This document shows positions 1-64,000 of a DNA stretch of 64,000 nucleotides, in pieces. Below the pieces are notes generated by a model. That model saw nothing but the letters and a program-made list of their open reading frames with translations. It had not been told where the DNA came from and ran no database searches. Origin of the DNA: Anaeromyxobacter oryzae (lineage in GTDB: Bacteria; Myxococcota; Myxococcia; Myxococcales; Anaeromyxobacteraceae); contig NZ_AP025591.1 of the NCBI RefSeq assembly GCF_023169945.1, positions 4,832,481 through 4,896,480 on the forward strand, given 5' to 3'. The position numbers and the translations under genes are program-made. Numbering within the stretch: position 1 is the stretch's first letter; every line of letters starts with the position of its first letter.

Positions 1-1061
1 AGCGCGATGGGCGCCGCGCGGAGCACGGGCGAGCGCCACCCGAGCAGCAGGTCGGCGCCGGACACGAGGAGGGTTAGGAACGCCGGCCCGAGCCAGTTCG
101 GGTTCACGTACGTGAAGAGCGACGCGACCGCGAAGAAGCCGAGCGTCACGGCGCCGCCGGCCGCGAGGAGCGCGTGCGCGTCGCTCCCGGCGCGGGCGCG
201 GCGGACGCTCCGGAGGAGCCCGGCGAGGCACGCGAGCCAGAGCGGCGGCGTGAGGCTCTGCTGGGCCGCGAGGAAGCGCGGGACGGTGCGCCAGGGCCGG
301 AACGCGCCCGAGAAGCGGTCGACGGACTGGAAGCGGAACGACGCCCAGCCGTGGTCCGCGTTCCAGAGGAGCACGGGCAGGAAGACGGCAGCGGCGATGG
401 CGACGGCGATCCAGGGCTCCTTGCGGGCGAGCCAGCGGCGGTGACGGGTCCCGAGCAGGAAGAGCAGGACCGACGGGGGCAGCAGGACGAAGCCGTACTT
501 CGAGAGGAGCCCGACGCCGGTCGTGACGCCGGCGAGGTACCAGAGCCGGGGGCTCCCGTGGACCGCGCGCCACGCGAGCAGGAGGGTGGCGGCCCACGCG
601 AGGAGCAGAGGCGCGTCCGGTGTGGTGAACACCGCCCCGAGGCCGAAGAGCGGCGTCGCGTTCAGGGCGGCGACGCTCGTCCAGGCGAGCGGGGCGCGCC
701 CGGGGAAGAGGTCGAGCACGAGGCGGAACAGCACGGCCGAGGTGAGCAGCGACAGCACGAACGCGGGCAGGTGCACCGCGAGGAGCGTGTCGCCGAGGAG
801 ACGCGTCGACGCCGCGAGGAGCCACGCGACGAGGGGCGGATGATCGAGGTAGCCGGCCGCGAGCCGCCGCGACCACTCCCAGTAGTACGCCTCGTCGTTG
901 AAGAGCCCGAGCGAGGGGAGGACGAGCACGCGGATCGCGACGAGGAGCGCGACCAGCGCGGGCGCGGCGAGCCCCGCCCGCCCGGCGGCCCGCGGCGCCG
1001 GCGTCTCGCGGACGGCCGGCTCGACGCGCGTTCCGGTCGCGGCGTGGAAGGACGGTGGCAC
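1..1061 (-). CDS. Glycosyltransferase family 39-like membrane protein (3' end cut off)
   Basis: The gene runs off the left edge, so only about 353 N-terminal codons are present. After a Pro/Arg-rich leader it reads as a polytopic membrane protein. The first hydrophobic helix is followed by NDEAYYWEW and then YLDHPP. An acidic pair in the first periplasmic loop is typical of GT39/ArnT/PMT-type enzymes, which move sugars from lipid-linked donors onto lipids or proteins at the outer face of the inner membrane. The start is a GTG at 1061; no in-frame ATG lies close upstream, so it is uncertain. The gene diverges from a small lipoprotein gene. Substrate cannot be deduced. Confidence 0.72.
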   Translation of the reverse strand, partial: MPPSFHAATGTRVEPAVRETPAPRAAGRAGLAAPALVALLVAIRVLVLPSLGLFNDEAYYWEWSRRLAAGYLDHPPLVAWLLAASTRLLGDTLLAVHLPAFVLSLLTSAVLFRLVLDLFPGRAPLAWTSVAALNATPLFGLGAVFTTPDAPLLLAWAATLLLAWRAVHGSPRLWYLAGVTTGVGLLSKYGFVLLPPSVLLFLLGTRHRRWLARKEPWIAVAIAAAVFLPVLLWNADHGWASFRFQSVDRFSGAFRPWRTVPRFLAAQQSLTPPLWLACLAGLLRSVRRARAGSDAHALLAAGGAVTLGFFAVASLFTYVNPNWLGPAFLTLLVSGADLLLGWRSPVLRAAPIA

Positions 1062-1272
1062 GCTCGGAGTGACCCGGCGCTGGAAGCGCTCCGCCGGGAC
1101 CCGAACACTGCGTATGCCCCGCAGCGGAGTCGAGGCCCGGCGGCGCGCAGGCGGATCGGGTCAGGCCGTTGGGAGGCGATGGACGCCCGGGCGCGACTCC
1201 CGGACGATGCGGCGGCCCCTACCTTTCGGACATCGACATCCACCCCGCGTCGAACGAGTCCGGGAGGAGCGC

Positions 1273-1674
1273 ATGAAGACGAAGGAACGCTGGTCCCTCG
1301 CTGCCGCCGTGGTCCTCGCCGCGGGGACGCTCGCGTGTCCGCGGAAGACGGAGCAGACGCGCGAGCGCCCCGCGCAGCAGACGGGCAAGGCCGAGACGCA
1401 GGGCGGCGGCCAGCCCGGCGGCGGCTCGGGCATGGCGGGCGGCACGCCGCCGGGGACGAGCGAGCAGACCGGGACCGGCGCGACGGGCGCCGGATCCGCG
1501 GGCACGTCCGCGGGGACCACCGACGGGCGCGGTGCCGGCCAGCCCTCCGGCGGGAAGGCCGACGCCGCGGGCGCCGCAGGCGGCGCGCCAGCGGGCGGCA
1601 CGGCCGGCGGCGGCGGCACGGGCGGGTCCGGCTCCGGCGCCGCGAGCGGCGGCGGCTCCACCCAGGGGAAGTAG
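1273..1674 (+). CDS. Small Gly/Ala-rich putative lipoprotein
   Basis: A 133-residue protein with a hydrophobic signal segment ending TLACPRK, a loose lipobox, followed by about 110 residues made almost entirely of Gly, Ala, Ser, Thr, Pro and Gln. The ATG is preceded by GGAGGAG at ideal spacing. It has no recognisable domain. It closely resembles in design the protein at 3662..4051 (signal, GCPR or ACPR, then Gly-rich tail), so the two are probably paralogues exposed on the envelope. Function unknown. The composition makes chance homology meaningless, and the call rests on the RBS, the signal peptide and the paralogue. Confidence 0.6.
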   Translation: MKTKERWSLAAAVVLAAGTLACPRKTEQTRERPAQQTGKAETQGGGQPGGGSGMAGGTPPGTSEQTGTGATGAGSAGTSAGTTDGRGAGQPSGGKADAAGAAGGAPAGGTAGGGGTGGSGSGAASGGGSTQGK

Positions 1675-1683
1675 GGGCGCGCC

Positions 1684-3444
1684 TCACCCGCCGTTGCAGG
1701 CGCACGTGCCGCGCGCCTGCCCCGCGTCGATGCTGCACGACCAGTCGCCCGCCTTCCCGCCGAGCGCCGTCGCGCACTCCGCGGCGGAAGCGCACCCGCT
1801 CGGCGGCAGCATGCCGAGGTACTCCGCCGAGTAGGTCTCGCCGGGGTTCGCGAAGCAGCCGCCCTTCGTCTGGTCGATGGCGATGCACTCCGACGTCCCG
1901 GACACGAGGCACGCGGGCGAGGCGCTCGCGTCGTTGCAGTCCACGAAGCACCACTCCGCGCCCGGCGTGCACGTGCGCCGCGTGGCGCCGCTCGCGTCCA
2001 CGATCCGGAGCTGGGTGAGGTCGCGCGTGCCCGGGCGCGTCGGCAGGCGGAGCGCGTCGAGCGGGCGCGCGAGGTCGGCGATCGCGGAGAGGACGGGGCC
2101 GAACGAGCTCGGCGGGTACGCGTCGCAGACGGTGCCCTCGACCACCCCGAACCCGCGCGCCTTGAAGGCGTCGGCGAGCGCGAGGAACCGCTCGCCGGCG
2201 GCGTACGCGCCGCCGCACACCGGGCCGGCGTGGCAGGTCGCCGGCGGCTGGACGGGGCAGCTCGCCGTCCCCGTGCACGAGTCGGCCGGCTGGTACGAGC
2301 CGTCGGCGCAGCGCGCGCTCGAGACGATGAACGCGGCGCCGAGGTCGGCCGCGCCGCCGGGCTTCACGAGGCCCGCGAAGAAGTCGGCGTACGTCGAGAC
2401 CGGGATCTCCCGCTGCGCCGCCGCGGGCCGGCGCTTGTCGAGGACGCAGCTGTCCGCCCCCGGCGTCGAGCCCGCCATCGCGAGCGGCGCGCTCGCGGGG
2501 CTCGAGCAGTCGTCCTCGTCGCCGACCCAGACGACGACGAGCTTCGCGTCGGGGTGCGGCCACGTCCCGGCGGCGACGCCCGGCTGCTGTCCCGCGAGCG
2601 CCTTCTGGAGCGCGAGCCGCGCCGCCTCGAGGTGCTGCTCCTCCCCGGAGCCGCAGCTCCCGACGCGGATGTTCTGCGTGAACTGCCCGACGAGCGCGGT
2701 GAGCGCCGGATCCTGCGTGGCGGTGCCCCACGACGCCCAGTCGAGGGTCTTCCCGAAGTCCAGGATGGTCGGGTTGCCCGAGGCGGCGACGAACGCGCCG
2801 GCCGGGTAGGGGGCGCCCGCGACGGCGAGCCCGGGCGTGCAGAACGACGACGAGGGCAGCGGGTTCGCGTACGCGGTCGTCATGAGCGGGCACGCGTCGC
2901 CCGGCACGCACGCGGTCGTCGCGGGTGCGCACGCGGACGTCGAGCAGCACTGCGCCTTCGCGTCGAGCACGGCGTTGCCGCTCGCGTCGAGCACCGACGT
3001 CGTGACGCAGGTCTGGCCCGCGCCGCAGCCGCCGCCGGTGCCGGGCGTGCACGCGGCGACGTCGGTGCACGCGGACGTCGCGCAGCACTGGTTCCCGCCG
3101 GTGCCGGCCACGCAGCTCCGCGTGCCCGCCGCCGCGTAGAAGATCGACGACGTGGTCACCGCCACGTGGAAGTCGACGGGCTCGAGCCCCTTCGCCGCGC
3201 GCGCGGTGTTCGTCGCGACCATCCGATCGATGAAGTCCTTGAAGCTGTCGGCGAGCCCCTGCTGCTTCGGGTCCATCGACGGGGAGTCGTCCACCACGAA
3301 GAGGATGTCCGCGGTGGAGACCTTCGAGAGCTGCACCCGCACGGACCCCGGCTGGACCAGGCAGCGCCCGACCGGAGAGAACGTGTAGTCGTTGCACGCC
3401 ACGGCGGCGGCGAGCAGCGCCAGGGCGATCAGGCGACGCGTCAT
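1684..3444 (-). CDS. VWA-like lipoprotein
   Basis: A 586-residue secreted protein with a signal segment ending AAAVACND, a plausible lipobox. At about residues 47-56 it reads ILFVVDDSPSM, which matches the DxSxS MIDAS motif of von Willebrand factor A domains. Further into the likely VWA fold it has VVVWVGDEDDC. It is unusually Cys-rich in two inserts (about residues 105-190 and the last 150), probably disulfide-bonded outside the cytoplasm. VWA lipoproteins of this type are frequent in myxobacteria and usually of unknown role, possibly protein-protein contacts or adhesion. The start was placed at the ATG giving the signal peptide; longer upstream frames lack one. Confidence 0.78.
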   Translation of the reverse strand: MTRRLIALALLAAAVACNDYTFSPVGRCLVQPGSVRVQLSKVSTADILFVVDDSPSMDPKQQGLADSFKDFIDRMVATNTARAAKGLEPVDFHVAVTTSSIFYAAAGTRSCVAGTGGNQCCATSACTDVAACTPGTGGGCGAGQTCVTTSVLDASGNAVLDAKAQCCSTSACAPATTACVPGDACPLMTTAYANPLPSSSFCTPGLAVAGAPYPAGAFVAASGNPTILDFGKTLDWASWGTATQDPALTALVGQFTQNIRVGSCGSGEEQHLEAARLALQKALAGQQPGVAAGTWPHPDAKLVVVWVGDEDDCSSPASAPLAMAGSTPGADSCVLDKRRPAAAQREIPVSTYADFFAGLVKPGGAADLGAAFIVSSARCADGSYQPADSCTGTASCPVQPPATCHAGPVCGGAYAAGERFLALADAFKARGFGVVEGTVCDAYPPSSFGPVLSAIADLARPLDALRLPTRPGTRDLTQLRIVDASGATRRTCTPGAEWCFVDCNDASASPACLVSGTSECIAIDQTKGGCFANPGETYSAEYLGMLPPSGCASAAECATALGGKAGDWSCSIDAGQARGTCACNGG

Positions 3445-3661
3445 GCGTCCGTCGGTAGGGACGCGCCGGCGGGGCGGCAACGACCGCGCCGGGCGCGGCG
3501 CTCGCGCGGGCCCCGGCGGAGCGGGGGTGCACGCGACCGGGCACGCGCAAGGACCGCTCCGGTCTCCCCGTGCGGACCTGGGCGCGTTCACCACGTGCGC
3601 CCCCTTTGCCCGCGCTCGCCTTACGTTGAGGCGGGACGCAGCGTCGAGCGCGGGAGGGGCC

Positions 3662-4051
3662 ATGTCGGCGGTCGGGCGGTGGGGAAGGGTCGTCGCGGTC
3701 GCGGCGGTGCTCGCCGGCGGTGTCGGGTGTCCGCGCGGCGAGCAGCAGCAGCCGCGGCCCGCGCAGGACCGGAGCGGGCAGGCCGGCGGCGAGCCCGGCG
3801 GCGGTGGTTCCGCAGCGCCGGCGGGGCCCGGGCCGACGGGCAGCGGCGGCGGCGCGATGGGCACCGGCGCCGCCAGCGCCGGCTCGCCGGGCGGCGCCGG
3901 AAACGCCGGCAGCGCCGGCGGCAGCACCGCAGGCGGCCCCGGAGCCGCCGGCGGCGCGTCCGGCGGCGCGTCCGGCGCGGGGAGCACGGCCGGCAGCCCG
4001 GCCGCCGGGAGTGGCGGCGGAGCCGGCGCGCCGGGTCAGCAGGGGCGCTAG
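3662..4051 (+). CDS. Small Gly-rich putative lipoprotein (paralogue of the one at 1273)
   Basis: A 129-residue protein: a signal segment ending GGVGCPRG, then Gln/Arg-containing spacer and a low-complexity Gly/Ala/Ser tail. GGGAGGGG lies just before the ATG. The CPRG/CPRK junction and tail composition match the 133-residue protein at 1273..1674; the VWA lipoprotein gene separates the two. No domain is visible. Probably an envelope lipoprotein with a flexible linker-like body; no function can be assigned. Confidence 0.6.
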   Translation: MSAVGRWGRVVAVAAVLAGGVGCPRGEQQQPRPAQDRSGQAGGEPGGGGSAAPAGPGPTGSGGGAMGTGAASAGSPGGAGNAGSAGGSTAGGPGAAGGASGGASGAGSTAGSPAAGSGGGAGAPGQQGR

Positions 4052-4177
4052 ATACCTCCGCGACGTGATCGGGCAGGGGGCGGTGCCGGACCTGGTCGCC
4101 TGAGGCGGCTTCCCCGGGCATCCCGGGCTGCCCAGGTTTGGGCGGGCCCGGCGAGGGCCGGCCGAGAGGAGGAACGC

Positions 4178-4438
4178 ATGCGGAACCGGACGTGGTTCGA
4201 GCGGCTGTGGGCAGCGCTGGTCGCGGTCGCGGTGGCGCTGACACCGGCGCTCGCGCTGGCGCAGGGCGCGGGGAGCGGGGGTGGCGGAGGGACGACGGGT
4301 GGACCGGCTGGCGGCGGCCCCGCCGGCGGCGGCGACAGCGGTGGCGGCGGGTTCGGCTGGATCATCCTCATCCTCGCGATCGCCGCGATCGTCTACTTCG
4401 TCACGCGGCGGCGCCGGGGCGCGCCCGGCCACCGGTAG
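4178..4438 (+). CDS. Small membrane protein: signal, Gly-rich spacer, one TM helix, Arg tail
   Basis: An 86-residue protein with a clear signal peptide (cleavage near ALALAQG), about 30 Gly-rich residues, a single hydrophobic helix (WIILILAIAAIVYFV) and a basic stop-transfer RRRRG. AGGAGGA sits 6-9 nt before the ATG, a strong RBS. The topology suggests an inner-membrane anchor with a periplasmic Gly-rich head. The next gene starts 6 nt after its stop, so the two are likely co-transcribed. Function unknown. Confidence 0.6.
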   Translation: MRNRTWFERLWAALVAVAVALTPALALAQGAGSGGGGGTTGGPAGGGPAGGGDSGGGGFGWIILILAIAAIVYFVTRRRRGAPGHR

Positions 4439-4444
4439 CCGACG

Positions 4445-5524
4445 GTGACGGAGCTCGCGCGCAAGCTCGACGCGCTGAGGCGCGCCGCGCTCCGCGACGG
4501 CGTGGGCGCGGTGCGCCTCCGCGGGCTCGACTGGACCTCGTGGGTCGGCTGCGGCGGGTCGGCGGCCGTGCTGCTCGCGGCCGAGACGGGCGTGGCCGAC
4601 GTGCTCGTCTCGGCGGACGGCGCGTGGGTGCTCACCGACGAGATCGAGCGGGCGCGGCTCCAGGCGGAGGAGCTGCCGCCCGGGCTCGAGATGTTCGCGG
4701 CGCGCTGGTGGGATCGCGGCGCCGCCGATGCGTTCGCGGACCGGATCCGCGGCGCCGGCGCGCTCGCGTCGGATCGGCCGCGGCCCGGCGAGCGGCCGCT
4801 CCCGCCCGAGGTCGTCGCGCTCCGGCGGTCGCTCGGGCCGGAGGAGCTCGAGCGCTACCGCGCGCTCGGCCGCGACGCGGCCGCGGCGGTGTCCGACGTG
4901 CTGCGGGCGGCGCGCCCGGACTGGACCGGGTTCCAGCTGGCCGGCGCGGCCGCCGGTGCGCTCTGGTCGCGCGGCGTCGCCCCCGCGCTGGTGCTCGCGG
5001 GCGACGCGCGCCGGCTCCTGCTGTACCGTCACCCGACGCCCACCTCCGACCGGCTCGGCGATCGCGCCATGCTCGTCGTGTGCGCGCGCCGTCACGGCCT
5101 CTACGCGAACCTGACCCGCTTCGTGTACTTCCGGGACCCGACCGCCGAGGAGGCGCGGCGCGGGGCGGACGTGACGCGCATCGAGGCGGCCGCGCTCGAC
5201 GCCTCCCGGCCCGGCGCGACGCTCGGGGCCGTGCTCGACGCGCTCGTCGCGGCTTACGCGGCGGCGGGCTACGCCGGAGAGGAGGCGCGCCACCACCAGG
5301 GCGGCACGTGCGGCTACCTCTCCCGCGACGCGGTCGCCGTGCCCGGCTCGACCGTGCCGCTCGAGGCCGGCGGCGCGGTGGCGTGGAACCCGTCGCTCCC
5401 GGGCGCGAAGGTGGAGGACACGTTCGTGATCGGCGCGGACGGGCTCGAGAACCTCACGGTGGATCCGCGCTGGCCGGTCGAGCGGATCGCGGGCCGCGCG
5501 CGGCCGCTGCCGCTGGTGAGGTAG
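4445..5524 (+). CDS. M24 (aminopeptidase P/creatinase)-like protein, metal site apparently degenerate
   Basis: A 359-residue protein with the layout of the pita-bread M24 family: an N-terminal creatinase-like domain (about 1-130) and a C-terminal domain. In the C-terminal half, GDRAMLVVCARRHGLYANLT (about 204-223) aligns with the region that normally carries the two metal-binding Asp residues. Here those places read C/R and N. HHQGG (about 282) replaces the usual H-x-x-GHG, and VEDTF (about 322) keeps only one acidic cluster. I infer a non-metallo or non-catalytic member. GTG start, 6 nt after the upstream stop, no good RBS, so translation may be coupled. Ends 2 nt from convergent galK. Confidence 0.68.
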   Translation: MTELARKLDALRRAALRDGVGAVRLRGLDWTSWVGCGGSAAVLLAAETGVADVLVSADGAWVLTDEIERARLQAEELPPGLEMFAARWWDRGAADAFADRIRGAGALASDRPRPGERPLPPEVVALRRSLGPEELERYRALGRDAAAAVSDVLRAARPDWTGFQLAGAAAGALWSRGVAPALVLAGDARRLLLYRHPTPTSDRLGDRAMLVVCARRHGLYANLTRFVYFRDPTAEEARRGADVTRIEAAALDASRPGATLGAVLDALVAAYAAAGYAGEEARHHQGGTCGYLSRDAVAVPGSTVPLEAGGAVAWNPSLPGAKVEDTFVIGADGLENLTVDPRWPVERIAGRARPLPLVR

Positions 5525-5526
5525 GC

Positions 5527-6633
<1,107 letters not shown>

Positions 6634-6947
6634 GGTTCACCATCAGCGTGATACGGCCCCGGCTCCCCATCCAGCGCCGGCGACCTGCGTGTAGCAGAAC
6701 CCCGCGACGCTGGCGACGGCCGGGCGCCCGTGTCCCCAGGTTGTCCCGGCGCCCGGCGCGAAGCCGCGAGCCGGGCGGCCCGTCCGGGCGATCGACGGAG
6801 GATGCCCGGGGTGTCATGGGACCGGACATGGCGCGGACCCGACGCGCGAGGCGGCGCACGCTCGCCCCACGAGCGGGAGAGCGCGCGCGCCGGGGCGCAC
6901 AGCCTTCGCGTTTGCCCTCGCTTCGCGAGGAGCCCACACTCTCTCTC
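6634..6947. other. Divergent intergenic region galK / pyrophosphorylase
   Basis: About 314 bp between two divergent starts. The pyrophosphorylase frame stays open back to 6648, so part could be an N-terminal extension, but that stretch is Arg/Pro-rich and has no conserved feature. I saw no convincing promoter, operator or hairpin. Confidence 0.4.
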
Positions 6948-8054
6948 GTGGAGACTCCTGGGACGGCCTGGCGCCGGGAGGGCGCGCCCCCGCGGGACGC
7001 CGCGGCGTTCGACGCGCTCGTGGAGCGGCTCCGGGCCGGCGAGCTGGCGCCCGCGGTGGAGATGCCGGAGGGCTCCGCGCCGCTCCTCGAGGGCGACGTC
7101 GAGCCGTGGCCGGCGCCGGGCTCGGCGCGCCACGCGGAGCTCGTGCGGCTCGGCGAGGAGGCGTTTGCGCGCGGCGAGGTGGCGAGCGCGATCGCCGCGG
7201 GCGGGGCCGGCACGCGATTCGGCACGGCGGTGAAGGGCCTCGTGCCCATCCTCGGCGGCCGGTCCTTCCTCGACCTGAAGCTCGAGGACGCGCGCCGGAC
7301 CGGCGCCGCCGCGGGCCGGCCGGTGCCGGTGGTGCTCATGACGTCCGACCTGACGCACGCGCCGATCGCGGCCGAGGTGCGGCTCGATCCCGACGTGATC
7401 GTCTTCCGGCAGCGCATGCTCCCGCGGCTCACGCCCGGCCTCGAGATCTTCCGCGACGCGGCGGGCCGGCCGTCGCTCGCGCCGGCGGGGCACGGCGACT
7501 TCCTCCGGGCGCTGCGCGAGAGCGGGGCCGGCGCGGAGCTCGCGCGGCGCGGCGTGTCGATCGTCTACTTCAGCAACGTGGACAACCTCGCTGCGACGCT
7601 CGACCCGGTGGTGATCGGCGCGCACGTCGCCCTCGGGAAGGCGATGACGGTCGAGGTCACCGCGCGCCGCGGCCCGTCGGGGAAGGTCGACGCCGGCGCC
7701 GCGCCCGTCCGCGTCGGCGATCGTGTGCAGCTCGTCGAGCAGGTGGACCCGGCCCGGCACGGGCTCATCTCCACGAACAACATCGCGTTCGAGCTGCGCG
7801 CGATCCTCGCCCGCGAGCTGCCGCTCCCATGGCGCGCCGTCCGGAAGACGGTGGACGGCCAGGAGGTCTTGCAGCTCGAGCAGGTCACCGGCGAGGTGAC
7901 GGCGCTCACCGGCGACGACGGCCGGCCGCTCCTGCCGGCGGCGTACCTGGAGGTCCCCCGCGACGATCCCGAGACGTCGCGGTTCGAGCCCGTGAAGGAG
8001 CAGGAGGACCTGCCCCTCGTGGCGGAGCGGCTGCGGGCGAGGTTCTGCCAGTAG
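6948..8054 (+). CDS. UDPGP-family UTP-sugar-1-phosphate uridylyltransferase
   Basis: Cytoplasmic nucleotidyltransferase expected to make UDP-glucose, UDP-galactose or UDP-GlcNAc from the sugar-1-phosphate and UTP. The nucleotide-binding loop [10 protein letters not shown] followed by VKGL lies at about 83-97, an SNVDN segment that probably contacts the substrate is near 208, and STNNIAFE, typical of the UDPGP family, is near 275. With a GTG start at 6948 the protein is 368 residues; GAGGAG lies about 17 nt upstream, a little far. Longer starts to 6648 exist but add Arg-rich sequence. Beside galK it could supply UDP-sugars. Exact sugar not assignable. Confidence 0.8.
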
Positions 8055-8063
8055 ACGCGTCCG

Positions 8064-8558
8064 TCAGACCGGCTGATACCACCGCGCCTCGGTCGCGATG
8101 TCGTCCGCCTCCGACACGGCCCGCGGCCGGACGAGCAGCACCGGGCAGGGCGCCTGCTTCGCGACCTTCTCGGCGACCGAGCCGAACGCGAGCTTCGCGA
8201 GCCCCTTCCGGCCGTGGGTCCCGAGGACGAGGAGATCCGCGCCCTGCTCGCGCGCGTGCGCCAGGATCTCTGCGGCGGCGGGGCCGGTGCGGATGATGGA
8301 TCGGACCGGCGCGGCGGAGATCTCGGCGGCGGTGGCGCGCCACCCCGCGAGCGCCTCCTCGGTCTCCTCCATCGAGAGCTCCGCGACGCCCTGCGGCGTG
8401 ACGAGCAGGTCCACCGCCGCGAGCGGCGCCGGCTCGTGCACGTAGAGCAGCGTCAGCTCCGCGCCGAGCGCGCGCGCCAGCTCCGCCGCGGACTCCATCG
8501 CGAGCCGCGCCGGATCCGACAGGTCGATCGCGCAGGTGATCTTCTTCCACTCCGCCAT
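8064..8558 (-). CDS. Universal stress protein (UspA family)
   Basis: A 164-residue cytoplasmic protein with the Usp fold: N-terminal ITCAIDLSDPA, internal LLVLGTHGRKGLAKLAFGS, which contains the ATP-binding G-2X-G-9X-G(S/T) pattern, and a closing PCPVLLVRP strand. Such proteins bind ATP and help survival under redox or starvation stress. GGGAGGTGGGCC precedes the ATG. The ~100 bp upstream is nearly duplicated upstream of the tetraheme cytochrome gene at 9324, suggesting common regulation. Converges with the pyrophosphorylase gene. Confidence 0.92.
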   Translation of the reverse strand: MAEWKKITCAIDLSDPARLAMESAAELARALGAELTLLYVHEPAPLAAVDLLVTPQGVAELSMEETEEALAGWRATAAEISAAPVRSIIRTGPAAAEILAHAREQGADLLVLGTHGRKGLAKLAFGSVAEKVAKQAPCPVLLVRPRAVSEADDIATEARWYQPV

Positions 8559-8662
8559 GGCCCACCTCCCGCGCGCCGGCGATGGCGCGCACCGCGGTTG
8601 CGCGGATCGTAGGACCGCCGCGGGAGGGGGCCAGGGCGGACAGGTGGGGAGACCCGATGGGC
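8559..8662 (-). promoter_or_regulatory. Upstream repeat copy 1 (before the usp gene)
   Basis: About 100 bp directly upstream of the usp start that is strongly similar to 9325..9425 before the tetraheme cytochrome gene. Shared blocks on the coding strand are GTCTCCCCAC, CCTCCCGCGGCGG, the palindrome-containing GCGCAACCGCGGTGCGCGCC, and the RBS GGGAGGTGGGCC. The core ACCGCGGT is a perfect palindrome flanked by complementary GGCGC/GCGCC. I infer a shared promoter, operator or leader; no -35/-10 can be named. Confidence 0.5.
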
Positions 8663-8706
8663 TGCGATGGCGGGCCGCTGCGCGTTGCGCGGGAACGACC
8701 GTGCGG

Positions 8707-9324
8707 TCACTTCGCGGGCTTCTTCCCGGTGCTCGCCGGCGCCGACGCTGGTGCGGCGGGAGGCGCCTCCGGCCCGCCGCCCCCGTCGGTCGAGATGACG
8801 GCCGGCGGTGCCTTCGCGGGGTCGTTCTTCGCGGGATGACAGGCCGCGCAGAACCGGTCCATCCGCTCGCCGCCGGGCCCGACGTCGACCCGCACGTACT
8901 TGTAGTTGCGGTTCGACGGATGAGGATCGTGACACGCCATGCAGTCGAACCTGCCGTCCTTCGAGAGCAGCTCGCCGGGAACCCGCGCCACCCTCGGATT
9001 CACGATCTCGAGGCCGAACGGATGGCTGCTGTGGCGCGACACCGGGAGATGACCGCGGCCACCCTTGTCGGTCTCGAGGTGGCACGTCAGGCAGAACGCC
9101 GTCGAGCCGGAGTAGGGCTTGTTCGTCTTCGGGTCGACGTACTTCGTGTTCACCGGGATGTCGTACACCGACTTGCCCTGGAGCGCGGCGTGGCACCCGC
9201 GGCAGCCCACCTTGTCGTGCCCGCCGTGGGCGAACGCGAGGGCCGGCGCGAGGAGCGCCAGGGCGAACACGACGCGCGTCACGAACCTCGTCCCAGCTCC
9301 GGCGATGCTCCTCGACTGGACCAT
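8707..9324 (-). CDS. Tetraheme c-type cytochrome
   Basis: A 205-residue exported cytochrome with four CXXCH motifs (CRGCH, CLTCH, CMACH, CAACH), a signal peptide ending LAFAHG and a Pro/Ala-rich C-terminal tail. It is a paralogue of 10220..10900: both have GCxGCH near the N-terminus, GSTAFCL-C-CH, HPSNxNYxYxRVDVGP and a last CHPAK. Probably a periplasmic electron carrier or surface-associated small cytochrome. GGAGGTGGGCC precedes the ATG. The upstream 100 bp duplicates that of the usp gene, so stress-linked control is possible. Confidence 0.85.
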   Translation of the reverse strand: MVQSRSIAGAGTRFVTRVVFALALLAPALAFAHGGHDKVGCRGCHAALQGKSVYDIPVNTKYVDPKTNKPYSGSTAFCLTCHLETDKGGRGHLPVSRHSSHPFGLEIVNPRVARVPGELLSKDGRFDCMACHDPHPSNRNYKYVRVDVGPGGERMDRFCAACHPAKNDPAKAPPAVISTDGGGGPEAPPAAPASAPASTGKKPAK

Positions 9325-9425
9325 GGCCCACCTCCGCGCGCCGTGAAGGCGCGCACCGCGGTTGCGCCGATGGTGGCCCGCCGCGGGAGGCATCCGCGCC
9401 GGACACGTGGGGAGACTCGATGGTC
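9325..9425 (-). promoter_or_regulatory. Upstream repeat copy 2 (before the tetraheme cytochrome)
   Basis: Mate of 8559..8662. Aligned by eye the two share most positions over about 100 bp, including the ACCGCGGT palindrome, the GTCTCCCCAC block and the RBS region. They differ by small indels, so this is an old duplication or conserved regulatory segment rather than a fresh copy. Confidence 0.5.
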
Positions 9426-9542
9426 GCCGCCCGGAGCGGATCGGGCGGGCGGGGGCGGCAGGGGGTCCGGGCAGAGACCCCGATCGCCCGATGACAAAGG
9501 CCCGCGTCGCGTCACGGTCGCGGAGGGCGTAGAGCATGGGCC

Positions 9543-10142
9543 ATGAGGGGACTCCACGCCGCCACGCTCGCGATCTGCATGATCGCTCCCGTCGTCAGCG
9601 CGCGGTCGCAGGCGCCGCAGCCGCCCGGGGCGCCGACCGCACCGGCCGCGCCGCCCGCCACGCCGGCTCCGTCGCCCACGCCGGCTCCGACCATCACGCC
9701 GGCTCCGACCACCACGCCGGCCGCTCCCGCGACGGGCTCCTGCGCGCTCTCGGCGCTGCCGCCGGACGCGGCGCGCGTCGCGGACTGCGCGCCATGCCAC
9801 GACCGGTCCAATCACCCCACGCACCCGATCGGCGTGGACTACGTCGAGGCGGCGAAGATGAGCCCGGAGCGCTTCCGCCCGGCCGCGGAGGTGCTCGCAC
9901 GCGGCGTGTACCTGCGCAACGGCGAGGTCGCGTGCGGGACGTGCCACGACCCCTCGTCCCCCTGGAAGAACCACATCGCGCTCCCGCAGGGCGCGCCGGC
10001 ACGCCCGGCGGTGGTCCCGGGACGTCCGGAGACGTATGACGCGCGCCAGAGCGAGCAGACAGTGAACCCGGGAGCCGCGCCGTCGAAACGCACCGAGGTC
10101 TCGGCGAAGCCGCTCTGCATGGCCTGCCACGCGTTCGACTGA
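9543..10142 (+). CDS. Triheme c-type cytochrome with Pro/Thr-rich linker
   Basis: 199 residues: signal peptide, then a linker of about 40 residues built from repeated PAPT-like units, then a domain with three CXXCH (CAPCH, CGTCH, CMACH). The heme domain is homologous to the protein at 51951..52412: both have ALPPD near the start, HP-IGVDY or HPVGVDY, RGVYL, TCHDPSS-WK-HIA and LCMACHA. The linker is absent in that paralogue. Likely anchored or spaced from a wall or membrane partner as an electron shuttle. Faces the tetraheme gene at 10220 tail to tail. Confidence 0.82.
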   Translation: MRGLHAATLAICMIAPVVSARSQAPQPPGAPTAPAAPPATPAPSPTPAPTITPAPTTTPAAPATGSCALSALPPDAARVADCAPCHDRSNHPTHPIGVDYVEAAKMSPERFRPAAEVLARGVYLRNGEVACGTCHDPSSPWKNHIALPQGAPARPAVVPGRPETYDARQSEQTVNPGAAPSKRTEVSAKPLCMACHAFD

Positions 10143-10152
10143 CGAGCAGCAA

Positions 10153-10182
10153 CCGTTCGTGGTGAGGCTGCCCAACCACGGG
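10153..10182. repeat. REP-like inverted repeat
   Basis: CGTTCGTGGTGAG is followed by CCAACCACG; the arms CGTGGT and ACCACG can pair. This resembles the common extragenic palindrome type (GTTCGTGGTGAGC...GAACCACGAAC) of high-GC proteobacteria. It lies between convergent cytochrome genes and could aid termination. Confidence 0.4.
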
Positions 10183-10219
10183 CTCAGGGCGAGCGGGTGA
10201 GGCCGCAGCCGCGCCCGGA

Positions 10220-10900
10220 TCACCCGCGGTGCGGGTCGTCGGAGCCGTCGGTCTTCGCGGCGGGCTTCGGCGCCGGCGGCGGAGGAGTCGCGCCCGGGTC
10301 GGACTTCGGCGGCACCGCGCGGGCAGGACGCGACGACGACTGCGTCTCGTCCATGCTGTCGAACATGACCACCTTGCGACCGCCGCCGCCCTCGGCCTTC
10401 GCGGGGTGGCACATGATGCAGAGGTTCTCCATCTCCTCGCCCTTCGGTCCGACGTCGACCCGCATGTACCGGTAGTTCGGGTTCGACGGGTGGGCGTCGT
10501 GGCAGGAGAGGCACTCGAACCGGCCGCCCTCGCCGAGGAGCTCCGACGGCACGCGCGCCACCTTCCGGTTCACGCTCGCGAGGCCGAACGAGTGGCTCGT
10601 GTGCTGCGAGACCGTGAGGTAGCCCTGGCCGCCCTTGTTCGCGTCGGCGTGGCAGAAGAGGCAGAACGCGGTGCTCCCCATGTACGGCTGGTTGGTGCGG
10701 GGATCGAGGAGCTTGGGGTTCGGGGGCACGGCGAAGTCCGACGGCCCCTTGACGGTGTGGAGCGAGTGGCACCCCGCGCAGCCGACCGAGTCGTGGCCGC
10801 CGTAGGCGCGGGCGGCGGCGGGCGCGAGGGACAGGACGAGCAGCGCGAGCGCGCCGCTCCACACCCTCGCAGCGACGCGCGCGGTGCCGGCCGGAAGCAT
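10220..10900 (-). CDS. Tetraheme c-type cytochrome (paralogue of 8707..9324)
   Basis: 226 residues with signal peptide (ending AAARAYG), four CXXCH (CAGCH, CLFCH, CLSCH, CIMCH) and a hydrophilic Pro/Lys-rich tail. The spacing of hemes and the sequences TSHSFGL, VARVPSELL and HPSNPNYRYMRVDVGP parallel the cytochrome at 8707..9324. It starts 33 nt after the end of the triheme-barrel fusion gene and is probably co-transcribed with it, so it may pass electrons to or from that outer-membrane protein. Confidence 0.85.
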   Translation of the reverse strand: MLPAGTARVAARVWSGALALLVLSLAPAAARAYGGHDSVGCAGCHSLHTVKGPSDFAVPPNPKLLDPRTNQPYMGSTAFCLFCHADANKGGQGYLTVSQHTSHSFGLASVNRKVARVPSELLGEGGRFECLSCHDAHPSNPNYRYMRVDVGPKGEEMENLCIMCHPAKAEGGGGRKVVMFDSMDETQSSSRPARAVPPKSDPGATPPPPAPKPAAKTDGSDDPHRG

Positions 10901-10933
10901 GGGTCGAAGGTTACACCGATCCGACTAGCGCCG

Positions 10934-11908
10934 TCAGGGCAAGCTGAAGCCGGTGGCCAGGGTGCCGTAAAGGGTGACCCCGCCGATGTCGTGCTCGTAC
11001 GCCCGGGGAGAGAGATCGAAGACCCCCGTGACGGACGCCGTGAGCTTCTGGATGAAGCTGGATCTCAGGCGCAGCTCGACGCCGGCGCGCGCCCCGATCG
11101 ACGGGAAGAGCACGACGACCGGATGATCGACGACGTCGAAGCCGAGGAGCGCCGACCCCTGCAGCGATATTCGCGAACGCACGGGTTGTGAAATCCCCGC
11201 GCCGAACAGGGCGAGCGTCCGCGCGGTGCTGTCCGAGCTCAGCCGCTCGAACGAGTGCGAGAGCTGGATCCAGTCCTGCTGGAACGCCATGCGAACCGAG
11301 CCGCCCCAGCCGCCGTTTCCGGCGGTGAGGCCCATCTCGAGCGAGCGGTGGAACGCGTCCTTCTCGAACACGCCGCCGCCCGCGCCCGACTTCGGCGCGT
11401 CGAACGCGGCGAGCGCGGCCGCGACGTTCCCGGGGTTCGGCTCGGGCGCCTTCGGTGTCTCCGCCGCGGCGGCGGGCGCCGCCGTCGCGACCAGGAGCGG
11501 CGGCGGGGTCGCCGACTTCACGTGGCACCCCTGGCACTTCGTGGGGCCCTTCACGATCGTCTGGTGACACCCGACGCACCGCTCGTGCGCGACCCGCGGG
11601 GTGAAGCCGATCTTCCCGACCGGCTTCGGGCCGTGGCAGAGCTTGCAGGAGATGCGGCGCGCGAGGTGCGCGCGGTGGTCGATCGTGATGGTCCCGTAGT
11701 AGTGCGTCTGGCGCACGACGATCGTCGGCGGCGGCGGGAGCACGCCGAACAGCGTCCCCTCGAGCTGATCCATCGGACCGGCGCCGAGCATCATGTCCTG
11801 GGGGACGACGAACGACGCGTACAGGTCACCCGTCGGCTGCGGCTCGGCCGGCTCGGACGCGACGAGAGCCGCTGCGAGCAGCGCGATGGCGGACGGGGAC
11901 ACGCGCAC
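10934..11908 (-). CDS. Triheme cytochrome domain fused to a predicted outer-membrane beta-barrel
   Basis: 324 residues. After a signal peptide the segment 65-130 carries three closely spaced CXXCH motifs (CKLCH, CVGCH, CQGCH) plus lone His residues in HRAHLARR and RVAHERC, the c7/c3-like compact pattern. A Pro/Ala linker (about 135-165) leads to about 150 residues of alternating polar and hydrophobic strands, for example SVRMAFQQDWIQLSHSFE and SFIQKLTASVTGVFDLS, with Gly/aromatic turns that look like a small 8-strand barrel. A heme domain and barrel in one chain is unusual. It is the first gene of a likely two-gene operon with the tetraheme cytochrome. Confidence 0.75.
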   Translation of the reverse strand: MRVSPSAIALLAAALVASEPAEPQPTGDLYASFVVPQDMMLGAGPMDQLEGTLFGVLPPPPTIVVRQTHYYGTITIDHRAHLARRISCKLCHGPKPVGKIGFTPRVAHERCVGCHQTIVKGPTKCQGCHVKSATPPPLLVATAAPAAAAETPKAPEPNPGNVAAALAAFDAPKSGAGGGVFEKDAFHRSLEMGLTAGNGGWGGSVRMAFQQDWIQLSHSFERLSSDSTARTLALFGAGISQPVRSRISLQGSALLGFDVVDHPVVVLFPSIGARAGVELRLRSSFIQKLTASVTGVFDLSPRAYEHDIGGVTLYGTLATGFSLP

Positions 11909-11962
11909 AACCTACCACCATCGACGAACGGGGAATTGACGCACGTTCGTGGGATCCGAGCA

Positions 11963-12040
11963 GCGTTCGCGGTGAGATCCGGTCACACCATTCGCGGTGG
12001 AATCGGTCACCCGTCCGCGGTGAGCCTGTCGAACCGCGAA
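11963..12040. repeat. Tandem degenerate REP-like units
   Basis: Three consecutive units of about 25 bp, each beginning TTCGCGGTG or TCCGCGGTG; the first two end GGTCAC, and the last ends GTCGAACCGCGAACG. In the third, CGCGGT and ACCGCG form a hairpin. They lie between divergent genes. Probably a decayed extragenic palindrome cluster, although a spaced operator array is possible. Confidence 0.4.
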
Positions 12041-12124
12041 CGAGCGCCGCGGGAAGCCAGAACGCCGCAGGGCAGCCCGGTCCCGTCCGTCGGGGACGCG
12101 GACCGCGCTATGATGCGCGGACCC

Positions 12125-12634
12125 ATGCGTGTCCTCGTCCTCGCCGCGGTGCTCCTCTCCGCGATGCCCGCACTGGGCGCGCAGGCGGTGGCGGTATCGG
12201 TCGAGGAGCTCGCGCGCGCGTCCGACGCGGTGGTGCGCGGACGCGTCACCACCTCGCGGGCGCAGCGCACCGACGACGGCCTCCGGGTGTTCACCACGTA
12301 CGAGGTCCGGACGAGCGCGGTCCTGCGCGGCCAGGCGCCTACGATCGCGCACGTGGTCGTTCCCGGCGGGGTCGTCGGCCGCTTCGGGCAGCGGGTGGAC
12401 GCGGCGCCGGCGATCGCGCCCGACGAGGAGGTCGTCCTCTTCCTCCGGCACGCCGGGCCCGACGCGTTCCGCGTCACCGGCCTCGCCCAGGGCAAGTTCT
12501 CGGTGGTCGGACCGGTCGCGCGGCCCGATCTCTCCGAGCTGACGTTCATCCGGACCTCCGTTCGCCATGGCGAGCGGCGTGCCGAAGAGATGCCGCTCGC
12601 GGAGCTCGAGCGGCGCGTGAGGAGCATCCGATGA
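12125..12634 (+). CDS. Secreted hypothetical protein paired with a metzincin
   Basis: 169 residues with a signal peptide (MRVLVLAAVLLSAMPALGAQ) and a mature region rich in beta strands: VVRGRVTTSRA, FTTYEVRTSAVLRG, EEVVLFLR, QGKFSVV. I do not recognise the family. In-frame ATGs at 12110 and 12113 are alternative starts; the one used gives a compact signal peptide. The stop overlaps the start of the protease gene by 4 nt (ATGA), so the pair is translationally coupled and the proteins probably work together, perhaps as a substrate, chaperone or inhibitor of the protease. Confidence 0.65.
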   Translation: MRVLVLAAVLLSAMPALGAQAVAVSVEELARASDAVVRGRVTTSRAQRTDDGLRVFTTYEVRTSAVLRGQAPTIAHVVVPGGVVGRFGQRVDAAPAIAPDEEVVLFLRHAGPDAFRVTGLAQGKFSVVGPVARPDLSELTFIRTSVRHGERRAEEMPLAELERRVRSIR

Positions 12635-13629
12635 TCCCGTCCGTTCGCTCGATCGCCGCAGTCGCGCTGATCGCCGCCGCCGTGCCCGCGCTTGCCTACA
12701 ACCGCGAGACCACCACGCCAGGCCACCCGGAGACCGGGCTGTGCCTGTGGTGGCGCGAGCGGCAGATCACGTACCGGGTGAACGCGACCCGCGCGTCGCC
12801 GGCGCCGTGCGGGAGCGCGACGGCCGCGGACGCGGCCGCTGCGCAGGGCGCCGCTGCGTGGTCGAGCGCGACGCGCGCGGGAGGGAGCGCGGCCTGCACC
12901 GACTTCAAGCTCGTGCAGGGGCAGCCCACGGACCTCACGCGCACCGGCAACGACGGCGTGAACCTCATCGTGTTCCGCAGCGCGGAGTGCAGCGCCGACG
13001 TCGTGGGGACGGATCCCTGCGCCGCGACGCCCGGCGCCTGCGCGGCCAAGTTCAACTGCTGGGACGGCGACATCGGCACGATCGGCCTCACCACGACCTC
13101 GTTCGACGCCTCCACGGGCGAGCTCCTCGACGCCGACATGGAGCTGAACGGCTGGGACGGCGTGCCTACCGCTCTTGCGACGGGCTTCTACTTCACATGT
13201 GAGAGCGCCTCGGCGCCGACGTGCAACGATCCGCCGTATGGCCCCGGATCGCCGTCCGGCCAGCCGGGCTGCAACTGGGTGGACCTCTCCGCGGTCGTGA
13301 CCCACGAGGCTGGGCACATGCTCGGCCTCGATCACGTGTGCGCCAACGTGCTGCCGCCGTCTTCGCCTTACAACGCCTGCCCGGACGCGAGCTCGGTGAT
13401 GGTGCCGCAGGTCGGGCGGGTCTCGCAGCGGGCCCTCGCGGCGGACGACGTGGACGGCATCTGCAAGATCTACCCGGCGGGTGGCGACACGCTCACGTGC
13501 CTCCCCGACGGCAAGATCCCGCCGAAGAAGTCCGGCGGGGGCTGCTCGGCCGCGGGCGGGACCGGACTCGCCGGCGGGCTCCTCGCCGCGGCGCTCGTCG
13601 CCTGGCGCGGGCGGCGCCGGCGGGTCTGA
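12631..13629 (+). CDS. Matrixin-like zinc metalloprotease with MYXO-CTERM-like tail
   Basis: 332 residues. Signal peptide, then a metzincin catalytic domain with HEAGHMLGLDH near residue 227 (three zinc His plus the general-base Glu) and a downstream SSVMVP that could supply the Met-turn. A long Cys-containing insert precedes the active site. The C-terminus reads GGGCSAAGG, a hydrophobic helix and RGRRRRV. This is the pattern of the MYXO-CTERM sorting tail, in which a processing enzyme cuts and exposes the Cys at the surface. Hence a cell-surface endopeptidase. No prodomain Cys-switch is obvious. Confidence 0.85.
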   Translation: MIPSVRSIAAVALIAAAVPALAYNRETTTPGHPETGLCLWWRERQITYRVNATRASPAPCGSATAADAAAAQGAAAWSSATRAGGSAACTDFKLVQGQPTDLTRTGNDGVNLIVFRSAECSADVVGTDPCAATPGACAAKFNCWDGDIGTIGLTTTSFDASTGELLDADMELNGWDGVPTALATGFYFTCESASAPTCNDPPYGPGSPSGQPGCNWVDLSAVVTHEAGHMLGLDHVCANVLPPSSPYNACPDASSVMVPQVGRVSQRALAADDVDGICKIYPAGGDTLTCLPDGKIPPKKSGGGCSAAGGTGLAGGLLAAALVAWRGRRRRV

Positions 13630-14151
13630 GCGCGGTCGTCTCACCTGCAGTGATGCCCCGCGGTCCAAGGAGGCACGCCGTTCCTTCTCTCCGTTCGCCC
13701 TCGGCGTAGGCCCTGCGCAGCAGGTCCGGAGTCGAAGGGCACGCACGTGGAGTGAAGCCGCACCACTTGGCGGTGGGGGATAACTCCCAGTTCGCTCTCG
13801 GGGGCCTGAGCCAGATCCCCCACGCCCCGGGTTTCCACTGTCCGCAGGCAGGGGACAGAGCGTAACGCCTGGCGTCACGGAGGGTTATGCCGCCTGCCGC
13901 ACCCGTCGGATGACCCGCAGTGCGTGACGCGTTGGCATCACTCCGACCCCGCTCCGACGCTTCGTGACATGACGGACAGAGCGTCGCGGTACGCCGTGAC
14001 CTGGCTCTGGGGGAATTCACCCACGTCGCACTATGAGCGAAGGTCTCGAGCGGGAAAAAACGTGTGTTTGGCAGATCGGGGATGGAGGCTCGCGGCATAC
14101 ACGGTGCATCGCTGGGCACGCTGGGCGTGTAGCGACATCGGGGGGAGCCGC
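13630..14151. other. 522-bp intergenic region upstream of the 16-heme lipoprotein
   Basis: No gene is supported. It holds a REP-like remnant (GTTCGCCCT at 13693 pairing partly with CGAAGGGC near 13733). It also holds a direct repeat, GGACAGAGCGT at 13854 and again at 13974, each followed by a GC-rich palindromic patch. A block GGGGGAATTCACCCACGTCGC at about 14009 resembles the upstream blocks of the cytochrome array, though in the opposite orientation relative to the gene. I found no good -24/-12 promoter here. Confidence 0.45.
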
Positions 14152-16656
14152 GTGAATACGAGTTGCCGCAGGACGATCCGTACCGCCGTCGTCGTCGGTC
14201 TGGTCGCAGTCATCGCGGGATGCTCCGGCAGCGGGCCATCCACCTCGACGAGCACGCGGCCGGGGCAGGCTGGCTCGAGCTATCTCGTCAACGTGTCGCG
14301 GCAGCCCGGCGGCGAGGTCACGTCGGCCGACGGCCAGATCGCCTGCGGCACGGTCGGGACCAGGTGCGGCCCGGCGACCTACGGGTGGGCCGATACCGCG
14401 ACCCTCACGGCGACGCCGGACGCGGGCAACATGTTCGGCACCTGGGCCGGTGACTGCCAGGGCCGGAAGTTCCCCGCCGCGAACGGCGCGTACCTCTGCT
14501 ACCTCGACACGACGACGTACGGCGCGGACAAGTTCGTCGCGGCCGTCTTCGACGTGGCGGGCAGGGCCCAGCACGTCAACTTCACCGACCCGGCGCTCCA
14601 CGGGCTCGAGTTCCTGAACTGGAAGGCGGGGAAGCCGGACACCTTCGAGTGCACGTACTGCCACGGCGCGACCTACGCCGGCGTCGGCCTCGCGCCGTCG
14701 TGCAACGACTGCCACGCGAGGAACGGCCACCCGAACTGGCTGAACGACTGCACGTTCTGTCACGGGGCGCCGCCGCCGCCCCCGCCGCCGACGTTCCCGA
14801 CCATGGGCCACCCCGGCGTCAGCAACGACATCACGATGTGCTTCGGCTGCCACCAGGACACCGTGGACCGGGACGGGAACATCATCCCGAACGGCAAGCA
14901 CATGAACGGCGCCATCGAGGCGACGGGCGGTCACGCCGCGGGCTACAACGACCCGAAGATCCACGGTCGCGACTTCTTCGGCGCCATCTCGTCGAATCCG
15001 GCAACGCCCTACTGCACCGGCTGCCACGGCACGAACTACGAGATCCTGATCGCCAACGGCCGGAGCTGCAACACGTGCCACGCGGCCGCGCCGTCCCTCA
15101 CGCCGCCCGGCGGCGGCTGGTCCGGCAGCTCCCCGTGGAGCTCGAACTGCACGTTCTGCCACGGTGCGCGTGACATCAACTACGCCGGCGACGTGACCCA
15201 GGCGGCGCCTCCGGATGCGATCTCCCAGCGGCTCACCGGCACTGCGGCACCCGACCGGACGGGCGCGCACGCCGCCCACCTCGCGCAGGGGCCCTTCGCC
15301 CTCGCGTTCCAGTGTGGCGTCTGCCACCAGGTGCCCTCGGCGATGACGCACATCAGCGGCAAGGACGTGCGCGCGACGGTGCTGCTCTTCCCGCCCGGCG
15401 CCACGAGCCCGGACCCGACCGGCTACGACACGACCATCGGCAACCCGACGAGCGGTACCTGCGCGACGTACTGCCACGATCCGCTCGCCATCGGTAACCG
15501 CTCTCCGGCGTGGGCGACGACCGGGATGCAGTGCAACTCCTGCCACGGCGTTCCGCCCAGCACGGCGATCCACGCCGGGATGTCGGGCGCCGATCTCACC
15601 GGCTGCGTCGATTGCCACCCGGACACGATCACGACGGGCGGCGCGCTGAACGTCACCGGCGGGAAGCACCTCAACGGCACCGTCGACGTGGTCACAGGGC
15701 ACGCCGCGGGGTTCGCCGACCCGAGCGTCCACGGGCCGCAGTTCCTCAACACCGTAGCCGGCGCGAGCGGGGCCCTGGACTGCCAGGGCTGCCACGGGAC
15801 GAGCCTCGCCTACTGCACCTCTTGCCACTCGCAGGCCGCGAACGGCGGGTGGGTGAGCTGGCAGACGAACTGCACGTTCTGTCACGGCACGAAGACGCCC
15901 GTTTACACGAGCGCGGACCTGAAGCTCGCGGCCCCGCCCGACGCCATCTCGCAGCGGCTCAACGGCGTCGAGGTCCCGGACAAGACCGGTCAGCACACGC
16001 TCCACCTCAACGACGGTGGCTTCGTCCCGGCGCCGGCGTTCCAGTGCTCGACCTGCCACCCGGTCCCCACGGACGTGAACCACGTCAGCGTGGACCGTCT
16101 GGCCACCGTGACGCTGGTCGCCAGCCAGGCCTTCCCGGCGCTCGGGCCCGCGGACCTCGCCAGGCTGCCGAGCCCGCTCGGCACGTATGACCGCTCGACC
16201 GGCATCTGCGCCGTCTACTGTCACAACGTGCCGAACGGCGGCGGCAACAACACGCAGATGAAGTGGACCAACGACTTCGACTTCGCGACGCCCATCCTCG
16301 ACTGCACGGATTGTCACGCGCTGCCGCCGCCGACCGGGGCGACTGTCATCGGTCACACCTACGCCACGCCACCGACGAACACGCGCTACTGCGGCGCGTC
16401 GGGCTGCGCCAACCACGCCTACCACCGCACCGCGCTGCAGAGTAACGGCTACGACTCGTGCGCCAACTGCCACTTCGGCTCGGCGCAGGGGCAGCCGTAC
16501 AACGGCCTCCACGTGAACGGGAAGCCGGACATCGTCTACACGCCGGACTCCGCCGGCCTCCCCAAGAAGTTCACGGCCACCTGGGATCCGGTGACGAGGA
16601 CGTGCACCGCCAGCTGTCACGTGAACTCGGGCCCGACCACGCCGCAGCGCTGGTAG
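14152..16656 (+). CDS. Large multiheme c-type cytochrome lipoprotein (16 CXXCH plus 3 CX3CH)
   Basis: 834 residues. Signal segment and lipobox VIAGCSG (Cys24), then an InlB-like beta domain (GEVTS...GTWAGDC, about 40-140), then hemes. I count 16 CXXCH and three CX3CH sites (CATYCH, CAVYCH, CTASCH), the latter each in TxxC-type contexts like the CxxxCH/CXXCH cytochromes of Geobacter. The middle is internally duplicated: PPDAISQRL, the KHLNG or KHMNG block and CTFCHG recur. The N-terminal module matches the five minus-strand cytochromes. GGGGGAG precedes the GTG start. Probably outer-membrane, surface-exposed electron transfer. Transcription ends at a strong hairpin. Confidence 0.88.
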   Translation: MNTSCRRTIRTAVVVGLVAVIAGCSGSGPSTSTSTRPGQAGSSYLVNVSRQPGGEVTSADGQIACGTVGTRCGPATYGWADTATLTATPDAGNMFGTWAGDCQGRKFPAANGAYLCYLDTTTYGADKFVAAVFDVAGRAQHVNFTDPALHGLEFLNWKAGKPDTFECTYCHGATYAGVGLAPSCNDCHARNGHPNWLNDCTFCHGAPPPPPPPTFPTMGHPGVSNDITMCFGCHQDTVDRDGNIIPNGKHMNGAIEATGGHAAGYNDPKIHGRDFFGAISSNPATPYCTGCHGTNYEILIANGRSCNTCHAAAPSLTPPGGGWSGSSPWSSNCTFCHGARDINYAGDVTQAAPPDAISQRLTGTAAPDRTGAHAAHLAQGPFALAFQCGVCHQVPSAMTHISGKDVRATVLLFPPGATSPDPTGYDTTIGNPTSGTCATYCHDPLAIGNRSPAWATTGMQCNSCHGVPPSTAIHAGMSGADLTGCVDCHPDTITTGGALNVTGGKHLNGTVDVVTGHAAGFADPSVHGPQFLNTVAGASGALDCQGCHGTSLAYCTSCHSQAANGGWVSWQTNCTFCHGTKTPVYTSADLKLAAPPDAISQRLNGVEVPDKTGQHTLHLNDGGFVPAPAFQCSTCHPVPTDVNHVSVDRLATVTLVASQAFPALGPADLARLPSPLGTYDRSTGICAVYCHNVPNGGGNNTQMKWTNDFDFATPILDCTDCHALPPPTGATVIGHTYATPPTNTRYCGASGCANHAYHRTALQSNGYDSCANCHFGSAQGQPYNGLHVNGKPDIVYTPDSAGLPKKFTATWDPVTRTCTASCHVNSGPTTPQRW

Positions 16657-16681
16657 CCGACAGAGCTCGAGCAGGATCTCC

Positions 16682-16707
16682 GGCCAGCCCCGTCCGCGGG
16701 GCTGGCC
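16682..16707 (+). terminator. Hairpin terminator after the 16-heme lipoprotein gene
   Basis: Arms GGCCAGCCCCG and CGGGGCTGGCC form an 11-bp perfect stem with a 4-nt loop, 25 nt after the stop. No U-run follows. It lies between convergent genes and can serve both. Confidence 0.65.
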
Positions 16708-16737
16708 GTCTCGCATCCGGGCGGACCGTCCTCGCGA

Positions 16738-17274
16738 CTACCCCCCGCCCAGCTCGCGGCGCATGAACACCCGCGCGGCCACCCGGAGGCCGTGCTGCGC
16801 CTCCCTCTCGCGGATCGCACGCATGCCCGGGGTCCACTCGGAGGGCTGCAGGTCCCTGAAGCCGTGCTTCCGGTAGAACGGCCCGTTCCACGGCACGTCG
16901 CGGAACGTCGAGAGGGTGACCGCCGCGTGTCCCTCCGCCTGCGCCCACGCGCAGACGCGGTCGAGCAGGTGGGCACCGAGCCCGCGCCGGCCATGCCCCG
17001 GCAGGACGTCCATCTCCTCGACGTACACGGCCCCCTCCCGCACCGAGGCGATCACCATGCCCACGGCGACGTCGTCCTCGAGGCAGGCCACCCAGACCTG
17101 CCCCATGCCGACGAGGCGGGCCAGGTCCTCCAGCGGGAACGACACGTCGAGCGCCTCGTCGATGAGCCCGAGGCCCGAGAACATCGCGCCCGCCTCGTCC
17201 TCGATCGCTCGCAGGCGCGGGACGTCCTCCGGGCGGGCAGGGCGAATCCGGTACGCATGCGTCCGCTGGTCCAT
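16738..17274 (-). CDS. GNAT-family N-acetyltransferase
   Basis: 178 residues with the GNAT fold: strand VWVACLEDDVAVGMVIASV, then YVEEMDVLPGHGRRGLGAHL, where RRGLGA is the acetyl-CoA pyrophosphate-binding loop (R/Q-x-x-G-x-G/A), and FYRKHGF near the end. Cytoplasmic acetyl transfer to an unknown amine substrate. It is a single gene between convergent and divergent neighbours and seems unrelated to the cytochrome cluster. Confidence 0.88.
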   Translation of the reverse strand: MDQRTHAYRIRPARPEDVPRLRAIEDEAGAMFSGLGLIDEALDVSFPLEDLARLVGMGQVWVACLEDDVAVGMVIASVREGAVYVEEMDVLPGHGRRGLGAHLLDRVCAWAQAEGHAAVTLSTFRDVPWNGPFYRKHGFRDLQPSEWTPGMRAIREREAQHGLRVAARVFMRRELGGG

Positions 17275-17412
17275 GGCGTTCCGTTGCCCCGTCGCCTCCG
17301 GGACGGCCTCGCTCAGGTGGGTGCCTCATGGATGCGCCGCAGGGCGGCTGCGATCGGGAGGTGGTCTCGATCGCCTCCGGTCTCGACGAGCGAGGTCGTG
17401 CCCGTGAACGGC

Positions 17413-17446
17413 GAGGGCCGCCCCCTCGAGAGAGAGGGCGGCCCTC
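17413..17446 (-). terminator. Hairpin terminator after the octaheme-type array gene
   Basis: Arms GAGGGCCGCCC and GGGCGGCCCTC, 11 bp, with a 12-nt loop, about 40 nt beyond the stop on the minus strand. No U-run on that strand. Confidence 0.55.
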
Positions 17447-17486
17447 GGTTTCGACGGCGGGCGATCGGCGCGCGCGTCGCCACGGC

Positions 17487-20060
17487 CTACCGCTTCTTGC
17501 AGTCCATCGGGTCGGTGCACCCGCCGGCCTGCAGGCCGTACAGGTCCTTCATCCGGCTCGTGTCGACTGAGCCGCCGAGCGACGGGTGGCAGCTCGAGCA
17601 CGTGAGCGCGGTGGTCACCGGCGCCACCTCGTGGTTCAGGTTGATGTACATGACCGTGTACGCCCACCGCCAGTCGGTCGCCGCGAGCTCCGGGTAGAAC
17701 GCGACGAACGCCGTCGAGGTCGCCGGGAGGGCGGGGAGGGTGATGGGCGGCGACGCGCCCGGGTTCGCCGTGTACGGGATGGTCTCCGGGTACGTGAGCT
17801 GCCGCGGCCCGGTCTTCGTGACCGCCTTCACGCCGGACGGGAACGCCGCCTCGGCGCCGACGAGGTACAGCGTGGCCGGGAGCGTCGCCGGGAGATCGGC
17901 GATGGTGTTCACCGTGACGAGGCCCGAGGCGTCCCGGGTCATCTGTCCGCCCGCCGCCTTCGCGACGGGCTGCCCGAGCTGACCGCCGACGGCCGCGCCG
18001 TAGTTGTTCACGCCCGTCCAGATCGCGTCCGCCTTGGCCTGCGTCCAGGGGTTGCCAGCCGACCCGAGGGTGTTCGCGACGACCGGGTACCCTCGGAGAT
18101 CGTTCTGCCAGAGCGAGTCCGAGCCGAACACGTGGGGGACGATCATCGCGGACGCGTCCGCGAACGCCGGCGACCGGCCCGTCATCCTCTTGAAGGGCGC
18201 GATCTTCCACCCCGCGAGGACCGGCGCCGGCGGCGGGAGGAGGTCGGCGAGGCGGAAGGGATCGTCCACCGTGCCCGAGCCGAGGAGCCCGTCCCGCGCC
18301 GTCGTCTCGTGCGTGCCCTGCTGCGCGCTCGCCGGGGCGATCCAGCGGTAGGTCGGCGTGACGTTCGTGGCGTAGGTGGAGACGCCCTTCTTCCAGTCGT
18401 AGCCCTGCGTGACCGGATCGTGGCCCTTCGGGGCCTCGCCGCCGACGCCGGCGATCGCGCCGCTCTGCGCGTTGCCCGCGGGGTAGGTGAGCGAGCCGAA
18501 GCCGACGCACCCGGCGACGCCCTGGCACGCCTGCTTGTCCGCGGCCGTCTGCCAGTCCCAGTTCACCTTCGTGTACTGCGTCCGGCTGAAGGTCGGGATG
18601 TGGCAGGTCTGGCAGGCGATGAAGTCGGCGTGCGCCGTGTACGCCGGGTCGGAGTGCGCGGGCGCGTGGATACCGCTGTGGCAGTCGGTGCAGGTGAGGC
18701 GCCCCTCGTCGTCGACCGGGATGCTGAGGCCCGTGCCGCGGAGCGTGTGGCTCCCGGACTCGTGGCAGTCGGCGCAGCGCCGGGGCGCGTACGACGCCTG
18801 CGAGCCCATGTGGACGTCGACGTCGGCCGTCGGGCTCGTGAGCGCCGAGCCGAGGTCGCCCATCTTCACGTTGTCGCCGCCGCCCGCCGTGAAGTGGCAG
18901 AAGCCGCAGTTCGCCCGCTGCGTGGCGCCGACGCTGTTCGCGGCGGCCTGCAGCGCGGGGACGATCTCCGTCGCGGCGACCGGGGCGCGGCAGTACGCCT
19001 TGCCGTCGCTCCAGGGATTGCCCGCCGAGTCCTTCGTGGAGCAGATCTGGTTCGCCGCGCACGACGGGAAGCACGCGCCGTCGTTCGCGACCCACGGCTG
19101 CCCGAAGCCGGCCGGCCCCTTCACGTACCTCGAGGTGCCGAGGCTCGCGTGGCAGACGAGGCAGTCGATCCTGCCCTTGTCGACGGCGGCGTTCGCCGTC
19201 CACAGGTACATGGGGCCGGTGTTCGGCGCGATGGCGCCGGTCGCGGGATCCTTCACCGGGGCCGAGCTGTAGCTCGGGTGGCACTGCATGCAGCGCGCCT
19301 CGTTCGAGGCGGTCGCCACGCAGAAGTTGTTGATGACGTTCCGCTTGCCGATGCTGCTCGGCGTCGTCTTGCCGACCAGGTTGGAGCTGCCGAGCCACGT
19401 GAAGTGGTTGCTGCCGAGCAGCTGGTCGGCCTCGGCCTCGTGGCACTTGATGCACGCCGCGGTGACCGCCGGGCCCGTCGTCATGGTCGCGCTGGCGACC
19501 TGGACGTGCGGCCGGCCCGCGTGGCAGCTCGAGCACGAGGGGGCGAGGCCCTGGCCCTGGAGGCTCGGGCCGTGGCAGGTGCGGCAATCGAGCGCGCCGG
19601 GGGCGTTCGCGAGCCAGTCGGCGGCCTTCGGCCCGTGCACCAGCCCGTCGGTCCAGTTCGGGTGGCCGGTCCGCTCCGCCCCGAAGCTCGCGACCACGTA
19701 CTTGTCGGCGTTGCCGGCGAGCGTGCAATCGCCCTCGCCCGAGCAGTCACCCGCCCAGCCGAGGAACAGGTTCGGCGCGGCCGGCGACGCCTTCAGGACG
19801 ACGGTCGTCCCGAGCGGGAACGCGGCCGAGCACCTCTGCGCCGCGACGCCGGCGCCGCACTCGATGGTGAGATCGTCCGTGTAGACCTTGCCGCCCGTGA
19901 TCTGGAGCGCTGGACCGGCCTGGCCGTTCTGGACGGTCAGCGTGAACGTGCCGTCCTGGACTCCTCTCCCTTCCCCGCTCCCGGAGCTCGTGCCGCTCCC
20001 CCCACAGCCTGCTGCGACGATCGCGCTCATGAGCGCGACCGCCAGCGAGATACGAGACAT
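17487..20060 (-). CDS. Surface lipoprotein cytochrome: diheme N-module fused to an octaheme tetrathionate-reductase-like core
   Basis: 857 residues, ten CXXCH. Residues 1-~165 are the array N-module: lipobox AAGCGG (Cys19), InlB-like domain ending FLGWAGDCSGEGDC, GHPNW, then CRTCHGPSLQGQGLAPSC and CSSCH. The rest carries eight CXXCH with NCGFCHF, GGGDNVKMGDLG, DVDVHMG, CTDCHSG.H and ACQTCHIPTFSR..TKVNWDW. From memory these match the octaheme tetrathionate reductase (Otr) family, where VKHGDLD, DVHM and CQTCHIP are hallmarks. The H in VKHGD is M here. Otr enzymes reduce tetrathionate, nitrite or hydroxylamine in vitro. Own sigma-54 promoter, leader and terminator. Confidence 0.85.
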   Translation of the reverse strand: MSRISLAVALMSAIVAAGCGGSGTSSGSGEGRGVQDGTFTLTVQNGQAGPALQITGGKVYTDDLTIECGAGVAAQRCSAAFPLGTTVVLKASPAAPNLFLGWAGDCSGEGDCTLAGNADKYVVASFGAERTGHPNWTDGLVHGPKAADWLANAPGALDCRTCHGPSLQGQGLAPSCSSCHAGRPHVQVASATMTTGPAVTAACIKCHEAEADQLLGSNHFTWLGSSNLVGKTTPSSIGKRNVINNFCVATASNEARCMQCHPSYSSAPVKDPATGAIAPNTGPMYLWTANAAVDKGRIDCLVCHASLGTSRYVKGPAGFGQPWVANDGACFPSCAANQICSTKDSAGNPWSDGKAYCRAPVAATEIVPALQAAANSVGATQRANCGFCHFTAGGGDNVKMGDLGSALTSPTADVDVHMGSQASYAPRRCADCHESGSHTLRGTGLSIPVDDEGRLTCTDCHSGIHAPAHSDPAYTAHADFIACQTCHIPTFSRTQYTKVNWDWQTAADKQACQGVAGCVGFGSLTYPAGNAQSGAIAGVGGEAPKGHDPVTQGYDWKKGVSTYATNVTPTYRWIAPASAQQGTHETTARDGLLGSGTVDDPFRLADLLPPPAPVLAGWKIAPFKRMTGRSPAFADASAMIVPHVFGSDSLWQNDLRGYPVVANTLGSAGNPWTQAKADAIWTGVNNYGAAVGGQLGQPVAKAAGGQMTRDASGLVTVNTIADLPATLPATLYLVGAEAAFPSGVKAVTKTGPRQLTYPETIPYTANPGASPPITLPALPATSTAFVAFYPELAATDWRWAYTVMYINLNHEVAPVTTALTCSSCHPSLGGSVDTSRMKDLYGLQAGGCTDPMDCKKR

Positions 20061-20077
20061 GTGTCTTCCTCCACGGA

Positions 20078-20133
20078 GCCGCGCAGCGCGCGGCCCTGTG
20101 ATTTCTGGACGCCGGGTGCCCAAGCCCTGCGTC
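20078..20133 (-). ncRNA. Conserved two-hairpin 5' leader (array gene at 20060)
   Basis: On the transcript, hairpin 1 (20133..20108) has arms GACGCAGGG and CCCGGCGTC with loop CTTGGGCA. Hairpin 2 (20094..20078) is built on GCCGCGC/GCGCGGC and sits just before the RBS. Upstream the transcript reads CATCGGCTCGGCCACGG, conserved in all five leaders. Possibly cis-regulatory RNA; a DNA-level role is not excluded. Confidence 0.6.
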
Positions 20134-20175
20134 CGCGTGTACCCGTGGCCGAGCCGATGAGCCGGGCGCCGTTGA

Positions 20176-20189
20176 GCAACCCGCGTACC
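20176..20189 (-). promoter_or_regulatory. Sigma-54 (-24/-12) promoter of the octaheme-type array gene
   Basis: Coding strand GGTACGCGGGTTGC: GG and GC separated by exactly 10 nt, matching the consensus GGCACG-N4-TTGC. The GC is 116 nt from the ATG, so the leader is about 105 nt. Confidence 0.72.
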
Positions 20190-20252
20190 GGTGCGATTGC
20201 AGCCAAATGCCCGGGATTGCGGTGGGATTCCGTCTGGGCGCGGTGCTGCGAT

Positions 20253-20320
20253 GGGGGAAATGACGCGCGATGTTGCGGCGTTCATCGACGTTCACGCGCG
20301 AACGCGTCGGGTGAACGCTC
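20253..20320. promoter_or_regulatory. Candidate enhancer block, array gene at 20060
   Basis: Begins GGGGGAAATGACGCGCG and contains a perfect 6-bp inverted repeat GTTCAC (20290) / GTGAAC (20311). It sits about 60 bp upstream of the -24 element, like the related blocks at 23761, 27368 and 30970. Probable binding region of an NtrC-type activator. Confidence 0.5.
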
Positions 20321-20665
20321 GGTGCGCACGCGATGGGCGCGGGTCACGTCGAGCGGGCCAAGGCCGCGTCGCCGTGAGCGAATGCTCCGGTCGGTCGCCG
20401 CAGGACCGTGCTTGCCTCTCGGGGATGCGGTACTGCGCGCCGGCGCGCGAGCGGCTGCCTTGGCGAGGTGGCGCACGGCTCCCGACCGCTCAGCAGGTGG
20501 TCTTCATTGCGCAATTCGAGCGGGCGACGCTTCACGCGTGCGCGCTCGTGCGGAGGCCGGGCGAGAGTGGGTGAAGCCGCGCGATTAACGTTAGCGCGGC
20601 CGACGTCGCCGCCTCGCGCTAGCTGCCGCGCGCGTGCGTTCCGAGCGACCCGAGAAAGCGCGAGA
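20321..20665. other. Intergenic stretch without recognised genes
   Basis: About 345 bp between the enhancer block and the next terminator. A pair of TTCACGCG / GGGTGAAGCCGCG motifs near 20531-20580 looks related to the enhancer half-sites. Nothing else recognised. Confidence 0.4.
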
Positions 20666-20693
20666 GCCCTGCGAGCGGAAGCGCTCGCAGGGC
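20666..20693 (-). terminator. Hairpin terminator after the MtrC-like gene at 20752
   Basis: Arms GCCCTGCGAGCG and CGCTCGCAGGGC, 12 bp, 4-nt loop, about 60 nt past the stop; on the minus strand it is followed by a T-containing stretch. Confidence 0.65.
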
Positions 20694-20751
20694 CCTCGGT
20701 CATTCCGGTGAGCGAGACGGGACGGAGCCCGCCCGTGCTCGGGTCAGCTGA

Positions 20752-23589
20752 CTACTTCAGGACGCCGCCCGTCTTCAGGTCCGCGGTCGTCTTGTCGAGC
20801 ACCGTGGTCGTGGTGGCCGGCGCGACCGGGACCAGGCGGTACCCGAAGTCGGCCGTGTGCTGGTCGAACGCGTTCAGACCAGCCGCATCGTCCTTGTTGA
20901 TGAACTTCGCGCGGTGGCAGCCGCCGCAGGCCCTGGAGCCGGCGCCGGTGACGACGGACGGGATCCCGGAGATCGCGCGGGTCTCGCCCTTGAGCACGTC
21001 CTTGGACGCCGACTGGATGCCCGGCAGCGACTTGCTCTCGGGCTGAGCCTCGTACGTGCCCGGGTTGTGGCACGACTCGCAGCTCAGGGTCGTGAAGTTC
21101 GGGTACGTCGAGCCGATGTGGGCCTCGTACTCGAACGCCTGGACCGTGTTCGCGAAGTCCACGTTCTGGATGTCGAACGCCTGGAACGAGTGGATCGAGT
21201 GGACGTACGAGTCGATGGACCGGGACTGCATCTCGAGGTGCCCGCCGCCGCTACGGACGGTGTGGCACAGGCGGCACGCGACCACGCTGCCGCCGCGGTT
21301 CTTCTCGGAGGCGGCCTCGTGGAACGTCGTGGCGAGCGCGTCGTGGCACTTGTTGCACTTCGCCACGCTGACGATCGGCGCGTAGAACGAGTCGGCGAAG
21401 GCGTTCGCGGCGAGGTCGAACGTCCGCGTGACCGAGTCGAGCGCCATCTCGGGCCCGGTCAGCGCCGGGCTCGGGGCGGCGGCGGGGAGGACTGCCCACG
21501 TGGTCGTCGAGGTCATCCACGGACGGATGCCGATCTCGACGCGGCGGATGTCGCCGTTGCCGAGCTGCGTCGCCCAGGCGGTCGAGGCCGCGTCGAGGTC
21601 AACCGTGATGGACCAGGTACCGGTGGACTGGCCATTCGTGACGAGCGTGACGCCCGTCTTGGTGGCGCCGCCGAGGTCGAGCGAGAAGTAGCTCTGCGCC
21701 CAGTCCTTGGTGTCGAACGCGTACGGCCCGATCATCAGCTGCGGGTCGATGTTCGAGATCGAGTAGCCGTCGGTCGTCGTGCCCGTGATGGTGAAGTTGA
21801 TCGTGAGCGCCTTGGTGGTCGAGTCGAAGGTGGCGCTCGTGATCGCCGCCTTGAAGATGTCCGCCCACCGCGCGCCGCTCGCCGTGTAGATCTTGGCGTC
21901 GTAGCCGGTGTGGAGATCCGAGAACAGCGGGGCCTTCGTCACGCCGTCCCACGGCGCGACCCAGGTCGCGTTGTGGCACTCGTTGCACTGCATCTCGGTG
22001 ATCGTCGGGGGAGTCGCACCATCGGACTCCAGCAGGACGCCCTTCACCCAATCGATGTTGTGGTAGGCAGGCGCGAGCTTCGGCGCGCGCTTCGGATCCT
22101 CGCCGTTCACGCCGACGTAGAGGTGGCAGGTCTTGCAGGTGTTCCCCGTGAAGTTCGCGTCGGTGAGGATCCGATCGAGCTTGCCGGCGTGGCAGGTCGC
22201 GCAGTTCCCCATCGACTGCGGGTAGAGGAACTCCTTCGCGTGCGAGATGTGCGTATCGGACATGGTGTTGGCCGTGTACGCGTACGTCTCCTCGTCCGCA
22301 GGCGACCAGCAGAGCTCGCCGCCGCAGACGGCGCCCTGGGCCTCGAGGGCGGCGAGCCGCGCCGGATCCTCGTAGGCCATCGCCAGGTTGAAGTCCACGC
22401 CGCCGCGCTGATCGGTGTGGCACGCCTTGCAGGCGACGAAGTCGGACAGGCCGGCAACCTTCGCCTGGCGGTAGCCGTGCTTCGCGTACTCCTTGCCGTG
22501 GCAGGCCTCGCACGCCGAGACGTTCGCGGTCGAGGTCCAGGGGATCGTCCCGAACTGCTGCGCGACGCTGACGGTGTTGTCGGGCAGGAAGTAGTGGCCC
22601 CCCGGCGGGACGACCGACTTGTCGGCGAAGTAGAAGTAGAAGAACCCGTTCTCGGTGGCGGACTTCGGGTCGAACTTGACGCCCGTCGTGACCGACTTGA
22701 ACTGGCCGTTCGCGACGAACGTGGCGGCCTTGAGGGTGGCCGCGGTCGCCGTCTCGAACCCGCTCGTGCCGGTGTACCGGGTGAGCGAGAGACGCTTCTG
22801 GCCGAGGGCGGCGTAGTCCGCGGCGGTGAGGGCGACGCCGCTCTTCTTGAGCGTGAACAGGACGGTCACGTCGAAGCCGGCCGTCGCGTTCGGGGCGCTC
22901 GTGACCGAGTCGATGGTCGCGGTGAGCTTCGTCGCGTCGACGTAGGTGTTGTAGATGTTCTGGTGGAGCGACTTGCCCTCGCCCGCGTGGCAGGTGTTGC
23001 ACTGCTCGACGGGCTGGGTGGTCGTGCCGGCCAGCACGGGCTTGTGGCAACTGTCGCACGCGACGGCGAGGCCCGCGCCCTGGAGCGCAGCACCGTGGCA
23101 CGCGCGGCAATCCATGTCGTGCTTGTAGTACGCCGGGGCGTGCTCGGCCGGGCTGGCGTAGTTCGGGTGGCCGGTGGAGCCCGACACCGTGTCGAACTGC
23201 GCGACGAGGTACTTGTCGGCCTTGCCGGTGACATCGCACGCGGCGTCGCCGGAGCAGTCGCCCGCCCAGCCCCAGAACCGGTAGGTGGGGTCGGTCACGG
23301 TCGCGGTCAGCGTGACCTTCGCGTCATACGCGAACGTCGCGGAGCACAGCGCGTGGCCGCCGGCGCCGCAGTCGATGCCTGCGGGGTTGGACGTCACGTA
23401 CCCGCCCTTGATCGCGAGGCCGGGGTTCGCGGCTGCACCGTTGATGGACTGGCCGTTCTGGACGACGACCGTGAACGTGCCCTCGGAGACGCCAGGGTCA
23501 CTGCCGGTGCCGGAGCTCTTGGCTCCGCCCGAGCAGCCTGCTGCGGTCACTGCGCCCAAGAGCGCAAGTGCCAACGAGACACGACGCAT
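20752..23589 (-). CDS. OmcA/MtrC-family decaheme cytochrome with diheme N-module (12 CXXCH)
   Basis: 945 residues, lipobox AAGCSGG (Cys19). N-module as in its neighbours: InlB-like domain with FWGWAGDCSGD, GHPNY, CRACHGAALQGAGLAVAC, CDSCH. Then a decaheme part with ten CXXCH arranged as two pentaheme groups separated by beta-rich sequence, the OmcA/MtrC plan. Diagnostic stretches are HISHAKEFLYPQSMGNCATC and GGGHLEMQSRSIDSYVHSIH. Such proteins sit on the outer surface and reduce Fe(III)/Mn(IV) or flavins. It is the only array member with this exact MtrC-type pattern; those at 24252 and 31489 form a separate pair. Monocistronic with its own sigma-54 promoter. Confidence 0.9.
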   Translation of the reverse strand: MRRVSLALALLGAVTAAGCSGGAKSSGTGSDPGVSEGTFTVVVQNGQSINGAAANPGLAIKGGYVTSNPAGIDCGAGGHALCSATFAYDAKVTLTATVTDPTYRFWGWAGDCSGDAACDVTGKADKYLVAQFDTVSGSTGHPNYASPAEHAPAYYKHDMDCRACHGAALQGAGLAVACDSCHKPVLAGTTTQPVEQCNTCHAGEGKSLHQNIYNTYVDATKLTATIDSVTSAPNATAGFDVTVLFTLKKSGVALTAADYAALGQKRLSLTRYTGTSGFETATAATLKAATFVANGQFKSVTTGVKFDPKSATENGFFYFYFADKSVVPPGGHYFLPDNTVSVAQQFGTIPWTSTANVSACEACHGKEYAKHGYRQAKVAGLSDFVACKACHTDQRGGVDFNLAMAYEDPARLAALEAQGAVCGGELCWSPADEETYAYTANTMSDTHISHAKEFLYPQSMGNCATCHAGKLDRILTDANFTGNTCKTCHLYVGVNGEDPKRAPKLAPAYHNIDWVKGVLLESDGATPPTITEMQCNECHNATWVAPWDGVTKAPLFSDLHTGYDAKIYTASGARWADIFKAAITSATFDSTTKALTINFTITGTTTDGYSISNIDPQLMIGPYAFDTKDWAQSYFSLDLGGATKTGVTLVTNGQSTGTWSITVDLDAASTAWATQLGNGDIRRVEIGIRPWMTSTTTWAVLPAAAPSPALTGPEMALDSVTRTFDLAANAFADSFYAPIVSVAKCNKCHDALATTFHEAASEKNRGGSVVACRLCHTVRSGGGHLEMQSRSIDSYVHSIHSFQAFDIQNVDFANTVQAFEYEAHIGSTYPNFTTLSCESCHNPGTYEAQPESKSLPGIQSASKDVLKGETRAISGIPSVVTGAGSRACGGCHRAKFINKDDAAGLNAFDQHTADFGYRLVPVAPATTTTVLDKTTADLKTGGVLK

Positions 23590-23606
23590 GTGTATCCCCT
23601 CGAGAT

Positions 23607-23661
23607 GGTCGCGCATGCGCGACCTGTTCTGTTCTAGACGCCGGGTGCCCAGCCCTGCGTC
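23607..23661 (-). ncRNA. Conserved two-hairpin 5' leader (array gene at 23589)
   Basis: Hairpin 1 (23661..23637): GACGCAGGG / CCCGGCGTC, loop CTGGGCA (one nt shorter than at 20060). Hairpin 2 (23624..23607) is a perfect 18-nt palindrome GGTCGCGC/GCGCGACC around AT. Preceded by CATTGGCACGGCCACG and followed by GAGG as RBS. Confidence 0.62.
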
Positions 23662-23703
23662 AAGATGGCTGCGTGGCCGTGCCAATGACCGGGCGGGCTC
23701 TCC

Positions 23704-23717
23704 GCAAGACTCGTACC
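23704..23717 (-). promoter_or_regulatory. Sigma-54 promoter of the MtrC-like gene
   Basis: Coding strand GGTACGAGTCTTGC, GG-N10-GC, 115 nt before the ATG. Confidence 0.75.
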
Positions 23718-23760
23718 CGACGGCCTCACACGGAGATTGCGTATTTGTGCGACTCCGGAT

Positions 23761-23826
23761 GGGGGAAAACACGCAGGGTTGCGACGGATTGGCATTCACC
23801 CACGGTGATTGACGCTGGGTGCGACA
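23761..23826. promoter_or_regulatory. Candidate enhancer block, array gene at 23589
   Basis: GGGGGAAAACACGCAGGGTT, then TTCACCCACGGTGATTGAC and GGGTGCGACAG. A degenerate form of the perfect inverted repeat at 27375..27415; 44 bp upstream of the -24 element. Confidence 0.52.
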
Positions 23827-24175
23827 GCCAGATGCTCGAGCCGCCGCCGCTCGAGCGGAAGTCTTTGTGAAGCTTGGCCATTCCGCGCGTGGGACGATAC
23901 CCGGTAGGACGCCGCCGCGCGTGCCCGATTGCGCGCGTCAAACCGGCGAAATCGAGCCTCGAGCATGCGGCGGAGCGCGCGCCGGGAATTCTAGGTGTCC
24001 ATACGGTCGGATGGAGCCTCGGTCGGGCTCGCCGGCGAAAGCTCACCGCGTACGCAAACGGGGCGTGGGAGTTTTCAACCGCGATCTGGGGCATCCCACT
24101 CAGGGCGACACGTAGTCGCGCGGCCGATGGTGCCTGGTCGATGACGCGCGCCGAAGCAGCTCGCGCCAATGAAAA
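23827..24175. other. Intergenic stretch with a distal conserved element
   Basis: No gene. At 24071..24113 the text TTTTCAACCGCGATCTGGGG and CATCCCACTCAGGGCGACA matches elements at 27666 and 31275, and less well one at 34957 before the omcS-like gene. Its core is a TCCCAC/GGGCGA-type half-site pair. Confidence 0.45.
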
Positions 24176-24236
24176 GGGGCGGGCCCGAAGGCCCGCCCCG
24201 TGAAGCTTCGGCTACCGGGAGCGCGGACGCTCCCGG
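24176..24236 (-). terminator. Double hairpin terminator after the OmcA-like gene at 24252
   Basis: First hairpin reached (24236..24215): CCGGGAGCG / CGCTCCCGG. Second (24199..24176): GGGGCGGGCC / GGCCCGCCCC with a TTCG loop, followed on the minus strand by TTTT. The same tandem pair follows the gene at 31489, with compensatory changes in the first stem. Confidence 0.85.
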
Positions 24237-24251
24237 CAGGCCGTCAGGCTG

Positions 24252-27173
24252 CTAGTGCACGTCGCCGATCGGCATCATCTTGCCGGCACCGTGGCAGTCG
24301 AGGCAGGTCTCGTTGAGCGTCACGAGGCCGTTGCTGCGAGGCTGGTAGATCTGGCCGAGGTTCTGCTCCATGTGGGCCACGGCGGTGGTGCTGTCGTGGC
24401 ACGAGAAGCACGCCGCGGTGATCGGGGAGATCACGAGGGTCGTGCCCGCCGCAGGGGTGATGGCCCCCGTGGCCTGCGCGTAGGAGAAGCCGGAGCCGTA
24501 GCTCACGCCCAGGGTGACGTACGGCGACGTCCCGGCGCTGGCCGAGATGGTCCCGGTGGCCACCGTGCTCGGGAGCAGGCTCCCGAGGGCAGCGGCGGAG
24601 GCGGGGGCCGTGAAGTCGTACGTGCCGGCCTCGTGGCACTGCTGGCAGTTGTTGAGCTGGCCCGGGTAGGCGACCTCCCAGAACATGGCGCCCGCCGTCG
24701 CCTCCCACGTGAACGGCGTCGTGCGCATGCGCGCGGCGTGGATGCCGTGGATGACGTCCTTCGAGTTCACCGCCCAGCCACTATTGACCCGGTTGGTGTT
24801 GTGGCAGAACGCGCAGGTGGGACCGTCGTTCCGCTGGCCGACGTGGAAGTTCGGGGCGACGCCGAGGAACCCGTGGCACGCGTTGCACTTGTCGTTGCTC
24901 ACGATGGCGCGCCGCGGGGCGTAGCCGTTCGCCGTCTTCCACGCGTTCGCGATCGGGACGATGAGGCCGCCCGACTTCGTCGTCGTGTTGTACGGGTACG
25001 CGGCGAGGTCGATCTGCGTGATCGGCTGGTTCGCCGGCAGGTCGTACGCGTACCCGAGGCCGCAGGTGAGGATCGCGGACGACGGGAGGACGCGCTGACC
25101 GGTGAGCGTGACGACGTAGTAGCCCGCGTCCGCGCCCGTGCCGTCGGCCATCGAGCCGGCGCCGGTGCCGTTCCGGATGGCCTTGATGCTGACGCCACCG
25201 GCGACGTTGAAGTCGACCGGCGCGGCGATGCCGTCCTGCGGCACGGAGTACGCGCAGTAGGCCTGCGAGGAGCCGACGAAGCCGGTCATCAGCTCGCCGC
25301 CCGGCGCGTTGAAGACCACCGGCGCGCCGTCCTTGAGGAAGCGGAACGTCAGGGTCGGACGCAGCACGCCATTCGCGTCGGCGACGGCCGCGACGCTCTT
25401 CAGGTCGTACGTGATGCGCGAGGCCCCGGGGGGCAGGGCGCCGACGGCGGCGATGTCCGCCGCGTTCGTCCTGGAATTCCCGCCGGTGGGCGTGTCGAGG
25501 ATGTTGTTCGGATCCTTCGCCACGACGGGGACGTGGGCCGCAGCGACGTCAGCAGCGCTGTGGCAGTTCGTGCAGTCCGCCTCGACCGCCGGCGTGCCGC
25601 CCGTGTTGTGGATCGTGAAGTCCACGGTGTCGTGGCAGGAGCCGCAGGCGGCGCGGCTGGGGCGGGTCTTCCACTGGTTGCCCTGCGCCGTGTTGGGGTG
25701 GCAGATGCCGCAGTTCCGGAGATCCTGCGGGTACGTCGCCTCGCCGAGGCCGTCGTACACGGTCGGCGCGCAAGCGTTCGTGACCGTGCAGGTGCAGGGA
25801 GCAGCCACGGTGCACTGGGTCATCGCGGCGCCGGGCGCGCCGTACTGCCAGCCGACGGTCTGCGTGCCCGTCGTGACCTTCAGGAGCATCTCCTTGGCAG
25901 CGTGGATGCGGTGGATGAAGACGGACGAGGCCGCGATGGGGGTGCCGGCCGGCGCCGTGCCCGGGTCGCTGTTGGTCCGCTCGGTGGTCCGGGCCTGGTT
26001 GTGGCAGATGTTGCAGAACGGCCCGGCGATGCGGCCCGAGCTGTGGAACGAGGCCACGTTGCCCTCCGGCTTGAAGCCGGCGTGGCACGCGTTGCAGCCC
26101 GCGACCGAGACGATCTCGCGCTTGCCAGCCGCGCCGCTCGCGTCAGGGACGAAGTTGAACTCCTGGTTCACGGCCCGGAACGCCTTCCCGAGCGTCGAGG
26201 CGCTGCCGTTGCTCACCTGGATCCAGATGGTGTGCGTGCTCGAGAGCTTCGCCGTGTCCACCCGGTTCAGCGCCGGGGAGGTGTAGGTGTAGTCACCCAG
26301 GGCGTTCTGGACGAGCGTGGTCGGCGCGGCCGTCGTGCTGATCGCAGGGAAGTTGATCGTGCTGGGGTTGCCCGTGGCCGCGGCCGGCGTGAGGACGGCG
26401 TACGGCAGGGTTCCGGTGGCATCCGAGTCGACGCGGGCGAGCGCGAACCGACCGCCGGTCGGCAGGGCGATGGAGCTGCCCTGGTCGTCCTTCACCGTGA
26501 AGTTGAGCGTGAGGACCTTCGTGGCGCTGTCGATCGCGGCGCTGGTCACGTTGACGTTGAGGCCCAGGGAGACGGGAGGCGTCGGCAGCGGCCACACGTG
26601 GCAGGCGCTGCAGGAGACCGCGAGGCCCGCGCCCTGCAGGCTCGCGCCGTGGCAGCTCGTGCAGGCGAGGGCGCCAGGGACGCCGTTCACGAAGTCGGCG
26701 TACTTCGGCCCGTGCACGGCGCCGTCGGTCCAGTTCGGGTGACCGGTGCGCTGGCCCGCGAACATGGTGAGGACGTACTTGTCGGCGTTGCCCTCGAGCG
26801 AGCAGGTCCCGTCGCCCTGGCAGTCGCCGGCCCAGCCGAGGAACTGGAAGGGAAGATTGAACGCCGGGTCGGTCCCGGCCGCCGTCGCGGTCAGCACGAC
26901 GGTCGTCCCCGCGGGGAACTGAGCGGAGCACGTCGCGTGCGGCGCGATGCCGCAATCGATGCCGGCGGGGGCCGAGGTGACGTAGCCGCCCGTGATCGCG
27001 AGCGACGGATTGGCCGGCGCGCCATTGAGGGCCTGGCCGTTCTGGACGGTCACCGTGATGGTGCCATCCTGCACGCCCTTGCCGCTGCCGGAGTCGGAGC
27101 TCTTGGCTCCACCCGAGCACCCTGCTGCGGTCACCGCGCCAACGAGCGCAAGTGCCAACGAGATACGACGCAT
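24252..27173 (-). CDS. OmcA/MtrC-family decaheme cytochrome with diheme N-module (12 CXXCH)
   Basis: 973 residues, lipobox AAGCSGG (Cys19), the shared InlB-like domain (FLGWAGDCQGDGTC), GHPNWTDG, CTSCHGASLQGAGLAVSC and CSACH. The decaheme part carries ten CXXCH in two groups: around residues 330-530 (CNACHAGFKP, FIHRIHAAKEML, TYPQDLRNCGICH, CGSCHDTVDF) and 770-970 (CNACHGFLG, CAFCHNTNR, DVIHGIHAAR, CQQCHEAG, CFSCHD, CLDCHG). This is the OmcA/MtrC decaheme plan. Closest relative in the window is the gene at 31489, with similar heme order, spacing and 3' double terminator, so the two are duplicates. Expected to be an outer-surface terminal reductase. Confidence 0.9.
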   Translation of the reverse strand: MRRISLALALVGAVTAAGCSGGAKSSDSGSGKGVQDGTITVTVQNGQALNGAPANPSLAITGGYVTSAPAGIDCGIAPHATCSAQFPAGTTVVLTATAAGTDPAFNLPFQFLGWAGDCQGDGTCSLEGNADKYVLTMFAGQRTGHPNWTDGAVHGPKYADFVNGVPGALACTSCHGASLQGAGLAVSCSACHVWPLPTPPVSLGLNVNVTSAAIDSATKVLTLNFTVKDDQGSSIALPTGGRFALARVDSDATGTLPYAVLTPAAATGNPSTINFPAISTTAAPTTLVQNALGDYTYTSPALNRVDTAKLSSTHTIWIQVSNGSASTLGKAFRAVNQEFNFVPDASGAAGKREIVSVAGCNACHAGFKPEGNVASFHSSGRIAGPFCNICHNQARTTERTNSDPGTAPAGTPIAASSVFIHRIHAAKEMLLKVTTGTQTVGWQYGAPGAAMTQCTVAAPCTCTVTNACAPTVYDGLGEATYPQDLRNCGICHPNTAQGNQWKTRPSRAACGSCHDTVDFTIHNTGGTPAVEADCTNCHSAADVAAAHVPVVAKDPNNILDTPTGGNSRTNAADIAAVGALPPGASRITYDLKSVAAVADANGVLRPTLTFRFLKDGAPVVFNAPGGELMTGFVGSSQAYCAYSVPQDGIAAPVDFNVAGGVSIKAIRNGTGAGSMADGTGADAGYYVVTLTGQRVLPSSAILTCGLGYAYDLPANQPITQIDLAAYPYNTTTKSGGLIVPIANAWKTANGYAPRRAIVSNDKCNACHGFLGVAPNFHVGQRNDGPTCAFCHNTNRVNSGWAVNSKDVIHGIHAARMRTTPFTWEATAGAMFWEVAYPGQLNNCQQCHEAGTYDFTAPASAAALGSLLPSTVATGTISASAGTSPYVTLGVSYGSGFSYAQATGAITPAAGTTLVISPITAACFSCHDSTTAVAHMEQNLGQIYQPRSNGLVTLNETCLDCHGAGKMMPIGDVH

Positions 27174-27189
27174 GTGTACGCCTCCAAGT

Positions 27190-27245
27190 GGTCGCGCACG
27201 CGCGACCGTGTTCACTTTTGGACGCCGGGTGCCCAGCCCTGCGTC
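27190..27245 (-). ncRNA. Conserved two-hairpin 5' leader (array gene at 27173)
   Basis: Hairpin 1 (27245..27221): GACGCAGGG / CCCGGCGTC, loop CTGGGCA. Hairpin 2 (27207..27190): GGTCGCGC / GCGCGACC around GT. The upstream CATCGGCACGGCCA is conserved; the RBS GGAGG follows hairpin 2. Confidence 0.62.
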
Positions 27246-27290
27246 CGCATGTATCTCTGGCCGTGCCGATGAACCGCGGGGCGCCTGTCC

Positions 27291-27304
27291 GCAAGAGTCG
27301 TACC
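27291..27304 (-). promoter_or_regulatory. Sigma-54 promoter of the OmcA-like gene at 27173
   Basis: Coding strand GGTACGACTCTTGC, GG-N10-GC, 118 nt before the ATG. Confidence 0.76.
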
Positions 27305-27367
27305 GGGTGGGCTCGCGCCGAACCGGCCGAGATCCCACGCGTTCGTGACACGCTGTGTGGCGTCGGT

Positions 27368-27435
27368 GGGCGAAATCACTCAGGGTGCGACCAATCGTCC
27401 GTCACCCTGAGTGATGCAGGGCGCGTCGACCAAAC
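27368..27435. promoter_or_regulatory. Enhancer block with a perfect 13-bp inverted repeat
   Basis: ATCACTCAGGGTG (27375..27387) and CACCCTGAGTGAT (27403..27415) are exact reverse complements separated by 15 nt. Each left-arm type unit continues into GTGCGAC. About 70 bp upstream of the -24 element, a usual place for sigma-54 activator sites. The clearest version of the motif in the window. Confidence 0.65.
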
Positions 27436-27798
27436 CGCAATCACTCCGAGCCAAGCGGCCGCCGATATATGTCTTTCCCAGCCAATGGCCGTCCAGCCGC
27501 CGCTCAGGCGTGTGCCGGCGCGCGCGCGGCAATTTGGCGTGGGGCAATCAGCAAGAGTGCGGCAGGGTGCGCAATATCCGAATTGGTGTAATCGCTGCGC
27601 GGGGATGGAGCACCGGTCACCCGCCCCAGACGGCGATCTCGGCCTAAGCAGGCGAGGCGATGCGTGATTTCAACCGCAAGCTGGGTCATCGCACACAGTG
27701 CGACAGCGAGCCGCGCGACAAACTGTGGTGGCGCCGCGTCGAAGGCGCAGGCGCAATTCCTGAGGTCCGGCGCGGGAAGAGCGCGCCAGAAACAAGAA
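27436..27798. other. Intergenic stretch with a distal conserved element
   Basis: No gene. Contains ATCACTCCGAG at about 27450 (half-site). At 27666..27708 it has the distal element, with the perfect inverted repeat TCGCAC-ACA-GTGCGA at 27689..27703. Confidence 0.45.
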
Positions 27799-27824
27799 GG
27801 CCCCCGCGGCGGACCGCGGGGGCC
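27799..27824 (-). terminator. Intrinsic terminator after the gene at 27848
   Basis: Arms GGCCCCCGCGG / CCGCGGGGGCC, 11 bp, loop TCCG, followed on the minus strand by TTCTTGTTTC, 24 nt beyond the stop. Confidence 0.8.
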
Positions 27825-27847
27825 GGACTACTGACAGCGCTCAGCGA

Positions 27848-30784
27848 CTACGGACGGTTCAGCGTGGCGTCGGTCGACGAGGCAGTGACCGTGAACGACG
27901 GCGTGCCCCCGAGGTCCTTGATCGAGTCGTAGACCAGCTGCATCACGTAGTACTCGTTGTGCGCCCAACCGCCCGGATCCTTGTTCATCCAGTGGAGGTT
28001 GTACCCGGCCTTCATGGCGTTCAGGTCGAGCTTGGCGCCCGTCGCCGAGCACCCGGTGGCCTTCTTGACCAGCACGTAGCCATAGACGCTGCCGTCGTAG
28101 CAGATGCCGGTCGCGTCCGCGCCGTTCGCCGCCTGGAAGGCGGTGAGGTTCGCCTGCGCATAGGCGTCGAGGGCGGCGAGGAGCTCCGCCTTCATGCTGG
28201 CGTACTCCTCCTCCTTCGGCGCGAGGGCGTAGTTACCGGCGTGGCAGCCGGCGCAGTACGTGAAGTCGACGCCGAACTCGTGCTTCGTGGCCTTCGGCTG
28301 GTGGCAGCCGGTACACTCGGCGCCGTGCGGCGAGCCGTGCGGACCGGGGGCGTTGCCGTTCGTGCCGGACTTCCAGAACGCCGGGAACGCCGTGTAGCTC
28401 TTGCCATCGTACTCGTACCAGGACTTGGCACGGGTCCCCATGACCGTGGCGGCCGCGCCGAGGTAGTGCGGGTTCACGAGCGTGGCGCTGAACGTCCCAG
28501 AGACCAGCCCCTTGGCGTCGACGCTCGCCTTGTTCTCGCGGGCCGAGTGGCACGTCCCGCAGACCGCGAAGCTCTTCGGGAGGTTGGCGGCGTCGAAGGA
28601 CACCTCGCCACCGGCGCCGTTCTTCTGCGGCGGGAAGTAGACCTTGGCGACGTCGGTGCGGATGCCCTTCATGTCCGTGCCGTTGTACGTGTGGCACACG
28701 GAGCACTGGAACGCCGCGATCTTGTTGGCGTCGGTGATGACCGCGCTCGTGAGGGCAGCCGGCATCGTGGAGATGTACGCCTGGAAGCCGCCCTTGCCGC
28801 CGTGGCACTGGTAGCAGGCGCCCGAGGTGAAGCCCATCGGAGGCAGCGACTCGAGCGTCGTGGCGTTCGAGGCGCCGTGGTAGATGATGGCCGCGTACTT
28901 GGAGGCATCCTCGGCCGCGCCGAAGTGGCCGTTGAACGCGCGGTTGCCGTTCGGCGATGCGGTGAAGCCCTTCGCGACGAGGCCGGCGTTCAGGTCGGCG
29001 ATGGCGTCGTACATGACCTCGATCGCGTAGCGCGGGTTGTGCGCCCAGGCGCCCTCGTCGTTGGTGGCGATGAGGAAGTTGTACGAGGCGCGGAGCAGGC
29101 GGGCGGTGAAGTTGGGCGAGTTCGTCTCGCCCGCGTACCAGGTACCGCCGGCGGCCGTGCACGTGGCCGAGTCATGGTATCCATCGCCGAGCGAGCAGGA
29201 CGCGGTGGCGCAGATGCCGTCGCCGGCGATGCCGCCGTTCGCGCCGTCGTCCGCGTAGAACCGGTTCTCGCCGTCGAAGCAGACCTGCGTGCCAGTGACG
29301 TTCTTCGCGTAAGACGTGATCGTCGCGAGGAGCTTCGCGCGGAGACCGTTGATCTCGACCTTAACCGACCCCGGCACGCCGTCGCCGTCGATATCGCCCT
29401 CGAAGCCGAACTGGCGGGACTCCTCGAGCTCGGCGAACGTCCGCACCGGAAGCCCGGTGAGCTCGTCGTTGTGGCAGCCACCGCAACGCGCGAGGATCTC
29501 GGAATCCTTCGGGAGCTCGCCGGTGTGCGGGTTGTGGCAGGAGACGCAGCTGTTCAGGCCACCGTGCTCGTTCCGGCCCGTGTAGTTGTTCCTTTCGGCG
29601 GCGGTGTCCGACATCTGGGCACCCTTCCAGGTGCCGGCGGCGGCCGTACAATCGGCCTGCGTGTACTTGCCCGCAACCGAGCACGCGATGGAGTACTCGA
29701 AGTAGCTGCCCGCCTCCTCACCGTACAGCGTGGACGCGGCCGGGAGATAGTGCGCGCGGACGAGCTTGTTGTTGCCCGCCCCCGCGGTTCCGAGCGAGGC
29801 GTCGAGGTCCGTCACGCCGGTGAGCTGGGCATTGAGCTTGGCGACCTCGTACCCCGGACGCGCGCCGTCGTGGCACTGGGCGCAGAGCGCGGTGCTGGCG
29901 TCCAGGGTGAGGGTGTTGTTCACCGGGAACGACGTGAAGACGTGCTGCTTCGTCCAGGTGCCGGCGCCAGCGATCGGCTCCGTCACGGGGTTGTGGCAGG
30001 ACGAGCAGAGCATCGTGACGCCCGGATCGGTCGTCGGGAAGGTCGTGTTGTCCAGCGTCGGCTTCGGCATCGTCGCGCTGAGCACCTGCGACGCCGTGCC
30101 GTCGGCGCCGGTGAAGTCGCGGAACGCCGAGCCGTTGTGGCAGCGCGCGCAGTCGCCCGAGTTGTGCGAGCCGAAGGCGCCGCCGAGCACGAAGTGTCCG
30201 CCGAGCGGCCAGCTGTGGCAGGTGGCGCAGGAGATCGCGATGCCCTGGCCCTGGAGGTTGGCGCCGTGGCAGCTCGTGCAGTCCAGAGCGCCGGCCACGC
30301 CGAGGGAGTAGTTGAGGTAAGCCGGCCCGTGGGCGGCCGGATCCGTGAAGTTGCCGTGACCCGTCCGCTGGCCCGCGAACATCACGACGATGTACTTGTC
30401 GGACGCGCCGGTGAGCGAGCAGGCGCCCTCGCCCTGGCAGTCGCCCGCCCAGCCGAGGAATAGGTAAGCCTGGCTGTTCGCCGGATCAGTGCCGACCGGC
30501 GTCGCCGTGAGGCTGACAGCGGTGTCGGCCGGGAACGTGGCCGAGCACAGCGCATGACCGGCGATGCCGCAGTCGATGCCTGCGGGCGTCGAGGTCACGT
30601 AACCGCCCTGGATCGCGAGCCCCGGGTTCGCCGGAGCACCGTTGATGGCCTGCCCGTTCTGGACGACGACCGTGAACGAGCCGCCGGGAACGCCCTTGCC
30701 GCTGCCGTCGGAGCTCTTCGCCCCACCGGAGCACGCTGCGGTCACTGCGCCCGTGAGCGCCAGTGCCAATGAGATACGACGCAT
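27848..30784 (-). CDS. Multiheme surface lipoprotein with diheme N-module and a different ten-heme core
   Basis: 978 residues, lipobox TAACSGG (Cys18), the same InlB-like/diheme module (FLGWAGDCQGEGAC, CTSCHGANLQGQGIAISC, CATCH). The ten core hemes (CARCH, CSSCH, CAQCH, CVSCHNPH, CGGCH, CYQCH, CSVCH, CGTCH, CTGCH, CAGCH) do not follow the OmcA/MtrC order. The core has two copies of a heme-free block ending WAHNxxY...YDxIxDL (about 630 and 950), and Cys pairs in ADCTAAAGTW and ATCTAAGGTW. This resembles the polyheme lipoproteins of Geobacter, such as the OmcB type, in heme number and tail, but I cannot place it firmly. Likely outer-surface. Own sigma-54 promoter. Confidence 0.85.
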   Translation of the reverse strand: MRRISLALALTGAVTAACSGGAKSSDGSGKGVPGGSFTVVVQNGQAINGAPANPGLAIQGGYVTSTPAGIDCGIAGHALCSATFPADTAVSLTATPVGTDPANSQAYLFLGWAGDCQGEGACSLTGASDKYIVVMFAGQRTGHGNFTDPAAHGPAYLNYSLGVAGALDCTSCHGANLQGQGIAISCATCHSWPLGGHFVLGGAFGSHNSGDCARCHNGSAFRDFTGADGTASQVLSATMPKPTLDNTTFPTTDPGVTMLCSSCHNPVTEPIAGAGTWTKQHVFTSFPVNNTLTLDASTALCAQCHDGARPGYEVAKLNAQLTGVTDLDASLGTAGAGNNKLVRAHYLPAASTLYGEEAGSYFEYSIACSVAGKYTQADCTAAAGTWKGAQMSDTAAERNNYTGRNEHGGLNSCVSCHNPHTGELPKDSEILARCGGCHNDELTGLPVRTFAELEESRQFGFEGDIDGDGVPGSVKVEINGLRAKLLATITSYAKNVTGTQVCFDGENRFYADDGANGGIAGDGICATASCSLGDGYHDSATCTAAGGTWYAGETNSPNFTARLLRASYNFLIATNDEGAWAHNPRYAIEVMYDAIADLNAGLVAKGFTASPNGNRAFNGHFGAAEDASKYAAIIYHGASNATTLESLPPMGFTSGACYQCHGGKGGFQAYISTMPAALTSAVITDANKIAAFQCSVCHTYNGTDMKGIRTDVAKVYFPPQKNGAGGEVSFDAANLPKSFAVCGTCHSARENKASVDAKGLVSGTFSATLVNPHYLGAAATVMGTRAKSWYEYDGKSYTAFPAFWKSGTNGNAPGPHGSPHGAECTGCHQPKATKHEFGVDFTYCAGCHAGNYALAPKEEEYASMKAELLAALDAYAQANLTAFQAANGADATGICYDGSVYGYVLVKKATGCSATGAKLDLNAMKAGYNLHWMNKDPGGWAHNEYYVMQLVYDSIKDLGGTPSFTVTASSTDATLNRP

Positions 30785-30801
30785 TTTCTTAGCCTCCAGA
30801 T

Positions 30802-30857
30802 GGCCGCGCACGCGCGACCTGTTCCGTTCCAGACGCCGGGTGCCCAAGCCCTGCGTC
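30802..30857 (-). ncRNA. Conserved two-hairpin 5' leader (array gene at 30784)
   Basis: Hairpin 1 (30857..30832): GACGCAGGG / CCCGGCGTC, loop CTTGGGCA. Hairpin 2 (30819..30802): GGTCGCGC / GCGCGGCC, where GACC has become GGCC, keeping a G-U pair. The upstream CATCGGCTTGGCCACGG is identical in core to the copy at 34428. Confidence 0.62.
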
Positions 30858-30903
30858 GAGATGTCTTGCCGTGGCCAAGCCGATGATCCGGCGGGGCTAC
30901 TCC

Positions 30904-30917
30904 GCAAGAGTCGTACC
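30904..30917 (-). promoter_or_regulatory. Sigma-54 promoter of the array gene at 30784
   Basis: Coding strand GGTACGACTCTTGC, identical to the promoter at 27291; 120 nt before the ATG. Confidence 0.76.
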
Positions 30918-30969
30918 CGGCGCCCTGAACGCGAACGTACCGAGATCCGCAGGTTTTGCTGACGGTGTT

Positions 30970-31034
30970 GGGGGAAATCACTCACGGTGCGACAGGTTGT
31001 CCTCGACCGAGAGTGATGCGGCCGGGGTGCGACG
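30970..31034. promoter_or_regulatory. Candidate enhancer block, array gene at 30784
   Basis: ATCACTCACGGTG (30977..30989) faces CCGAGAGTGAT (near 31006..31016), an imperfect version of the inverted repeat at 27375, followed by GGGTGCGAC. About 55 bp upstream of the -24 element. Confidence 0.58.
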
Positions 31035-31416
31035 AAATGTCGTCGTAACCGTTGCGGCGCAAAGCAACTGACCGCCACATGTGGCGTTTCCGCTCGCGTA
31101 GGGAAATCCGTGCGGTTGGCCATGGGTGCGCCGATTGGCGCGCGGCAAAATGGGCGCAATCTTCCCGCGTGCGACCCGGAATCTCTCGAGCGTGAATAGC
31201 GCTGTCGATACGGCCGGATCGGACCACTGACCTGCCGGAGCAGCGCGCGATTCCTTCGACGAGCGAGCGATGGCGCGTTTTGAACCGGGAATGGGTTATC
31301 GCACCCAATGCGACATCGCGCCGCGCGGCAGATGTTCGCGTCTGTGGCGGCTTCTGCGGGCTCGAATGCGTCCTGACCGGGGTGCTCGCCGGCGAGCGCG
31401 CGCCAAGAAACGAAAA
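31035..31416. other. Intergenic stretch with a distal conserved element
   Basis: No gene. The distal element GTTTTGAACCGGGAATGGGT with the near-perfect inverted repeat TCGCAC-CCA-ATGCGA lies at 31277..31313, in the same order as at 24071 and 27666. Confidence 0.45.
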
Positions 31417-31476
31417 GGGCGGGCCCGAAGGCCCGCCCCGTGATTCCTCGGCTACCGGGAGCTCGGAAGCTCCCGG
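31417..31476 (-). terminator. Double hairpin terminator after the OmcA-like gene at 31489
   Basis: First hairpin (31476..31455): CCGGGAGCT / AGCTCCCGG. Second (31438..31417): GGGCGGGCC / GGCCCGCCC with a TTCG loop, then TTTTCG on the minus strand. The first stem differs from its mate at 24215 by matched changes on both arms, so pairing is kept. Confidence 0.85.
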
Positions 31477-31488
31477 CAGGCCGTCAGG

Positions 31489-34428
31489 CTACTGCTTGTG
31501 CATCACCGAGATGGAGAACGTCGCGCCCGCCCCGTGGCAGCCGAGGCACAGCTCGGCGCTGGTGGCCGAGATGTTGGCGGTGCTGCGCGGCTGGTAGATC
31601 TGGCCGCCCTTCGCGGTGATGTGGGCCTTCGTCGTGCTGTCGTCGTGGCAGCCGAGGCAGGCCGCCGCGATCGGCGAGGTCACGAGCGTCGTCGCGGCCG
31701 GCGCGGTGGTCACGCCGGTCGAGCTGTTGAAGCTGAACCCGGCGCCGTAGACCGTCCCGGCCGTGACGTACGGAGACAGCGACGGGCCGGCAGCCGGCGT
31801 GCCGGTGGCGGCGGTGCTGAACAGCATGTTGTTCGCCGACGTCGTCGCGCTGAAGTCATAGCCGTTCGGCGTGTGGCAGGCCTCGCAGTTGTTGTGCTGG
31901 CCGGGGAGCTCCACGCCCCAGTAGCCGTCGGTGGCGGAGACCGCGTGCCAGCCGAACGGAACGGTGCGGACGCCCGTGCGGGTCGAGGTCGTCCCGTCCG
32001 GCAGCGTCACGCCGGCGATGGTGCCGGCGTGGAGGCCGTGGATGAAGTCCTTCGCGTTGCCCGCCCAGCCGTTGTTGTTCTGGTTGGGGTTGTGGCACCA
32101 GATGCAGGACTCGCCGTCGTTCCGGTTGCCGGCGTGGAACGTCGGCTCCGCGCCGAGGGCGGCGTGGCAGTTCTTGCACTTGGCGTTGTCGACGATGGTG
32201 CGGCGGCCGGTGAAGCCGGTCGCGACCATCTTCTGGTTCGGCGCCACGTTGACGAGGCCGCCGAGCTTGACGTTGCAGGGCGCGGCTGCCGTGCAGCTCA
32301 CGTTGTTGTACTTGCCGGCGGTGAGCGCCATGTCGGTCGCCGCGAGGGTCCCCGTCAGGTCGACCTCGGTGAGCGGCTGCGTGGAGGTAAGACCGTAGGT
32401 GTAGCCGACGCCGCCGGTCAGCATCTTCACGCTCGAGAGGTTGGACGCGCCGGTGATCGTGAGCGTGTAGTACTGCGACGCGTCAGGACCGCTCATCGTC
32501 GTGGGGACCGCCGTGGCCGAGTATGCCGACACGCCGGCGAGGCAGGCCGCCTTCAGGTAGGCGCTGGCCGACCCGTTGAAGTCCACCGGGGCCGAGATGC
32601 CGTCCTCCGGCACCGCGAACACGAAGTAGATGCTCGGCGCGCCGACGAAGCCCGTGAAGAGCTCGCCGGTGCCCGCGGCCGGCGTCGCCGCCGCCTCGGG
32701 GCAGTTGTCGATGGCAGCCGGGGTGCCGTTCTTGAGGAGCCGGAACGTCATCGTGGGCTTGCCGTTCGAGTCGAGGCCAACCGACTTGATCTCGTAGGTG
32801 ATCGCCGTGGCGCCGAGCAGCGAGACGTCCGCGCCCGCCGCCGGGAGGTAGCCCGCGTTCGTGTTGTTGTTGCAGCCCGCGGCGTTGTTGGCTGCGAGGC
32901 AGTTCGTCGCATCCGGCGGCGCGACCGGCACGTGCGCCGTGTCGATGGAGGCAGCGGTGTGGCAGCCGGCGCAGGCGGAATCATCCGACTGCGGGCCGCC
33001 GGCGTGCCCCGTGCCCGCCACGAAGTCGATGGCGTAGTGGCAGGAGCCGCACGCGGCCGCCGTCGGCCGCGTCTTGTACTGATCGCCCTGGGCCGCGCCG
33101 GCGTGGCACTGCTTGCAGTTGCGGACGTCCTGGGGGTACGTCGCGGTGGTGTTGTCGAAGATGGCGGTCGTGGGCATGCTCAGCTGCTCGGCCGCGTGGA
33201 TCCGGTGCACGAACACCATCGCGTTCGCGATCGGATTGCTCGTCCGGGCAGGGTTGTGGCAGACGTCGCAGAAGTTCGCATCGACGCGCGCGCTGCCGTG
33301 GAACCCGTTGGCGACGCTGACGTCCGGCTTGAAGCCGGCGTGGCACTTGGAGCAGCCCGCGTTGGAGGCGACCTCGCGCTTCGTGGTGCTCGCCGTGCCC
33401 GTCGAGCCGGTGAAGTTGTACTGGAAGTTCACGGCCTTGAAGCCCTTGACGTCATTCGCGTCGGCGAGGTCGGTCTGCCGCGTCGCCTGGATCCAGAGGG
33501 TGTGCGTGCTGGCGAGGTTCGTGGTGGAGATCTTCGGCATCACCGCGCTGGTGAACGCGTACGTGCCGGCGTTCGTGCCGACCTCGGTGAGCGTACCGGC
33601 GGTCGAGGTCGCGCCAACGGCGGGCATCGTGAGCGTGCCGGGGCTGCCGGAGGCCGGGGTCAGGACCGCGTAGGGGAGGACCTGGCCGTCCGCGGCGGTG
33701 TCGATCCGCGCGAGCGCGACGCGCAGCGACATGAGGGCGTTCTGCGAGTAGACGCCCTTGATGTCGACCGGCTTGCCCTGGTCGTCCTTGAGGGAGAAGT
33801 TGACCGTGAAGGTCTGCGCGGTCTGGTCCACCGAGACGCCGGTGACCGTGACCTGGAGGCCCGTCGTGGAGGCCGGGGCGTTGTGGCACTTGCTGCAGCT
33901 CGGCGCGATGCCCGCGCCCTGCAGCTGCGCGCCGTGGCAGGTCGCGCAGTTGTAGGTGCTCGAGGTCATCGCCTCGGGCCCGTGCAGCGCCGGGTCCGAC
34001 CAGTTCGGGTGGCCCGTGCGGGTGCCGCCGAACATGGCGAGGACGTACTTCGAGGAGTTGCCCGAGAGCGAGCAGGTGGTCTCGCCGGAGCAGTCGCCGG
34101 CCCACCCGAGGAACAGGTAGGGCAGATTGACGCTGGCGTCCGTCCCGGACGGCGTCGCCGTCAGGACGACCGGGGTGTTCACGTCGAAGTCGAAGGAGCA
34201 GACCTGCGTGGTGCCGACGCCGCAGTCGATGCCGGCGGGGCTGGAGGTCACCTTGCCGCCGACGATCGCGAGCCCGGCGTTGCCGTTCTGACCGTTCTGG
34301 ACGGTCACGGTGAACGTCTTCCCGACGGTGCCCTGGGCCCCGCCGCTGGAGCTCGACTTGGCTCCGCCCCCGCAGCCTGTTGCAGCCATCGCGCCCGAGA
34401 GCGCGAGTGCCAACGAGATACGACGCAT
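31489..34428 (-). CDS. OmcA/MtrC-family decaheme cytochrome with diheme N-module (12 CXXCH), duplicate of 24252..27173
   Basis: 979 residues, lipobox ATGCGGG (Cys19). N-module with FLGWAGDCSGETTC, GHPNWSD, CATCHGAQLQGAGIAPSC and CSKCH. The decaheme core matches the gene at 24252 in heme order: CSKCHAGFKP, CDVCHNPAR, FVHRIHAAE, TYPQDVRNCKQC, CGSCH, CAGCH, then CKNCH, CIWCHN, DFIHGLHAG, CEACH, CLGCH, CLGCH. Other shared stretches such as GELFTGFVGAP show common origin, but divergence is substantial. Expected surface reductase. It is divergent from the omcS-like gene, with both promoters of the sigma-54 type in the shared intergenic region. Confidence 0.9.
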   Translation of the reverse strand: MRRISLALALSGAMAATGCGGGAKSSSSGGAQGTVGKTFTVTVQNGQNGNAGLAIVGGKVTSSPAGIDCGVGTTQVCSFDFDVNTPVVLTATPSGTDASVNLPYLFLGWAGDCSGETTCSLSGNSSKYVLAMFGGTRTGHPNWSDPALHGPEAMTSSTYNCATCHGAQLQGAGIAPSCSKCHNAPASTTGLQVTVTGVSVDQTAQTFTVNFSLKDDQGKPVDIKGVYSQNALMSLRVALARIDTAADGQVLPYAVLTPASGSPGTLTMPAVGATSTAGTLTEVGTNAGTYAFTSAVMPKISTTNLASTHTLWIQATRQTDLADANDVKGFKAVNFQYNFTGSTGTASTTKREVASNAGCSKCHAGFKPDVSVANGFHGSARVDANFCDVCHNPARTSNPIANAMVFVHRIHAAEQLSMPTTAIFDNTTATYPQDVRNCKQCHAGAAQGDQYKTRPTAAACGSCHYAIDFVAGTGHAGGPQSDDSACAGCHTAASIDTAHVPVAPPDATNCLAANNAAGCNNNTNAGYLPAAGADVSLLGATAITYEIKSVGLDSNGKPTMTFRLLKNGTPAAIDNCPEAAATPAAGTGELFTGFVGAPSIYFVFAVPEDGISAPVDFNGSASAYLKAACLAGVSAYSATAVPTTMSGPDASQYYTLTITGASNLSSVKMLTGGVGYTYGLTSTQPLTEVDLTGTLAATDMALTAGKYNNVSCTAAAPCNVKLGGLVNVAPNQKMVATGFTGRRTIVDNAKCKNCHAALGAEPTFHAGNRNDGESCIWCHNPNQNNNGWAGNAKDFIHGLHAGTIAGVTLPDGTTSTRTGVRTVPFGWHAVSATDGYWGVELPGQHNNCEACHTPNGYDFSATTSANNMLFSTAATGTPAAGPSLSPYVTAGTVYGAGFSFNSSTGVTTAPAATTLVTSPIAAACLGCHDDSTTKAHITAKGGQIYQPRSTANISATSAELCLGCHGAGATFSISVMHKQ

Positions 34429-34445
34429 GTTTGTTGCCTCCAGGT

Positions 34446-34506
34446 GGCCGCGCACGCGCGAGCCGTGTTCTTCTTGTTCCGACGCAGGGAGCCCAGGCCC
34501 TGCGTC
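34446..34506 (-). ncRNA. Conserved two-hairpin 5' leader (array gene at 34428)
   Basis: Hairpin 1 (34506..34481): GACGCAGGG / CCCTGCGTC, here a perfect 9-bp stem where the other four copies have an A-G mismatch; loop CCTGGGCT. Hairpin 2 (34464..34446): GGCTCGCGC / GCGCGGCC around GT. The upstream CATCGGCTTGGCCACGGG is conserved. Confidence 0.62.
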
Positions 34507-34552
34507 CGCCAATATCCCGTGGCCAAGCCGATGGAACTTTTGTCGCACCTGA

Positions 34553-34566
34553 GCAACATCCGTACC
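34553..34566 (-). promoter_or_regulatory. Sigma-54 promoter of the OmcA-like gene at 34428
   Basis: Coding strand GGTACGGATGTTGC, GG-N10-GC, 125 nt before the ATG. Confidence 0.72.
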
Positions 34567-35040
34567 GACCGGGTGCGACCGTAAGGCATTGGAAATTCTG
34601 CCGCGCGGCAATTGGTGTCAGGCATGAGTGCTGGGGCATATCCCCCAGGCGATCCGGTGCATGGGTCTTCACTGACGGTGGGATTGAGCTCGTCTGTACC
34701 GGGTTCATGTGCCAGTCGGCTTCACCCACCGGCAACGAGGGACAGGGCGAACGAAGCTGTTGATGCGTAACGGAATTGTGACGCCGCCGGACGCGCCACG
34801 TCGCCGAGCGCGCGCTCCCGTACGGTGAGTCGATGAGGGCGGCGTCGCCCAGCTCGCAGACAAGATCGCTCAGTCGTTCCGGGCGGATGCGTCCGGTTCC
34901 ATCGGCCCGGTGATGGCCGCGCGCCCGCGCAATGGTTGCGGTGCGTGCTTTGAGCAGCAATTGGGTGAAGGCACTCAGCGCGACGCGCCGCCACGCAGGC
35001 AAAGCCCGCGAAACGCATGGTGTTCGCGGTTGGTGAACGC
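34567..35040. other. Divergent control region between the array and the omcS-like gene
   Basis: No gene. Enhancer-like half-sites include TTCACTGACGGTGGG (about 34667), CTTCACCCACCGGC (about 34719) and, nearest to the omcS-like promoter, TTGGGTGAAGGCACTCAGCG followed by CGAC (34961..34984). The last matches the distal elements of the array intergenic regions and is 58 bp upstream of the -24 element at 35041. Confidence 0.5.
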
Positions 35041-35054
35041 GGCACGTTCGTTGC
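35041..35054 (+). promoter_or_regulatory. Sigma-54 promoter of the omcS-like gene
   Basis: GGCACGTTCGTTGC, then TCA: an almost perfect match to TGGCACG-N4-TTGCT. The GC is 133 nt before the ATG. The following leader starts CATCGC but lacks the GACGC hairpin; it has a small GAGTC/GACTC stem at 35110..35124. Confidence 0.78.
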
Positions 35055-35186
35055 TCATCGCATCTCCGCCCAGCCGTGCCTTGTCCGATGTGCCGTAGCA
35101 GTTCGAGGGGAGTCTTTGCGACTCGCAGTGCAACCGAACGCCATTCCTGCCACGGGCGGGAACGGCGGCACTTGAGGATAGGGAAC

Positions 35187-36620
35187 ATGAGAACGTTGAA
35201 GCTTGCATTGGCAGCGACCGCTGCGTTCGCGCTCGGCGCGAACGCTCGGGCCGCCGTGAACGGCATGGCGGGTGGTACCGTCACGCCGCCCAGCGGCATG
35301 TACCAGCAGCCGGCAGTCGCCGGCAGCCAGCCGGACGCCCAGGCGTTCCACGCCGGCGGCGTCGCCGCGTGCGACGGCTGCCACGTGATGCACAACGCGG
35401 CGAACGGCGTCGCGAAGTCGACGGCGCCGACCTCGCAGGTCGCGCCGTGGACGAACGTCACGAACGCCTACCTGCTCCAGGGCAGCGATCAGAGCTCGAC
35501 CTGTCTGATCTGCCACTCCGGGACGAAGGCCCCCACCGGCAACCAGTTCACGATCGCGGACCTGACGGCCGGCGCGATCCCGACGAACCGGACCCCGGGC
35601 GGCGACTTCGGCTGGCTCCGGACCGACTTCAACTGGGACAACAGCCCGGCCCAGCGCCACGGCCACAACGTCGCCGCGGCTGACTTCAGCCTCACGGTCG
35701 ACCCGAACCTCACTGTCGCCCCGGGCGGCACGTGGCAGGGCGGTCCTGGCCGGAAGCAGTTCGCCTGCTCGAGCTGCCACGACCCGCACGGCCGCTACCG
35801 CATGCAGGTCGGCACGGCTCCGAACGGCATCGCCTTCGCTGGCCCGTTCCCCGGCTCGCCCGCGACGCTGCCCATCGCCGCCTCCGGCTCGTACGGTGAG
35901 GCTCCCACCGCGTCTTACGCGGTCGGCGCGTACCGTCTCCTCGGCGGCCAGAACTACACGCCGGCGTCGAACTCGACGTCGCCGTTCCCGAACGACCCGC
36001 CGGTCGCGGTCGCTCCGGCGCTCTACAACTCGAGCGAGGCGTCGGCCGAGGTCCGCGTCGCGTACGGCACGGGCATGTCCGAGTGGTGCCAGAACTGCCA
36101 CACGAACATCCACCTCGACGGCTACACCTCCGGCGTCGCCGGTCTCCGTCACCCGGCCGGCAGCGACGCGCTCCTCCACGCCGGCCAGATCCAGGTCTAC
36201 AACACGTACGTGTCGAGCGGCGTGGTCGACGCTGCTGCGACCAGCAAGTACACCTCCCTCGTCCCGTTCGAGCAGGGCAAGAGCGCCACGCTCGCCGTCC
36301 TGAAGGCCAACGCGGTGCCGAACAGCATCATCGCCGCGGGCGCCAGCTCGAACGTCATGTGCCTGTCCTGCCACCGCGCGCACGCGACGGCATTCGACAG
36401 CATGGTCCGTTGGGACCAGAACGCGACGTTCCTCACGGACGGCGTGAACTACACCAACGGCGCGACGGGCTCGATGACGAAGGTGATCGCGGGCACGGCT
36501 GGTGCGCGTACGCTCCAGCAGACGCAGGCCGGCTACTACGACCGTCCGGTCGGTGCGGGCGCGACGTCGATCGGCCTGTACCAGCGTTCGCTCTGCAACA
36601 AGTGCCACGGCAAGGACTAG
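35187..36620 (+). CDS. omcS: OmcS-like hexaheme nanowire cytochrome
   Basis: 477 residues, signal peptide about 1-22, six CXXCH near residues 61, 105, 194, 301, 391 and 470 (CDGCH, CLICH, CSSCH, CQNCH, CLSCH, CNKCH). From memory it matches Geobacter sulfurreducens OmcS along its whole length: FHAGGVAACDGCHVMHN, YLLQGSDQSS, TPGGDFGW, GHN, CSSCHDPHG, YRLLGG, RVAYGTGMSEWCQNCHTNIH, LRHPAG, CLSCHRAHA and a final CNKCHGKD. OmcS polymerises into extracellular heme-stacked filaments that carry electrons to minerals or partners. The protein is longer than OmcS (about 430). The ATG with GAGG upstream was chosen for the signal peptide. A strong terminator follows at once. Confidence 0.92.
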   Translation: MRTLKLALAATAAFALGANARAAVNGMAGGTVTPPSGMYQQPAVAGSQPDAQAFHAGGVAACDGCHVMHNAANGVAKSTAPTSQVAPWTNVTNAYLLQGSDQSSTCLICHSGTKAPTGNQFTIADLTAGAIPTNRTPGGDFGWLRTDFNWDNSPAQRHGHNVAAADFSLTVDPNLTVAPGGTWQGGPGRKQFACSSCHDPHGRYRMQVGTAPNGIAFAGPFPGSPATLPIAASGSYGEAPTASYAVGAYRLLGGQNYTPASNSTSPFPNDPPVAVAPALYNSSEASAEVRVAYGTGMSEWCQNCHTNIHLDGYTSGVAGLRHPAGSDALLHAGQIQVYNTYVSSGVVDAAATSKYTSLVPFEQGKSATLAVLKANAVPNSIIAAGASSNVMCLSCHRAHATAFDSMVRWDQNATFLTDGVNYTNGATGSMTKVIAGTAGARTLQQTQAGYYDRPVGAGATSIGLYQRSLCNKCHGKD

Positions 36621-36649
36621 CAGCCGAGGCTCGCAGCTTGTCGTAACCT

Positions 36650-36677
36650 GGGGGGAGGCGCGCGAGCGCCTCCCCCC
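36650..36677 (+). terminator. Strong intrinsic terminator after omcS
   Basis: Perfect 12-bp stem GGGGGGAGGCGC / GCGCCTCCCCCC with loop GCGA, followed by TTTTCTTT. It lies 30 nt after the omcS stop and only 23 nt before the next start, so it likely makes omcS mRNA abundant and lets only read-through reach the accessory genes. Confidence 0.92.
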
Positions 36678-36699
36678 TTTTCTTTCGCCGAGGGCCTCC

Positions 36700-38106
36700 A
36701 TGCGAACCCGTGCCGCGGTCGTCGCGCTCCTCCTTGCGGGCACGGGCTGCGCGACCGCGCTGCGCGGCCCACCGCGGCTCCCGCCGCTCGGCACGGAGGG
36801 CGAGGTCTACGTCTACGTGCTCCCGCTCGAGCGCGAGGGGGAGCGCCTCTCGTTCAACGTCGAGGCGGTGTCGCTGCGGCGGCAGGACGGGAGCGAGCTG
36901 CCGCTCGAGATGAAGCAGCGGGACATCGGCGGGGCGGAGGCCGGGAGGCAACGGCTGGTCGCGTGGGGGCGCGTGCCTCCCGGCGACTACGCGGGGCTCG
37001 CGGTGACGGTCGGGACGGCCACTCTCGCCCGCGCCGGCGAACGGGCGCGGCTGATGGTCGAGCCGGCGCCGTCCCGCGTCGACCTGGTGTTCCGGCTGGC
37101 GTCCGGGAGCGCAGCGGTGGTCTGGGCGGCGCTCGACGGTCCCGCGTCGATACGGGGTGATTACGCGTTCTCGGCGGCCTTCAAGGCGACCCTCGCACCC
37201 CAGACGCCGCCCCAGGTGACGCTGTACTGCACGAATTCGGCCTCCGCGAACGTCATGGCGGTCGATCGCCACAGTCACCTCGTCACGGGCGTCGTGCCGG
37301 TCGGGGACACGCCGCTCGGGATCGCGCTCGATCGCATCGCGCGCCGCGCCTACGTCGCGCTGTCCCGCGAGGACCGGCTCGAGATGCTGGACGTGGCGGC
37401 GAACGCGTCCGCTGGGGTCATCCGGCTCGCGCCCGGCGACGGTCCGGCCGAGATGGCGCTCGCGGCGGACGGCACCCTCGTCGTGGTGAACGTGCGCTCG
37501 CGCACGGTCGCCTTCGTGGATCCGCTCGCCATGGCCGAGCTGGGCCGCGTGGCGGTCGGCGACGCGCCGGCGGGGCTGCGGGTGGACCGGTCCGGGCAGC
37601 GGGCCTACGTCGCGAATCGCGGAACCTCGACCGTCACCGTGCTGGACGTGCCGAACCGCGCGGTGGTCGGCACGATCACGACCGACGCCGAGCCGGTGTG
37701 GGTCGATTTGAGCCGGGACGGGACCCGGCTCTACGTCGTGCACCGCGGCTCGGCGTACCTCGGCGTGTTCGCGCTCCCCTCGCTCGCGCCCGTGGCCCAC
37801 CCGTACGTCGGCCTGGGCGCGACGGCGGTCAAGGTCGACCCCAGGACGGATCTGCTCTACCTGTCGCGCGGTGACGAGCGGCGGATCTCGGTCTACGATC
37901 CGATCTCGTTCCAGCCGCTGGACCAGATCGACGTCCCGGGGGCGGTCTCGCGCATGATGATCGACGACGCCGAGAACACGCTGCTCGCGGTCGTGCCGGA
38001 GCAGGGGACCATCGCCGTGCTCGATCTCACGAGCCGCAAGCTCCTCGCCGAGATCCCCGTCGGCAACGATCCGTTCGGCCTCGCGTTCGTCGGGGAGCGG
38101 CTCTGA
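36700..38106 (+). CDS. YVTN-type beta-propeller lipoprotein of the omcS cluster
   Basis: 468 residues. Hydrophobic leader ending AGTGCAT (loose lipobox), a beta-rich N-terminal domain of about 150 residues, then a seven-bladed-type propeller of repeated units such as VGDTPLGIALDRIARRAYVA, VGDAPAGLRVDRSGQRAYVA and VGNDPFGLAFV. These are the YVTN/SMP-30-like repeats common in surface proteins. No catalytic residues can be named. It lies directly downstream of the omcS terminator, so it is probably a scaffold or binding protein for filament assembly or anchoring. The ATG lacks a strong Shine-Dalgarno. Confidence 0.8.
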   Translation: MRTRAAVVALLLAGTGCATALRGPPRLPPLGTEGEVYVYVLPLEREGERLSFNVEAVSLRRQDGSELPLEMKQRDIGGAEAGRQRLVAWGRVPPGDYAGLAVTVGTATLARAGERARLMVEPAPSRVDLVFRLASGSAAVVWAALDGPASIRGDYAFSAAFKATLAPQTPPQVTLYCTNSASANVMAVDRHSHLVTGVVPVGDTPLGIALDRIARRAYVALSREDRLEMLDVAANASAGVIRLAPGDGPAEMALAADGTLVVVNVRSRTVAFVDPLAMAELGRVAVGDAPAGLRVDRSGQRAYVANRGTSTVTVLDVPNRAVVGTITTDAEPVWVDLSRDGTRLYVVHRGSAYLGVFALPSLAPVAHPYVGLGATAVKVDPRTDLLYLSRGDERRISVYDPISFQPLDQIDVPGAVSRMMIDDAENTLLAVVPEQGTIAVLDLTSRKLLAEIPVGNDPFGLAFVGERL

Positions 38107-38159
38107 TTCCTCACGCCCCTCGACTCCGCGGCGATGGCGCGCCGCTAACCGCGGGGCGG

Positions 38160-40367
38160 ATGGTGATGGCGGCGATCGTCGCCGCGATCGCACTCCTTGG
38201 TGGTGCCGCGCGCGCGGCGGAGGCGTTCGGGGCCACGCTCGAGCCGGGGTACACGCACGTCGAGACGGACGTGACCGGCGAGCGCGGTCCGTCCACCCAC
38301 GAGAGCTCCGACGTGCTGTCCCAGAAGTACCGGCTATCGTACGACGCCGCGATCACGGATCATCTCGACGCGTCCGCTGGCCTGACGCTCCTCGACGACC
38401 GGGGCTGGACGCGCACCGACGGGATCTCGTCGGACACGCACAGCCGCACCAGCACGTACTTCGGGCGCCTCACGCTGGGCACCCAGGTGCTGAACGCCGG
38501 CGTGGGAGCGGACCGCCGCGAGCAGAGCACGACGGGCACGACGACGGGCGACTTCGTGACGGAGAGCTACACGGGATATGCGACCTGGCGTCCGCTGGAG
38601 CTCCCCGAGCTGGATCTGCGCGCGTCGCACATGAACACGTTCGACAAGTCCCACCTCGCGCAGGACACGACGACCGACGGCGCCTTCTTCAGCGCGCGCT
38701 ACAACACGCCGAGGTCCGACCTGCGGTACCTCCTGAGCTGGGTCCGGACGACCGATCACCTGCGCGACTCTCGCACCACCGCCGTCGAGCAGGCGGCGCT
38801 CGGCAGCCGCACGGACACGCTGTTCGCCGGCCACACGTCCACGTATGTGAGCGCGAGGGTCCAGAGCCGGAACACGCTCACCGAGAGCGGAGGCGCGGGG
38901 GCGACCGTCGCGCGCCAGCAGCTCCCGGTCGCCGGGCTCTCCGGGATCGAGACGTTCCCGGCGACCACCGAGAACATCGTCCTGGCTGCGAACCCGCTGC
39001 TCATCGACGGGAACACCACCGCGACCGCGGGCGTCAACGTGGGCTACGCTCCAGCGCTGGCCGGGGATCGCGACCTGCGCGACGTGGGCGCCCGCTTCGG
39101 CGACGAGACGACGAGCGTGAACACGCTCTACGTCTGGTTCGATCGTCAGCTGGCGGCGGACGTCGGCCGCACGCTCGCGGCTGGGGTCCAGGTCTACCAG
39201 AGCATCGACAACGAGCGCTGGACGGCCGTCGCGCTCGCGAAGCCCGCGGAGCCATCGCCCTTCGAGAACCGGCTCGAGATCACGATCCCGGAGACGCAGG
39301 CCCGGTTCCTGAAGGTGGTCCTCCGGCCGCTCGCCGTGGGCGTGACGACCGACGTCGCGTTTCGCGACGTCTTCATCACCGAGCTCCAGACGCTCCTCGT
39401 GCTGCCGGCCGCGCTCGTGCCCCGCCACCAGAGCGCGCTCGTCGTCGCCGCGACCGCCTTCGCGCGCACCTCCATCCTGCGCTCGCCGGACTTCGCCCAC
39501 GATCTCTCGGTGGACGTCTCCCACGACTCGGACAACCCGCGGACCCGCTACTCCCTCGTGAACGGGCTCACGCTCGGGCAGAAGCTGACCGCGTGGCTGG
39601 TCGGGAGGGCGCGCGCGCAGCGGCAGGATCAGGACGCGGGGCGAGGGCACGAGGGGAGCTGGGAGTGGAGCGCGGCGCTCATCGGGAACCCGCTCCCCAC
39701 CGCCTACTGGACGTTGACGTACAGCGGGAAGGCCGCCGAGCAGCTCACGTCGCAGGTGAGCGCTCCCGGCGCGCCGGCCACGACGGTCCGCCTGACGACG
39801 ATCTCGCACTCGCTGAGCGCGCTCGGCCGGGCGGACTGGTACGACGGGATCAGCACGCAGGCCAACGCCACCGGCTCGATCGCGACGCAGGGCGACCGCA
39901 CCGCGCAGTCGTTCCAGGCTAGCGGCACGACGTCGCTGACCCCGAATACCGTCGTGACCGGGTCGATCGGCGGACTGTACAGTCGGTCGCTGACCAGTTC
40001 GCCCGAGACGGGGGACGTCTTGACGCAGTTCGCGCGCGTGGATGCGAGCCTTTCGGTCACACCCGCTCCGGCGCTCTCGGGTGCGGGGACCGTCTCTCGC
40101 GTCCTCCTCGGGGCAAAGCTGACGACGCTCGGGACGTTGCAGCTCAACTATTCGCCCCTGCGCGGTGACGTCCAGCTCGGGGTCGCGTATTCCAGCACGC
40201 TCGACACGGCGGCGGGCACCCGGACGCAGATCTTCACGCCGTCGCTCCGCTGGAATTTGAGGCGTAACGTGTCGTTGACCTCGTCGTACACCTGGCTCAG
40301 GAACGTCGTGCCCGTCCAGACGCTCGTGTCGCGGGCGCTGTCCGCCACCTTGCTCGTGACGCTGTGA
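38160..40367 (+). CDS. Outer-membrane beta-barrel of the omcS cluster
   Basis: 735 residues with a signal peptide (ending ARAAEAF) and many amphipathic strands of alternating polarity separated by short turns, for example SYTGYATWRPLELPELDLRA and VQLGVAYSSTLDTAAG, typical of large barrels in Gram-negative outer membranes. Around 330-420 a heme-free sandwich-like insert (VQVYQSIDNERWTAVAL, FLKVVLRPLA) resembles discoidin-like domains. The C-terminus ends ATLLVTL, without the usual terminal Phe. With the large periplasmic cytochromes downstream it may form a porin-cytochrome conduit or a filament exit pore. Second possible start 6 nt downstream. Confidence 0.78.
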   Translation: MVMAAIVAAIALLGGAARAAEAFGATLEPGYTHVETDVTGERGPSTHESSDVLSQKYRLSYDAAITDHLDASAGLTLLDDRGWTRTDGISSDTHSRTSTYFGRLTLGTQVLNAGVGADRREQSTTGTTTGDFVTESYTGYATWRPLELPELDLRASHMNTFDKSHLAQDTTTDGAFFSARYNTPRSDLRYLLSWVRTTDHLRDSRTTAVEQAALGSRTDTLFAGHTSTYVSARVQSRNTLTESGGAGATVARQQLPVAGLSGIETFPATTENIVLAANPLLIDGNTTATAGVNVGYAPALAGDRDLRDVGARFGDETTSVNTLYVWFDRQLAADVGRTLAAGVQVYQSIDNERWTAVALAKPAEPSPFENRLEITIPETQARFLKVVLRPLAVGVTTDVAFRDVFITELQTLLVLPAALVPRHQSALVVAATAFARTSILRSPDFAHDLSVDVSHDSDNPRTRYSLVNGLTLGQKLTAWLVGRARAQRQDQDAGRGHEGSWEWSAALIGNPLPTAYWTLTYSGKAAEQLTSQVSAPGAPATTVRLTTISHSLSALGRADWYDGISTQANATGSIATQGDRTAQSFQASGTTSLTPNTVVTGSIGGLYSRSLTSSPETGDVLTQFARVDASLSVTPAPALSGAGTVSRVLLGAKLTTLGTLQLNYSPLRGDVQLGVAYSSTLDTAAGTRTQIFTPSLRWNLRRNVSLTSSYTWLRNVVPVQTLVSRALSATLLVTL

Positions 40368-40404
40368 ACACGGATAATTCGAACCCCGCCGTGGCGAAGA
40401 TCGA

Positions 40405-40971
40405 ATGAGACCTGCCTTCAAGCGCTTTGCGATCTTCCTCGCCGCCCTGGCGCTCGCGGGGTGCCCGCGCCACCGCACGTACCACAACCCCGACATGGAC
40501 TTCGGCGCGGTCAAGACGATCGCGGTCCTGCCGTTCTGGAACCTCAGCAAGGACCCGCAGGGCGCCGATCGCGTCCGCGACGTCTTCGTCAACGCGCTCC
40601 TCTCCACGAACTCCGTGTACGTCGTGCCCACCGGCGAGGTCGCGCGCGCGGTGCAGCGGCTCAACATCTCGACGCCGACCCCGTCGTCGGACGAGGTCAT
40701 GAAGCTCTGCTCCATGCTGAAGGCGGACGCGGTCGTCGTCGGCGTGCTCAAGGAGTACGGAGAGGTCCGGACGTCCTCGGCGACGGCGAACGTCGTCGCG
40801 CTCAGCCTCCAGATGCAGGACGGAGGCACCGGGAAGGTCATCTGGGCGGGCGCCTCGTCCAAGGGTGGCGTCGGCTGGAGTGCGCGTCTGCTCGGCTCCA
40901 CCGGCGGAGAGCCGGTGAACGACGTGACGGAGCAGGCGGTCGATGATCTGCTCGAGCAGCTCTTCAAGTAG
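40405..40971 (+). CDS. CsgG/LpoB-like lipoprotein, single domain
   Basis: 188 residues, canonical lipobox LALAGCPR (Cys20). The mature part begins VKTIAVLPFWNLSKDP, then FVNALLSTNSVYVVPTGEVARAVQ and ADAVVVGVLKEYGEV. This is the alpha/beta pattern of the CsgG/LpoB-type periplasmic lipoprotein fold (AVLPF-N near the start, then a regulated helix and YVVP-type strand). CsgG forms the curli secretion pore, LpoB activates peptidoglycan synthesis. Its place between an outer-membrane barrel and a second such lipoprotein, in an omcS cluster, suggests a secretion or wall-passage role. Its 3' end overlaps the next gene by 29 nt. Confidence 0.75.
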   Translation: MRPAFKRFAIFLAALALAGCPRHRTYHNPDMDFGAVKTIAVLPFWNLSKDPQGADRVRDVFVNALLSTNSVYVVPTGEVARAVQRLNISTPTPSSDEVMKLCSMLKADAVVVGVLKEYGEVRTSSATANVVALSLQMQDGGTGKVIWAGASSKGGVGWSARLLGSTGGEPVNDVTEQAVDDLLEQLFK

Positions 40972-42067
40972 CCGGCTCGGGTGGCGCGGCGCGGTCGTGG
41001 TCGTCGCGGCGCTCGTCGCGTGCCGCCACGGGCAGCGGCCGATGCCTGCTCCGTTCAAGCTCGCGGTGTTCCCGGTCCAGAACGCCTCCGGCGGCACCGC
41101 GCCGATCCGGCCGCTCACCGAGGCGCTGGACGCGGCGCTCGGCGCGCGCGGGCTCGAGGTCGTCCCCCGCGGCAACCTCGACGCGGTGCTGGCGCAGCAC
41201 CGGATGCGCTTCACGGGGGGCGTGGATCGCCCCATGGCGAAGGTGCTGCGGGAGGAGCTGGGCGTCGACGCCATGCTCGTGCCCACGCTGGAGCAGCACG
41301 TCGCGGACGCGCCCCCGAAGATCGCGATGGGCGTGCGGCTCGTCGGGACCGGGGAGCGCCCCGTCGTGCTCTGGGCGGATGCCGTCGCGCGGTCCGGCAA
41401 CGACGCGCCCGGGCTGCTCGCGCGCGGCCTCGTGACGAGCAGCGGCGAGCTGGACCGGACGGTCGTCGCGGAGGTGGCGCGCCGGGTCGAGGCGTACGTC
41501 TCGAAGGGTGCGGCGGGCGACTCCTGCGGCGACGCGGGCCGGTTCCAGCCGCGCCGCGTCTTCCGCGCGCCGGTGCTCGACGACGTCGGCCGGCGAAGCA
41601 TCGCGGTGCTGCCCTTCATAAACGACACGCCCCGGCGGTCCGCGAGCGACGTGATCCTCGGCCAGTTCGTGGCGCAGCTCGCGCGGTCGGGATCCTTCGA
41701 GGTGCTCGACCCCGGCTTCGTCCGCGAGGAGCTGCTCGGGCACCGCATCGTCCTCGAGGGTGGCGTCTCGGTGGACAACGCGATGGCGCTCCTCTCGCTG
41801 CTCAACGCCGATCTGGTGCTCTCGGGGTACGTCCGGCAGTACGTCGGCGGCCAGGGGGCCCCGAGGGTCGAGTTCACGGCCTACGTGCTCGACCGGCGGA
41901 CGCAGGAGCTGGTCTGGTCGTCCTCGTCGCTCGGGGAAGGGAACGACGGCGTGTTCTTCTTCGGCGCCGGACGCGTCCACACGGCGAGTGCGCTCTCCTG
42001 TCGCATGGTCAGGGGAGTCGTGGACCACATCGTCGGCCGGCGGGGACCGCTCGGACCGGCCGACTAG
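40943..42067 (+). CDS. Tandem CsgG/LpoB-like lipoprotein
   Basis: 374 residues. Hydrophobic leader with lipobox ALVACRH after an odd Ser run, then two successive copies of the same domain: FKLAVFPVQNASGG...GLEVVPRGNLDAVLAQ (about 38-180) and RSIAVLPFINDTPR...SFEVLDPGFVREELL (about 215-370). Each is followed by a VDAML/ADLVL-type strand. It is thus a duplicated relative of the preceding gene. The start lies 29 nt inside that gene, implying coupled translation. A CsgG-like pair may build a heteromeric outer-membrane secretion complex for the filament. This is inference from fold-level similarity only. Confidence 0.75.
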   Translation: MICSSSSSSSRLGWRGAVVVVAALVACRHGQRPMPAPFKLAVFPVQNASGGTAPIRPLTEALDAALGARGLEVVPRGNLDAVLAQHRMRFTGGVDRPMAKVLREELGVDAMLVPTLEQHVADAPPKIAMGVRLVGTGERPVVLWADAVARSGNDAPGLLARGLVTSSGELDRTVVAEVARRVEAYVSKGAAGDSCGDAGRFQPRRVFRAPVLDDVGRRSIAVLPFINDTPRRSASDVILGQFVAQLARSGSFEVLDPGFVREELLGHRIVLEGGVSVDNAMALLSLLNADLVLSGYVRQYVGGQGAPRVEFTAYVLDRRTQELVWSSSSLGEGNDGVFFFGAGRVHTASALSCRMVRGVVDHIVGRRGPLGPAD

Positions 42068-42126
42068 CGCCAGAGATCCGTGGAAATGTTCCCCCGACCG
42101 CAAACCTTGCAGGTCGCACCGGTGGT

Positions 42127-42261
42127 GGCGCACTTCCCGCGCGGGTTTGGCAATCCAACGTCCCGAAATTGCGGGAATTCCATGAAGACCGACGGGCACG
42201 TCCAATGAATGGCTGCTGCGAACTCTCCCGAATCTCCCGCCGCAACTGAGATAGGTCAAAA
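42127..42261 (+). promoter_or_regulatory. Possible sigma-54 promoter and leader before the parvulin gene
   Basis: GGCGCACTTCCCGC at 42127..42140 has GG-N10-GC spacing but lacks the TT of TTGC, so it is weak. GGTCGCACCGG just upstream resembles the enhancer half-site. The leader has a small inverted repeat TCCCG / CGGGA at about 42161..42176. An independent start for the 42-52 kb operon is plausible. Confidence 0.3.
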
Positions 42262-44001
42262 ATGATCCCTGCGACGCTCCTCGCGCTCCTCGCCACCGCC
42301 GCGCCCGCCGAGCCCCCCTCCGCGCGCGTGTTCCTGAAGGCGGCCGCGGCCGCCGCCCCGAGCTGCCGCGCCACCCGCGTCGACGACAGGCTCGTCCGCG
42401 TGGCCCTGTTCTCGCCGGAGTCCGAGGAGTGCCCGGTCGCGAAGGTCGCCGACGAGGTGATCGTGCTCCGCGACCTCGCGCAGGCGCTGGAGCTCGGTCA
42501 CCTCCAGCGGCCGGCGCACGCGGCGGCGCCCGCGCGTCGTCCGGACATGGACTTCACCCCGGCGCTCGACCGGATCATCGCGACCCGGCTCCTGATCCAG
42601 GAGGCGCGCGAGATGCGGATCGACGCCGACCCGAAGTTCCGGTCGGCCGTCGACGACTTCAAGGCGTCGCGGCTCCGCACGATGCTCCAGCGCGAGGCGA
42701 CCCGCGGGGTGAAGCCGGATCCGGCCGAGGTCGAGCGGCTCTACCGCGACGCCGTCCGGGAGTGGAAGATCAAGTCGATCCTCCTCGAGAAGGAGGACGC
42801 CGCGAAGGCGTTCCAGGCGGCGCTGAAGGCCGGCGGGAGCTTCGACGCGCTCGCGAAGAAGTACGTGGCCGACAAGAAGGCCAAGGGAGGCGGGCCCGCC
42901 GAGTTCGTGCCCCCGAAGCAGATCCTCCCGGAGATCAAGGACGCGCTGCAGGGCGCGAAGCCGGGCGTCCCCGTCGGGCCGGTCAAGATCGCGAGCGGCT
43001 GGGTCATGCTGCGCATCGACGGGACCCGGTATCCCCCCGGCGACGCCGCCGCCCGCGAGCAGGCGCGCGCGCAGTCGATCGCGCGCAAGGAGCGCGAGGC
43101 GGTCCGCAGCTTCTACCAGTCCCTCGTCGCGCGCTACGCGAACGTGGACGCGCCGCTCCTGAAGCAGCTCGACTTCGAGGCGAACGGCGAGAAGGGCTTC
43201 AAGGCGCTCCTCGAGGACAAGCGGCCGCTCGCGACCATCCGCGGCGAGAAGCCGATCACGGTCGGCGACCTCACCCGCGAGGTCTCGATGAAGTTCTTCC
43301 ACGGCCTGGAGACCCCGATCCAGCAGCGCCGCGTGAACCGCGAGAAGAACGACACCTTCGAGATGCTCCTCGGGGCCCGGCTCTTCGCGAAGGAGGCCTC
43401 CGCGCGGAAGCTCGACGCGCGCCCCGAGTTCCTCCGCCCGGTCGAGGAGTACGAGCGCGGGCTCACGTTCGACACCTTCGTCGAGAAGGTGATCGCCCCG
43501 GACGTGAAGGTGACGGAGCAGGACGCCCAGCGCTACTACGAGCAGCACAAGGGCGAGTTCACCGCGCCGCAGATGTACAAGCTCGACGGCCTCGCGTTCC
43601 GGACGATGCCCGAGGCGCAGGCCGCCCTGGACAAGCTCAAGGCGGGCACCGACTTCGTGTGGATGCAGTCCTCCGCCCCCGGTCAGATCGAGCCGGAGAA
43701 GCGGAAGCTGCAGCTCGACGGCCGGACCCTCAGCGCGTCGATGATGCCGCGCGAGCTCGCGCAGGCGCTCGCCGGCTCGCGGTCCGGTGAGTACCGGCTC
43801 TTCGCGGCGTCCGACGCGGAGGCCTACGTGATCCGCGTCATCGAGCAGACGCCGCCCGCGGCGCAGCCGTACGTCGACGCGCGCGAGACCATCGCGAAGA
43901 AGCTCTGGAACGAGCGGCTCGCGGTCGCGATGCGCGACTACGCGGACAAGCTCCGCAAGGCGCAGCCGGTCGAGGTGCTCATCACGAGGGTGTCGCTGTG
44001 A
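42262..44001 (+). CDS. Periplasmic peptidyl-prolyl isomerase/chaperone with two parvulin-like domains
   Basis: 579 residues, short hydrophobic N-terminus, SurA/PpiD-like architecture. A helical N-terminal part contains LDRIIATRLLIQEAREM and KPDPAEVERLYRD. A first parvulin-like unit (about 165-255) has GGSFDALAKKYVADK, GGGPAEFVP and GPVKIASGWVMLRI. A second helical block follows, and a second unit (about 425-530) has VTEQDAQRYYEQHKGEFTAP. Both active-site regions are divergent, so foldase rather than isomerase activity may dominate. In a cytochrome-filament cluster it would hold apo- or holo-cytochromes during export. Its stop overlaps the next start (GTGA). Confidence 0.85.
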   Translation: MIPATLLALLATAAPAEPPSARVFLKAAAAAAPSCRATRVDDRLVRVALFSPESEECPVAKVADEVIVLRDLAQALELGHLQRPAHAAAPARRPDMDFTPALDRIIATRLLIQEAREMRIDADPKFRSAVDDFKASRLRTMLQREATRGVKPDPAEVERLYRDAVREWKIKSILLEKEDAAKAFQAALKAGGSFDALAKKYVADKKAKGGGPAEFVPPKQILPEIKDALQGAKPGVPVGPVKIASGWVMLRIDGTRYPPGDAAAREQARAQSIARKEREAVRSFYQSLVARYANVDAPLLKQLDFEANGEKGFKALLEDKRPLATIRGEKPITVGDLTREVSMKFFHGLETPIQQRRVNREKNDTFEMLLGARLFAKEASARKLDARPEFLRPVEEYERGLTFDTFVEKVIAPDVKVTEQDAQRYYEQHKGEFTAPQMYKLDGLAFRTMPEAQAALDKLKAGTDFVWMQSSAPGQIEPEKRKLQLDGRTLSASMMPRELAQALAGSRSGEYRLFAASDAEAYVIRVIEQTPPAAQPYVDARETIAKKLWNERLAVAMRDYADKLRKAQPVEVLITRVSL

Positions 44002-45998
44002 CGAGGGGCCGAGTCATGCCGGATGTCTCCGGGGACGCGCGTCGAGCCGGCGGTGCGGTCCGGATCGTCGCGCTCGCGCTGGCGGTCGCGGCGCTGCCCT
44101 CGGTGGCGGTCGCCGACAAGAAGTTCAAGCAGAAGGAGTGCCTCGACTGCCACACGAAGCAGGCGGACCAGTACGCCGGGTACAAGTACGCCCACCCGGC
44201 GGTCCGCGAGCGGAAGTGCGAGGAGTGCCACCTGCGGCACGGCCTCGTCCCCAAGCTGCTGCTGAAGGAGTCGGGGAACGGGTTCTGTTACCGGTGCCAC
44301 AAGCGCGAGACCATCGGGATGGACAAGGCGAACGTCCACTCCGTGCTCCGCAAGGGCTCGTGCACGGCCTGCCACGACGCGCACGGCTCGAACGTGCCCC
44401 ACATGCTGAAGGGCGACGCGGAGAACGCGTGCTTCTCCTGCCACGACAGGAAGCCCTTCCAGAAGAAGGTGGTCCACGCCGTCGTCGCGAAGGACGGCTG
44501 CCGTGCGTGCCACCTGGCGCATGCGTCCGCGGAGAAGAAGCTGCTGTCCGCGCCCCAGGCGGCGCTGTGCGGACGCTGCCACGCGGCGACCTCGCCCGGC
44601 TTCCAGAAGGCGCACGCGAAGTACCCGGTCGCCACCTGCACGGGATGCCACGACCCGCACTCGGCGACGAGGCCCAAGCTCCTGAAGGAGTCGATCCACC
44701 CGCCGGTCGCCGGGTCCGAGTGTGACTCCTGCCACGCGGCTCCCACGGCGGCGAAGCCCTTCGCGGTGTCCGACGAGGGCGGGAAGCTCTGCGCCAACTG
44801 CCACGACGCCGCGGGCCTCGACCGCGGCGCGAAGCTGCAGCACGCGCCGGTGAAGAAGCTCGAGTGCCTGGCCTGCCACGACCCGCACGCCTCCGACGCT
44901 CCGAAGCTCGCTCGCGCCGCCGGCACGGATCTCTGCGCCCGGTGTCACGCGAACCTGGCACGCAAGTTCGTGATCCCGCACAAGCCGGTGAGCAGCGCGC
45001 AGGGTTGCCGGACCTGCCACGCGCCCCACGGCGCGAACGAGAAGAACCTGCTCGCGAAGAAGCCGGGGGTGCTCTGCGCGTCCTGTCACGCGAAGACGAT
45101 CCAGGCGGGAACCGCGCACAAGGTGAGCCACCCGCCGTTCACGGACGGGGACTGCACGACGTGCCACGATCCGCACGGCTCCGACCAGAAGGGCATGATC
45201 GTCGCCCGCCAGGACAAGCTCTGCTTCGAGTGTCACTCGGACGCCGAGCAGAAGTTCATGAAGGCCCACGTGCACCGGCCGGTGCTGGACGGGAACTGCA
45301 CCGCGTGTCACGACCCGCACGGCGGCGATCAGCCGAAGCTCCTCAGGGAGAAGGGCTGGCGCCTGTGCCAGGGGTGTCACGAGCCGCTGTTCAAGGAGGC
45401 GGGCGCGACGAACCACAAGCCGTTCAACGACGGCGCCTGCCTCGACTGCCACGACCCGCACGGCTCGAGCTCGCCCGGGCTGCTCGTCACCGACCAGAAG
45501 ACGCTCTGCCTCAAGTGTCACGCGAAGACGAAGGAGGCGCTCCAGTCGGCGAGCGTGCACGCGCCGTTCGCCGCGGGTGAGTGCACCAGGTGCCACAACC
45601 CGCACAAGGCGGGGATGAAGAGCCTGCTCGTCGGGAAGGCGCCGGATCTCTGCGTCTCGTGCCACACGGCGCTCCAGCAGCGGCTCGCGGCCGCGGGCGA
45701 GACGAAGCACCCGCCGGTCGAGGACTGCCTCTCCTGCCACCAGCCGCACGGCGGGAAGAAGCCGAGGCTGCTCGACCAGGGCATCTCGGAGGTGTGCGAT
45801 CAGTGCCACCAGACGGCGGACGCCGCGTTCGCGAACGCGCACCTCGGGATCGACGCCCGGAAGATCGCGTGCGCGAGCTGCCACGACCCACACACGTCGA
45901 AGGACAAGAAGCTGTTCAAGGGCATGGTGCACATGCCGTTCGTCGCCCGGCAGTGCGACAGCTGCCACGTCGCCACCGTCAAGGACGAGGTGAAGTGA
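43998..45998 (+). CDS. 26-heme c-type cytochrome (doubled CXXCH repeats)
   Basis: 666 residues with a signal peptide and, by my count, 26 CXXCH motifs, about one heme per 25 residues. The repeats alternate LCxxCH and CxxCHDPHG with HxPV between, as in CTACHDPHGGDQPKLL and CLDCHDPHGSSSPGLL. This is the doubled-CXXCH cytochrome family. Such a string of hemes would act as an elongated molecular wire across the periplasm or through a barrel. GTG start at 43998 overlaps the upstream stop; an ATG at 44016 is the alternative. Translation is chained into the next gene by TGATG. Confidence 0.9.
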   Translation: MTRGRVMPDVSGDARRAGGAVRIVALALAVAALPSVAVADKKFKQKECLDCHTKQADQYAGYKYAHPAVRERKCEECHLRHGLVPKLLLKESGNGFCYRCHKRETIGMDKANVHSVLRKGSCTACHDAHGSNVPHMLKGDAENACFSCHDRKPFQKKVVHAVVAKDGCRACHLAHASAEKKLLSAPQAALCGRCHAATSPGFQKAHAKYPVATCTGCHDPHSATRPKLLKESIHPPVAGSECDSCHAAPTAAKPFAVSDEGGKLCANCHDAAGLDRGAKLQHAPVKKLECLACHDPHASDAPKLARAAGTDLCARCHANLARKFVIPHKPVSSAQGCRTCHAPHGANEKNLLAKKPGVLCASCHAKTIQAGTAHKVSHPPFTDGDCTTCHDPHGSDQKGMIVARQDKLCFECHSDAEQKFMKAHVHRPVLDGNCTACHDPHGGDQPKLLREKGWRLCQGCHEPLFKEAGATNHKPFNDGACLDCHDPHGSSSPGLLVTDQKTLCLKCHAKTKEALQSASVHAPFAAGECTRCHNPHKAGMKSLLVGKAPDLCVSCHTALQQRLAAAGETKHPPVEDCLSCHQPHGGKKPRLLDQGISEVCDQCHQTADAAFANAHLGIDARKIACASCHDPHTSKDKKLFKGMVHMPFVARQCDSCHVATVKDEVK

Positions 45999-47356
45999 TG
46001 AGCCCGAGAGCTGCCCTCCTCGCCCTCGCGGCCGTCGCCCTCGTCGCGCCGGCCGCCGCGGCGCCGCCGCCCACGAAGAAGCCGGCCCCGGCCGCCGCGA
46101 CCCCGAAGCCCGCCGCGCCGGCGGCGGCGGCGACGCCCGCGAAGCCGGCCCCGCCGGCGGCGCCGCAGTCCGCGTTCAAGCTGAAGAACGGCGCGAACGG
46201 CACGGTCTGCCTCGAGTGCCACTCCGACTTCGCGCAGCGGCTCGCGCAGCCGTCGGTGCACACGCCCGTGAAGGCGCGCGACTGCGTGGGGTGCCACAAC
46301 CCGCACGCGTCCTCGCACCCGAAGCTGCTCGCGGCCGAGCCCGCGGCCGTGTGCGCGACCTGCCACGACGTGGTCCCGAAGACCCCGAAGAGCTCCCACA
46401 AGCCCGTGGCGGAGGGGCGCTGCACCGACTGCCACGATCCCCACGCCTCCGGCTTCAAGTTCAACCTCGTGCGGGGCGGGACCGAGCTCTGCGCCGGCTG
46501 CCACGCCGCGATCACCGACCCCGCCGCGAGCGCGAAGGTGAAGCACCGCCCGGTGGAGCAGGGCTGCACCGTCTGCCACGAGCCGCACGGCTCCGCGACG
46601 GCGGCGTCGCTGCTCAAGTCCGACGTGCCCGCCCTCTGCCTGGGCTGCCACAACGTCGAATCCGCGCCGATCGCGAAGAAGCACATGGGCTACCCGGTGA
46701 AGCTGGCGCGCTGCACGACCTGCCACGATCCGCACGGGTCGAGCAACTCCGGGCTGCTCTACGCGAACGTCCACCCGCCCGTCGCGAAGGGCATGTGCTC
46801 GATGTGCCACGAGCCCGCGACCTCGGCCACCCCGCTCAAGACCCGCCAGCAGGGCGCCGCGCTCTGCCGCGGGTGCCACGCGCAGCGGATGGGGCAGATG
46901 CTCGACAAGAACCGGGTGCACCTGCCGGTCGCCCAGGGCGCGTGCCTCGCCTGCCACGGCCCCCACGCCTCGAAGCAGAAGGGCCTGGTGCGCGCGAACA
47001 TGGTGGTCGCCTGCGGCGCCTGCCACGCGGACACGATCCGGCGCCAGCAGCTCTCGCCGACGAAGCACAAGCCCATCGCCCAGGGCGAGTGCACGCAGTG
47101 CCACGACCCGCACTCGTCCGATGCGCCGCTCAACTTCGTGAACCCCGACGGCATCGAGCTCTGCGGCAAGTGCCACGACTGGCAGAAGCACTCGACGCAC
47201 CCGATCGGCGACACGAAGAAGGATCCGCGGAACCGGAACCTCACGCTCGAGTGCTCGAGCTGTCACCGCGCGCACGGGACGGGCGCCAAGCACCTGCTCC
47301 CGTACGCGAAGACGACCGACCTCTGCACGAAGTGCCACCAGCAGTACCGGAGGTGA
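45998..47356 (+). CDS. 16-heme c-type cytochrome (doubled CXXCH repeats)
   Basis: 452 residues: signal peptide, a Pro/Ala/Lys-rich linker of about 40 residues, then 16 CXXCH in the same LCxxCH/CxxCHDPHG alternation as the preceding gene (CTDCHDPHASGF, CTTCHDPHGSSN, CTQCHDPHSSD). It is evidently a shorter paralogue, joined to it by a 1-nt stop/start overlap, and to the next gene in the same way. The linker suggests tethering away from a membrane or wall. Probably pairs with the 26-heme protein as a periplasmic relay feeding the barrel or the filament. Confidence 0.9.
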   Translation: MSPRAALLALAAVALVAPAAAAPPPTKKPAPAAATPKPAAPAAAATPAKPAPPAAPQSAFKLKNGANGTVCLECHSDFAQRLAQPSVHTPVKARDCVGCHNPHASSHPKLLAAEPAAVCATCHDVVPKTPKSSHKPVAEGRCTDCHDPHASGFKFNLVRGGTELCAGCHAAITDPAASAKVKHRPVEQGCTVCHEPHGSATAASLLKSDVPALCLGCHNVESAPIAKKHMGYPVKLARCTTCHDPHGSSNSGLLYANVHPPVAKGMCSMCHEPATSATPLKTRQQGAALCRGCHAQRMGQMLDKNRVHLPVAQGACLACHGPHASKQKGLVRANMVVACGACHADTIRRQQLSPTKHKPIAQGECTQCHDPHSSDAPLNFVNPDGIELCGKCHDWQKHSTHPIGDTKKDPRNRNLTLECSSCHRAHGTGAKHLLPYAKTTDLCTKCHQQYRR

Positions 47357-48267
47357 TGGCGGTGCGCTCCCTCTCGAAGACAGCCGTCCTCGTCGCGCTC
47401 GCCGCGACGCTCCCCGGGACCGCGCACGGCGCGGCGCCCGCGGCGGGGTTGAAGTACCAGCGGACGATCTACTCCGACGCCGCCGACGTGGCGCTCCGGC
47501 GCCCCGAGGGCGTCGCGTGCGACGACCGGGGCGCGGTGGTCGTCGCCGACACCGGCAACGCCCGCCTCCTCGTCTTCACGTGGAAGGACGGCGCGCTCGA
47601 CGCCGGCACGCAGGTGAAGCTCGCGCAGCTGCCGTACCCCGTCCGCGTCCAGATCGACAGCAAGGGGTTCGTCCTCGCGCTGGACCGCCGCGCGAGGCGC
47701 ATCGTGCGCGTGGATGCGAAGGGCGCGTTCGCGGGCTATCTCGAGCCGCAGGGGGCGTCCTCGAACCCGGTCACCCCCGCGGCGTTCAGGCTCGACGCGG
47801 CGGACAACGCGTACGTCCTCGACGTGGTGGCCGGGAAGGTGCTCGTCGTCTCGGCCGAGGGGAAGGTCACGCGGGAGCTGCCGCTCCCGAAGGCGTCCGG
47901 CCTCACCGACGTGGCGGTGGACGCGAGCGGGCGCATCTACCTCGTGGACGCGGTGACGGCGGTGGTGTTCGCGGCGGATCCGAAGGCGACCGCGTTCCAG
48001 CCGCTGTCGACCAGCCTGAAGGAGCTGATCAACTTCCCCGCCTACCTGACGCCCGACAACCGCGGGAAGCTGTACCTCGTCGATCAGAACGGGAACGCGG
48101 TCGTGAAGCTCGGCGTCGACGGCACCTTCCTCGGGCGGGAGCTCGCCATGGGATGGGACGACGGCGCGGTGTACTACCCGGCGCAGCTCTGCATCGACGC
48201 AGGGGGCGACGCGTTCCTCGCCGACCGGAACAACAACCGGGTCCAGATCTTCCAGCTGCCGCGGTGA
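47356..48267 (+). CDS. NHL-repeat beta-propeller, secreted
   Basis: 303 residues: signal peptide, then NHL repeats forming a six-bladed-type propeller: RRPEGVACDDRGAVVVADTG, YPVRVQIDSKGFVLALD, LTDVAVDASGRIYLVD, FPAYLTPDNRGKLYLVDQ and YYPAQLCIDAGGDAFLAD, ending NNNRVQIFQLPR. Chained to the 16-heme gene by TGATG. NHL proteins recur beside extracellular cytochrome genes and are presumed scaffolds, which is inference. Confidence 0.87.
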   Translation: MAVRSLSKTAVLVALAATLPGTAHGAAPAAGLKYQRTIYSDAADVALRRPEGVACDDRGAVVVADTGNARLLVFTWKDGALDAGTQVKLAQLPYPVRVQIDSKGFVLALDRRARRIVRVDAKGAFAGYLEPQGASSNPVTPAAFRLDAADNAYVLDVVAGKVLVVSAEGKVTRELPLPKASGLTDVAVDASGRIYLVDAVTAVVFAADPKATAFQPLSTSLKELINFPAYLTPDNRGKLYLVDQNGNAVVKLGVDGTFLGRELAMGWDDGAVYYPAQLCIDAGGDAFLADRNNNRVQIFQLPR

Positions 48268-48276
48268 CGGGCCGCG

Positions 48277-49311
48277 ATGCTCGCGCTCGGCCCCGCCCTC
48301 GCGCTCGCGCTCGCCGCGGTCCCGCCCCCCGCGGTGGCCCCGGCGAGCGCCGCGGCGGCGCAGCCTCCCGCGCAGCCCACCGTCGAGGCCACGTTCGAGC
48401 ACGACCTCGTGACGCCGACCGGCCTCGTGCGCCTGACGTGGCCGAGCATCTCGTACGACCGGGAGAACGGGGAGATCTTCGTCGCGGCCGAGGGCTTCGT
48501 CCGCATCTTCGATGCCTCCGGCATGGAGGTTCACCGGTTCGGCGACGACGGCTCGCTGGGGAACGTGTCGCGCGCCGTGGTCCTGGAGGACGGCGCCATC
48601 GTCGTCCTCACCACGCTGAACGGGAGGCGCGCCTACTTCCGGTGCGACTTCAGGGGCGAGCCGACCGAGCAGTTCGGCCTCACGGGGCTGCCGCAGGAGC
48701 TCGCGGACTTCAACCCGGACCAGATGGTGTACCGCGACGGCGCCCTGTACTTCGCCGAGCGGGGCACGATGCGCGTCGTCGTGACGGACCTCTCCGGCGC
48801 GTTCCGCCGGTCGGTCGCGCTGCGCGATCTCGTGGCGACCGCGATCGTGGGGGACACGGATCGGAAGCCCCCCGCCGGCATGGACGCGTTCAACGTGGAC
48901 GGGTCGGGGAACCTGCTGTTCACGATGTCCACGATGTTCGCCGCCGGCGTCGTCTCGCCGGCGGGCGAGGTTCGCCTCTTCGGCTCGCGCGGGAGCCGGC
49001 CCGGCAAGTTCAACATCATCGGCGGCATCGACGCGGACGAGCGCGGGTACGTCTTCGTCACCGATCGCCTCCGGAGCGTCGTGTCGGTGTGGGATGGCCA
49101 GCTCCGTCACCTGGGCGACTTCGGCTACCGCGGCGACGACCCGTCGAACCTGCTCACGCCGTACGAGATCGCGGTCGGGAACGGTCACGTGTTCGTCGCG
49201 CAGGCCGGCAAGCGCGGCGTGAAGGTGTTCCGCGTGCGGCTCGTGGTTCCCGAGCCTCCGAAGCCGCCGCCGCCGGGACCGCAGCCGCTCGGCGCGCGGG
49301 CGGCGCCGTGA
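48277..49311 (+). CDS. NHL/SMP-30-like beta-propeller, secreted (paralogue of 62570)
   Basis: 344 residues with a signal peptide and a Pro-rich end. Propeller strands include LTWPSISYDRENGEIFVAAE and PGKFNIIGGIDADERGYVFV, then VSVWDGQLRHLGDFGYRGDD. Homologous over its length to the protein at 62570..63622 (shared GRP/GSTPGKFN, ADERGY, FGYRG, VFVAQ-G, RGVxVFRV), which itself precedes the second OmcS-like gene. This strengthens the link between this family and OmcS-type cytochromes. Starts 9 nt after the previous gene. Confidence 0.85.
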   Translation: MLALGPALALALAAVPPPAVAPASAAAAQPPAQPTVEATFEHDLVTPTGLVRLTWPSISYDRENGEIFVAAEGFVRIFDASGMEVHRFGDDGSLGNVSRAVVLEDGAIVVLTTLNGRRAYFRCDFRGEPTEQFGLTGLPQELADFNPDQMVYRDGALYFAERGTMRVVVTDLSGAFRRSVALRDLVATAIVGDTDRKPPAGMDAFNVDGSGNLLFTMSTMFAAGVVSPAGEVRLFGSRGSRPGKFNIIGGIDADERGYVFVTDRLRSVVSVWDGQLRHLGDFGYRGDDPSNLLTPYEIAVGNGHVFVAQAGKRGVKVFRVRLVVPEPPKPPPPGPQPLGARAAP

Positions 49312-49336
49312 GGGCAAGCGCGTCGGGGGAGGGACG

Positions 49337-51661
49337 ATGAGCCATCGCGGACAGCTCGGATGCGTGCTCCTCCTCGCGGGGATCGCCTGCGTCTCGCCGT
49401 CGAACGACGGGACGGGGCTCGCCGGTCCGGGGGCGGGCGCGCTCGTGCCCACGCCGACGCCGCCCGGGGCGCCGCTCGCCCTGCCGGTGGCGACGGCGAC
49501 GATCCCCGCGGCGGGCGGCACGCTCTCCTCGGCGGACGGCGCGCTGACCTTGACCGTGCCCGCCGGCGCGGTGGCGGTGCCCACTGACTTCACCATCGCG
49601 GCGATCGGCAACACCGCCCGCGGTGCGGTCGGCTCCGCGTTCCGGCTCGGGCCGGAGGGGACGACGTTCACGACGCCCGTCACGCTCACGCTCGCGGCGC
49701 CGACCAGCTATCCGAACGGCGCGAGCATCGCGGACGTCGGCGTCGAGTACCAGGACGCCACCGGCTACTGGCACCGGGTCGAGCCGGTGACCCGGAACGC
49801 CGCGGCGAACACGCTCACGGTCCAGGCGCGACACTTCAGCGACTGGGCGGTGACGTGGCAGACCGGGACCCCGGCCGCAGAGGGCCCGATCACGCTCGTC
49901 CAGACGGTGGGCACGCCGATGACCGCGACCGGCCGGGCGACGCTCTTCCTGCAGGGCGACGACGCCTCCGACACCGTGTACGTGATGACCGGGAGCCTGA
50001 CGCTCGCGGAGCCGTCCTACACGGTGAACGACGCGCAGTGTGCCCCGGTCCAGGCGACCCTCACGCTCCCGTTCAGCGTCGCCGAGGTGCACAAGAGCGC
50101 GCCGCCGGTGTTCCGCTGGGGCATCGGCGCGACCTGGGAGCTGGCCTGCACGGCACCCGGCGGAGCCGCCACGACGGAGCTCTTGCCGGCGCTCTTCGAC
50201 ACGATGTCGATCAACCTGACCCGGTGCGGCGGCGACTACGCGGCCGGGCAGGTGGTCGAGGCGGACCGCCTCGCAGGCACGTACACGAAGGACTGCGGCG
50301 TCGAGGGCAGGGTCTCGGCGACGTGGGACCTCCGCACCTGCGCGACGGGCCTGCCGTGCGCGCTGCCGGACTGCCGGGCCGGGGTCACCGCGTGCGATGC
50401 CGCGACCGGCGTGCAGTCGTGCGTGGACGCGGGCACGTTCGTCGCGGCCGGGACCGAGTGCGGGACGGGGGAGGTGTGCACGGCGGCCGGCGCGTGCGTC
50501 GCGTGCACGGACGGCACCGCGTGCCCGCCCGCGAACCCGTGCAACGCCACCGGCGCGATCGCCTGCGCCCTCGGCGCGGTCTGCCTCGACGGGCCCTTCC
50601 TCGGCGCCGGAGCGTCATGCGACGCCGCGCGAAGCCTGTACTGCGCTCCGTCCGGCGCGTGCACCTGCCAGGCCGGCGTCGCGTGCGGCCCGCTCGCGTC
50701 CGACCCGTGCCACCTCGCGGAGACGACCTGCCCGGGCGGGATCGAGACCTGCGCCGCGATCGCCACGCCGAACCCCGGCGCCTCGTGCGACCCGGGCCAG
50801 AAGCTCTTCTGCGACGTCACCGGCGCGTGTGCCTGCCAGGCGGAGCAGCCGTGCACGCTCGCCGCGCCGGACGCCTGCCACGTCGGCAAGACCGAGTGCA
50901 CGACCGGGGTCGCGGCCTGCGTCGCCGAGATCACGCCGGGCGCGTCGTGCGACGCGGCGCGGAACCTCTTCTGCGATCCCGCCGGTGCGTGCACGTGCGA
51001 GGCGGACGTGGCCTGCGATCTCCCGACGCCGCCGGACGCGTGCCACGAGGGGCGCACCGACTGCTCGAGCGGCGTCGCCGTCTGCGTCGCGAAGCCGAAG
51101 CCGGGCGCCTCCTGCGACGCGGCCCAGGGCCTCTTCTGCGACGCGAGCGGCGGGTGCACCTGCGCCGGCGGCCAGGCCTGCGCGCTCGAGACGCCGGACG
51201 CCTGCCACGTGGGCGTCACGAGCTGCGCGACCGGGGCGGCGGTGTGCACGCCGGAGGTCGTCGCTGGGGCGTCGTGTGGCGGCGCCTTCTACTGCGATCC
51301 GTCCGGCGCGTGCACGTGCCAGGCGGACGTGCTCTGCGGCCCGCTCGCGACGGACCGGTGCCACGAGGCCCGGACGGTATGTCCGGGCGGCGTGTCCACC
51401 TGCGCGGCGACCCCGACCGCGCTCCCGCCCGGCACGTCGTGCGACGCGGCGCTGGACCTGTTCTGCGACCCGACGGGCTCCTGCACGTGCCAGGCGAACG
51501 CGCTCTGCGCCCTCGCGATGCCGGACCCCTGCCACGAGGGCAAGACGGAGTGCTCGAGCGGCGATCCGCTCTGCGCCTCCACTCAGCTCCCGGACGGCAC
51601 CCTGTGCACCGTCGACGGAGGCGGGCAGGGCGTCTGTCTCAGCGGGGTCTGCCAGCTCTAG
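49337..51661 (+). CDS. Cys-rich repeat lipoprotein of the omcS cluster
   Basis: 774 residues. Loose lipobox LAGIACVS, then a beta domain with IPAAGGTLSSADGALTLTVP and HFSDWAV, the ZU5-like fold found in many bacterial surface proteins. The C-terminal half (about 330-774) is made of degenerate Cys-rich units such as GASCDAAxxLFCDPxGACTC followed by CHxGKTECSSG. The same plan occurs in the 1232-residue lipoprotein at 56236..59934, so they are paralogues. Disulfide-rich stalks of this type suggest a long, stiff surface protein. The GGGGGAGGGACG just before the ATG is a strong RBS. Heme motifs are absent: CH pairs here are not CXXCH. Confidence 0.8.
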   Translation: MSHRGQLGCVLLLAGIACVSPSNDGTGLAGPGAGALVPTPTPPGAPLALPVATATIPAAGGTLSSADGALTLTVPAGAVAVPTDFTIAAIGNTARGAVGSAFRLGPEGTTFTTPVTLTLAAPTSYPNGASIADVGVEYQDATGYWHRVEPVTRNAAANTLTVQARHFSDWAVTWQTGTPAAEGPITLVQTVGTPMTATGRATLFLQGDDASDTVYVMTGSLTLAEPSYTVNDAQCAPVQATLTLPFSVAEVHKSAPPVFRWGIGATWELACTAPGGAATTELLPALFDTMSINLTRCGGDYAAGQVVEADRLAGTYTKDCGVEGRVSATWDLRTCATGLPCALPDCRAGVTACDAATGVQSCVDAGTFVAAGTECGTGEVCTAAGACVACTDGTACPPANPCNATGAIACALGAVCLDGPFLGAGASCDAARSLYCAPSGACTCQAGVACGPLASDPCHLAETTCPGGIETCAAIATPNPGASCDPGQKLFCDVTGACACQAEQPCTLAAPDACHVGKTECTTGVAACVAEITPGASCDAARNLFCDPAGACTCEADVACDLPTPPDACHEGRTDCSSGVAVCVAKPKPGASCDAAQGLFCDASGGCTCAGGQACALETPDACHVGVTSCATGAAVCTPEVVAGASCGGAFYCDPSGACTCQADVLCGPLATDRCHEARTVCPGGVSTCAATPTALPPGTSCDAALDLFCDPTGSCTCQANALCALAMPDPCHEGKTECSSGDPLCASTQLPDGTLCTVDGGGQGVCLSGVCQL

Positions 51662-51950
51662 CCGGCGGACCCGGGGCGGCGTGACGCGTTCGCCGCGCCT
51701 GCTCGCAGCGTCGGGCGCGCGCTTCGGATCCCGGCTGCGCCTCCGCGCCACGGACCTACCGGGTCCGCGCCGACCGAGGGATCTCCGCAGGGTGAAAGCG
51801 TGTGCATCGGACCGTCGGTCCGTCCCGTTCGGACGCACCGTACGTCGCGGTGCCCAGCGAGCGAGCGCGCGCGGATTCGTGACGTCGCACGCCTCCACGT
51901 CACGCGGACAGGGAACTGCAGGCCGCCGCGATGGCGCGGTATCACGAGGC

Positions 51951-52412
51951 ATGAGGGGGTTCGTTCTGGTCGTACTCACGGTGATAACCGGGCAGTCGTC
52001 GGACCAGACGGAGTGTGCGCTCACCGCGCTCCCGCCGGACGACGCGCGGAAGGCGGGCTGCGGCGCGTGCCACGGCGGTCACGGGTCGCATCCGGTCGGC
52101 GTCGACTACGGGTCCGCGGCGGCGCGCGGCGACGGACGGTTCCGGCTGCTCGCGGACGTCGTCGAGCGCGGGGTCTACCTGGTCGACGGCCGCGTCGAGT
52201 GCGTCACGTGCCACGATCCGTCGTCGCGGTGGAAGTACCACATCGCCATCCCGCCCGGAGAGATGGCCCGGGCCGCCGTGGACCTGGCGCAGCCCAGCAC
52301 GTACGAGGATCTCTCCGACTGGCGGAAGGGGAAGCTGCCCCCGCCGCTGCCGGCCGGCACGGCCGTGACGCCGACGCCGCTCTGCATGGCCTGTCACGCC
52401 ATCGGCGAATGA
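51951..52412 (+). CDS. Triheme c-type cytochrome (paralogue of 9543)
   Basis: 153 residues, signal peptide, three CXXCH (CGACH, CVTCH, CMACH) and the shared patterns ALPPDDARKAGC, HPVGVDY, RGVYLVDG, TCHDPSSRWKYHIA and LCMACHA. It lacks the Pro-rich linker of the 9543 protein. Likely a small periplasmic or secreted carrier at the end of the omcS-cluster transcript. The 289 bp before it hold short inverted repeats (GGACC/GGTCC near 51813) but no clear promoter. Confidence 0.83.
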   Translation: MRGFVLVVLTVITGQSSDQTECALTALPPDDARKAGCGACHGGHGSHPVGVDYGSAAARGDGRFRLLADVVERGVYLVDGRVECVTCHDPSSRWKYHIAIPPGEMARAAVDLAQPSTYEDLSDWRKGKLPPPLPAGTAVTPTPLCMACHAIGE

Positions 52413-52506
52413 TCCGCGGCGGCGCCCGCGACGGGCTCCGGGCGTCGAGGGGCATCGTTCGACCACCAACCGTGCGGCCGTGCACGGACCCTGGGCGTGT
52501 GCGAAG

Positions 52507-54246
52507 ATGCGTCGCATGCAACCGCGGTTGGTGCGCGAGCGCTGGGCGTCGCTCGTCCCGGCGGCCCTGGTCGCCGCGTCCTTCGCCACCGGCGCGGCGC
52601 TCAGCTGGCGCCGCCTCGGGAGCCTCGTCACCGACACCGGCCGGGAGCTCGAGCTCCCGCGGCGCCTCCTCGACGGCGACGTCCTGTACCGGGACGTCCG
52701 GTACTTCTGGGGGCCGCTCGCGCCGCTGGTGAACGCCGCGCTGTACCGGGTCTTCGGCGTCTCCGTCGACACGCTCATGTGGACGGGCCTCGCCGTCGCG
52801 GCCGCGATGACGGCCTGCCTCTTCCTGCTGGCGCGCCCGTACCTCGGGCGGTGGGCGGCGGCGGCGATCGCGATCGCGTTCGTCTTCGCGTCCGCGTTCC
52901 CGAACGTGGAGGCGGTCGGCGTCTTCAACTTCGTCCTGCCGTTCAACTGCTCCGCGACCTACGGGATCACGGCGGCGGCGTGGAGCCTGCTCCTGCTCGA
53001 CCGCCACCTGCGCTCCGGCCGGCTCGCGACGCTCGCGGCGTCCGTCTCGCTCGCCGTCCTCGCGTCGTTCTCCAAGTCCGAGGTGATCCTCCCCGTCGCG
53101 CTCGTCCACCTCGCCTTCGTCGTCGCGGTGCGGCCGCTCGGCCGGGCGCGGTGGCTCGTCTACGGCGCGGGCGCCGGGGTCGTGGCCGGCGGGTACGCCG
53201 CCCTGTACGCGATCGTCGGGCCGGAGCTCTGGTACGAGAACCTGGCGCTGCTCGCGAACCCGAAGTCGACCTACTACATCCGCCTCACGATGGGGCTCGA
53301 TGGTCTCGGAGCGTCGCTCCTGGACGTCGCAGCCGCAGCGCTGGTCCTCGGCGGGGCCGTCGCGCTGGCGATCGCCGCTTCTCGCGCGCTCGCGCGCGGG
53401 TCAGAGTGGAGGGGGATCCGCAAGGGCGCGCCGCTCGCCGTCGGCGCGGTCACGCTCGCCGTCTTCGCGCGCGCGCGCCCCGAGCTCTCGATGCGCGCTT
53501 TGCCGGTCGTCCTCGGCGCAGGCGTGGTGGTGGCGATCCGGCGCGCCCTGCGGGCACGCTCGAGGCCTTCGCCCGAGGCGCTCGGCGCGATCCTGGTGCT
53601 GCTGTTCGGCCTCGCCTGCCTGCCCCGGATCGCGCTGCGCGTCGGGCCGACGGGCTACGGGTTCTACCTGCTTCCGGTGGCGCTGGTCGGGCTCGGCCTG
53701 GTCGTCCAGGGCCTCGCGCGCGCGGCCGGCGACACGCCGATGGCGCGCGACGTCCTCGGCGGCGCGTTCGCGGGCATGGTGCTCGGCCTCGGCGTCGCGT
53801 CCTTGCTCGCCTCGTGGCCGCTCTACCGGGAGCCTCGCATCCCGGTCGACACGCCGCGGGGGCGCATGCTGCTCCGCGACACCTGGAACTCGGAGGCGAG
53901 CGTGCTCCAGGCGCTGATGCGGCTCCCGCCGAGCACGCGGGTCATGGCGCTCCCCGACGGCGCCGGGCTCGTGTTCGCGAGCGGTGTCGCCGATTCCGGG
54001 GATCCGATCCTGACCTACGCTCCGATGGCGCTCCCAGACGCGGCGGCGGAGGGACGCACCCTCGCGGCCTGGGACCGCGACCCGCCGGACGTCGTCGTCT
54101 GGCAGAACCGGGACACGCGCGAGCTGTTCGGCTTCCGCGGCTTCGGCGTCGACTACGCGACGCACCTGCGCGAGTGGCTCGAGTCGCGCTACGTCCCGCT
54201 GAACTCCCCGTCCGACCCGTTCGTGCTCCTGCGGCGAGCGCGGTAG
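52507..54246 (+). CDS. Polytopic glycosyltransferase-like membrane protein
   Basis: 579 residues with about ten to twelve hydrophobic helices. Near the N-terminus it has TDTGRELELPRRLLDGDVLYRD, matching the dolichyl-phosphate-mannose-type (GT39/GT83-like) first periplasmic loop with its acidic pair. A soluble C-terminal domain (about 460-579) has PPDVVVWQNRDTRE. Starts ATG 52507 or 52516. Probably transfers a sugar from a lipid carrier; it may glycosylate surface proteins of the adjoining cluster, but nothing in the sequence proves that. Converges with the next gene. Confidence 0.75.
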   Translation: MRRMQPRLVRERWASLVPAALVAASFATGAALSWRRLGSLVTDTGRELELPRRLLDGDVLYRDVRYFWGPLAPLVNAALYRVFGVSVDTLMWTGLAVAAAMTACLFLLARPYLGRWAAAAIAIAFVFASAFPNVEAVGVFNFVLPFNCSATYGITAAAWSLLLLDRHLRSGRLATLAASVSLAVLASFSKSEVILPVALVHLAFVVAVRPLGRARWLVYGAGAGVVAGGYAALYAIVGPELWYENLALLANPKSTYYIRLTMGLDGLGASLLDVAAAALVLGGAVALAIAASRALARGSEWRGIRKGAPLAVGAVTLAVFARARPELSMRALPVVLGAGVVVAIRRALRARSRPSPEALGAILVLLFGLACLPRIALRVGPTGYGFYLLPVALVGLGLVVQGLARAAGDTPMARDVLGGAFAGMVLGLGVASLLASWPLYREPRIPVDTPRGRMLLRDTWNSEASVLQALMRLPPSTRVMALPDGAGLVFASGVADSGDPILTYAPMALPDAAAEGRTLAAWDRDPPDVVVWQNRDTRELFGFRGFGVDYATHLREWLESRYVPLNSPSDPFVLLRRAR

Positions 54247-54274
54247 GCCACCGAGCCCACCGGCCCCGCGGATG

Positions 54275-56137
54275 TCACCGCGGCCCCGCGGCCTCCCGGG
54301 CCGGAGCGATGCGGCGGTACAGGTAGACGCCGCCGGCGTTCGCGGCCACGGGGGTCCACGACGCGCGGTCGAGCGCCACCGGCTCGCGCGGGAGGTCCCA
54401 TCCCTCGAACGAGAACGGCTCGAAGTACACGAGGCAGGGCCAGGCGTCCGCCCCGAAGACGTGGCGGACCGCGATGCCGCGCTGCATCGCCTGCCAGGTG
54501 AGCGGGTAGTCGAACCCCGACTCGCCCATGAACAGCCCCACCCGGTCGCACCGCGTCGCGGTCGCGACGTCGAGGACGGTGAGCTGCGCGTCGCGTGCGA
54601 TCGTGCTGTTCCGGTAGTAGTCCGCGAACGCCGGCTCGCTGCGCCCCTCGAGCGGCGGCCGGAGCGGGTTCCGCATCGCGACCACGACGGCGTACGGCAG
54701 CGCCAGCCCGACGAGCGCGCCCACGAGCCCGAGGGCGACGCCGCCGCGCGCCGCCCGCGGCGCCGCGGCGGCGAGGAAGACCGGCGCGAGCGCGAAGAGC
54801 GGGAGCTGGAGCCGCGCGAGGTATGCGTTGTCCCGCAGCGTCACGTGGAACGCGATCCACGCCGCGGCGACCGCGACGACGGCCCACTGCCCGCGGCGAG
54901 GGACCCGGGACCAGCGCGCGAGCAGCGCGAGCGCCGCGACGAGGAGCGCGGCGGCCTGCACGGGGTTGCCGGCGTAGTCCTCGTGCGGCGCGGACGGCCC
55001 CCACCCGGCGACGAGCGGCTCCCCATGACCCACCCCGCCGTCGCTCGCGGCGACGCCCGGAACCGGCAGGTGGTGCGCCAGGCCACGGAGGACGTTCACG
55101 GCGCGGTCGCTCCACTCGCCGGCGACCGGGTACTGCGGGACCACCAGCGCAAGGCGGCCCGCCGTCTCGCGCCTCGCCAGCTCCGGGGCGACGAGGACGA
55201 GCGCGGCGAGCGCGCCGACGGCCAGCCCCGGAAGCAGCGAGCGCAAGGCGCCGGCGGCCCGGCGCCACTGCCGGACGGCGGCGAGGACCAGGAGCGGCGC
55301 CGCGACGACCAGCGCGCTCGCCTTCACGAGGAGCGCCGCCGAGCACGCGAGCGCGAGGAGCACGACGTCGCCCGTCGCGTGCCGGCGCCGGATCGGCTTC
55401 GCGGCCGCGCCCACGATCCCGATGCAGAGGGCGGCGGCGACCAGGTCGTTCTGGGTCGAGCTCGCCTGCAGCACGGCGGCGGGGAGGGCGGCGACGGCGG
55501 GAGCCGCCCAGGGAGCGACGCGCCGGGGCGCTCCCGCGAGCCGGGCCAGGACCGGCGCGGACGCGACCACGACCACGTACGCGAGCGTCTGGAGGAGCGC
55601 CGCGAGCCGGTCGGATCCGGAGAGCACCTGCAGCGCGAGGAGGACGTACTCCGCCCCGGGCATCATCACGTTCTGCCGGAGGGACCCCGACGGATACGCG
55701 GCGACGTCGCGGTCCTGGAGCCAGTGGGCGACGCGCGCGAGGTGGTACGTCATGCTGTCGCCGTTGTTCGGCGCGTACCGGACCGCGCTCGCGATCGCGA
55801 GGGCGAGGAGCGGCAGCACGAGGAGCGTCGCGAGCGCAGCGGGCCGTCGCGGCGTCCTGGGTCGTCCCCCGCGCTGCCGCGCCGCCACAGTCCCCGCCAC
55901 GCCGATCCCGAGGAGGTGCGCAACGAGCACGCCCGGGCGCGTCACCGCCTCCGCGAGCGACAGCGCGTTCATCACCACGGCCTCGAAGCAGACCAGGGCC
56001 GCGACGGCCAGCGCCGCCGCGATCGCCGCCGGGAACCTCCGCGCGCCCCGGATGATCAGGAACGCGAGCCCGTAGGCGCCGGAGACGCACAGCAGCGCGA
56101 GCGCCAACCACGCGGGACCCGTCGAGATGACCGTCAA
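54275..56137 (-). CDS. Polytopic membrane protein, glycosyltransferase family 39-like
   Basis: 620 residues with many hydrophobic helices. After the third or fourth helix, NNGDSMTYHLARVAHWLQDR and PGAEY resemble the catalytic first loop of GT39-type enzymes (acidic residue followed by YHLARV, as in bacterial DUF2029/GT87-like proteins). A C-terminal soluble segment follows. It is oriented towards the previous gene, and both may serve glycan assembly. Function beyond that unknown. Confidence 0.72.
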   Translation of the reverse strand: MTVISTGPAWLALALLCVSGAYGLAFLIIRGARRFPAAIAAALAVAALVCFEAVVMNALSLAEAVTRPGVLVAHLLGIGVAGTVAARQRGGRPRTPRRPAALATLLVLPLLALAIASAVRYAPNNGDSMTYHLARVAHWLQDRDVAAYPSGSLRQNVMMPGAEYVLLALQVLSGSDRLAALLQTLAYVVVVASAPVLARLAGAPRRVAPWAAPAVAALPAAVLQASSTQNDLVAAALCIGIVGAAAKPIRRRHATGDVVLLALACSAALLVKASALVVAAPLLVLAAVRQWRRAAGALRSLLPGLAVGALAALVLVAPELARRETAGRLALVVPQYPVAGEWSDRAVNVLRGLAHHLPVPGVAASDGGVGHGEPLVAGWGPSAPHEDYAGNPVQAAALLVAALALLARWSRVPRRGQWAVVAVAAAWIAFHVTLRDNAYLARLQLPLFALAPVFLAAAAPRAARGGVALGLVGALVGLALPYAVVVAMRNPLRPPLEGRSEPAFADYYRNSTIARDAQLTVLDVATATRCDRVGLFMGESGFDYPLTWQAMQRGIAVRHVFGADAWPCLVYFEPFSFEGWDLPREPVALDRASWTPVAANAGGVYLYRRIAPAREAAGPR

Positions 56138-56235
56138 GGCGTTCCCCTTCGTCGCGATCGGCGAGCGACGTGATCAGTCCGAGCGGCTCGAGACGACGAG
56201 CGCCCGCCGCGGACGTGAGCGCGCGAGCGACGACG

Positions 56236-59200
56236 TCACGGCGTGAACGTCCCGGTGAGCGTGCTCGCCCAGGCGCTCGCGCCGCCGGACCGGATCGGCT
56301 GCGTGGCGAACGGATCCGAGGCGCTCGCGGAGGCGGTGATCCGCGCGTAGTACACGCTGCCGGAGGAGAGGACGCCCGGCGGGAGCTGGACCTGGGTCGC
56401 GCCCGTCACGAAGCTCGCGACGAGGCTGCTCGAGGACGCGCTGCCGGAGGCCGAGAGCTGGAAGATCTCGAGGAGGTAGTGCGTCGGGGTCCCGGTGGCC
56501 GGAGCCGTCCACGCCACGACGGGCGCGGACCCGACCGGCGTGGGCGTGGAGACGGAGGACAGGGCGGAGCTGCCGACGAGCGGCGACTGGACCGGGGTGA
56601 GCGTCGGCGCGATGGGGCCGGCGGCGAGCGTCGCCATCGCCTCGCGGCGGCCGACGGACGCGACGGCGTCGACGGGGGTGGTCGCGCCGGGGGCGACGTA
56701 GCTCGTCGTCGCCGTGAAGCCGACCTCGCGCCACTCGTTCCAGGTCGCGTCCAGGACGTGGCCGTAGGCCGGCGGCGCCGGGAACGTGACGCTCGTCTGG
56801 CCCGATCCGCCCGGGACCTCCATCCGGAGCAGGGTGGGGAAGCGGCCGGCGCGCGACGCCGGCGCGGGGAACGTGAGCGGGTGCGCGCTCGCGCCGACTG
56901 CGAGGGTGTGGCCGGTCGCGGTCGCCGCGGGCGGCCCCATGGCCGGGAGGAGCGCCTCGAAGGCGCCGACGTTCCAGTCGACGTCCAGGGTGCCCGTGGA
57001 CGCCGGGGGCGCGAGGGCCGCCGGGATGGTCGCCGGGGTCCCGCTGGCCAGCGTCAGCCCCTGCGCCGTCGCGACCGCGGCGGCGGAGAGGTAGGAGGGG
57101 AGGGACCCGCTCGCGGGCGTGGTGTGGAGCTGGAAGATCGCCAGCGTGTCGCCGGCCGCGAGGAGGTGCAGCGGACCACCCGCCGCGCTCGTGAGCCAGT
57201 CCTCGACCGGCGCCGCCGCGACCGCGCCGTCGCCCACGGTCGCCACGGGCACCGAGTCCCACACGTCGGCGTTGGACGAGACGAGCTGCACCTCGTCGCC
57301 GGCGGTCCAGGGCTCGAGCCCCGTCATGTCGACGGTCACCGGCGTCGACGCCGTCGGATCTGCGGCGTCGGACCGGCCGAGCACGTCGTAGCCGAGGTCG
57401 ACCGTCGTCGAGCTGGTCGCCACCACGCGCGAGACGCCGTCCGCGCCGTGGAGCGCGAGGAGGTAGCTGCCCGCCGGGACGTTCGGGATGGAGAAGGAGC
57501 CGTCGGCGGCGAAGGTGCCGGGATAGGCGATCCACCCGCCCGTGCCGTCGGGGGCGAGCGCCTGGACGGAGGCGGTCGCGACGTCGGGGGCGGGGGCGGG
57601 GACGCCGGCGCCCGCGTCGGGCCAGAAGGTCACGTCGCGCGTGCCCGTGACCGTGCTGCTCGCGACGCAGGTGCCCGCGTTGCAGGACTCGCCGGCGCCG
57701 CAGGACGCGCCGTTCGCGAGCGCCGTGCCGGTGTCGGTGCAGGTCTGGGTGCCGGTGCTGCAGGAGGTCACGCCGTCGTGGCACGCGTTCGTCGGCGTGC
57801 AGGCAACGTTCGCGGTGCAGGCGGTGCAGGCGCCGGCGTTGCAGACCTGGTTCGTCCCGCACGACGTGCCGTTCGCGACGGCCGTTCCCGTGTCGGTGCA
57901 GGTCTGAGTGCCGGTGGAGCAGGAGGTGAGGCCGGTGTCGCACGGGTTCGTCGGCGTGCAGGCGACGTTGGCCGTGCAGGCGGTGCAGGCGCCCGCGTTG
58001 CAGACCTGGTTCGTCCCGCACGACGTGCCGTTCGCGACGGGCGTCCCGGTGTCGGCGCAGGTCTGCGTACCGGTGGAGCAGGAGGTGAGGCCGGCGTCGC
58101 ACTTGTTCGCGGGCGTGCAGGCGACGTTCGCGGTGCAGGCGTTGCAGGCGCCGGCGTTGCAGACCTGGTTCGTGCCGCAGGAGGTCCCGTTCGCGAGCGG
58201 CGTCCCCGTGTCGACGCAGGTCTGCGCGCCGGTGGAGCACGACGTCACGCCGGCGTCGCAAGGATTCGCGGGGGTGCAGGCGACGTTCGCCGTGCAGGCG
58301 CTGCACGCGCCGGCGTTGCAGACCTGGTTGGTGCCGCACGACGTCCCGTTCGCGACCGGCGTCCCGGTGTCGAGGCAGACCTGCGTGCCGGTGGAGCAGG
58401 AGGTGACGCCGGTGTCGCAGGCGTTCGCCGGCGTGCAGGCCACGCCCGCGGTGCAGGCGCTGCAGACGCCGGCGTTGCAGACCTCGTTCGTGCCGCAGGT
58501 GGTGCCGTTCGCCAGCGGCGTTCCGGTGTCGAGGCAGACCTGCGTGCCGGTGGAGCAGGAGGTGACGCCGGCGTCGCAGGCGTTCGCGGGCGTGCAGGCG
58601 GCGTTGGCGGTGCAGGCGTTGCAGACGCCCGTGTTGCAGACCATGTCGGTGCCGCACGACGTCCCGTTCGCGACGGGAGTGCCCGTGTCGACGCAGGTCG
58701 AGGTGCCAGTCGAGCAGGAGGTGAGGCCGGTGTCGCAGGCGTTCGCGGGGGTGCACGCCACGTTGGCGGTGCAGGCGGTGCAGGTGCCCGCGTTGCACAC
58801 CATGTCGGTGCCGCACGTGGTGCCGCTCGCGACGGGCGTGCCGGTGTCGACGCAGACGGCGCTGCCGGTCGTGCACGAGTAGACGCCCGTGTCGCACACG
58901 TTCGCCGGCGTGCAGGGCGTCCCGCAGACGGAAGACTGGAAGTCCCACGTCGCCCTGACGGTCCCCTTGGTGCCGCAGTCGATCGTGTAGCTCCCCTGCG
59001 CGCGCTGCGGCCCGACGATGGGCGTCCCGTCGTACTGCCGCGAGCAGCCGATCAGGTTGATGCCCGCCGTGTCGAACTGGGTGGAGATGATGTTGGGGGA
59101 CGTCTGGCCGCCGACGGCGGTGCAGGTGAGATCCCAGTACGCGTTGATGCCCCACTCGAGCTCGCCGGGGCTCTTGATCATCTCCGCGAGCTGGACCGGC

Positions 59201-59934
59201 AGCGTGAAGGCGGCCGAGCCCGACGGCGCGCAGGTCGACGTGCCGAAGGGGATCTGCGACGGAGCCGTGATGGTGCCGGGCACGAGGTAGAAGGACTCGT
59301 ACCCGTTCTCGCCCGCGTAGTTGAGCGTCGCGGACCCGGACGCCGTGAAGGGCAGGGCGAGGCTCTGCGTGAGCGTGAACGTGCCGACGAGATCGCGGTC
59401 CGAGGGGCTCGTGACGAGGGTCCAGTCGCTGAAGTGCGGCGTCGTCACGGTCACCGTGCCCGCGGCACGGTCTCGGACGGCGCCGGCGGGGCGGACCCAG
59501 TAGCCGGACCCGGCGTCCTGGTACGCGATGGCGAGGTCGTCCAGGTCGTGGGCGCTGACGTCCGCCTTGAAGGTGATCGACACCGGCTTCGCGAACTTGG
59601 TGCCGTCCGGCCCGAGGCGGTAGGCGCCGCCGATCGAGCCGGGCGCGTAGTTCACGATCTCCTGGATCGTGAAGTCCTGCGGGGCGGAGATCGCGCCGGG
59701 CGGGATCGTGATCTCGAGGAGGCCGTCCGGCGTGGCGAGCTCGCCGCCCGCGGCGTCGATGTGGGCGCTCACCGGGACGCCGATGGGGGCACCGACCGGC
59801 GTCGGCGTCGGGCGGGTCGTCGGGGTGGTCCCCGACGACGACGAGGCGCGCGGGCCACCGCCGCAGGCGGCGAGCGCCGCCGCGAGCGCGCACGGCACGA
59901 GGAACGGCACGGCGCGGCGACGAGCGACGATCAT
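56236..59934 (-). CDS. Giant Cys-rich repeat lipoprotein
   Basis: 1232 residues, lipobox LAACGGG. N-terminal ZU5-like beta domain (IDAAGGELATPDGLLEITIP, HFSDWTLV), a second beta domain, then eight tandem 53-residue Cys-rich units (about residues 335-760; DNA 57655..58930), each close to CTPANxCDxGxTSCSTGTQ-xC-DTG...CGTNxVCNAGxC-ACTANVA with 8-9 Cys. The C-terminal ~470 residues hold a carboxypeptidase-regulatory-like unit (FSIPNVPAGSYLLALHG) and further beta domains. Architecture is that of a long extracellular stalk or adhesin. It is a paralogue of 49337..51661. High similarity between units at DNA level implies repeat-number change by recombination. Confidence 0.82.
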   Translation of the reverse strand: MIVARRRAVPFLVPCALAAALAACGGGPRASSSSGTTPTTRPTPTPVGAPIGVPVSAHIDAAGGELATPDGLLEITIPPGAISAPQDFTIQEIVNYAPGSIGGAYRLGPDGTKFAKPVSITFKADVSAHDLDDLAIAYQDAGSGYWVRPAGAVRDRAAGTVTVTTPHFSDWTLVTSPSDRDLVGTFTLTQSLALPFTASGSATLNYAGENGYESFYLVPGTITAPSQIPFGTSTCAPSGSAAFTLPVQLAEMIKSPGELEWGINAYWDLTCTAVGGQTSPNIISTQFDTAGINLIGCSRQYDGTPIVGPQRAQGSYTIDCGTKGTVRATWDFQSSVCGTPCTPANVCDTGVYSCTTGSAVCVDTGTPVASGTTCGTDMVCNAGTCTACTANVACTPANACDTGLTSCSTGTSTCVDTGTPVANGTSCGTDMVCNTGVCNACTANAACTPANACDAGVTSCSTGTQVCLDTGTPLANGTTCGTNEVCNAGVCSACTAGVACTPANACDTGVTSCSTGTQVCLDTGTPVANGTSCGTNQVCNAGACSACTANVACTPANPCDAGVTSCSTGAQTCVDTGTPLANGTSCGTNQVCNAGACNACTANVACTPANKCDAGLTSCSTGTQTCADTGTPVANGTSCGTNQVCNAGACTACTANVACTPTNPCDTGLTSCSTGTQTCTDTGTAVANGTSCGTNQVCNAGACTACTANVACTPTNACHDGVTSCSTGTQTCTDTGTALANGASCGAGESCNAGTCVASSTVTGTRDVTFWPDAGAGVPAPAPDVATASVQALAPDGTGGWIAYPGTFAADGSFSIPNVPAGSYLLALHGADGVSRVVATSSTTVDLGYDVLGRSDAADPTASTPVTVDMTGLEPWTAGDEVQLVSSNADVWDSVPVATVGDGAVAAAPVEDWLTSAAGGPLHLLAAGDTLAIFQLHTTPASGSLPSYLSAAAVATAQGLTLASGTPATIPAALAPPASTGTLDVDWNVGAFEALLPAMGPPAATATGHTLAVGASAHPLTFPAPASRAGRFPTLLRMEVPGGSGQTSVTFPAPPAYGHVLDATWNEWREVGFTATTSYVAPGATTPVDAVASVGRREAMATLAAGPIAPTLTPVQSPLVGSSALSSVSTPTPVGSAPVVAWTAPATGTPTHYLLEIFQLSASGSASSSSLVASFVTGATQVQLPPGVLSSGSVYYARITASASASDPFATQPIRSGGASAWASTLTGTFTP
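57655..58930 (-). repeat. Eight in-frame tandem repeats of 159 bp
   Basis: Each unit encodes the 53-residue Cys-rich segment of the giant lipoprotein. Units 3-7 (counting from the N-terminus) are the most alike; the outer ones are more divergent. The repeat is coding, contiguous and without spacers. Confidence 0.85.
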
Positions 59935-60298
59935 GTCGAGGGACACCCGAGCCTCCGAGGCTCTTGCATGGACTGCGCCGTGTGCGCCGGCTCCGCACCG
60001 TCGCGGAGCTTCGCGCTGCGCCTCGGCGGAGTCGTTTCCTGGGGTTGGAGCGCGAAGCGCCCTCGTCCCCCGCGCTCGCGCTTTGAGGTCAAACGGGAAC
60101 CGGCCACGTGGGACTTGGCAGCCCCCTCGGCGTTGAGGAATAGTGCTTTCCACTCTGAGAGCAAGCGGTCGCTGACGCGGCGCACACGTCCGGTTCCCGG
60201 CGTCACGAGGCGGGAACGCAGGGTCGCCGCTGATTCTTCCGTCGAGACGGTCCCCGCGCGCGAGGGGGCGCCGCGTGTCGACGCGCTGGAGGGGAAGC
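59935..60298. other. Divergent intergenic region, giant lipoprotein / FN3 cytochrome
   Basis: 364 bp. CGGGAAC occurs at 60090 and again as the right arm of an inverted repeat GTTCCCG / CGGGAAC at 60193..60217, a possible operator. No -24/-12 or clear -35/-10 found. Confidence 0.4.
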
Positions 60299-62029
60299 AT
60301 GAGATCGATCGGAGCAGTGGCGGTGGTGTGCGCGGTGGTCGCCCTGTCGGCGTGCGGCCGGCAGGGAACGACCGATTCGGCGGTCGACCCGAACGCCTTC
60401 GCGGCGGCGGACGGCCCCGTGCGCCAGGTGGAGGCCGCGGCGACGGCGCCCGCGTGCGGCGGGACCGGAGCCCATGACCGCCACGCGGCGACGAGCATCG
60501 TCTGCGCGTCGTGCCATCCCTGCGGAGGCACCTACGGTTTTGCGAACGCGCAGACTTTTCCGGGCGGGACCGACCCGAGCACCGGGACCGTGGTCCGCGG
60601 GGGCGGCACGACGAGCTGCACCGTCGCGTGCCATTACCCGCTCGGCGCCTCGCAGCAGACCGTGACCTGGAGCACGCCCGGCCCGCTGGCGTGCTCGGCG
60701 TGCCATTCGAACGTCGCCCCGGCGAACCAGACCTACCGGTCCGCACACGCCGTCGCGCAGGTCGATCCGACGGCGAACCGATCCGCCTGCCAGAGCTGCC
60801 ACGAAACATCCCTGCACACCTCGGGGCACGTCCGCATCGACGTCGGCTCCGGGATCGTCGATGCGTCGGTCACGGATCCGGTGCAGCTGAACGGGATCTG
60901 CCAGGGGTGCCACGGGGGCACGGGCCGGACCATCTCCGGCCAGACGCCGCCGGTCCTCCCGGGCTGGACGAGCTCGACCGGCGACTTCCACGGCGCGCGC
61001 GCCGGGACCGGCTTCGGAGGCACGCTCGCGGCGCCATATAAGGTGGGGCAGGGGCCGCTCGCGTGCACCGAGTGCCACGACCCGCACGCGAGCCAGAACG
61101 CGTTCCTCTTCGCCTCGACGGCCGGCGGCGTCCCGGTCGTCCCCGCGGCCATCGATCGCGCCGGCGTCGGCGCCGAGATGCTGTGCGCCAACTGCCACCT
61201 CGGCAACCGCCACGCGGGCTGCATGATCTCGAACTGCCACGGGTCGGATCCGGTGCCCGCCGGCAAGCCGTGCTTCTTCTGCCACGGCCACGAGGGCATC
61301 GTGAACTTCACGCTGCCGACGTGGGACAACCACCCCAACGGCAACGGGAACTACTGCAACCACTGCCACACCGCGGGCTGGTTCCCCGTCGTCGAGTACA
61401 CGGCGCCCCGGTTCTCGACCGGGCCGACGGTGGTGGCCGCCGCGACGAGCGCCACGGTCACCTGGACCACCGACGAGCCCGCGACCTCCTACGTCGAGAT
61501 GGGGACCTCGAGCGCCGCGCTCGGCACCACCGTCGGGAACGGGACGCTGACCACCACGCATCAGGTCACGCTGCCCGGCCTGACCCAGCTCACGACGTAC
61601 GCGTTCCGCGTGCGCTCGTCGGATGCCTTCCGGAACGTGGCGTTCTCCTCCCTCGCCTCGTTCACGACGCCGTCCGCGTATGCGCCCCCGGCTCCGGCGC
61701 TCACGCCCCAGCCCGACTTCATCTACGAGTATGGAGCGACCCCGCCGCCGGCGTCGTACACCGCCACCTTCCAGTGGAGCGCCGTCAGGGCGCCCGACGG
61801 GCATCCGGTGCAGTACCGGTTCCAGCTCGCGACGGACGCGTCGTTCTCCGCGCCGATGGTCGACGCCTGGATCAGCCCGACGACGGTCCAGCAGGCGTTC
61901 CCGGTGAACGAGTTCCCCGGCGCGACCTACTACTGGCGCGTGCAGGCCCGGGACGCGGTCGACACCGGCTACGCCGGGCCCTGGACGCAGGCCGACGGGT
62001 TCCAGGTGTACTGGTACATGCCGTACTGA
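60299..62029 (+). CDS. Multiheme cytochrome lipoprotein with fibronectin III-like tail
   Basis: 576 residues, lipobox ALSACGRQ, GGAGGGG before the ATG. The heme part (about 60-370) has eight CXXCH (CASCH, CSACH, CQSCH, CQGCH, CTECH, CANCH, CFFCH, CNHCH) plus one CX3CH (CTVACH) and one CX4CH (CMISNCH). The C-terminal ~200 residues are heme-free and read as two Ig/FN3-type beta domains: ATVTWTTDEPATSYVEMGTS with TYAFRVRSSDA, then TYYWRVQARDA. Such a tail suggests docking to a polysaccharide or to surface proteins. The variant heme sites resemble those in Geobacter cytochromes. Ends at a 13-bp hairpin. Confidence 0.86.
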   Translation: MRSIGAVAVVCAVVALSACGRQGTTDSAVDPNAFAAADGPVRQVEAAATAPACGGTGAHDRHAATSIVCASCHPCGGTYGFANAQTFPGGTDPSTGTVVRGGGTTSCTVACHYPLGASQQTVTWSTPGPLACSACHSNVAPANQTYRSAHAVAQVDPTANRSACQSCHETSLHTSGHVRIDVGSGIVDASVTDPVQLNGICQGCHGGTGRTISGQTPPVLPGWTSSTGDFHGARAGTGFGGTLAAPYKVGQGPLACTECHDPHASQNAFLFASTAGGVPVVPAAIDRAGVGAEMLCANCHLGNRHAGCMISNCHGSDPVPAGKPCFFCHGHEGIVNFTLPTWDNHPNGNGNYCNHCHTAGWFPVVEYTAPRFSTGPTVVAAATSATVTWTTDEPATSYVEMGTSSAALGTTVGNGTLTTTHQVTLPGLTQLTTYAFRVRSSDAFRNVAFSSLASFTTPSAYAPPAPALTPQPDFIYEYGATPPPASYTATFQWSAVRAPDGHPVQYRFQLATDASFSAPMVDAWISPTTVQQAFPVNEFPGATYYWRVQARDAVDTGYAGPWTQADGFQVYWYMPY

Positions 62030-62040
62030 CGTGAGTCGTC

Positions 62041-62081
62041 GCCGTGGGCGGGCCGAGCGCGTCGCGCCGCCCGCCCACGGC
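62041..62081 (+). terminator. Hairpin terminator after the FN3 cytochrome gene
   Basis: Arms GCCGTGGGCGGGC / GCCCGCCCACGGC, 13 bp perfect, 15-nt loop, 11 nt after the stop. Confidence 0.7.
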
Positions 62082-62569
62082 CGCTGCCGGCTCGCCGCTG
62101 CCCTCGGTCGAGGGCGAAGGCTGGACCCCCCCCCCCGCTCGGGTCACCCTCCGACGTCGCCCCGGGGCCTCCCGCGGAAGCGTTGGTTTACCAAGGATTA
62201 CCGGGCAAGACCGGGATCCGGTGAACGTTCGTTTACAAACGAGCGCTCGCCTGCCCGGGCGCGCAAAGGGCGCCCGGCGGCGCGGTCTCGCGGCACGAAT
62301 TGCGCGCACCCGTGAGTCGTCCAATGGGGGAGTGCGGAGCGGCTGGCGCACAGGCGAGACCGCGCTCAGACGCAAATGGCGTGAACAATTGTTTTTGTTG
62401 TCCGACACCAAACCGATTGTCCGGGTTGGGTGAGAACCTGGGTGCGTCAAATAACCCGAGGGCCCTCGGACCTGGGGGAAGACCCCCAGGTCCGCCGTGA
62501 CCGATTATTGGAACACGTAGGAATCGGCCGGGATCGGGCTCGGCCCTGCGCTTGCACAACGGGTGCGGC
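62082..62569. promoter_or_regulatory. AT-richer control region before the second OmcS-type locus
   Basis: About 490 bp, locally less GC-rich than anything around it. It contains an 11-C run at 62126..62136, inverted repeats TTGGT-TT-ACCAA (62183..62194), TCGTTT-AC-AAACGA (62229..62242) and AACAATTGTT (62384..62393), and an 11-bp hairpin GGACCTGGGGG / CCCCCAGGTCC at 62468..62493. Likely promoter, operators and an attenuator-like stem for the propeller and cytochrome genes; the sigma factor cannot be named. Confidence 0.45.
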
Positions 62570-63622
62570 GTGCAGCGTTCGCGACTCCCCCGCACCCTTC
62601 GGCTCCTCGGCTCGGCGCTCGCGACGCTGATCGCGATCGCGGCGCCGGCGAGCGCGGCGGCGAGGGAGCTCCGGGCGTCGTACCTCTTCAACCTCTCCGA
62701 CGTGAACGGCGCGCTCTCGATGAGCTGGGCGGGCCTCACGTACGACGCGGCGGCCGGCGAGCTGTACGTCACCGATCGCGGCGCCGGCGAGGTGCGCGTC
62801 TTCCGGCAGAGCGGCATCGAGGTCCAGTCCTTCGGCGACAACGAGGAGCTCGGGACGGTGCTCGACGTCGCGGTCCGCGAGGACGGCCAGCTCCTCGTCC
62901 TGGCCCTTAAGGAGGGCCGGGGGGTGCTCGTCCGCTGCAACTACCGCGGGGAGCCGCTCGGGCCCGTCGCGCTGCAGGGCGTCCCGGAGGCGTTCGCGAA
63001 GGGCTTCGCCCCCGACGCCATCCGGTACGCGGGCGGGAAGCTCTACCTCGCGGACCGGAGCGCCGTGAAGGTCCTCGTGACGGACGGCGACGGCGTCACC
63101 CAGGCCGCTCACGACCTCCGCGCGCGCGTCACCAAGGGGGCGAAGAACCGGGACGACGTGCGGATGAGCGGGTTCGGCGTGTCGCCCTCCGGCGACCTCC
63201 TGTTCACCGTCGGCCCGATGTTCCGCGCGTTCGTGGTCTCGCCGGCCGGCGAGGTGCGCGGGTTCGGCGATCGCGGGAGCACGCCCGGCAAGTTCAACGT
63301 GGTGAGCGGCATCACCGCCGACGAGCGTGGGTACCTGTACCTCACCGACATGCTCCGCGCGGTCGTGATGGTGTTCGACCCCTCCTTCGAGTTCGTCGGT
63401 GAGTTCGGGTACCGCGGCTACGCGCCGGAGAACCTGATCGCCCCGATCGACGTGTCGGTGGGGAAGGGGCAGGTGTTCGTCGCGCAGGGGGCGATGCGCG
63501 GGGTTTCGGTGTTCCGGGTCGAGATCGTCGAGCCGGTCGCCGCGGGGGAAGAGGCTTCGGGTGCGACGGAGCAGGCCGCGCCCGCTGATGTCCGCAGTCG
63601 GGGCAGTCGTCGGACGATGTGA
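62570..63622 (+). CDS. NHL/SMP-30-like beta-propeller, secreted (paralogue of 48277)
   Basis: 350 residues from the GTG (a TTG at 62552 is also in frame). Signal peptide ending PASAAARE, then propeller strands: LTYDAAAGELYVTDRGAGEV, LDVAVREDGQLLVLAL, FGVSPSGDLLFTVG, PGKFNVVSGITADERGYLYL and APENLIAPIDVSVGKGQVFV. Clear homologue of 48277..49311. It directly precedes an OmcS-like gene, probably as its operon partner. Tail is acidic and low in hydrophobics. Confidence 0.83.
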   Translation: MQRSRLPRTLRLLGSALATLIAIAAPASAAARELRASYLFNLSDVNGALSMSWAGLTYDAAAGELYVTDRGAGEVRVFRQSGIEVQSFGDNEELGTVLDVAVREDGQLLVLALKEGRGVLVRCNYRGEPLGPVALQGVPEAFAKGFAPDAIRYAGGKLYLADRSAVKVLVTDGDGVTQAAHDLRARVTKGAKNRDDVRMSGFGVSPSGDLLFTVGPMFRAFVVSPAGEVRGFGDRGSTPGKFNVVSGITADERGYLYLTDMLRAVVMVFDPSFEFVGEFGYRGYAPENLIAPIDVSVGKGQVFVAQGAMRGVSVFRVEIVEPVAAGEEASGATEQAAPADVRSRGSRRTM

Positions 63623-63714
63623 GCAGTCGCAGTTCGGGGAGTCGTATCGCGCAGCAAGGGCAGTGCAGCCGGTCCCGCGAAAAGGGCGCGGACCACACCG
63701 AGGTGGAGAAACAG

Positions 63715-64000
63715 ATGAAGTTCATCAGACTCGCAGTCACGGCCGCGGCCGCGCTCAGCTTCTCCAGCGCGTACGCGTTCCACGATGGCGGCGTCGCGTA
63801 CTGCGACGGGTGCCACTCGATGCACAACTCGTCGGGCAACAAGACCATGTCCGGCGGGCGCAACACGGCGCTCACGGGCTGGAACGCCGCGGGAAAGGCG
63901 TCGCTCACGCAGTTCCAGGGCAACGCGTACCTCCTGCAGGGCTCGGACAACTCCTCCACGTGCCTCAACTGTCACGCGGCGGCGGACACGAAGCCGAGCA
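63715..64000 (+). CDS. Second OmcS-like cytochrome (3' end beyond the window)
   Basis: The first 95 codons are present. Signal peptide (MKFIRLAVTAAAALSFSSAYA), then FHDGGVAYCDGCHSMHNSSG and AYLLQGSDNSSTCLNCH. These match the start of the omcS-like protein at 35187 (FHAGGVAACDGCHVMHN, AYLLQGSDQSS) and, from memory, Geobacter OmcS. Two CXXCH lie in the visible part. GAGGTGGAG precedes the ATG. Whether it continues to six hemes cannot be seen. Confidence 0.85.
   Translation, partial: MKFIRLAVTAAAALSFSSAYAFHDGGVAYCDGCHSMHNSSGNKTMSGGRNTALTGWNAAGKASLTQFQGNAYLLQGSDNSSTCLNCHAAADTKPS

Follow-up and report, generated by a model that had tools for sequence, protein, structure and literature searches.

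The window analysed here is a 64,000-nt stretch of the genome of the soil bacterium Anaeromyxobacter oryzae (contig NZ_AP025591.1, positions 4,832,481 to 4,896,480), and it carries five adjacent multiheme cytochrome genes on the minus strand, with ATG codons at window positions 20060, 23589, 27173, 30784 and 34428. Gene 1 (17487..20060) specifies an octaheme-type multiheme cytochrome lipoprotein (TIGR04315-like, 258.5 bits, under the cut-off of 375), gene 2 (20752..23589) an OmcA/MtrC-like cytochrome (TIGR03507, 115.3 bits, under the cut-off of 209.3), and genes 3 (24252..27173) and 5 (31489..34428) OmcA/MtrC family decaheme cytochromes that score above the cut-off (322.9 and 312.6 bits, respectively). 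Gene 4 (27848..30784) specifies a multiheme cytochrome with matches to Pfam families PF22113, PF14522, PF14537 and PF09699, and no OmcA/MtrC call. All five genes have in common a leader of ~100 nt that contains, in order, the motif CATYGGCNNGGCCA, a hairpin bearing an apical GGGC loop (hairpin 1), and a second hairpin adjoining the ribosome-binding site (RBS). An earlier note on this DNA had described such a leader, with its parts in this order, and it was found in 5/5 genes, always on the minus strand.

Upstream of the 5' motif, by 30–33 nt, each array copy has a sigma-54 -24/-12 site of the form GG-N10-GC. Listed from promoter to gene, and all on the minus strand, the features of copy 1 are the site GGTACGCGGGTTGC (20176..20189), the motif CATCGGCTCGGCCA (20146..20159), hairpin 1 (20108..20133) and hairpin 2 (20077..20095). 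The corresponding features are GGTACGAGTCTTGC (23704..23717), CATTGGCACGGCCA (23674..23687), 23637..23661 and 23607..23624 in copy 2, and GGTACGACTCTTGC (27291..27304), CATCGGCACGGCCA (27258..27271), 27221..27245 and 27190..27207 in copy 3. Copy 4 has the same promoter sequence as copy 3, GGTACGACTCTTGC (30904..30917), followed by CATCGGCTTGGCCA (30872..30885) and hairpins at 30832..30857 and 30802..30819, while copy 5 has GGTACGGATGTTGC (34553..34566), the motif CATCGGCTTGGCCA (34520..34533) and hairpins at 34481..34506 and 34446..34463. Including the relatives described below, sigma-54 sites precede 9/9 leaders (5/5 array copies and 4/4 in relatives), all with the promoter form GG-N10-GC, here GGYACG-N4-YTGC, and the start predicted from the site lies 103–123 nt from the ATG. 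Because each leader sits just 3' of such a site, both hairpins fall downstream of the predicted start; and with the site 30–33 nt 5' of the motif, a start downstream of hairpin 1, which the earlier note had considered damaging to the idea of an RNA element, is therefore unlikely, judging by the predicted sites in 5/5 copies. A search of 18 kb for sigma-70-like promoters found none (0.8 expected), and a search for common enhancer sites found no exact palindrome common to the copies.

Among the five copies, mean DNA identity is 0.94 for hairpin 1, 0.86 for hairpin 2 and 0.89 for the 5' motif, and that of the N-terminal coding region is 0.62. The spacers reach only 0.46 and 0.51 and are, as had been proposed, free to vary by comparison with the hairpins; the 200 nt upstream of the promoter average 0.39. 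A covariance model of the five leaders, for which 150 first-pass candidates were scored, picked out just the five from the 6.72-Mb genome (93–106 bits, against 21.5 bits for the runner-up); the exact hairpin-1 pattern is confined to the five array sites. A REP-like or scattered repeat was rejected for lack of any other strong covariance-model copy in the genome. Hairpin-1-like stem-loops occur in 9/9 native leaders, against 7–19 of 1000 dinucleotide shuffles of each. The five-copy leader is beyond chance. A point against is that the leaders, folded freely over their full length, show no exceptional stability in the five copies (z of -0.1 to -1.9, for stretches whose first base lay between 8 nt before and 1 nt after the predicted start).

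Three other genomes of this family yielded four more leaders. The set of nine thus comprises the five of A. oryzae (G000), which are paralogues in one array, two of G010 (G010a and G010b), one of G023 and one of G004, and spans four genomes of one bacterial family. The G023 leader was reached via its protein, without the RNA model, and then gave a model match of 23.3 bits. The leader was found in 4/24 genomes of the family, as opposed to 22/24 for OmcA/MtrC-type cytochromes. Searches of related genomes, a check that the earlier note had suggested, did recover leaders with two-sided changes, over a narrow range.

In an alignment of the nine leaders, 94.4% of 144 cells are paired (32–50% in slid controls), and 7/17 base pairs have two-sided changes with pairing kept (0–3 pairs in slid controls); model R1 was used to fit this alignment, which is biased towards the R1 structure. 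Sequence-only MAFFT alignments of hairpin 1 gave two-sided changes in 2/8 pairs with eight leaders and 4/9 pairs with nine. Judged from the aligned sequences, the secondary structure of the leader is kept by covariation, as expected of a structured cis-acting leader RNA. Such changes are present in the leaders of other genera, where their absence would have counted against the element, and since pairing is kept through them, RNA hairpins are favoured over DNA sites. Within the array, hairpin 1 of copy 5 has a perfect stem in which A-T replaces A.G, bearing out the restored pair that had been reported for the 34428 copy. A second reported change, GACC to GGCC, is indeed compatible with pairing (U-A to U-G) but is one-sided, and hence not compensatory; at this position copy 1 has a two-sided change (C-G). 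Hairpin 2 of copy 5 has lost one pair to a C.C mismatch. The loop core of hairpin 1, (U/C)GGGC, is retained though the stem letters around it are rewritten, and it occurs in one orientation only. The predicted probability of hairpin 1 is 0.34 in copy 4 and 0.02 in G004, and that of hairpin 2 is 0.56 in copy 3 and 0.50 in G004, all other values being at least 0.9; in the folding model, competing folds exist that lower hairpin probabilities in these three leaders.

The reading we prefer, with confidence about evenly balanced, is that of a cis-acting structured 5' leader, transcribed from a sigma-54 promoter, that would control translation or mRNA lifetime, with the hairpin-1 loop docking a shared trans-acting factor. 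Under this reading the structured, untranslated RNA would act in cis on translation initiation, mRNA lifetime or both; the hairpin-1 loop would be a putative docking site for one partner common to these messages, either an RNA-binding protein or a small RNA; and hairpin 2 may set ribosome access or block decay at the edge of the 30S site. Given a shared partner at hairpin 1 and such an action of hairpin 2, cytochrome lipoproteins with different bodies would be tuned jointly after transcription, atop sigma-54 control. Leaders bound by CsrA/RsmA are similar in having a conserved-loop hairpin upstream of the RBS and in the post-transcriptional control of a gene set. The CsrA/RsmA site, however, is a GGA in a hairpin loop, whereas hairpin 1 has GGGC as its loop core, and in none of the nine leaders does its loop, read by eye, hold a GGA. 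Sigma-54 (RpoN) has been tied to cytochrome genes in Geobacter sulfurreducens, so that sigma factor and gene type are the same as in the array, but the portion of that account at hand describes no structured leader (PMC2725144).

A passive leader is unlikely, though with a real chance of being right: two stable hairpins would protect the 5' end from decay and keep the RBS accessible in a GC-rich message, no regulator or signal being involved. Hairpin 2 suits such a role, as its loop sequence is variable, its stem is simply GC-rich, and its distance to the Shine-Dalgarno (SD) sequence is held at 3–10 nt, mostly 4–5, compared with 9–25 nt for the inter-hairpin spacer. The first codons include CGT, TTG and GCA, which the bodies of these genes seldom use and which would be expected of an open start region, and in 8/9 leaders the SD is less paired than the shuffled-leader mean. 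This effect is weak case by case, the fraction of shuffles at least as open being 0.11–0.71, and with the SD only slightly more open than in shuffles, RBS insulation makes a weak candidate for the role of the leader. A passive leader has no need for the GGGC core of hairpin 1 or for the 5' motif, yet both are kept across genera. The same features separate the array leaders from stabilising 5' hairpins like the one of ompA, which also place a stable, GC-rich stem ahead of the RBS but work via a stem near the 5' end, with no need of a loop sequence.

Fold predictions are suggestive of pairing between the 5' motif with the spacer that follows it (GCCA-CGGGAUAC) and codons 3–7 (GUAUCUCG-U-UGGC). 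A start-region switch, in which this helix would enclose the two hairpins, the SD and the AUG in a junction, and its release would turn translation on, is nevertheless a very doubtful reading. A helix of 10–12 pairs can be hand-drawn in 6/9 leaders (copies 1, 3 and 5, G004, G010a and G010b), within which the rare codons recur, but not in full in copies 2 and 4 and G023. Its GCCA:UGGC part has a predicted probability of 0.78–0.99 in 7 of the 8 GGCCA-bearing leaders when 24 nt of coding sequence are included, as against ≤0.02 in 5/8 with 75 nt. After random synonymous recoding the duplex is as stable or more so in 6–98% of trials, and in an alignment where the spacer is poorly aligned, 64.7% of cells are paired and 1/12 pairs shows a two-sided change. 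At identical residues, use of the same codon in codons 2–9 (0.75) is not raised over that elsewhere (0.65–0.75) within the five copies, and is somewhat raised across genera (0.75 vs 0.50–0.70). A candidate pairing of the SD with codons 4–5 involves four pairs in 9/9 leaders, with one-sided changes only. Two other pairings were rejected: a mini-hairpin GGC-NNG-GCC inside the 5' motif is broken in 3/8 leaders, and the helix that RNAalifold drew, on five copies, between the SD and the first bases of the motif has four weak pairs, of which three fail in 1–2 of the five, and disappears with eight leaders.

The leader travels with a lipoprotein signal peptide and an N-terminal domain, and the cytochrome bodies behind these differ; it follows the N-terminal export module rather than one cytochrome family or enzyme type. 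This can be extended to a bolder proposal, which we consider distinctly unlikely, of a portable 5' cassette (sigma-54 promoter, leader, lipoprotein signal peptide and N-domain) placed before varied cytochrome bodies. Its leader would be a translational switch, with the hairpin-1 loop as the sensor of a trans-acting factor or ligand and the 5' motif as the part that forms or frees the helix over codons 3–7, so that the set of outer-surface cytochromes would be adjusted post-transcriptionally.

Searches with all Rfam models gave no match at gathering score within the window, five sub-threshold matches at E ≤ 5 over 19900–35000, none of them on a leader, and no match at E ≤ 1 at four related loci. 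The GEMM-I model (RF01051) has no match in the whole genome, which is weak evidence of absence because none of 14 control genomes gave one either (0/14). The view that this is not the GEMM c-di-GMP fold agrees with the lack of Rfam or GEMM matches in the window and on the leaders, and GEMM, mini-ykkC and other Rfam families were rejected as its identity. From sequence comparison, the leader appears to be a genuine RNA element not yet catalogued. The guanidine-II (mini-ykkC) riboswitch also has two short hairpins near the RBS, each of which characteristically carries an ACGR loop; here, by eye, loop 1 is (U/C)GGGC and loop 2 is variable. A riboswitch that binds a metabolite such as a cyclic dinucleotide, heme or iron is highly unlikely. 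A structured leader does precede cytochromes of the extracellular electron transfer kind, and, in the portions of the reports at hand, the GEMM-I/cGAMP and c-di-GMP-I riboswitches of Geobacter are described as controlling genes for multiheme cytochromes of mineral electron transfer (PMC8683041, PMC12285248). The array leaders do not match the covariance model of those riboswitches, few unpaired positions are conserved beyond the 5' motif and one loop, and the spacer between the hairpins varies over the 9–25 nt given above. A second RNA element, unrelated to GEMM, on like genes in another phylum would point to more than one origin of cytochrome tuning at the RNA level. That there is no RNA element, and only DNA-level operators or residual likeness after recent gene duplication, is an extremely remote prospect: the copies are paralogues and their N-terminal coding regions are alike too (0.62), yet spacers and upstream DNA have diverged (0.39–0.51) and the hairpins have not (0.86–0.94), stem letters differ in other genera with complementarity retained through two-sided changes, and the non-palindromic loop keeps its orientation.

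The nine defined leaders provide material for testing, and wider searches were also made. A second pattern matched in 79/195 genomes, with controls equally frequent; the matches counted as real were five in G000, two in G010, one in G023 and one of three in G004, the rest being set aside on reading their letters by eye. Allowing two mismatches in 41 genomes gave counts resembling those of reversed-pattern controls in most; G026, G033 and G038, of one other family, were above these controls among the matches listed, and model R2 found no match in them. Weak R1 matches (L036–L039 and L046; L040 and L047–L053 left out) have neither a sigma-54 site nor a cytochrome start, weak R2 matches L198 and L199 lie within or against unrelated coding stretches, L101 (17.9 bits) overlaps the end of an upstream gene, and the pattern match in G065 (L057) has no R2 match at E ≤ 1. 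Locus L108 of G011 combines a sigma-54 site and GCACGGCCACGG with a hairpin-2-like stem; no hairpin 1 was seen, its R2 match has an E of 0.12, and it was left out of all counts. Of the 56 stretches given by a scan of a genome collection, 55 had nothing better than E 0.18 with model R2, and the one good match, at 92.7 bits, was in Anaeromyxobacter oryzisoli (L152).

The five cytochrome genes of the array (genes 1–5, all on the minus strand) are preceded by regions in which a sigma-54 site, a 5' motif (CATYGGC...GGCCA), a spacer, hairpin 1, a second spacer, hairpin 2 and the Shine–Dalgarno (SD) sequence follow in the same order. By direct reading and alignment, the motif starts at 20159, 23687, 27271, 30885 and 34533 and the ATG lies at 20060, 23589, 27173, 30784 and 34428 in copies c1 to c5, respectively, and every leader part described in an earlier note was present in all five. 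Hairpin 1 reads GACGC-A-GGG, a loop of CUUGGGCA or CUGGGCA, then CCC-G-GCGUC; in c5 the stem is a perfect 9 bp with the loop CCUGGGCU. Mean identity among c1–c5 is 0.94 for hairpin 1, 0.86 for hairpin 2, 0.89 for the 5' motif and 0.82 for the sigma-54 site, with 0.46 and 0.51 for spacers 1 and 2, 0.39 upstream, 0.79 for the signal-peptide codons and 0.62 for the coding region beyond them.

The sequence GGTACG-N4-TTGC lies 30–33 nt 5' of the motif in all five copies and conforms to GG-N10-GC, the sigma-54 promoter consensus. If transcription begins 12 nt beyond this GC's C, as predicted, both hairpins would lie inside the RNA and the c1–c5 leaders would be 103–113 nt long; no sigma-70-like promoter was found between 17000 and 35000 (0.8 expected). 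The window scan listed one more site of the GG-N10-GC type, at 35040 (plus strand). About 105–143 nt 5' of the c3 motif (27271, minus strand) there is a long inverted repeat, TCACTCAGGGTG...CACCCTGAGTGA, and TCGCACCC half-sites also lie 5' of copies 2, 4 and 5; together these are candidates for the enhancer sites at which a sigma-54 activator binds.

Because terminator-like hairpins lie below genes 3 (24176–24199, minus strand), 4 (27799–27824) and 5 (31416–31439, minus strand), each cytochrome gene may be its own transcription unit; the scan listed eight such sites including these three, shuffled sequences give 8.0, and for genes 1 and 2 the listing had none. The hairpins below genes 3 and 5, both clear OmcA/MtrC paralogues, are near-identical. 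On the plus strand, hairpin 2 at 23607–23624 and 27188–27209 has a T-rich stretch after the stem and a terminator-like score, and read this way it might end antisense transcripts where the gene begins.

A covariance model built from c1–c5 (R1) and run on 24 genomes of the family (Anaeromyxobacteraceae) scored its own five copies at 93–106 bits, one leader in G004 at 84 bits (NZ_JALCZA010000016.1, Anaeromyxobacter oryzisoli SG63, placed in the same genus as the window genome by the kinship estimate) and two in G010 at 33.6 and 33.5 bits. There were six more matches at 19–26 bits; no sigma-54 site or cytochrome start was seen in the five inspected. An N-terminal protein alignment made from the eight leader-bearing genes led to a ninth leader, in G023, unreported in the R1 scan. 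Here a sigma-54 site and CACCGGCACG are accompanied by a hairpin 1 of 12 bp, whose loop is CGGGCA, and a GC-rich hairpin 2; scored directly, this leader gave 23.3 bits with R1 (E 1e-4). Ten genes exceeded 200 bits with the protein alignment, and nine of them have the leader (eight by construction of the alignment), the tenth, G000:6052061 in the window's own genome, being without it. On 18 upstream stretches, lower-scoring protein matches included, a model from all nine leaders (R2) was strong only in G023 (53.7 bits; next 17.9 and 11.1), and across 145 genomes of the class, under stricter filters that lose weak matches, it returned the nine source leaders and two weak matches. Pattern searches of 147 and 195 genomes and of a named genome collection gave no additional leader. 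Since several family genomes are incomplete (66–87%), four leader-bearing genomes in 24 is a minimum. In a different genus, the leader of a cytochrome gene (G011:C5:432250-433000, minus strand) has a sigma-54 site, GCACGGCCACGG 3 nt past the -12 element and, ahead of the RBS, a stem resembling hairpin 2; no hairpin 1 was seen, and this leader is perhaps a decayed relative.

The five proteins are alike mainly in their first ~190 residues, with overall identity to gene 1 of 25–33%. Scores above the curated cut-off identify genes 3 and 5 as OmcA/MtrC decaheme cytochromes; gene 2 is OmcA/MtrC-like below it, gene 1 resembles the octaheme tetrathionate-reductase family below that family's cut-off, and gene 4 matches only a paired-CXXCH model. 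Because the bodies differ, and because 22 of the 24 family genomes contain OmcA/MtrC-type genes (20 above cut-off) whereas the leader was found in four, the leader appears to form a single 5' module with the signal peptide and N-domain, attached to varied bodies. A further MtrC/MtrF-like cytochrome of the same cluster (13924–16656, plus strand) is matched by the N-terminal profile, and had neither leader nor sigma-54 site in the stretch scanned. At 42262–48267 (plus strand) a PPIC-type peptidyl-prolyl isomerase, a CXXCH-rich ORF and an NHL-repeat ORF adjoin, some ORFs overlapping, with 11 paired-CXXCH stretches in 43998–45998 and seven in another ORF (45581–47356); this is perhaps an electron-conduit cluster.

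The conserved hairpins proposed in the earlier note were borne out across genera. In the nine-leader alignment, which was made with R1 and is biased towards that model's structure, pairing is seen in 94.4% of 144 cells, and 7 of 17 pairs (14 cells) show two-sided changes, against 3.2 pairs in shuffles (seven reached in 1 of 500) and 0–3 in slid versions; with eight leaders the figures are 5 of 17 and 0–1. Sequence-only alignments gave two-sided changes in 2 of 8 and 4 of 9 pairs of hairpin 1. The hairpin-2 partners of G010a, one of the two G010 leaders, are absent from the nine-leader alignment, the hairpin being readable in the sequence itself. The loop core GGGC of hairpin 1 is kept in all nine, and hairpin 1 folded alone is more stable than its shuffles, with z of -1.6 to -5.0 in eight (G004, -0.6). 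Counting against the structure, the folding of whole leaders is not unusually stable, and alternative folds compete with hairpin 1 (c4, G004) and with hairpin 2 (c3, G004).

The sequence thus shows the element's promoter class and position, the covariation of its two hairpins, the conservation of one loop, its narrow range and its association with a 5' module. The leader would act in cis on translation or mRNA life, and a trans-acting partner would engage the hairpin-1 loop. Hairpin 2 probably has a role at the ribosome-binding site, since, as delimited here, it sits 5, 5, 4, 4, 7, 5, 5, 3 and 10 nt from the SD in the nine leaders, while the spacer between the hairpins ranges over 9–25 nt. Rival readings are a passive stabiliser, a switch at the start region, a metabolite riboswitch and conservation that is not of an RNA element. 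No description of this element appeared among the titles and abstract starts listed for the open-access literature on Anaeromyxobacter, multiheme cytochromes, GEMM, leader RNAs and sigma-54, which is weak evidence that the element is unpublished; PMC8683041 and PMC12285248 treat GEMM riboswitches, and PMC2725144 treats RpoN and cytochromes.

The start-region switch bears on the first codons. Codons 2–7 of the nine genes include triplets seldom used in the array genes' bodies (CGT 8 of 112 Arg, TTG 0 of 268 Leu, GCA 8 of 660 Ala): CGT is used at codon 2 in eight of nine (the ninth has Ser) and at codon 3 in eight, TTG at codon 6 in six and GCA at codon 7 in eight. Same-codon use at identical residues shows no excess for codons 2–9 within c1–c5 (0.75 versus 0.65–0.75 elsewhere) and is somewhat higher across genera (0.75 versus 0.50–0.70). 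The 5' motif, as GCCA-CGGGAUAC, is complementary to GUAUCUCG-U-UGGC at the coding start, and its pairing there is a lead: the predicted GCCA:UGGC probability is 0.78–0.99 in seven of the eight GGCCA leaders with 24 nt of coding region and at most 0.02 in five of eight with 75 nt. Synonymous recoding equals or beats the native duplex in 6–98% of trials, and the helix has almost no covariation when counted on an alignment. RNAalifold also places a third hairpin within the signal-peptide codons, at about codons 8–15 of the nine genes (GCGCTC...GGCGC), with one pair two-sided in three sequences, a pattern for which coding constraint may account.
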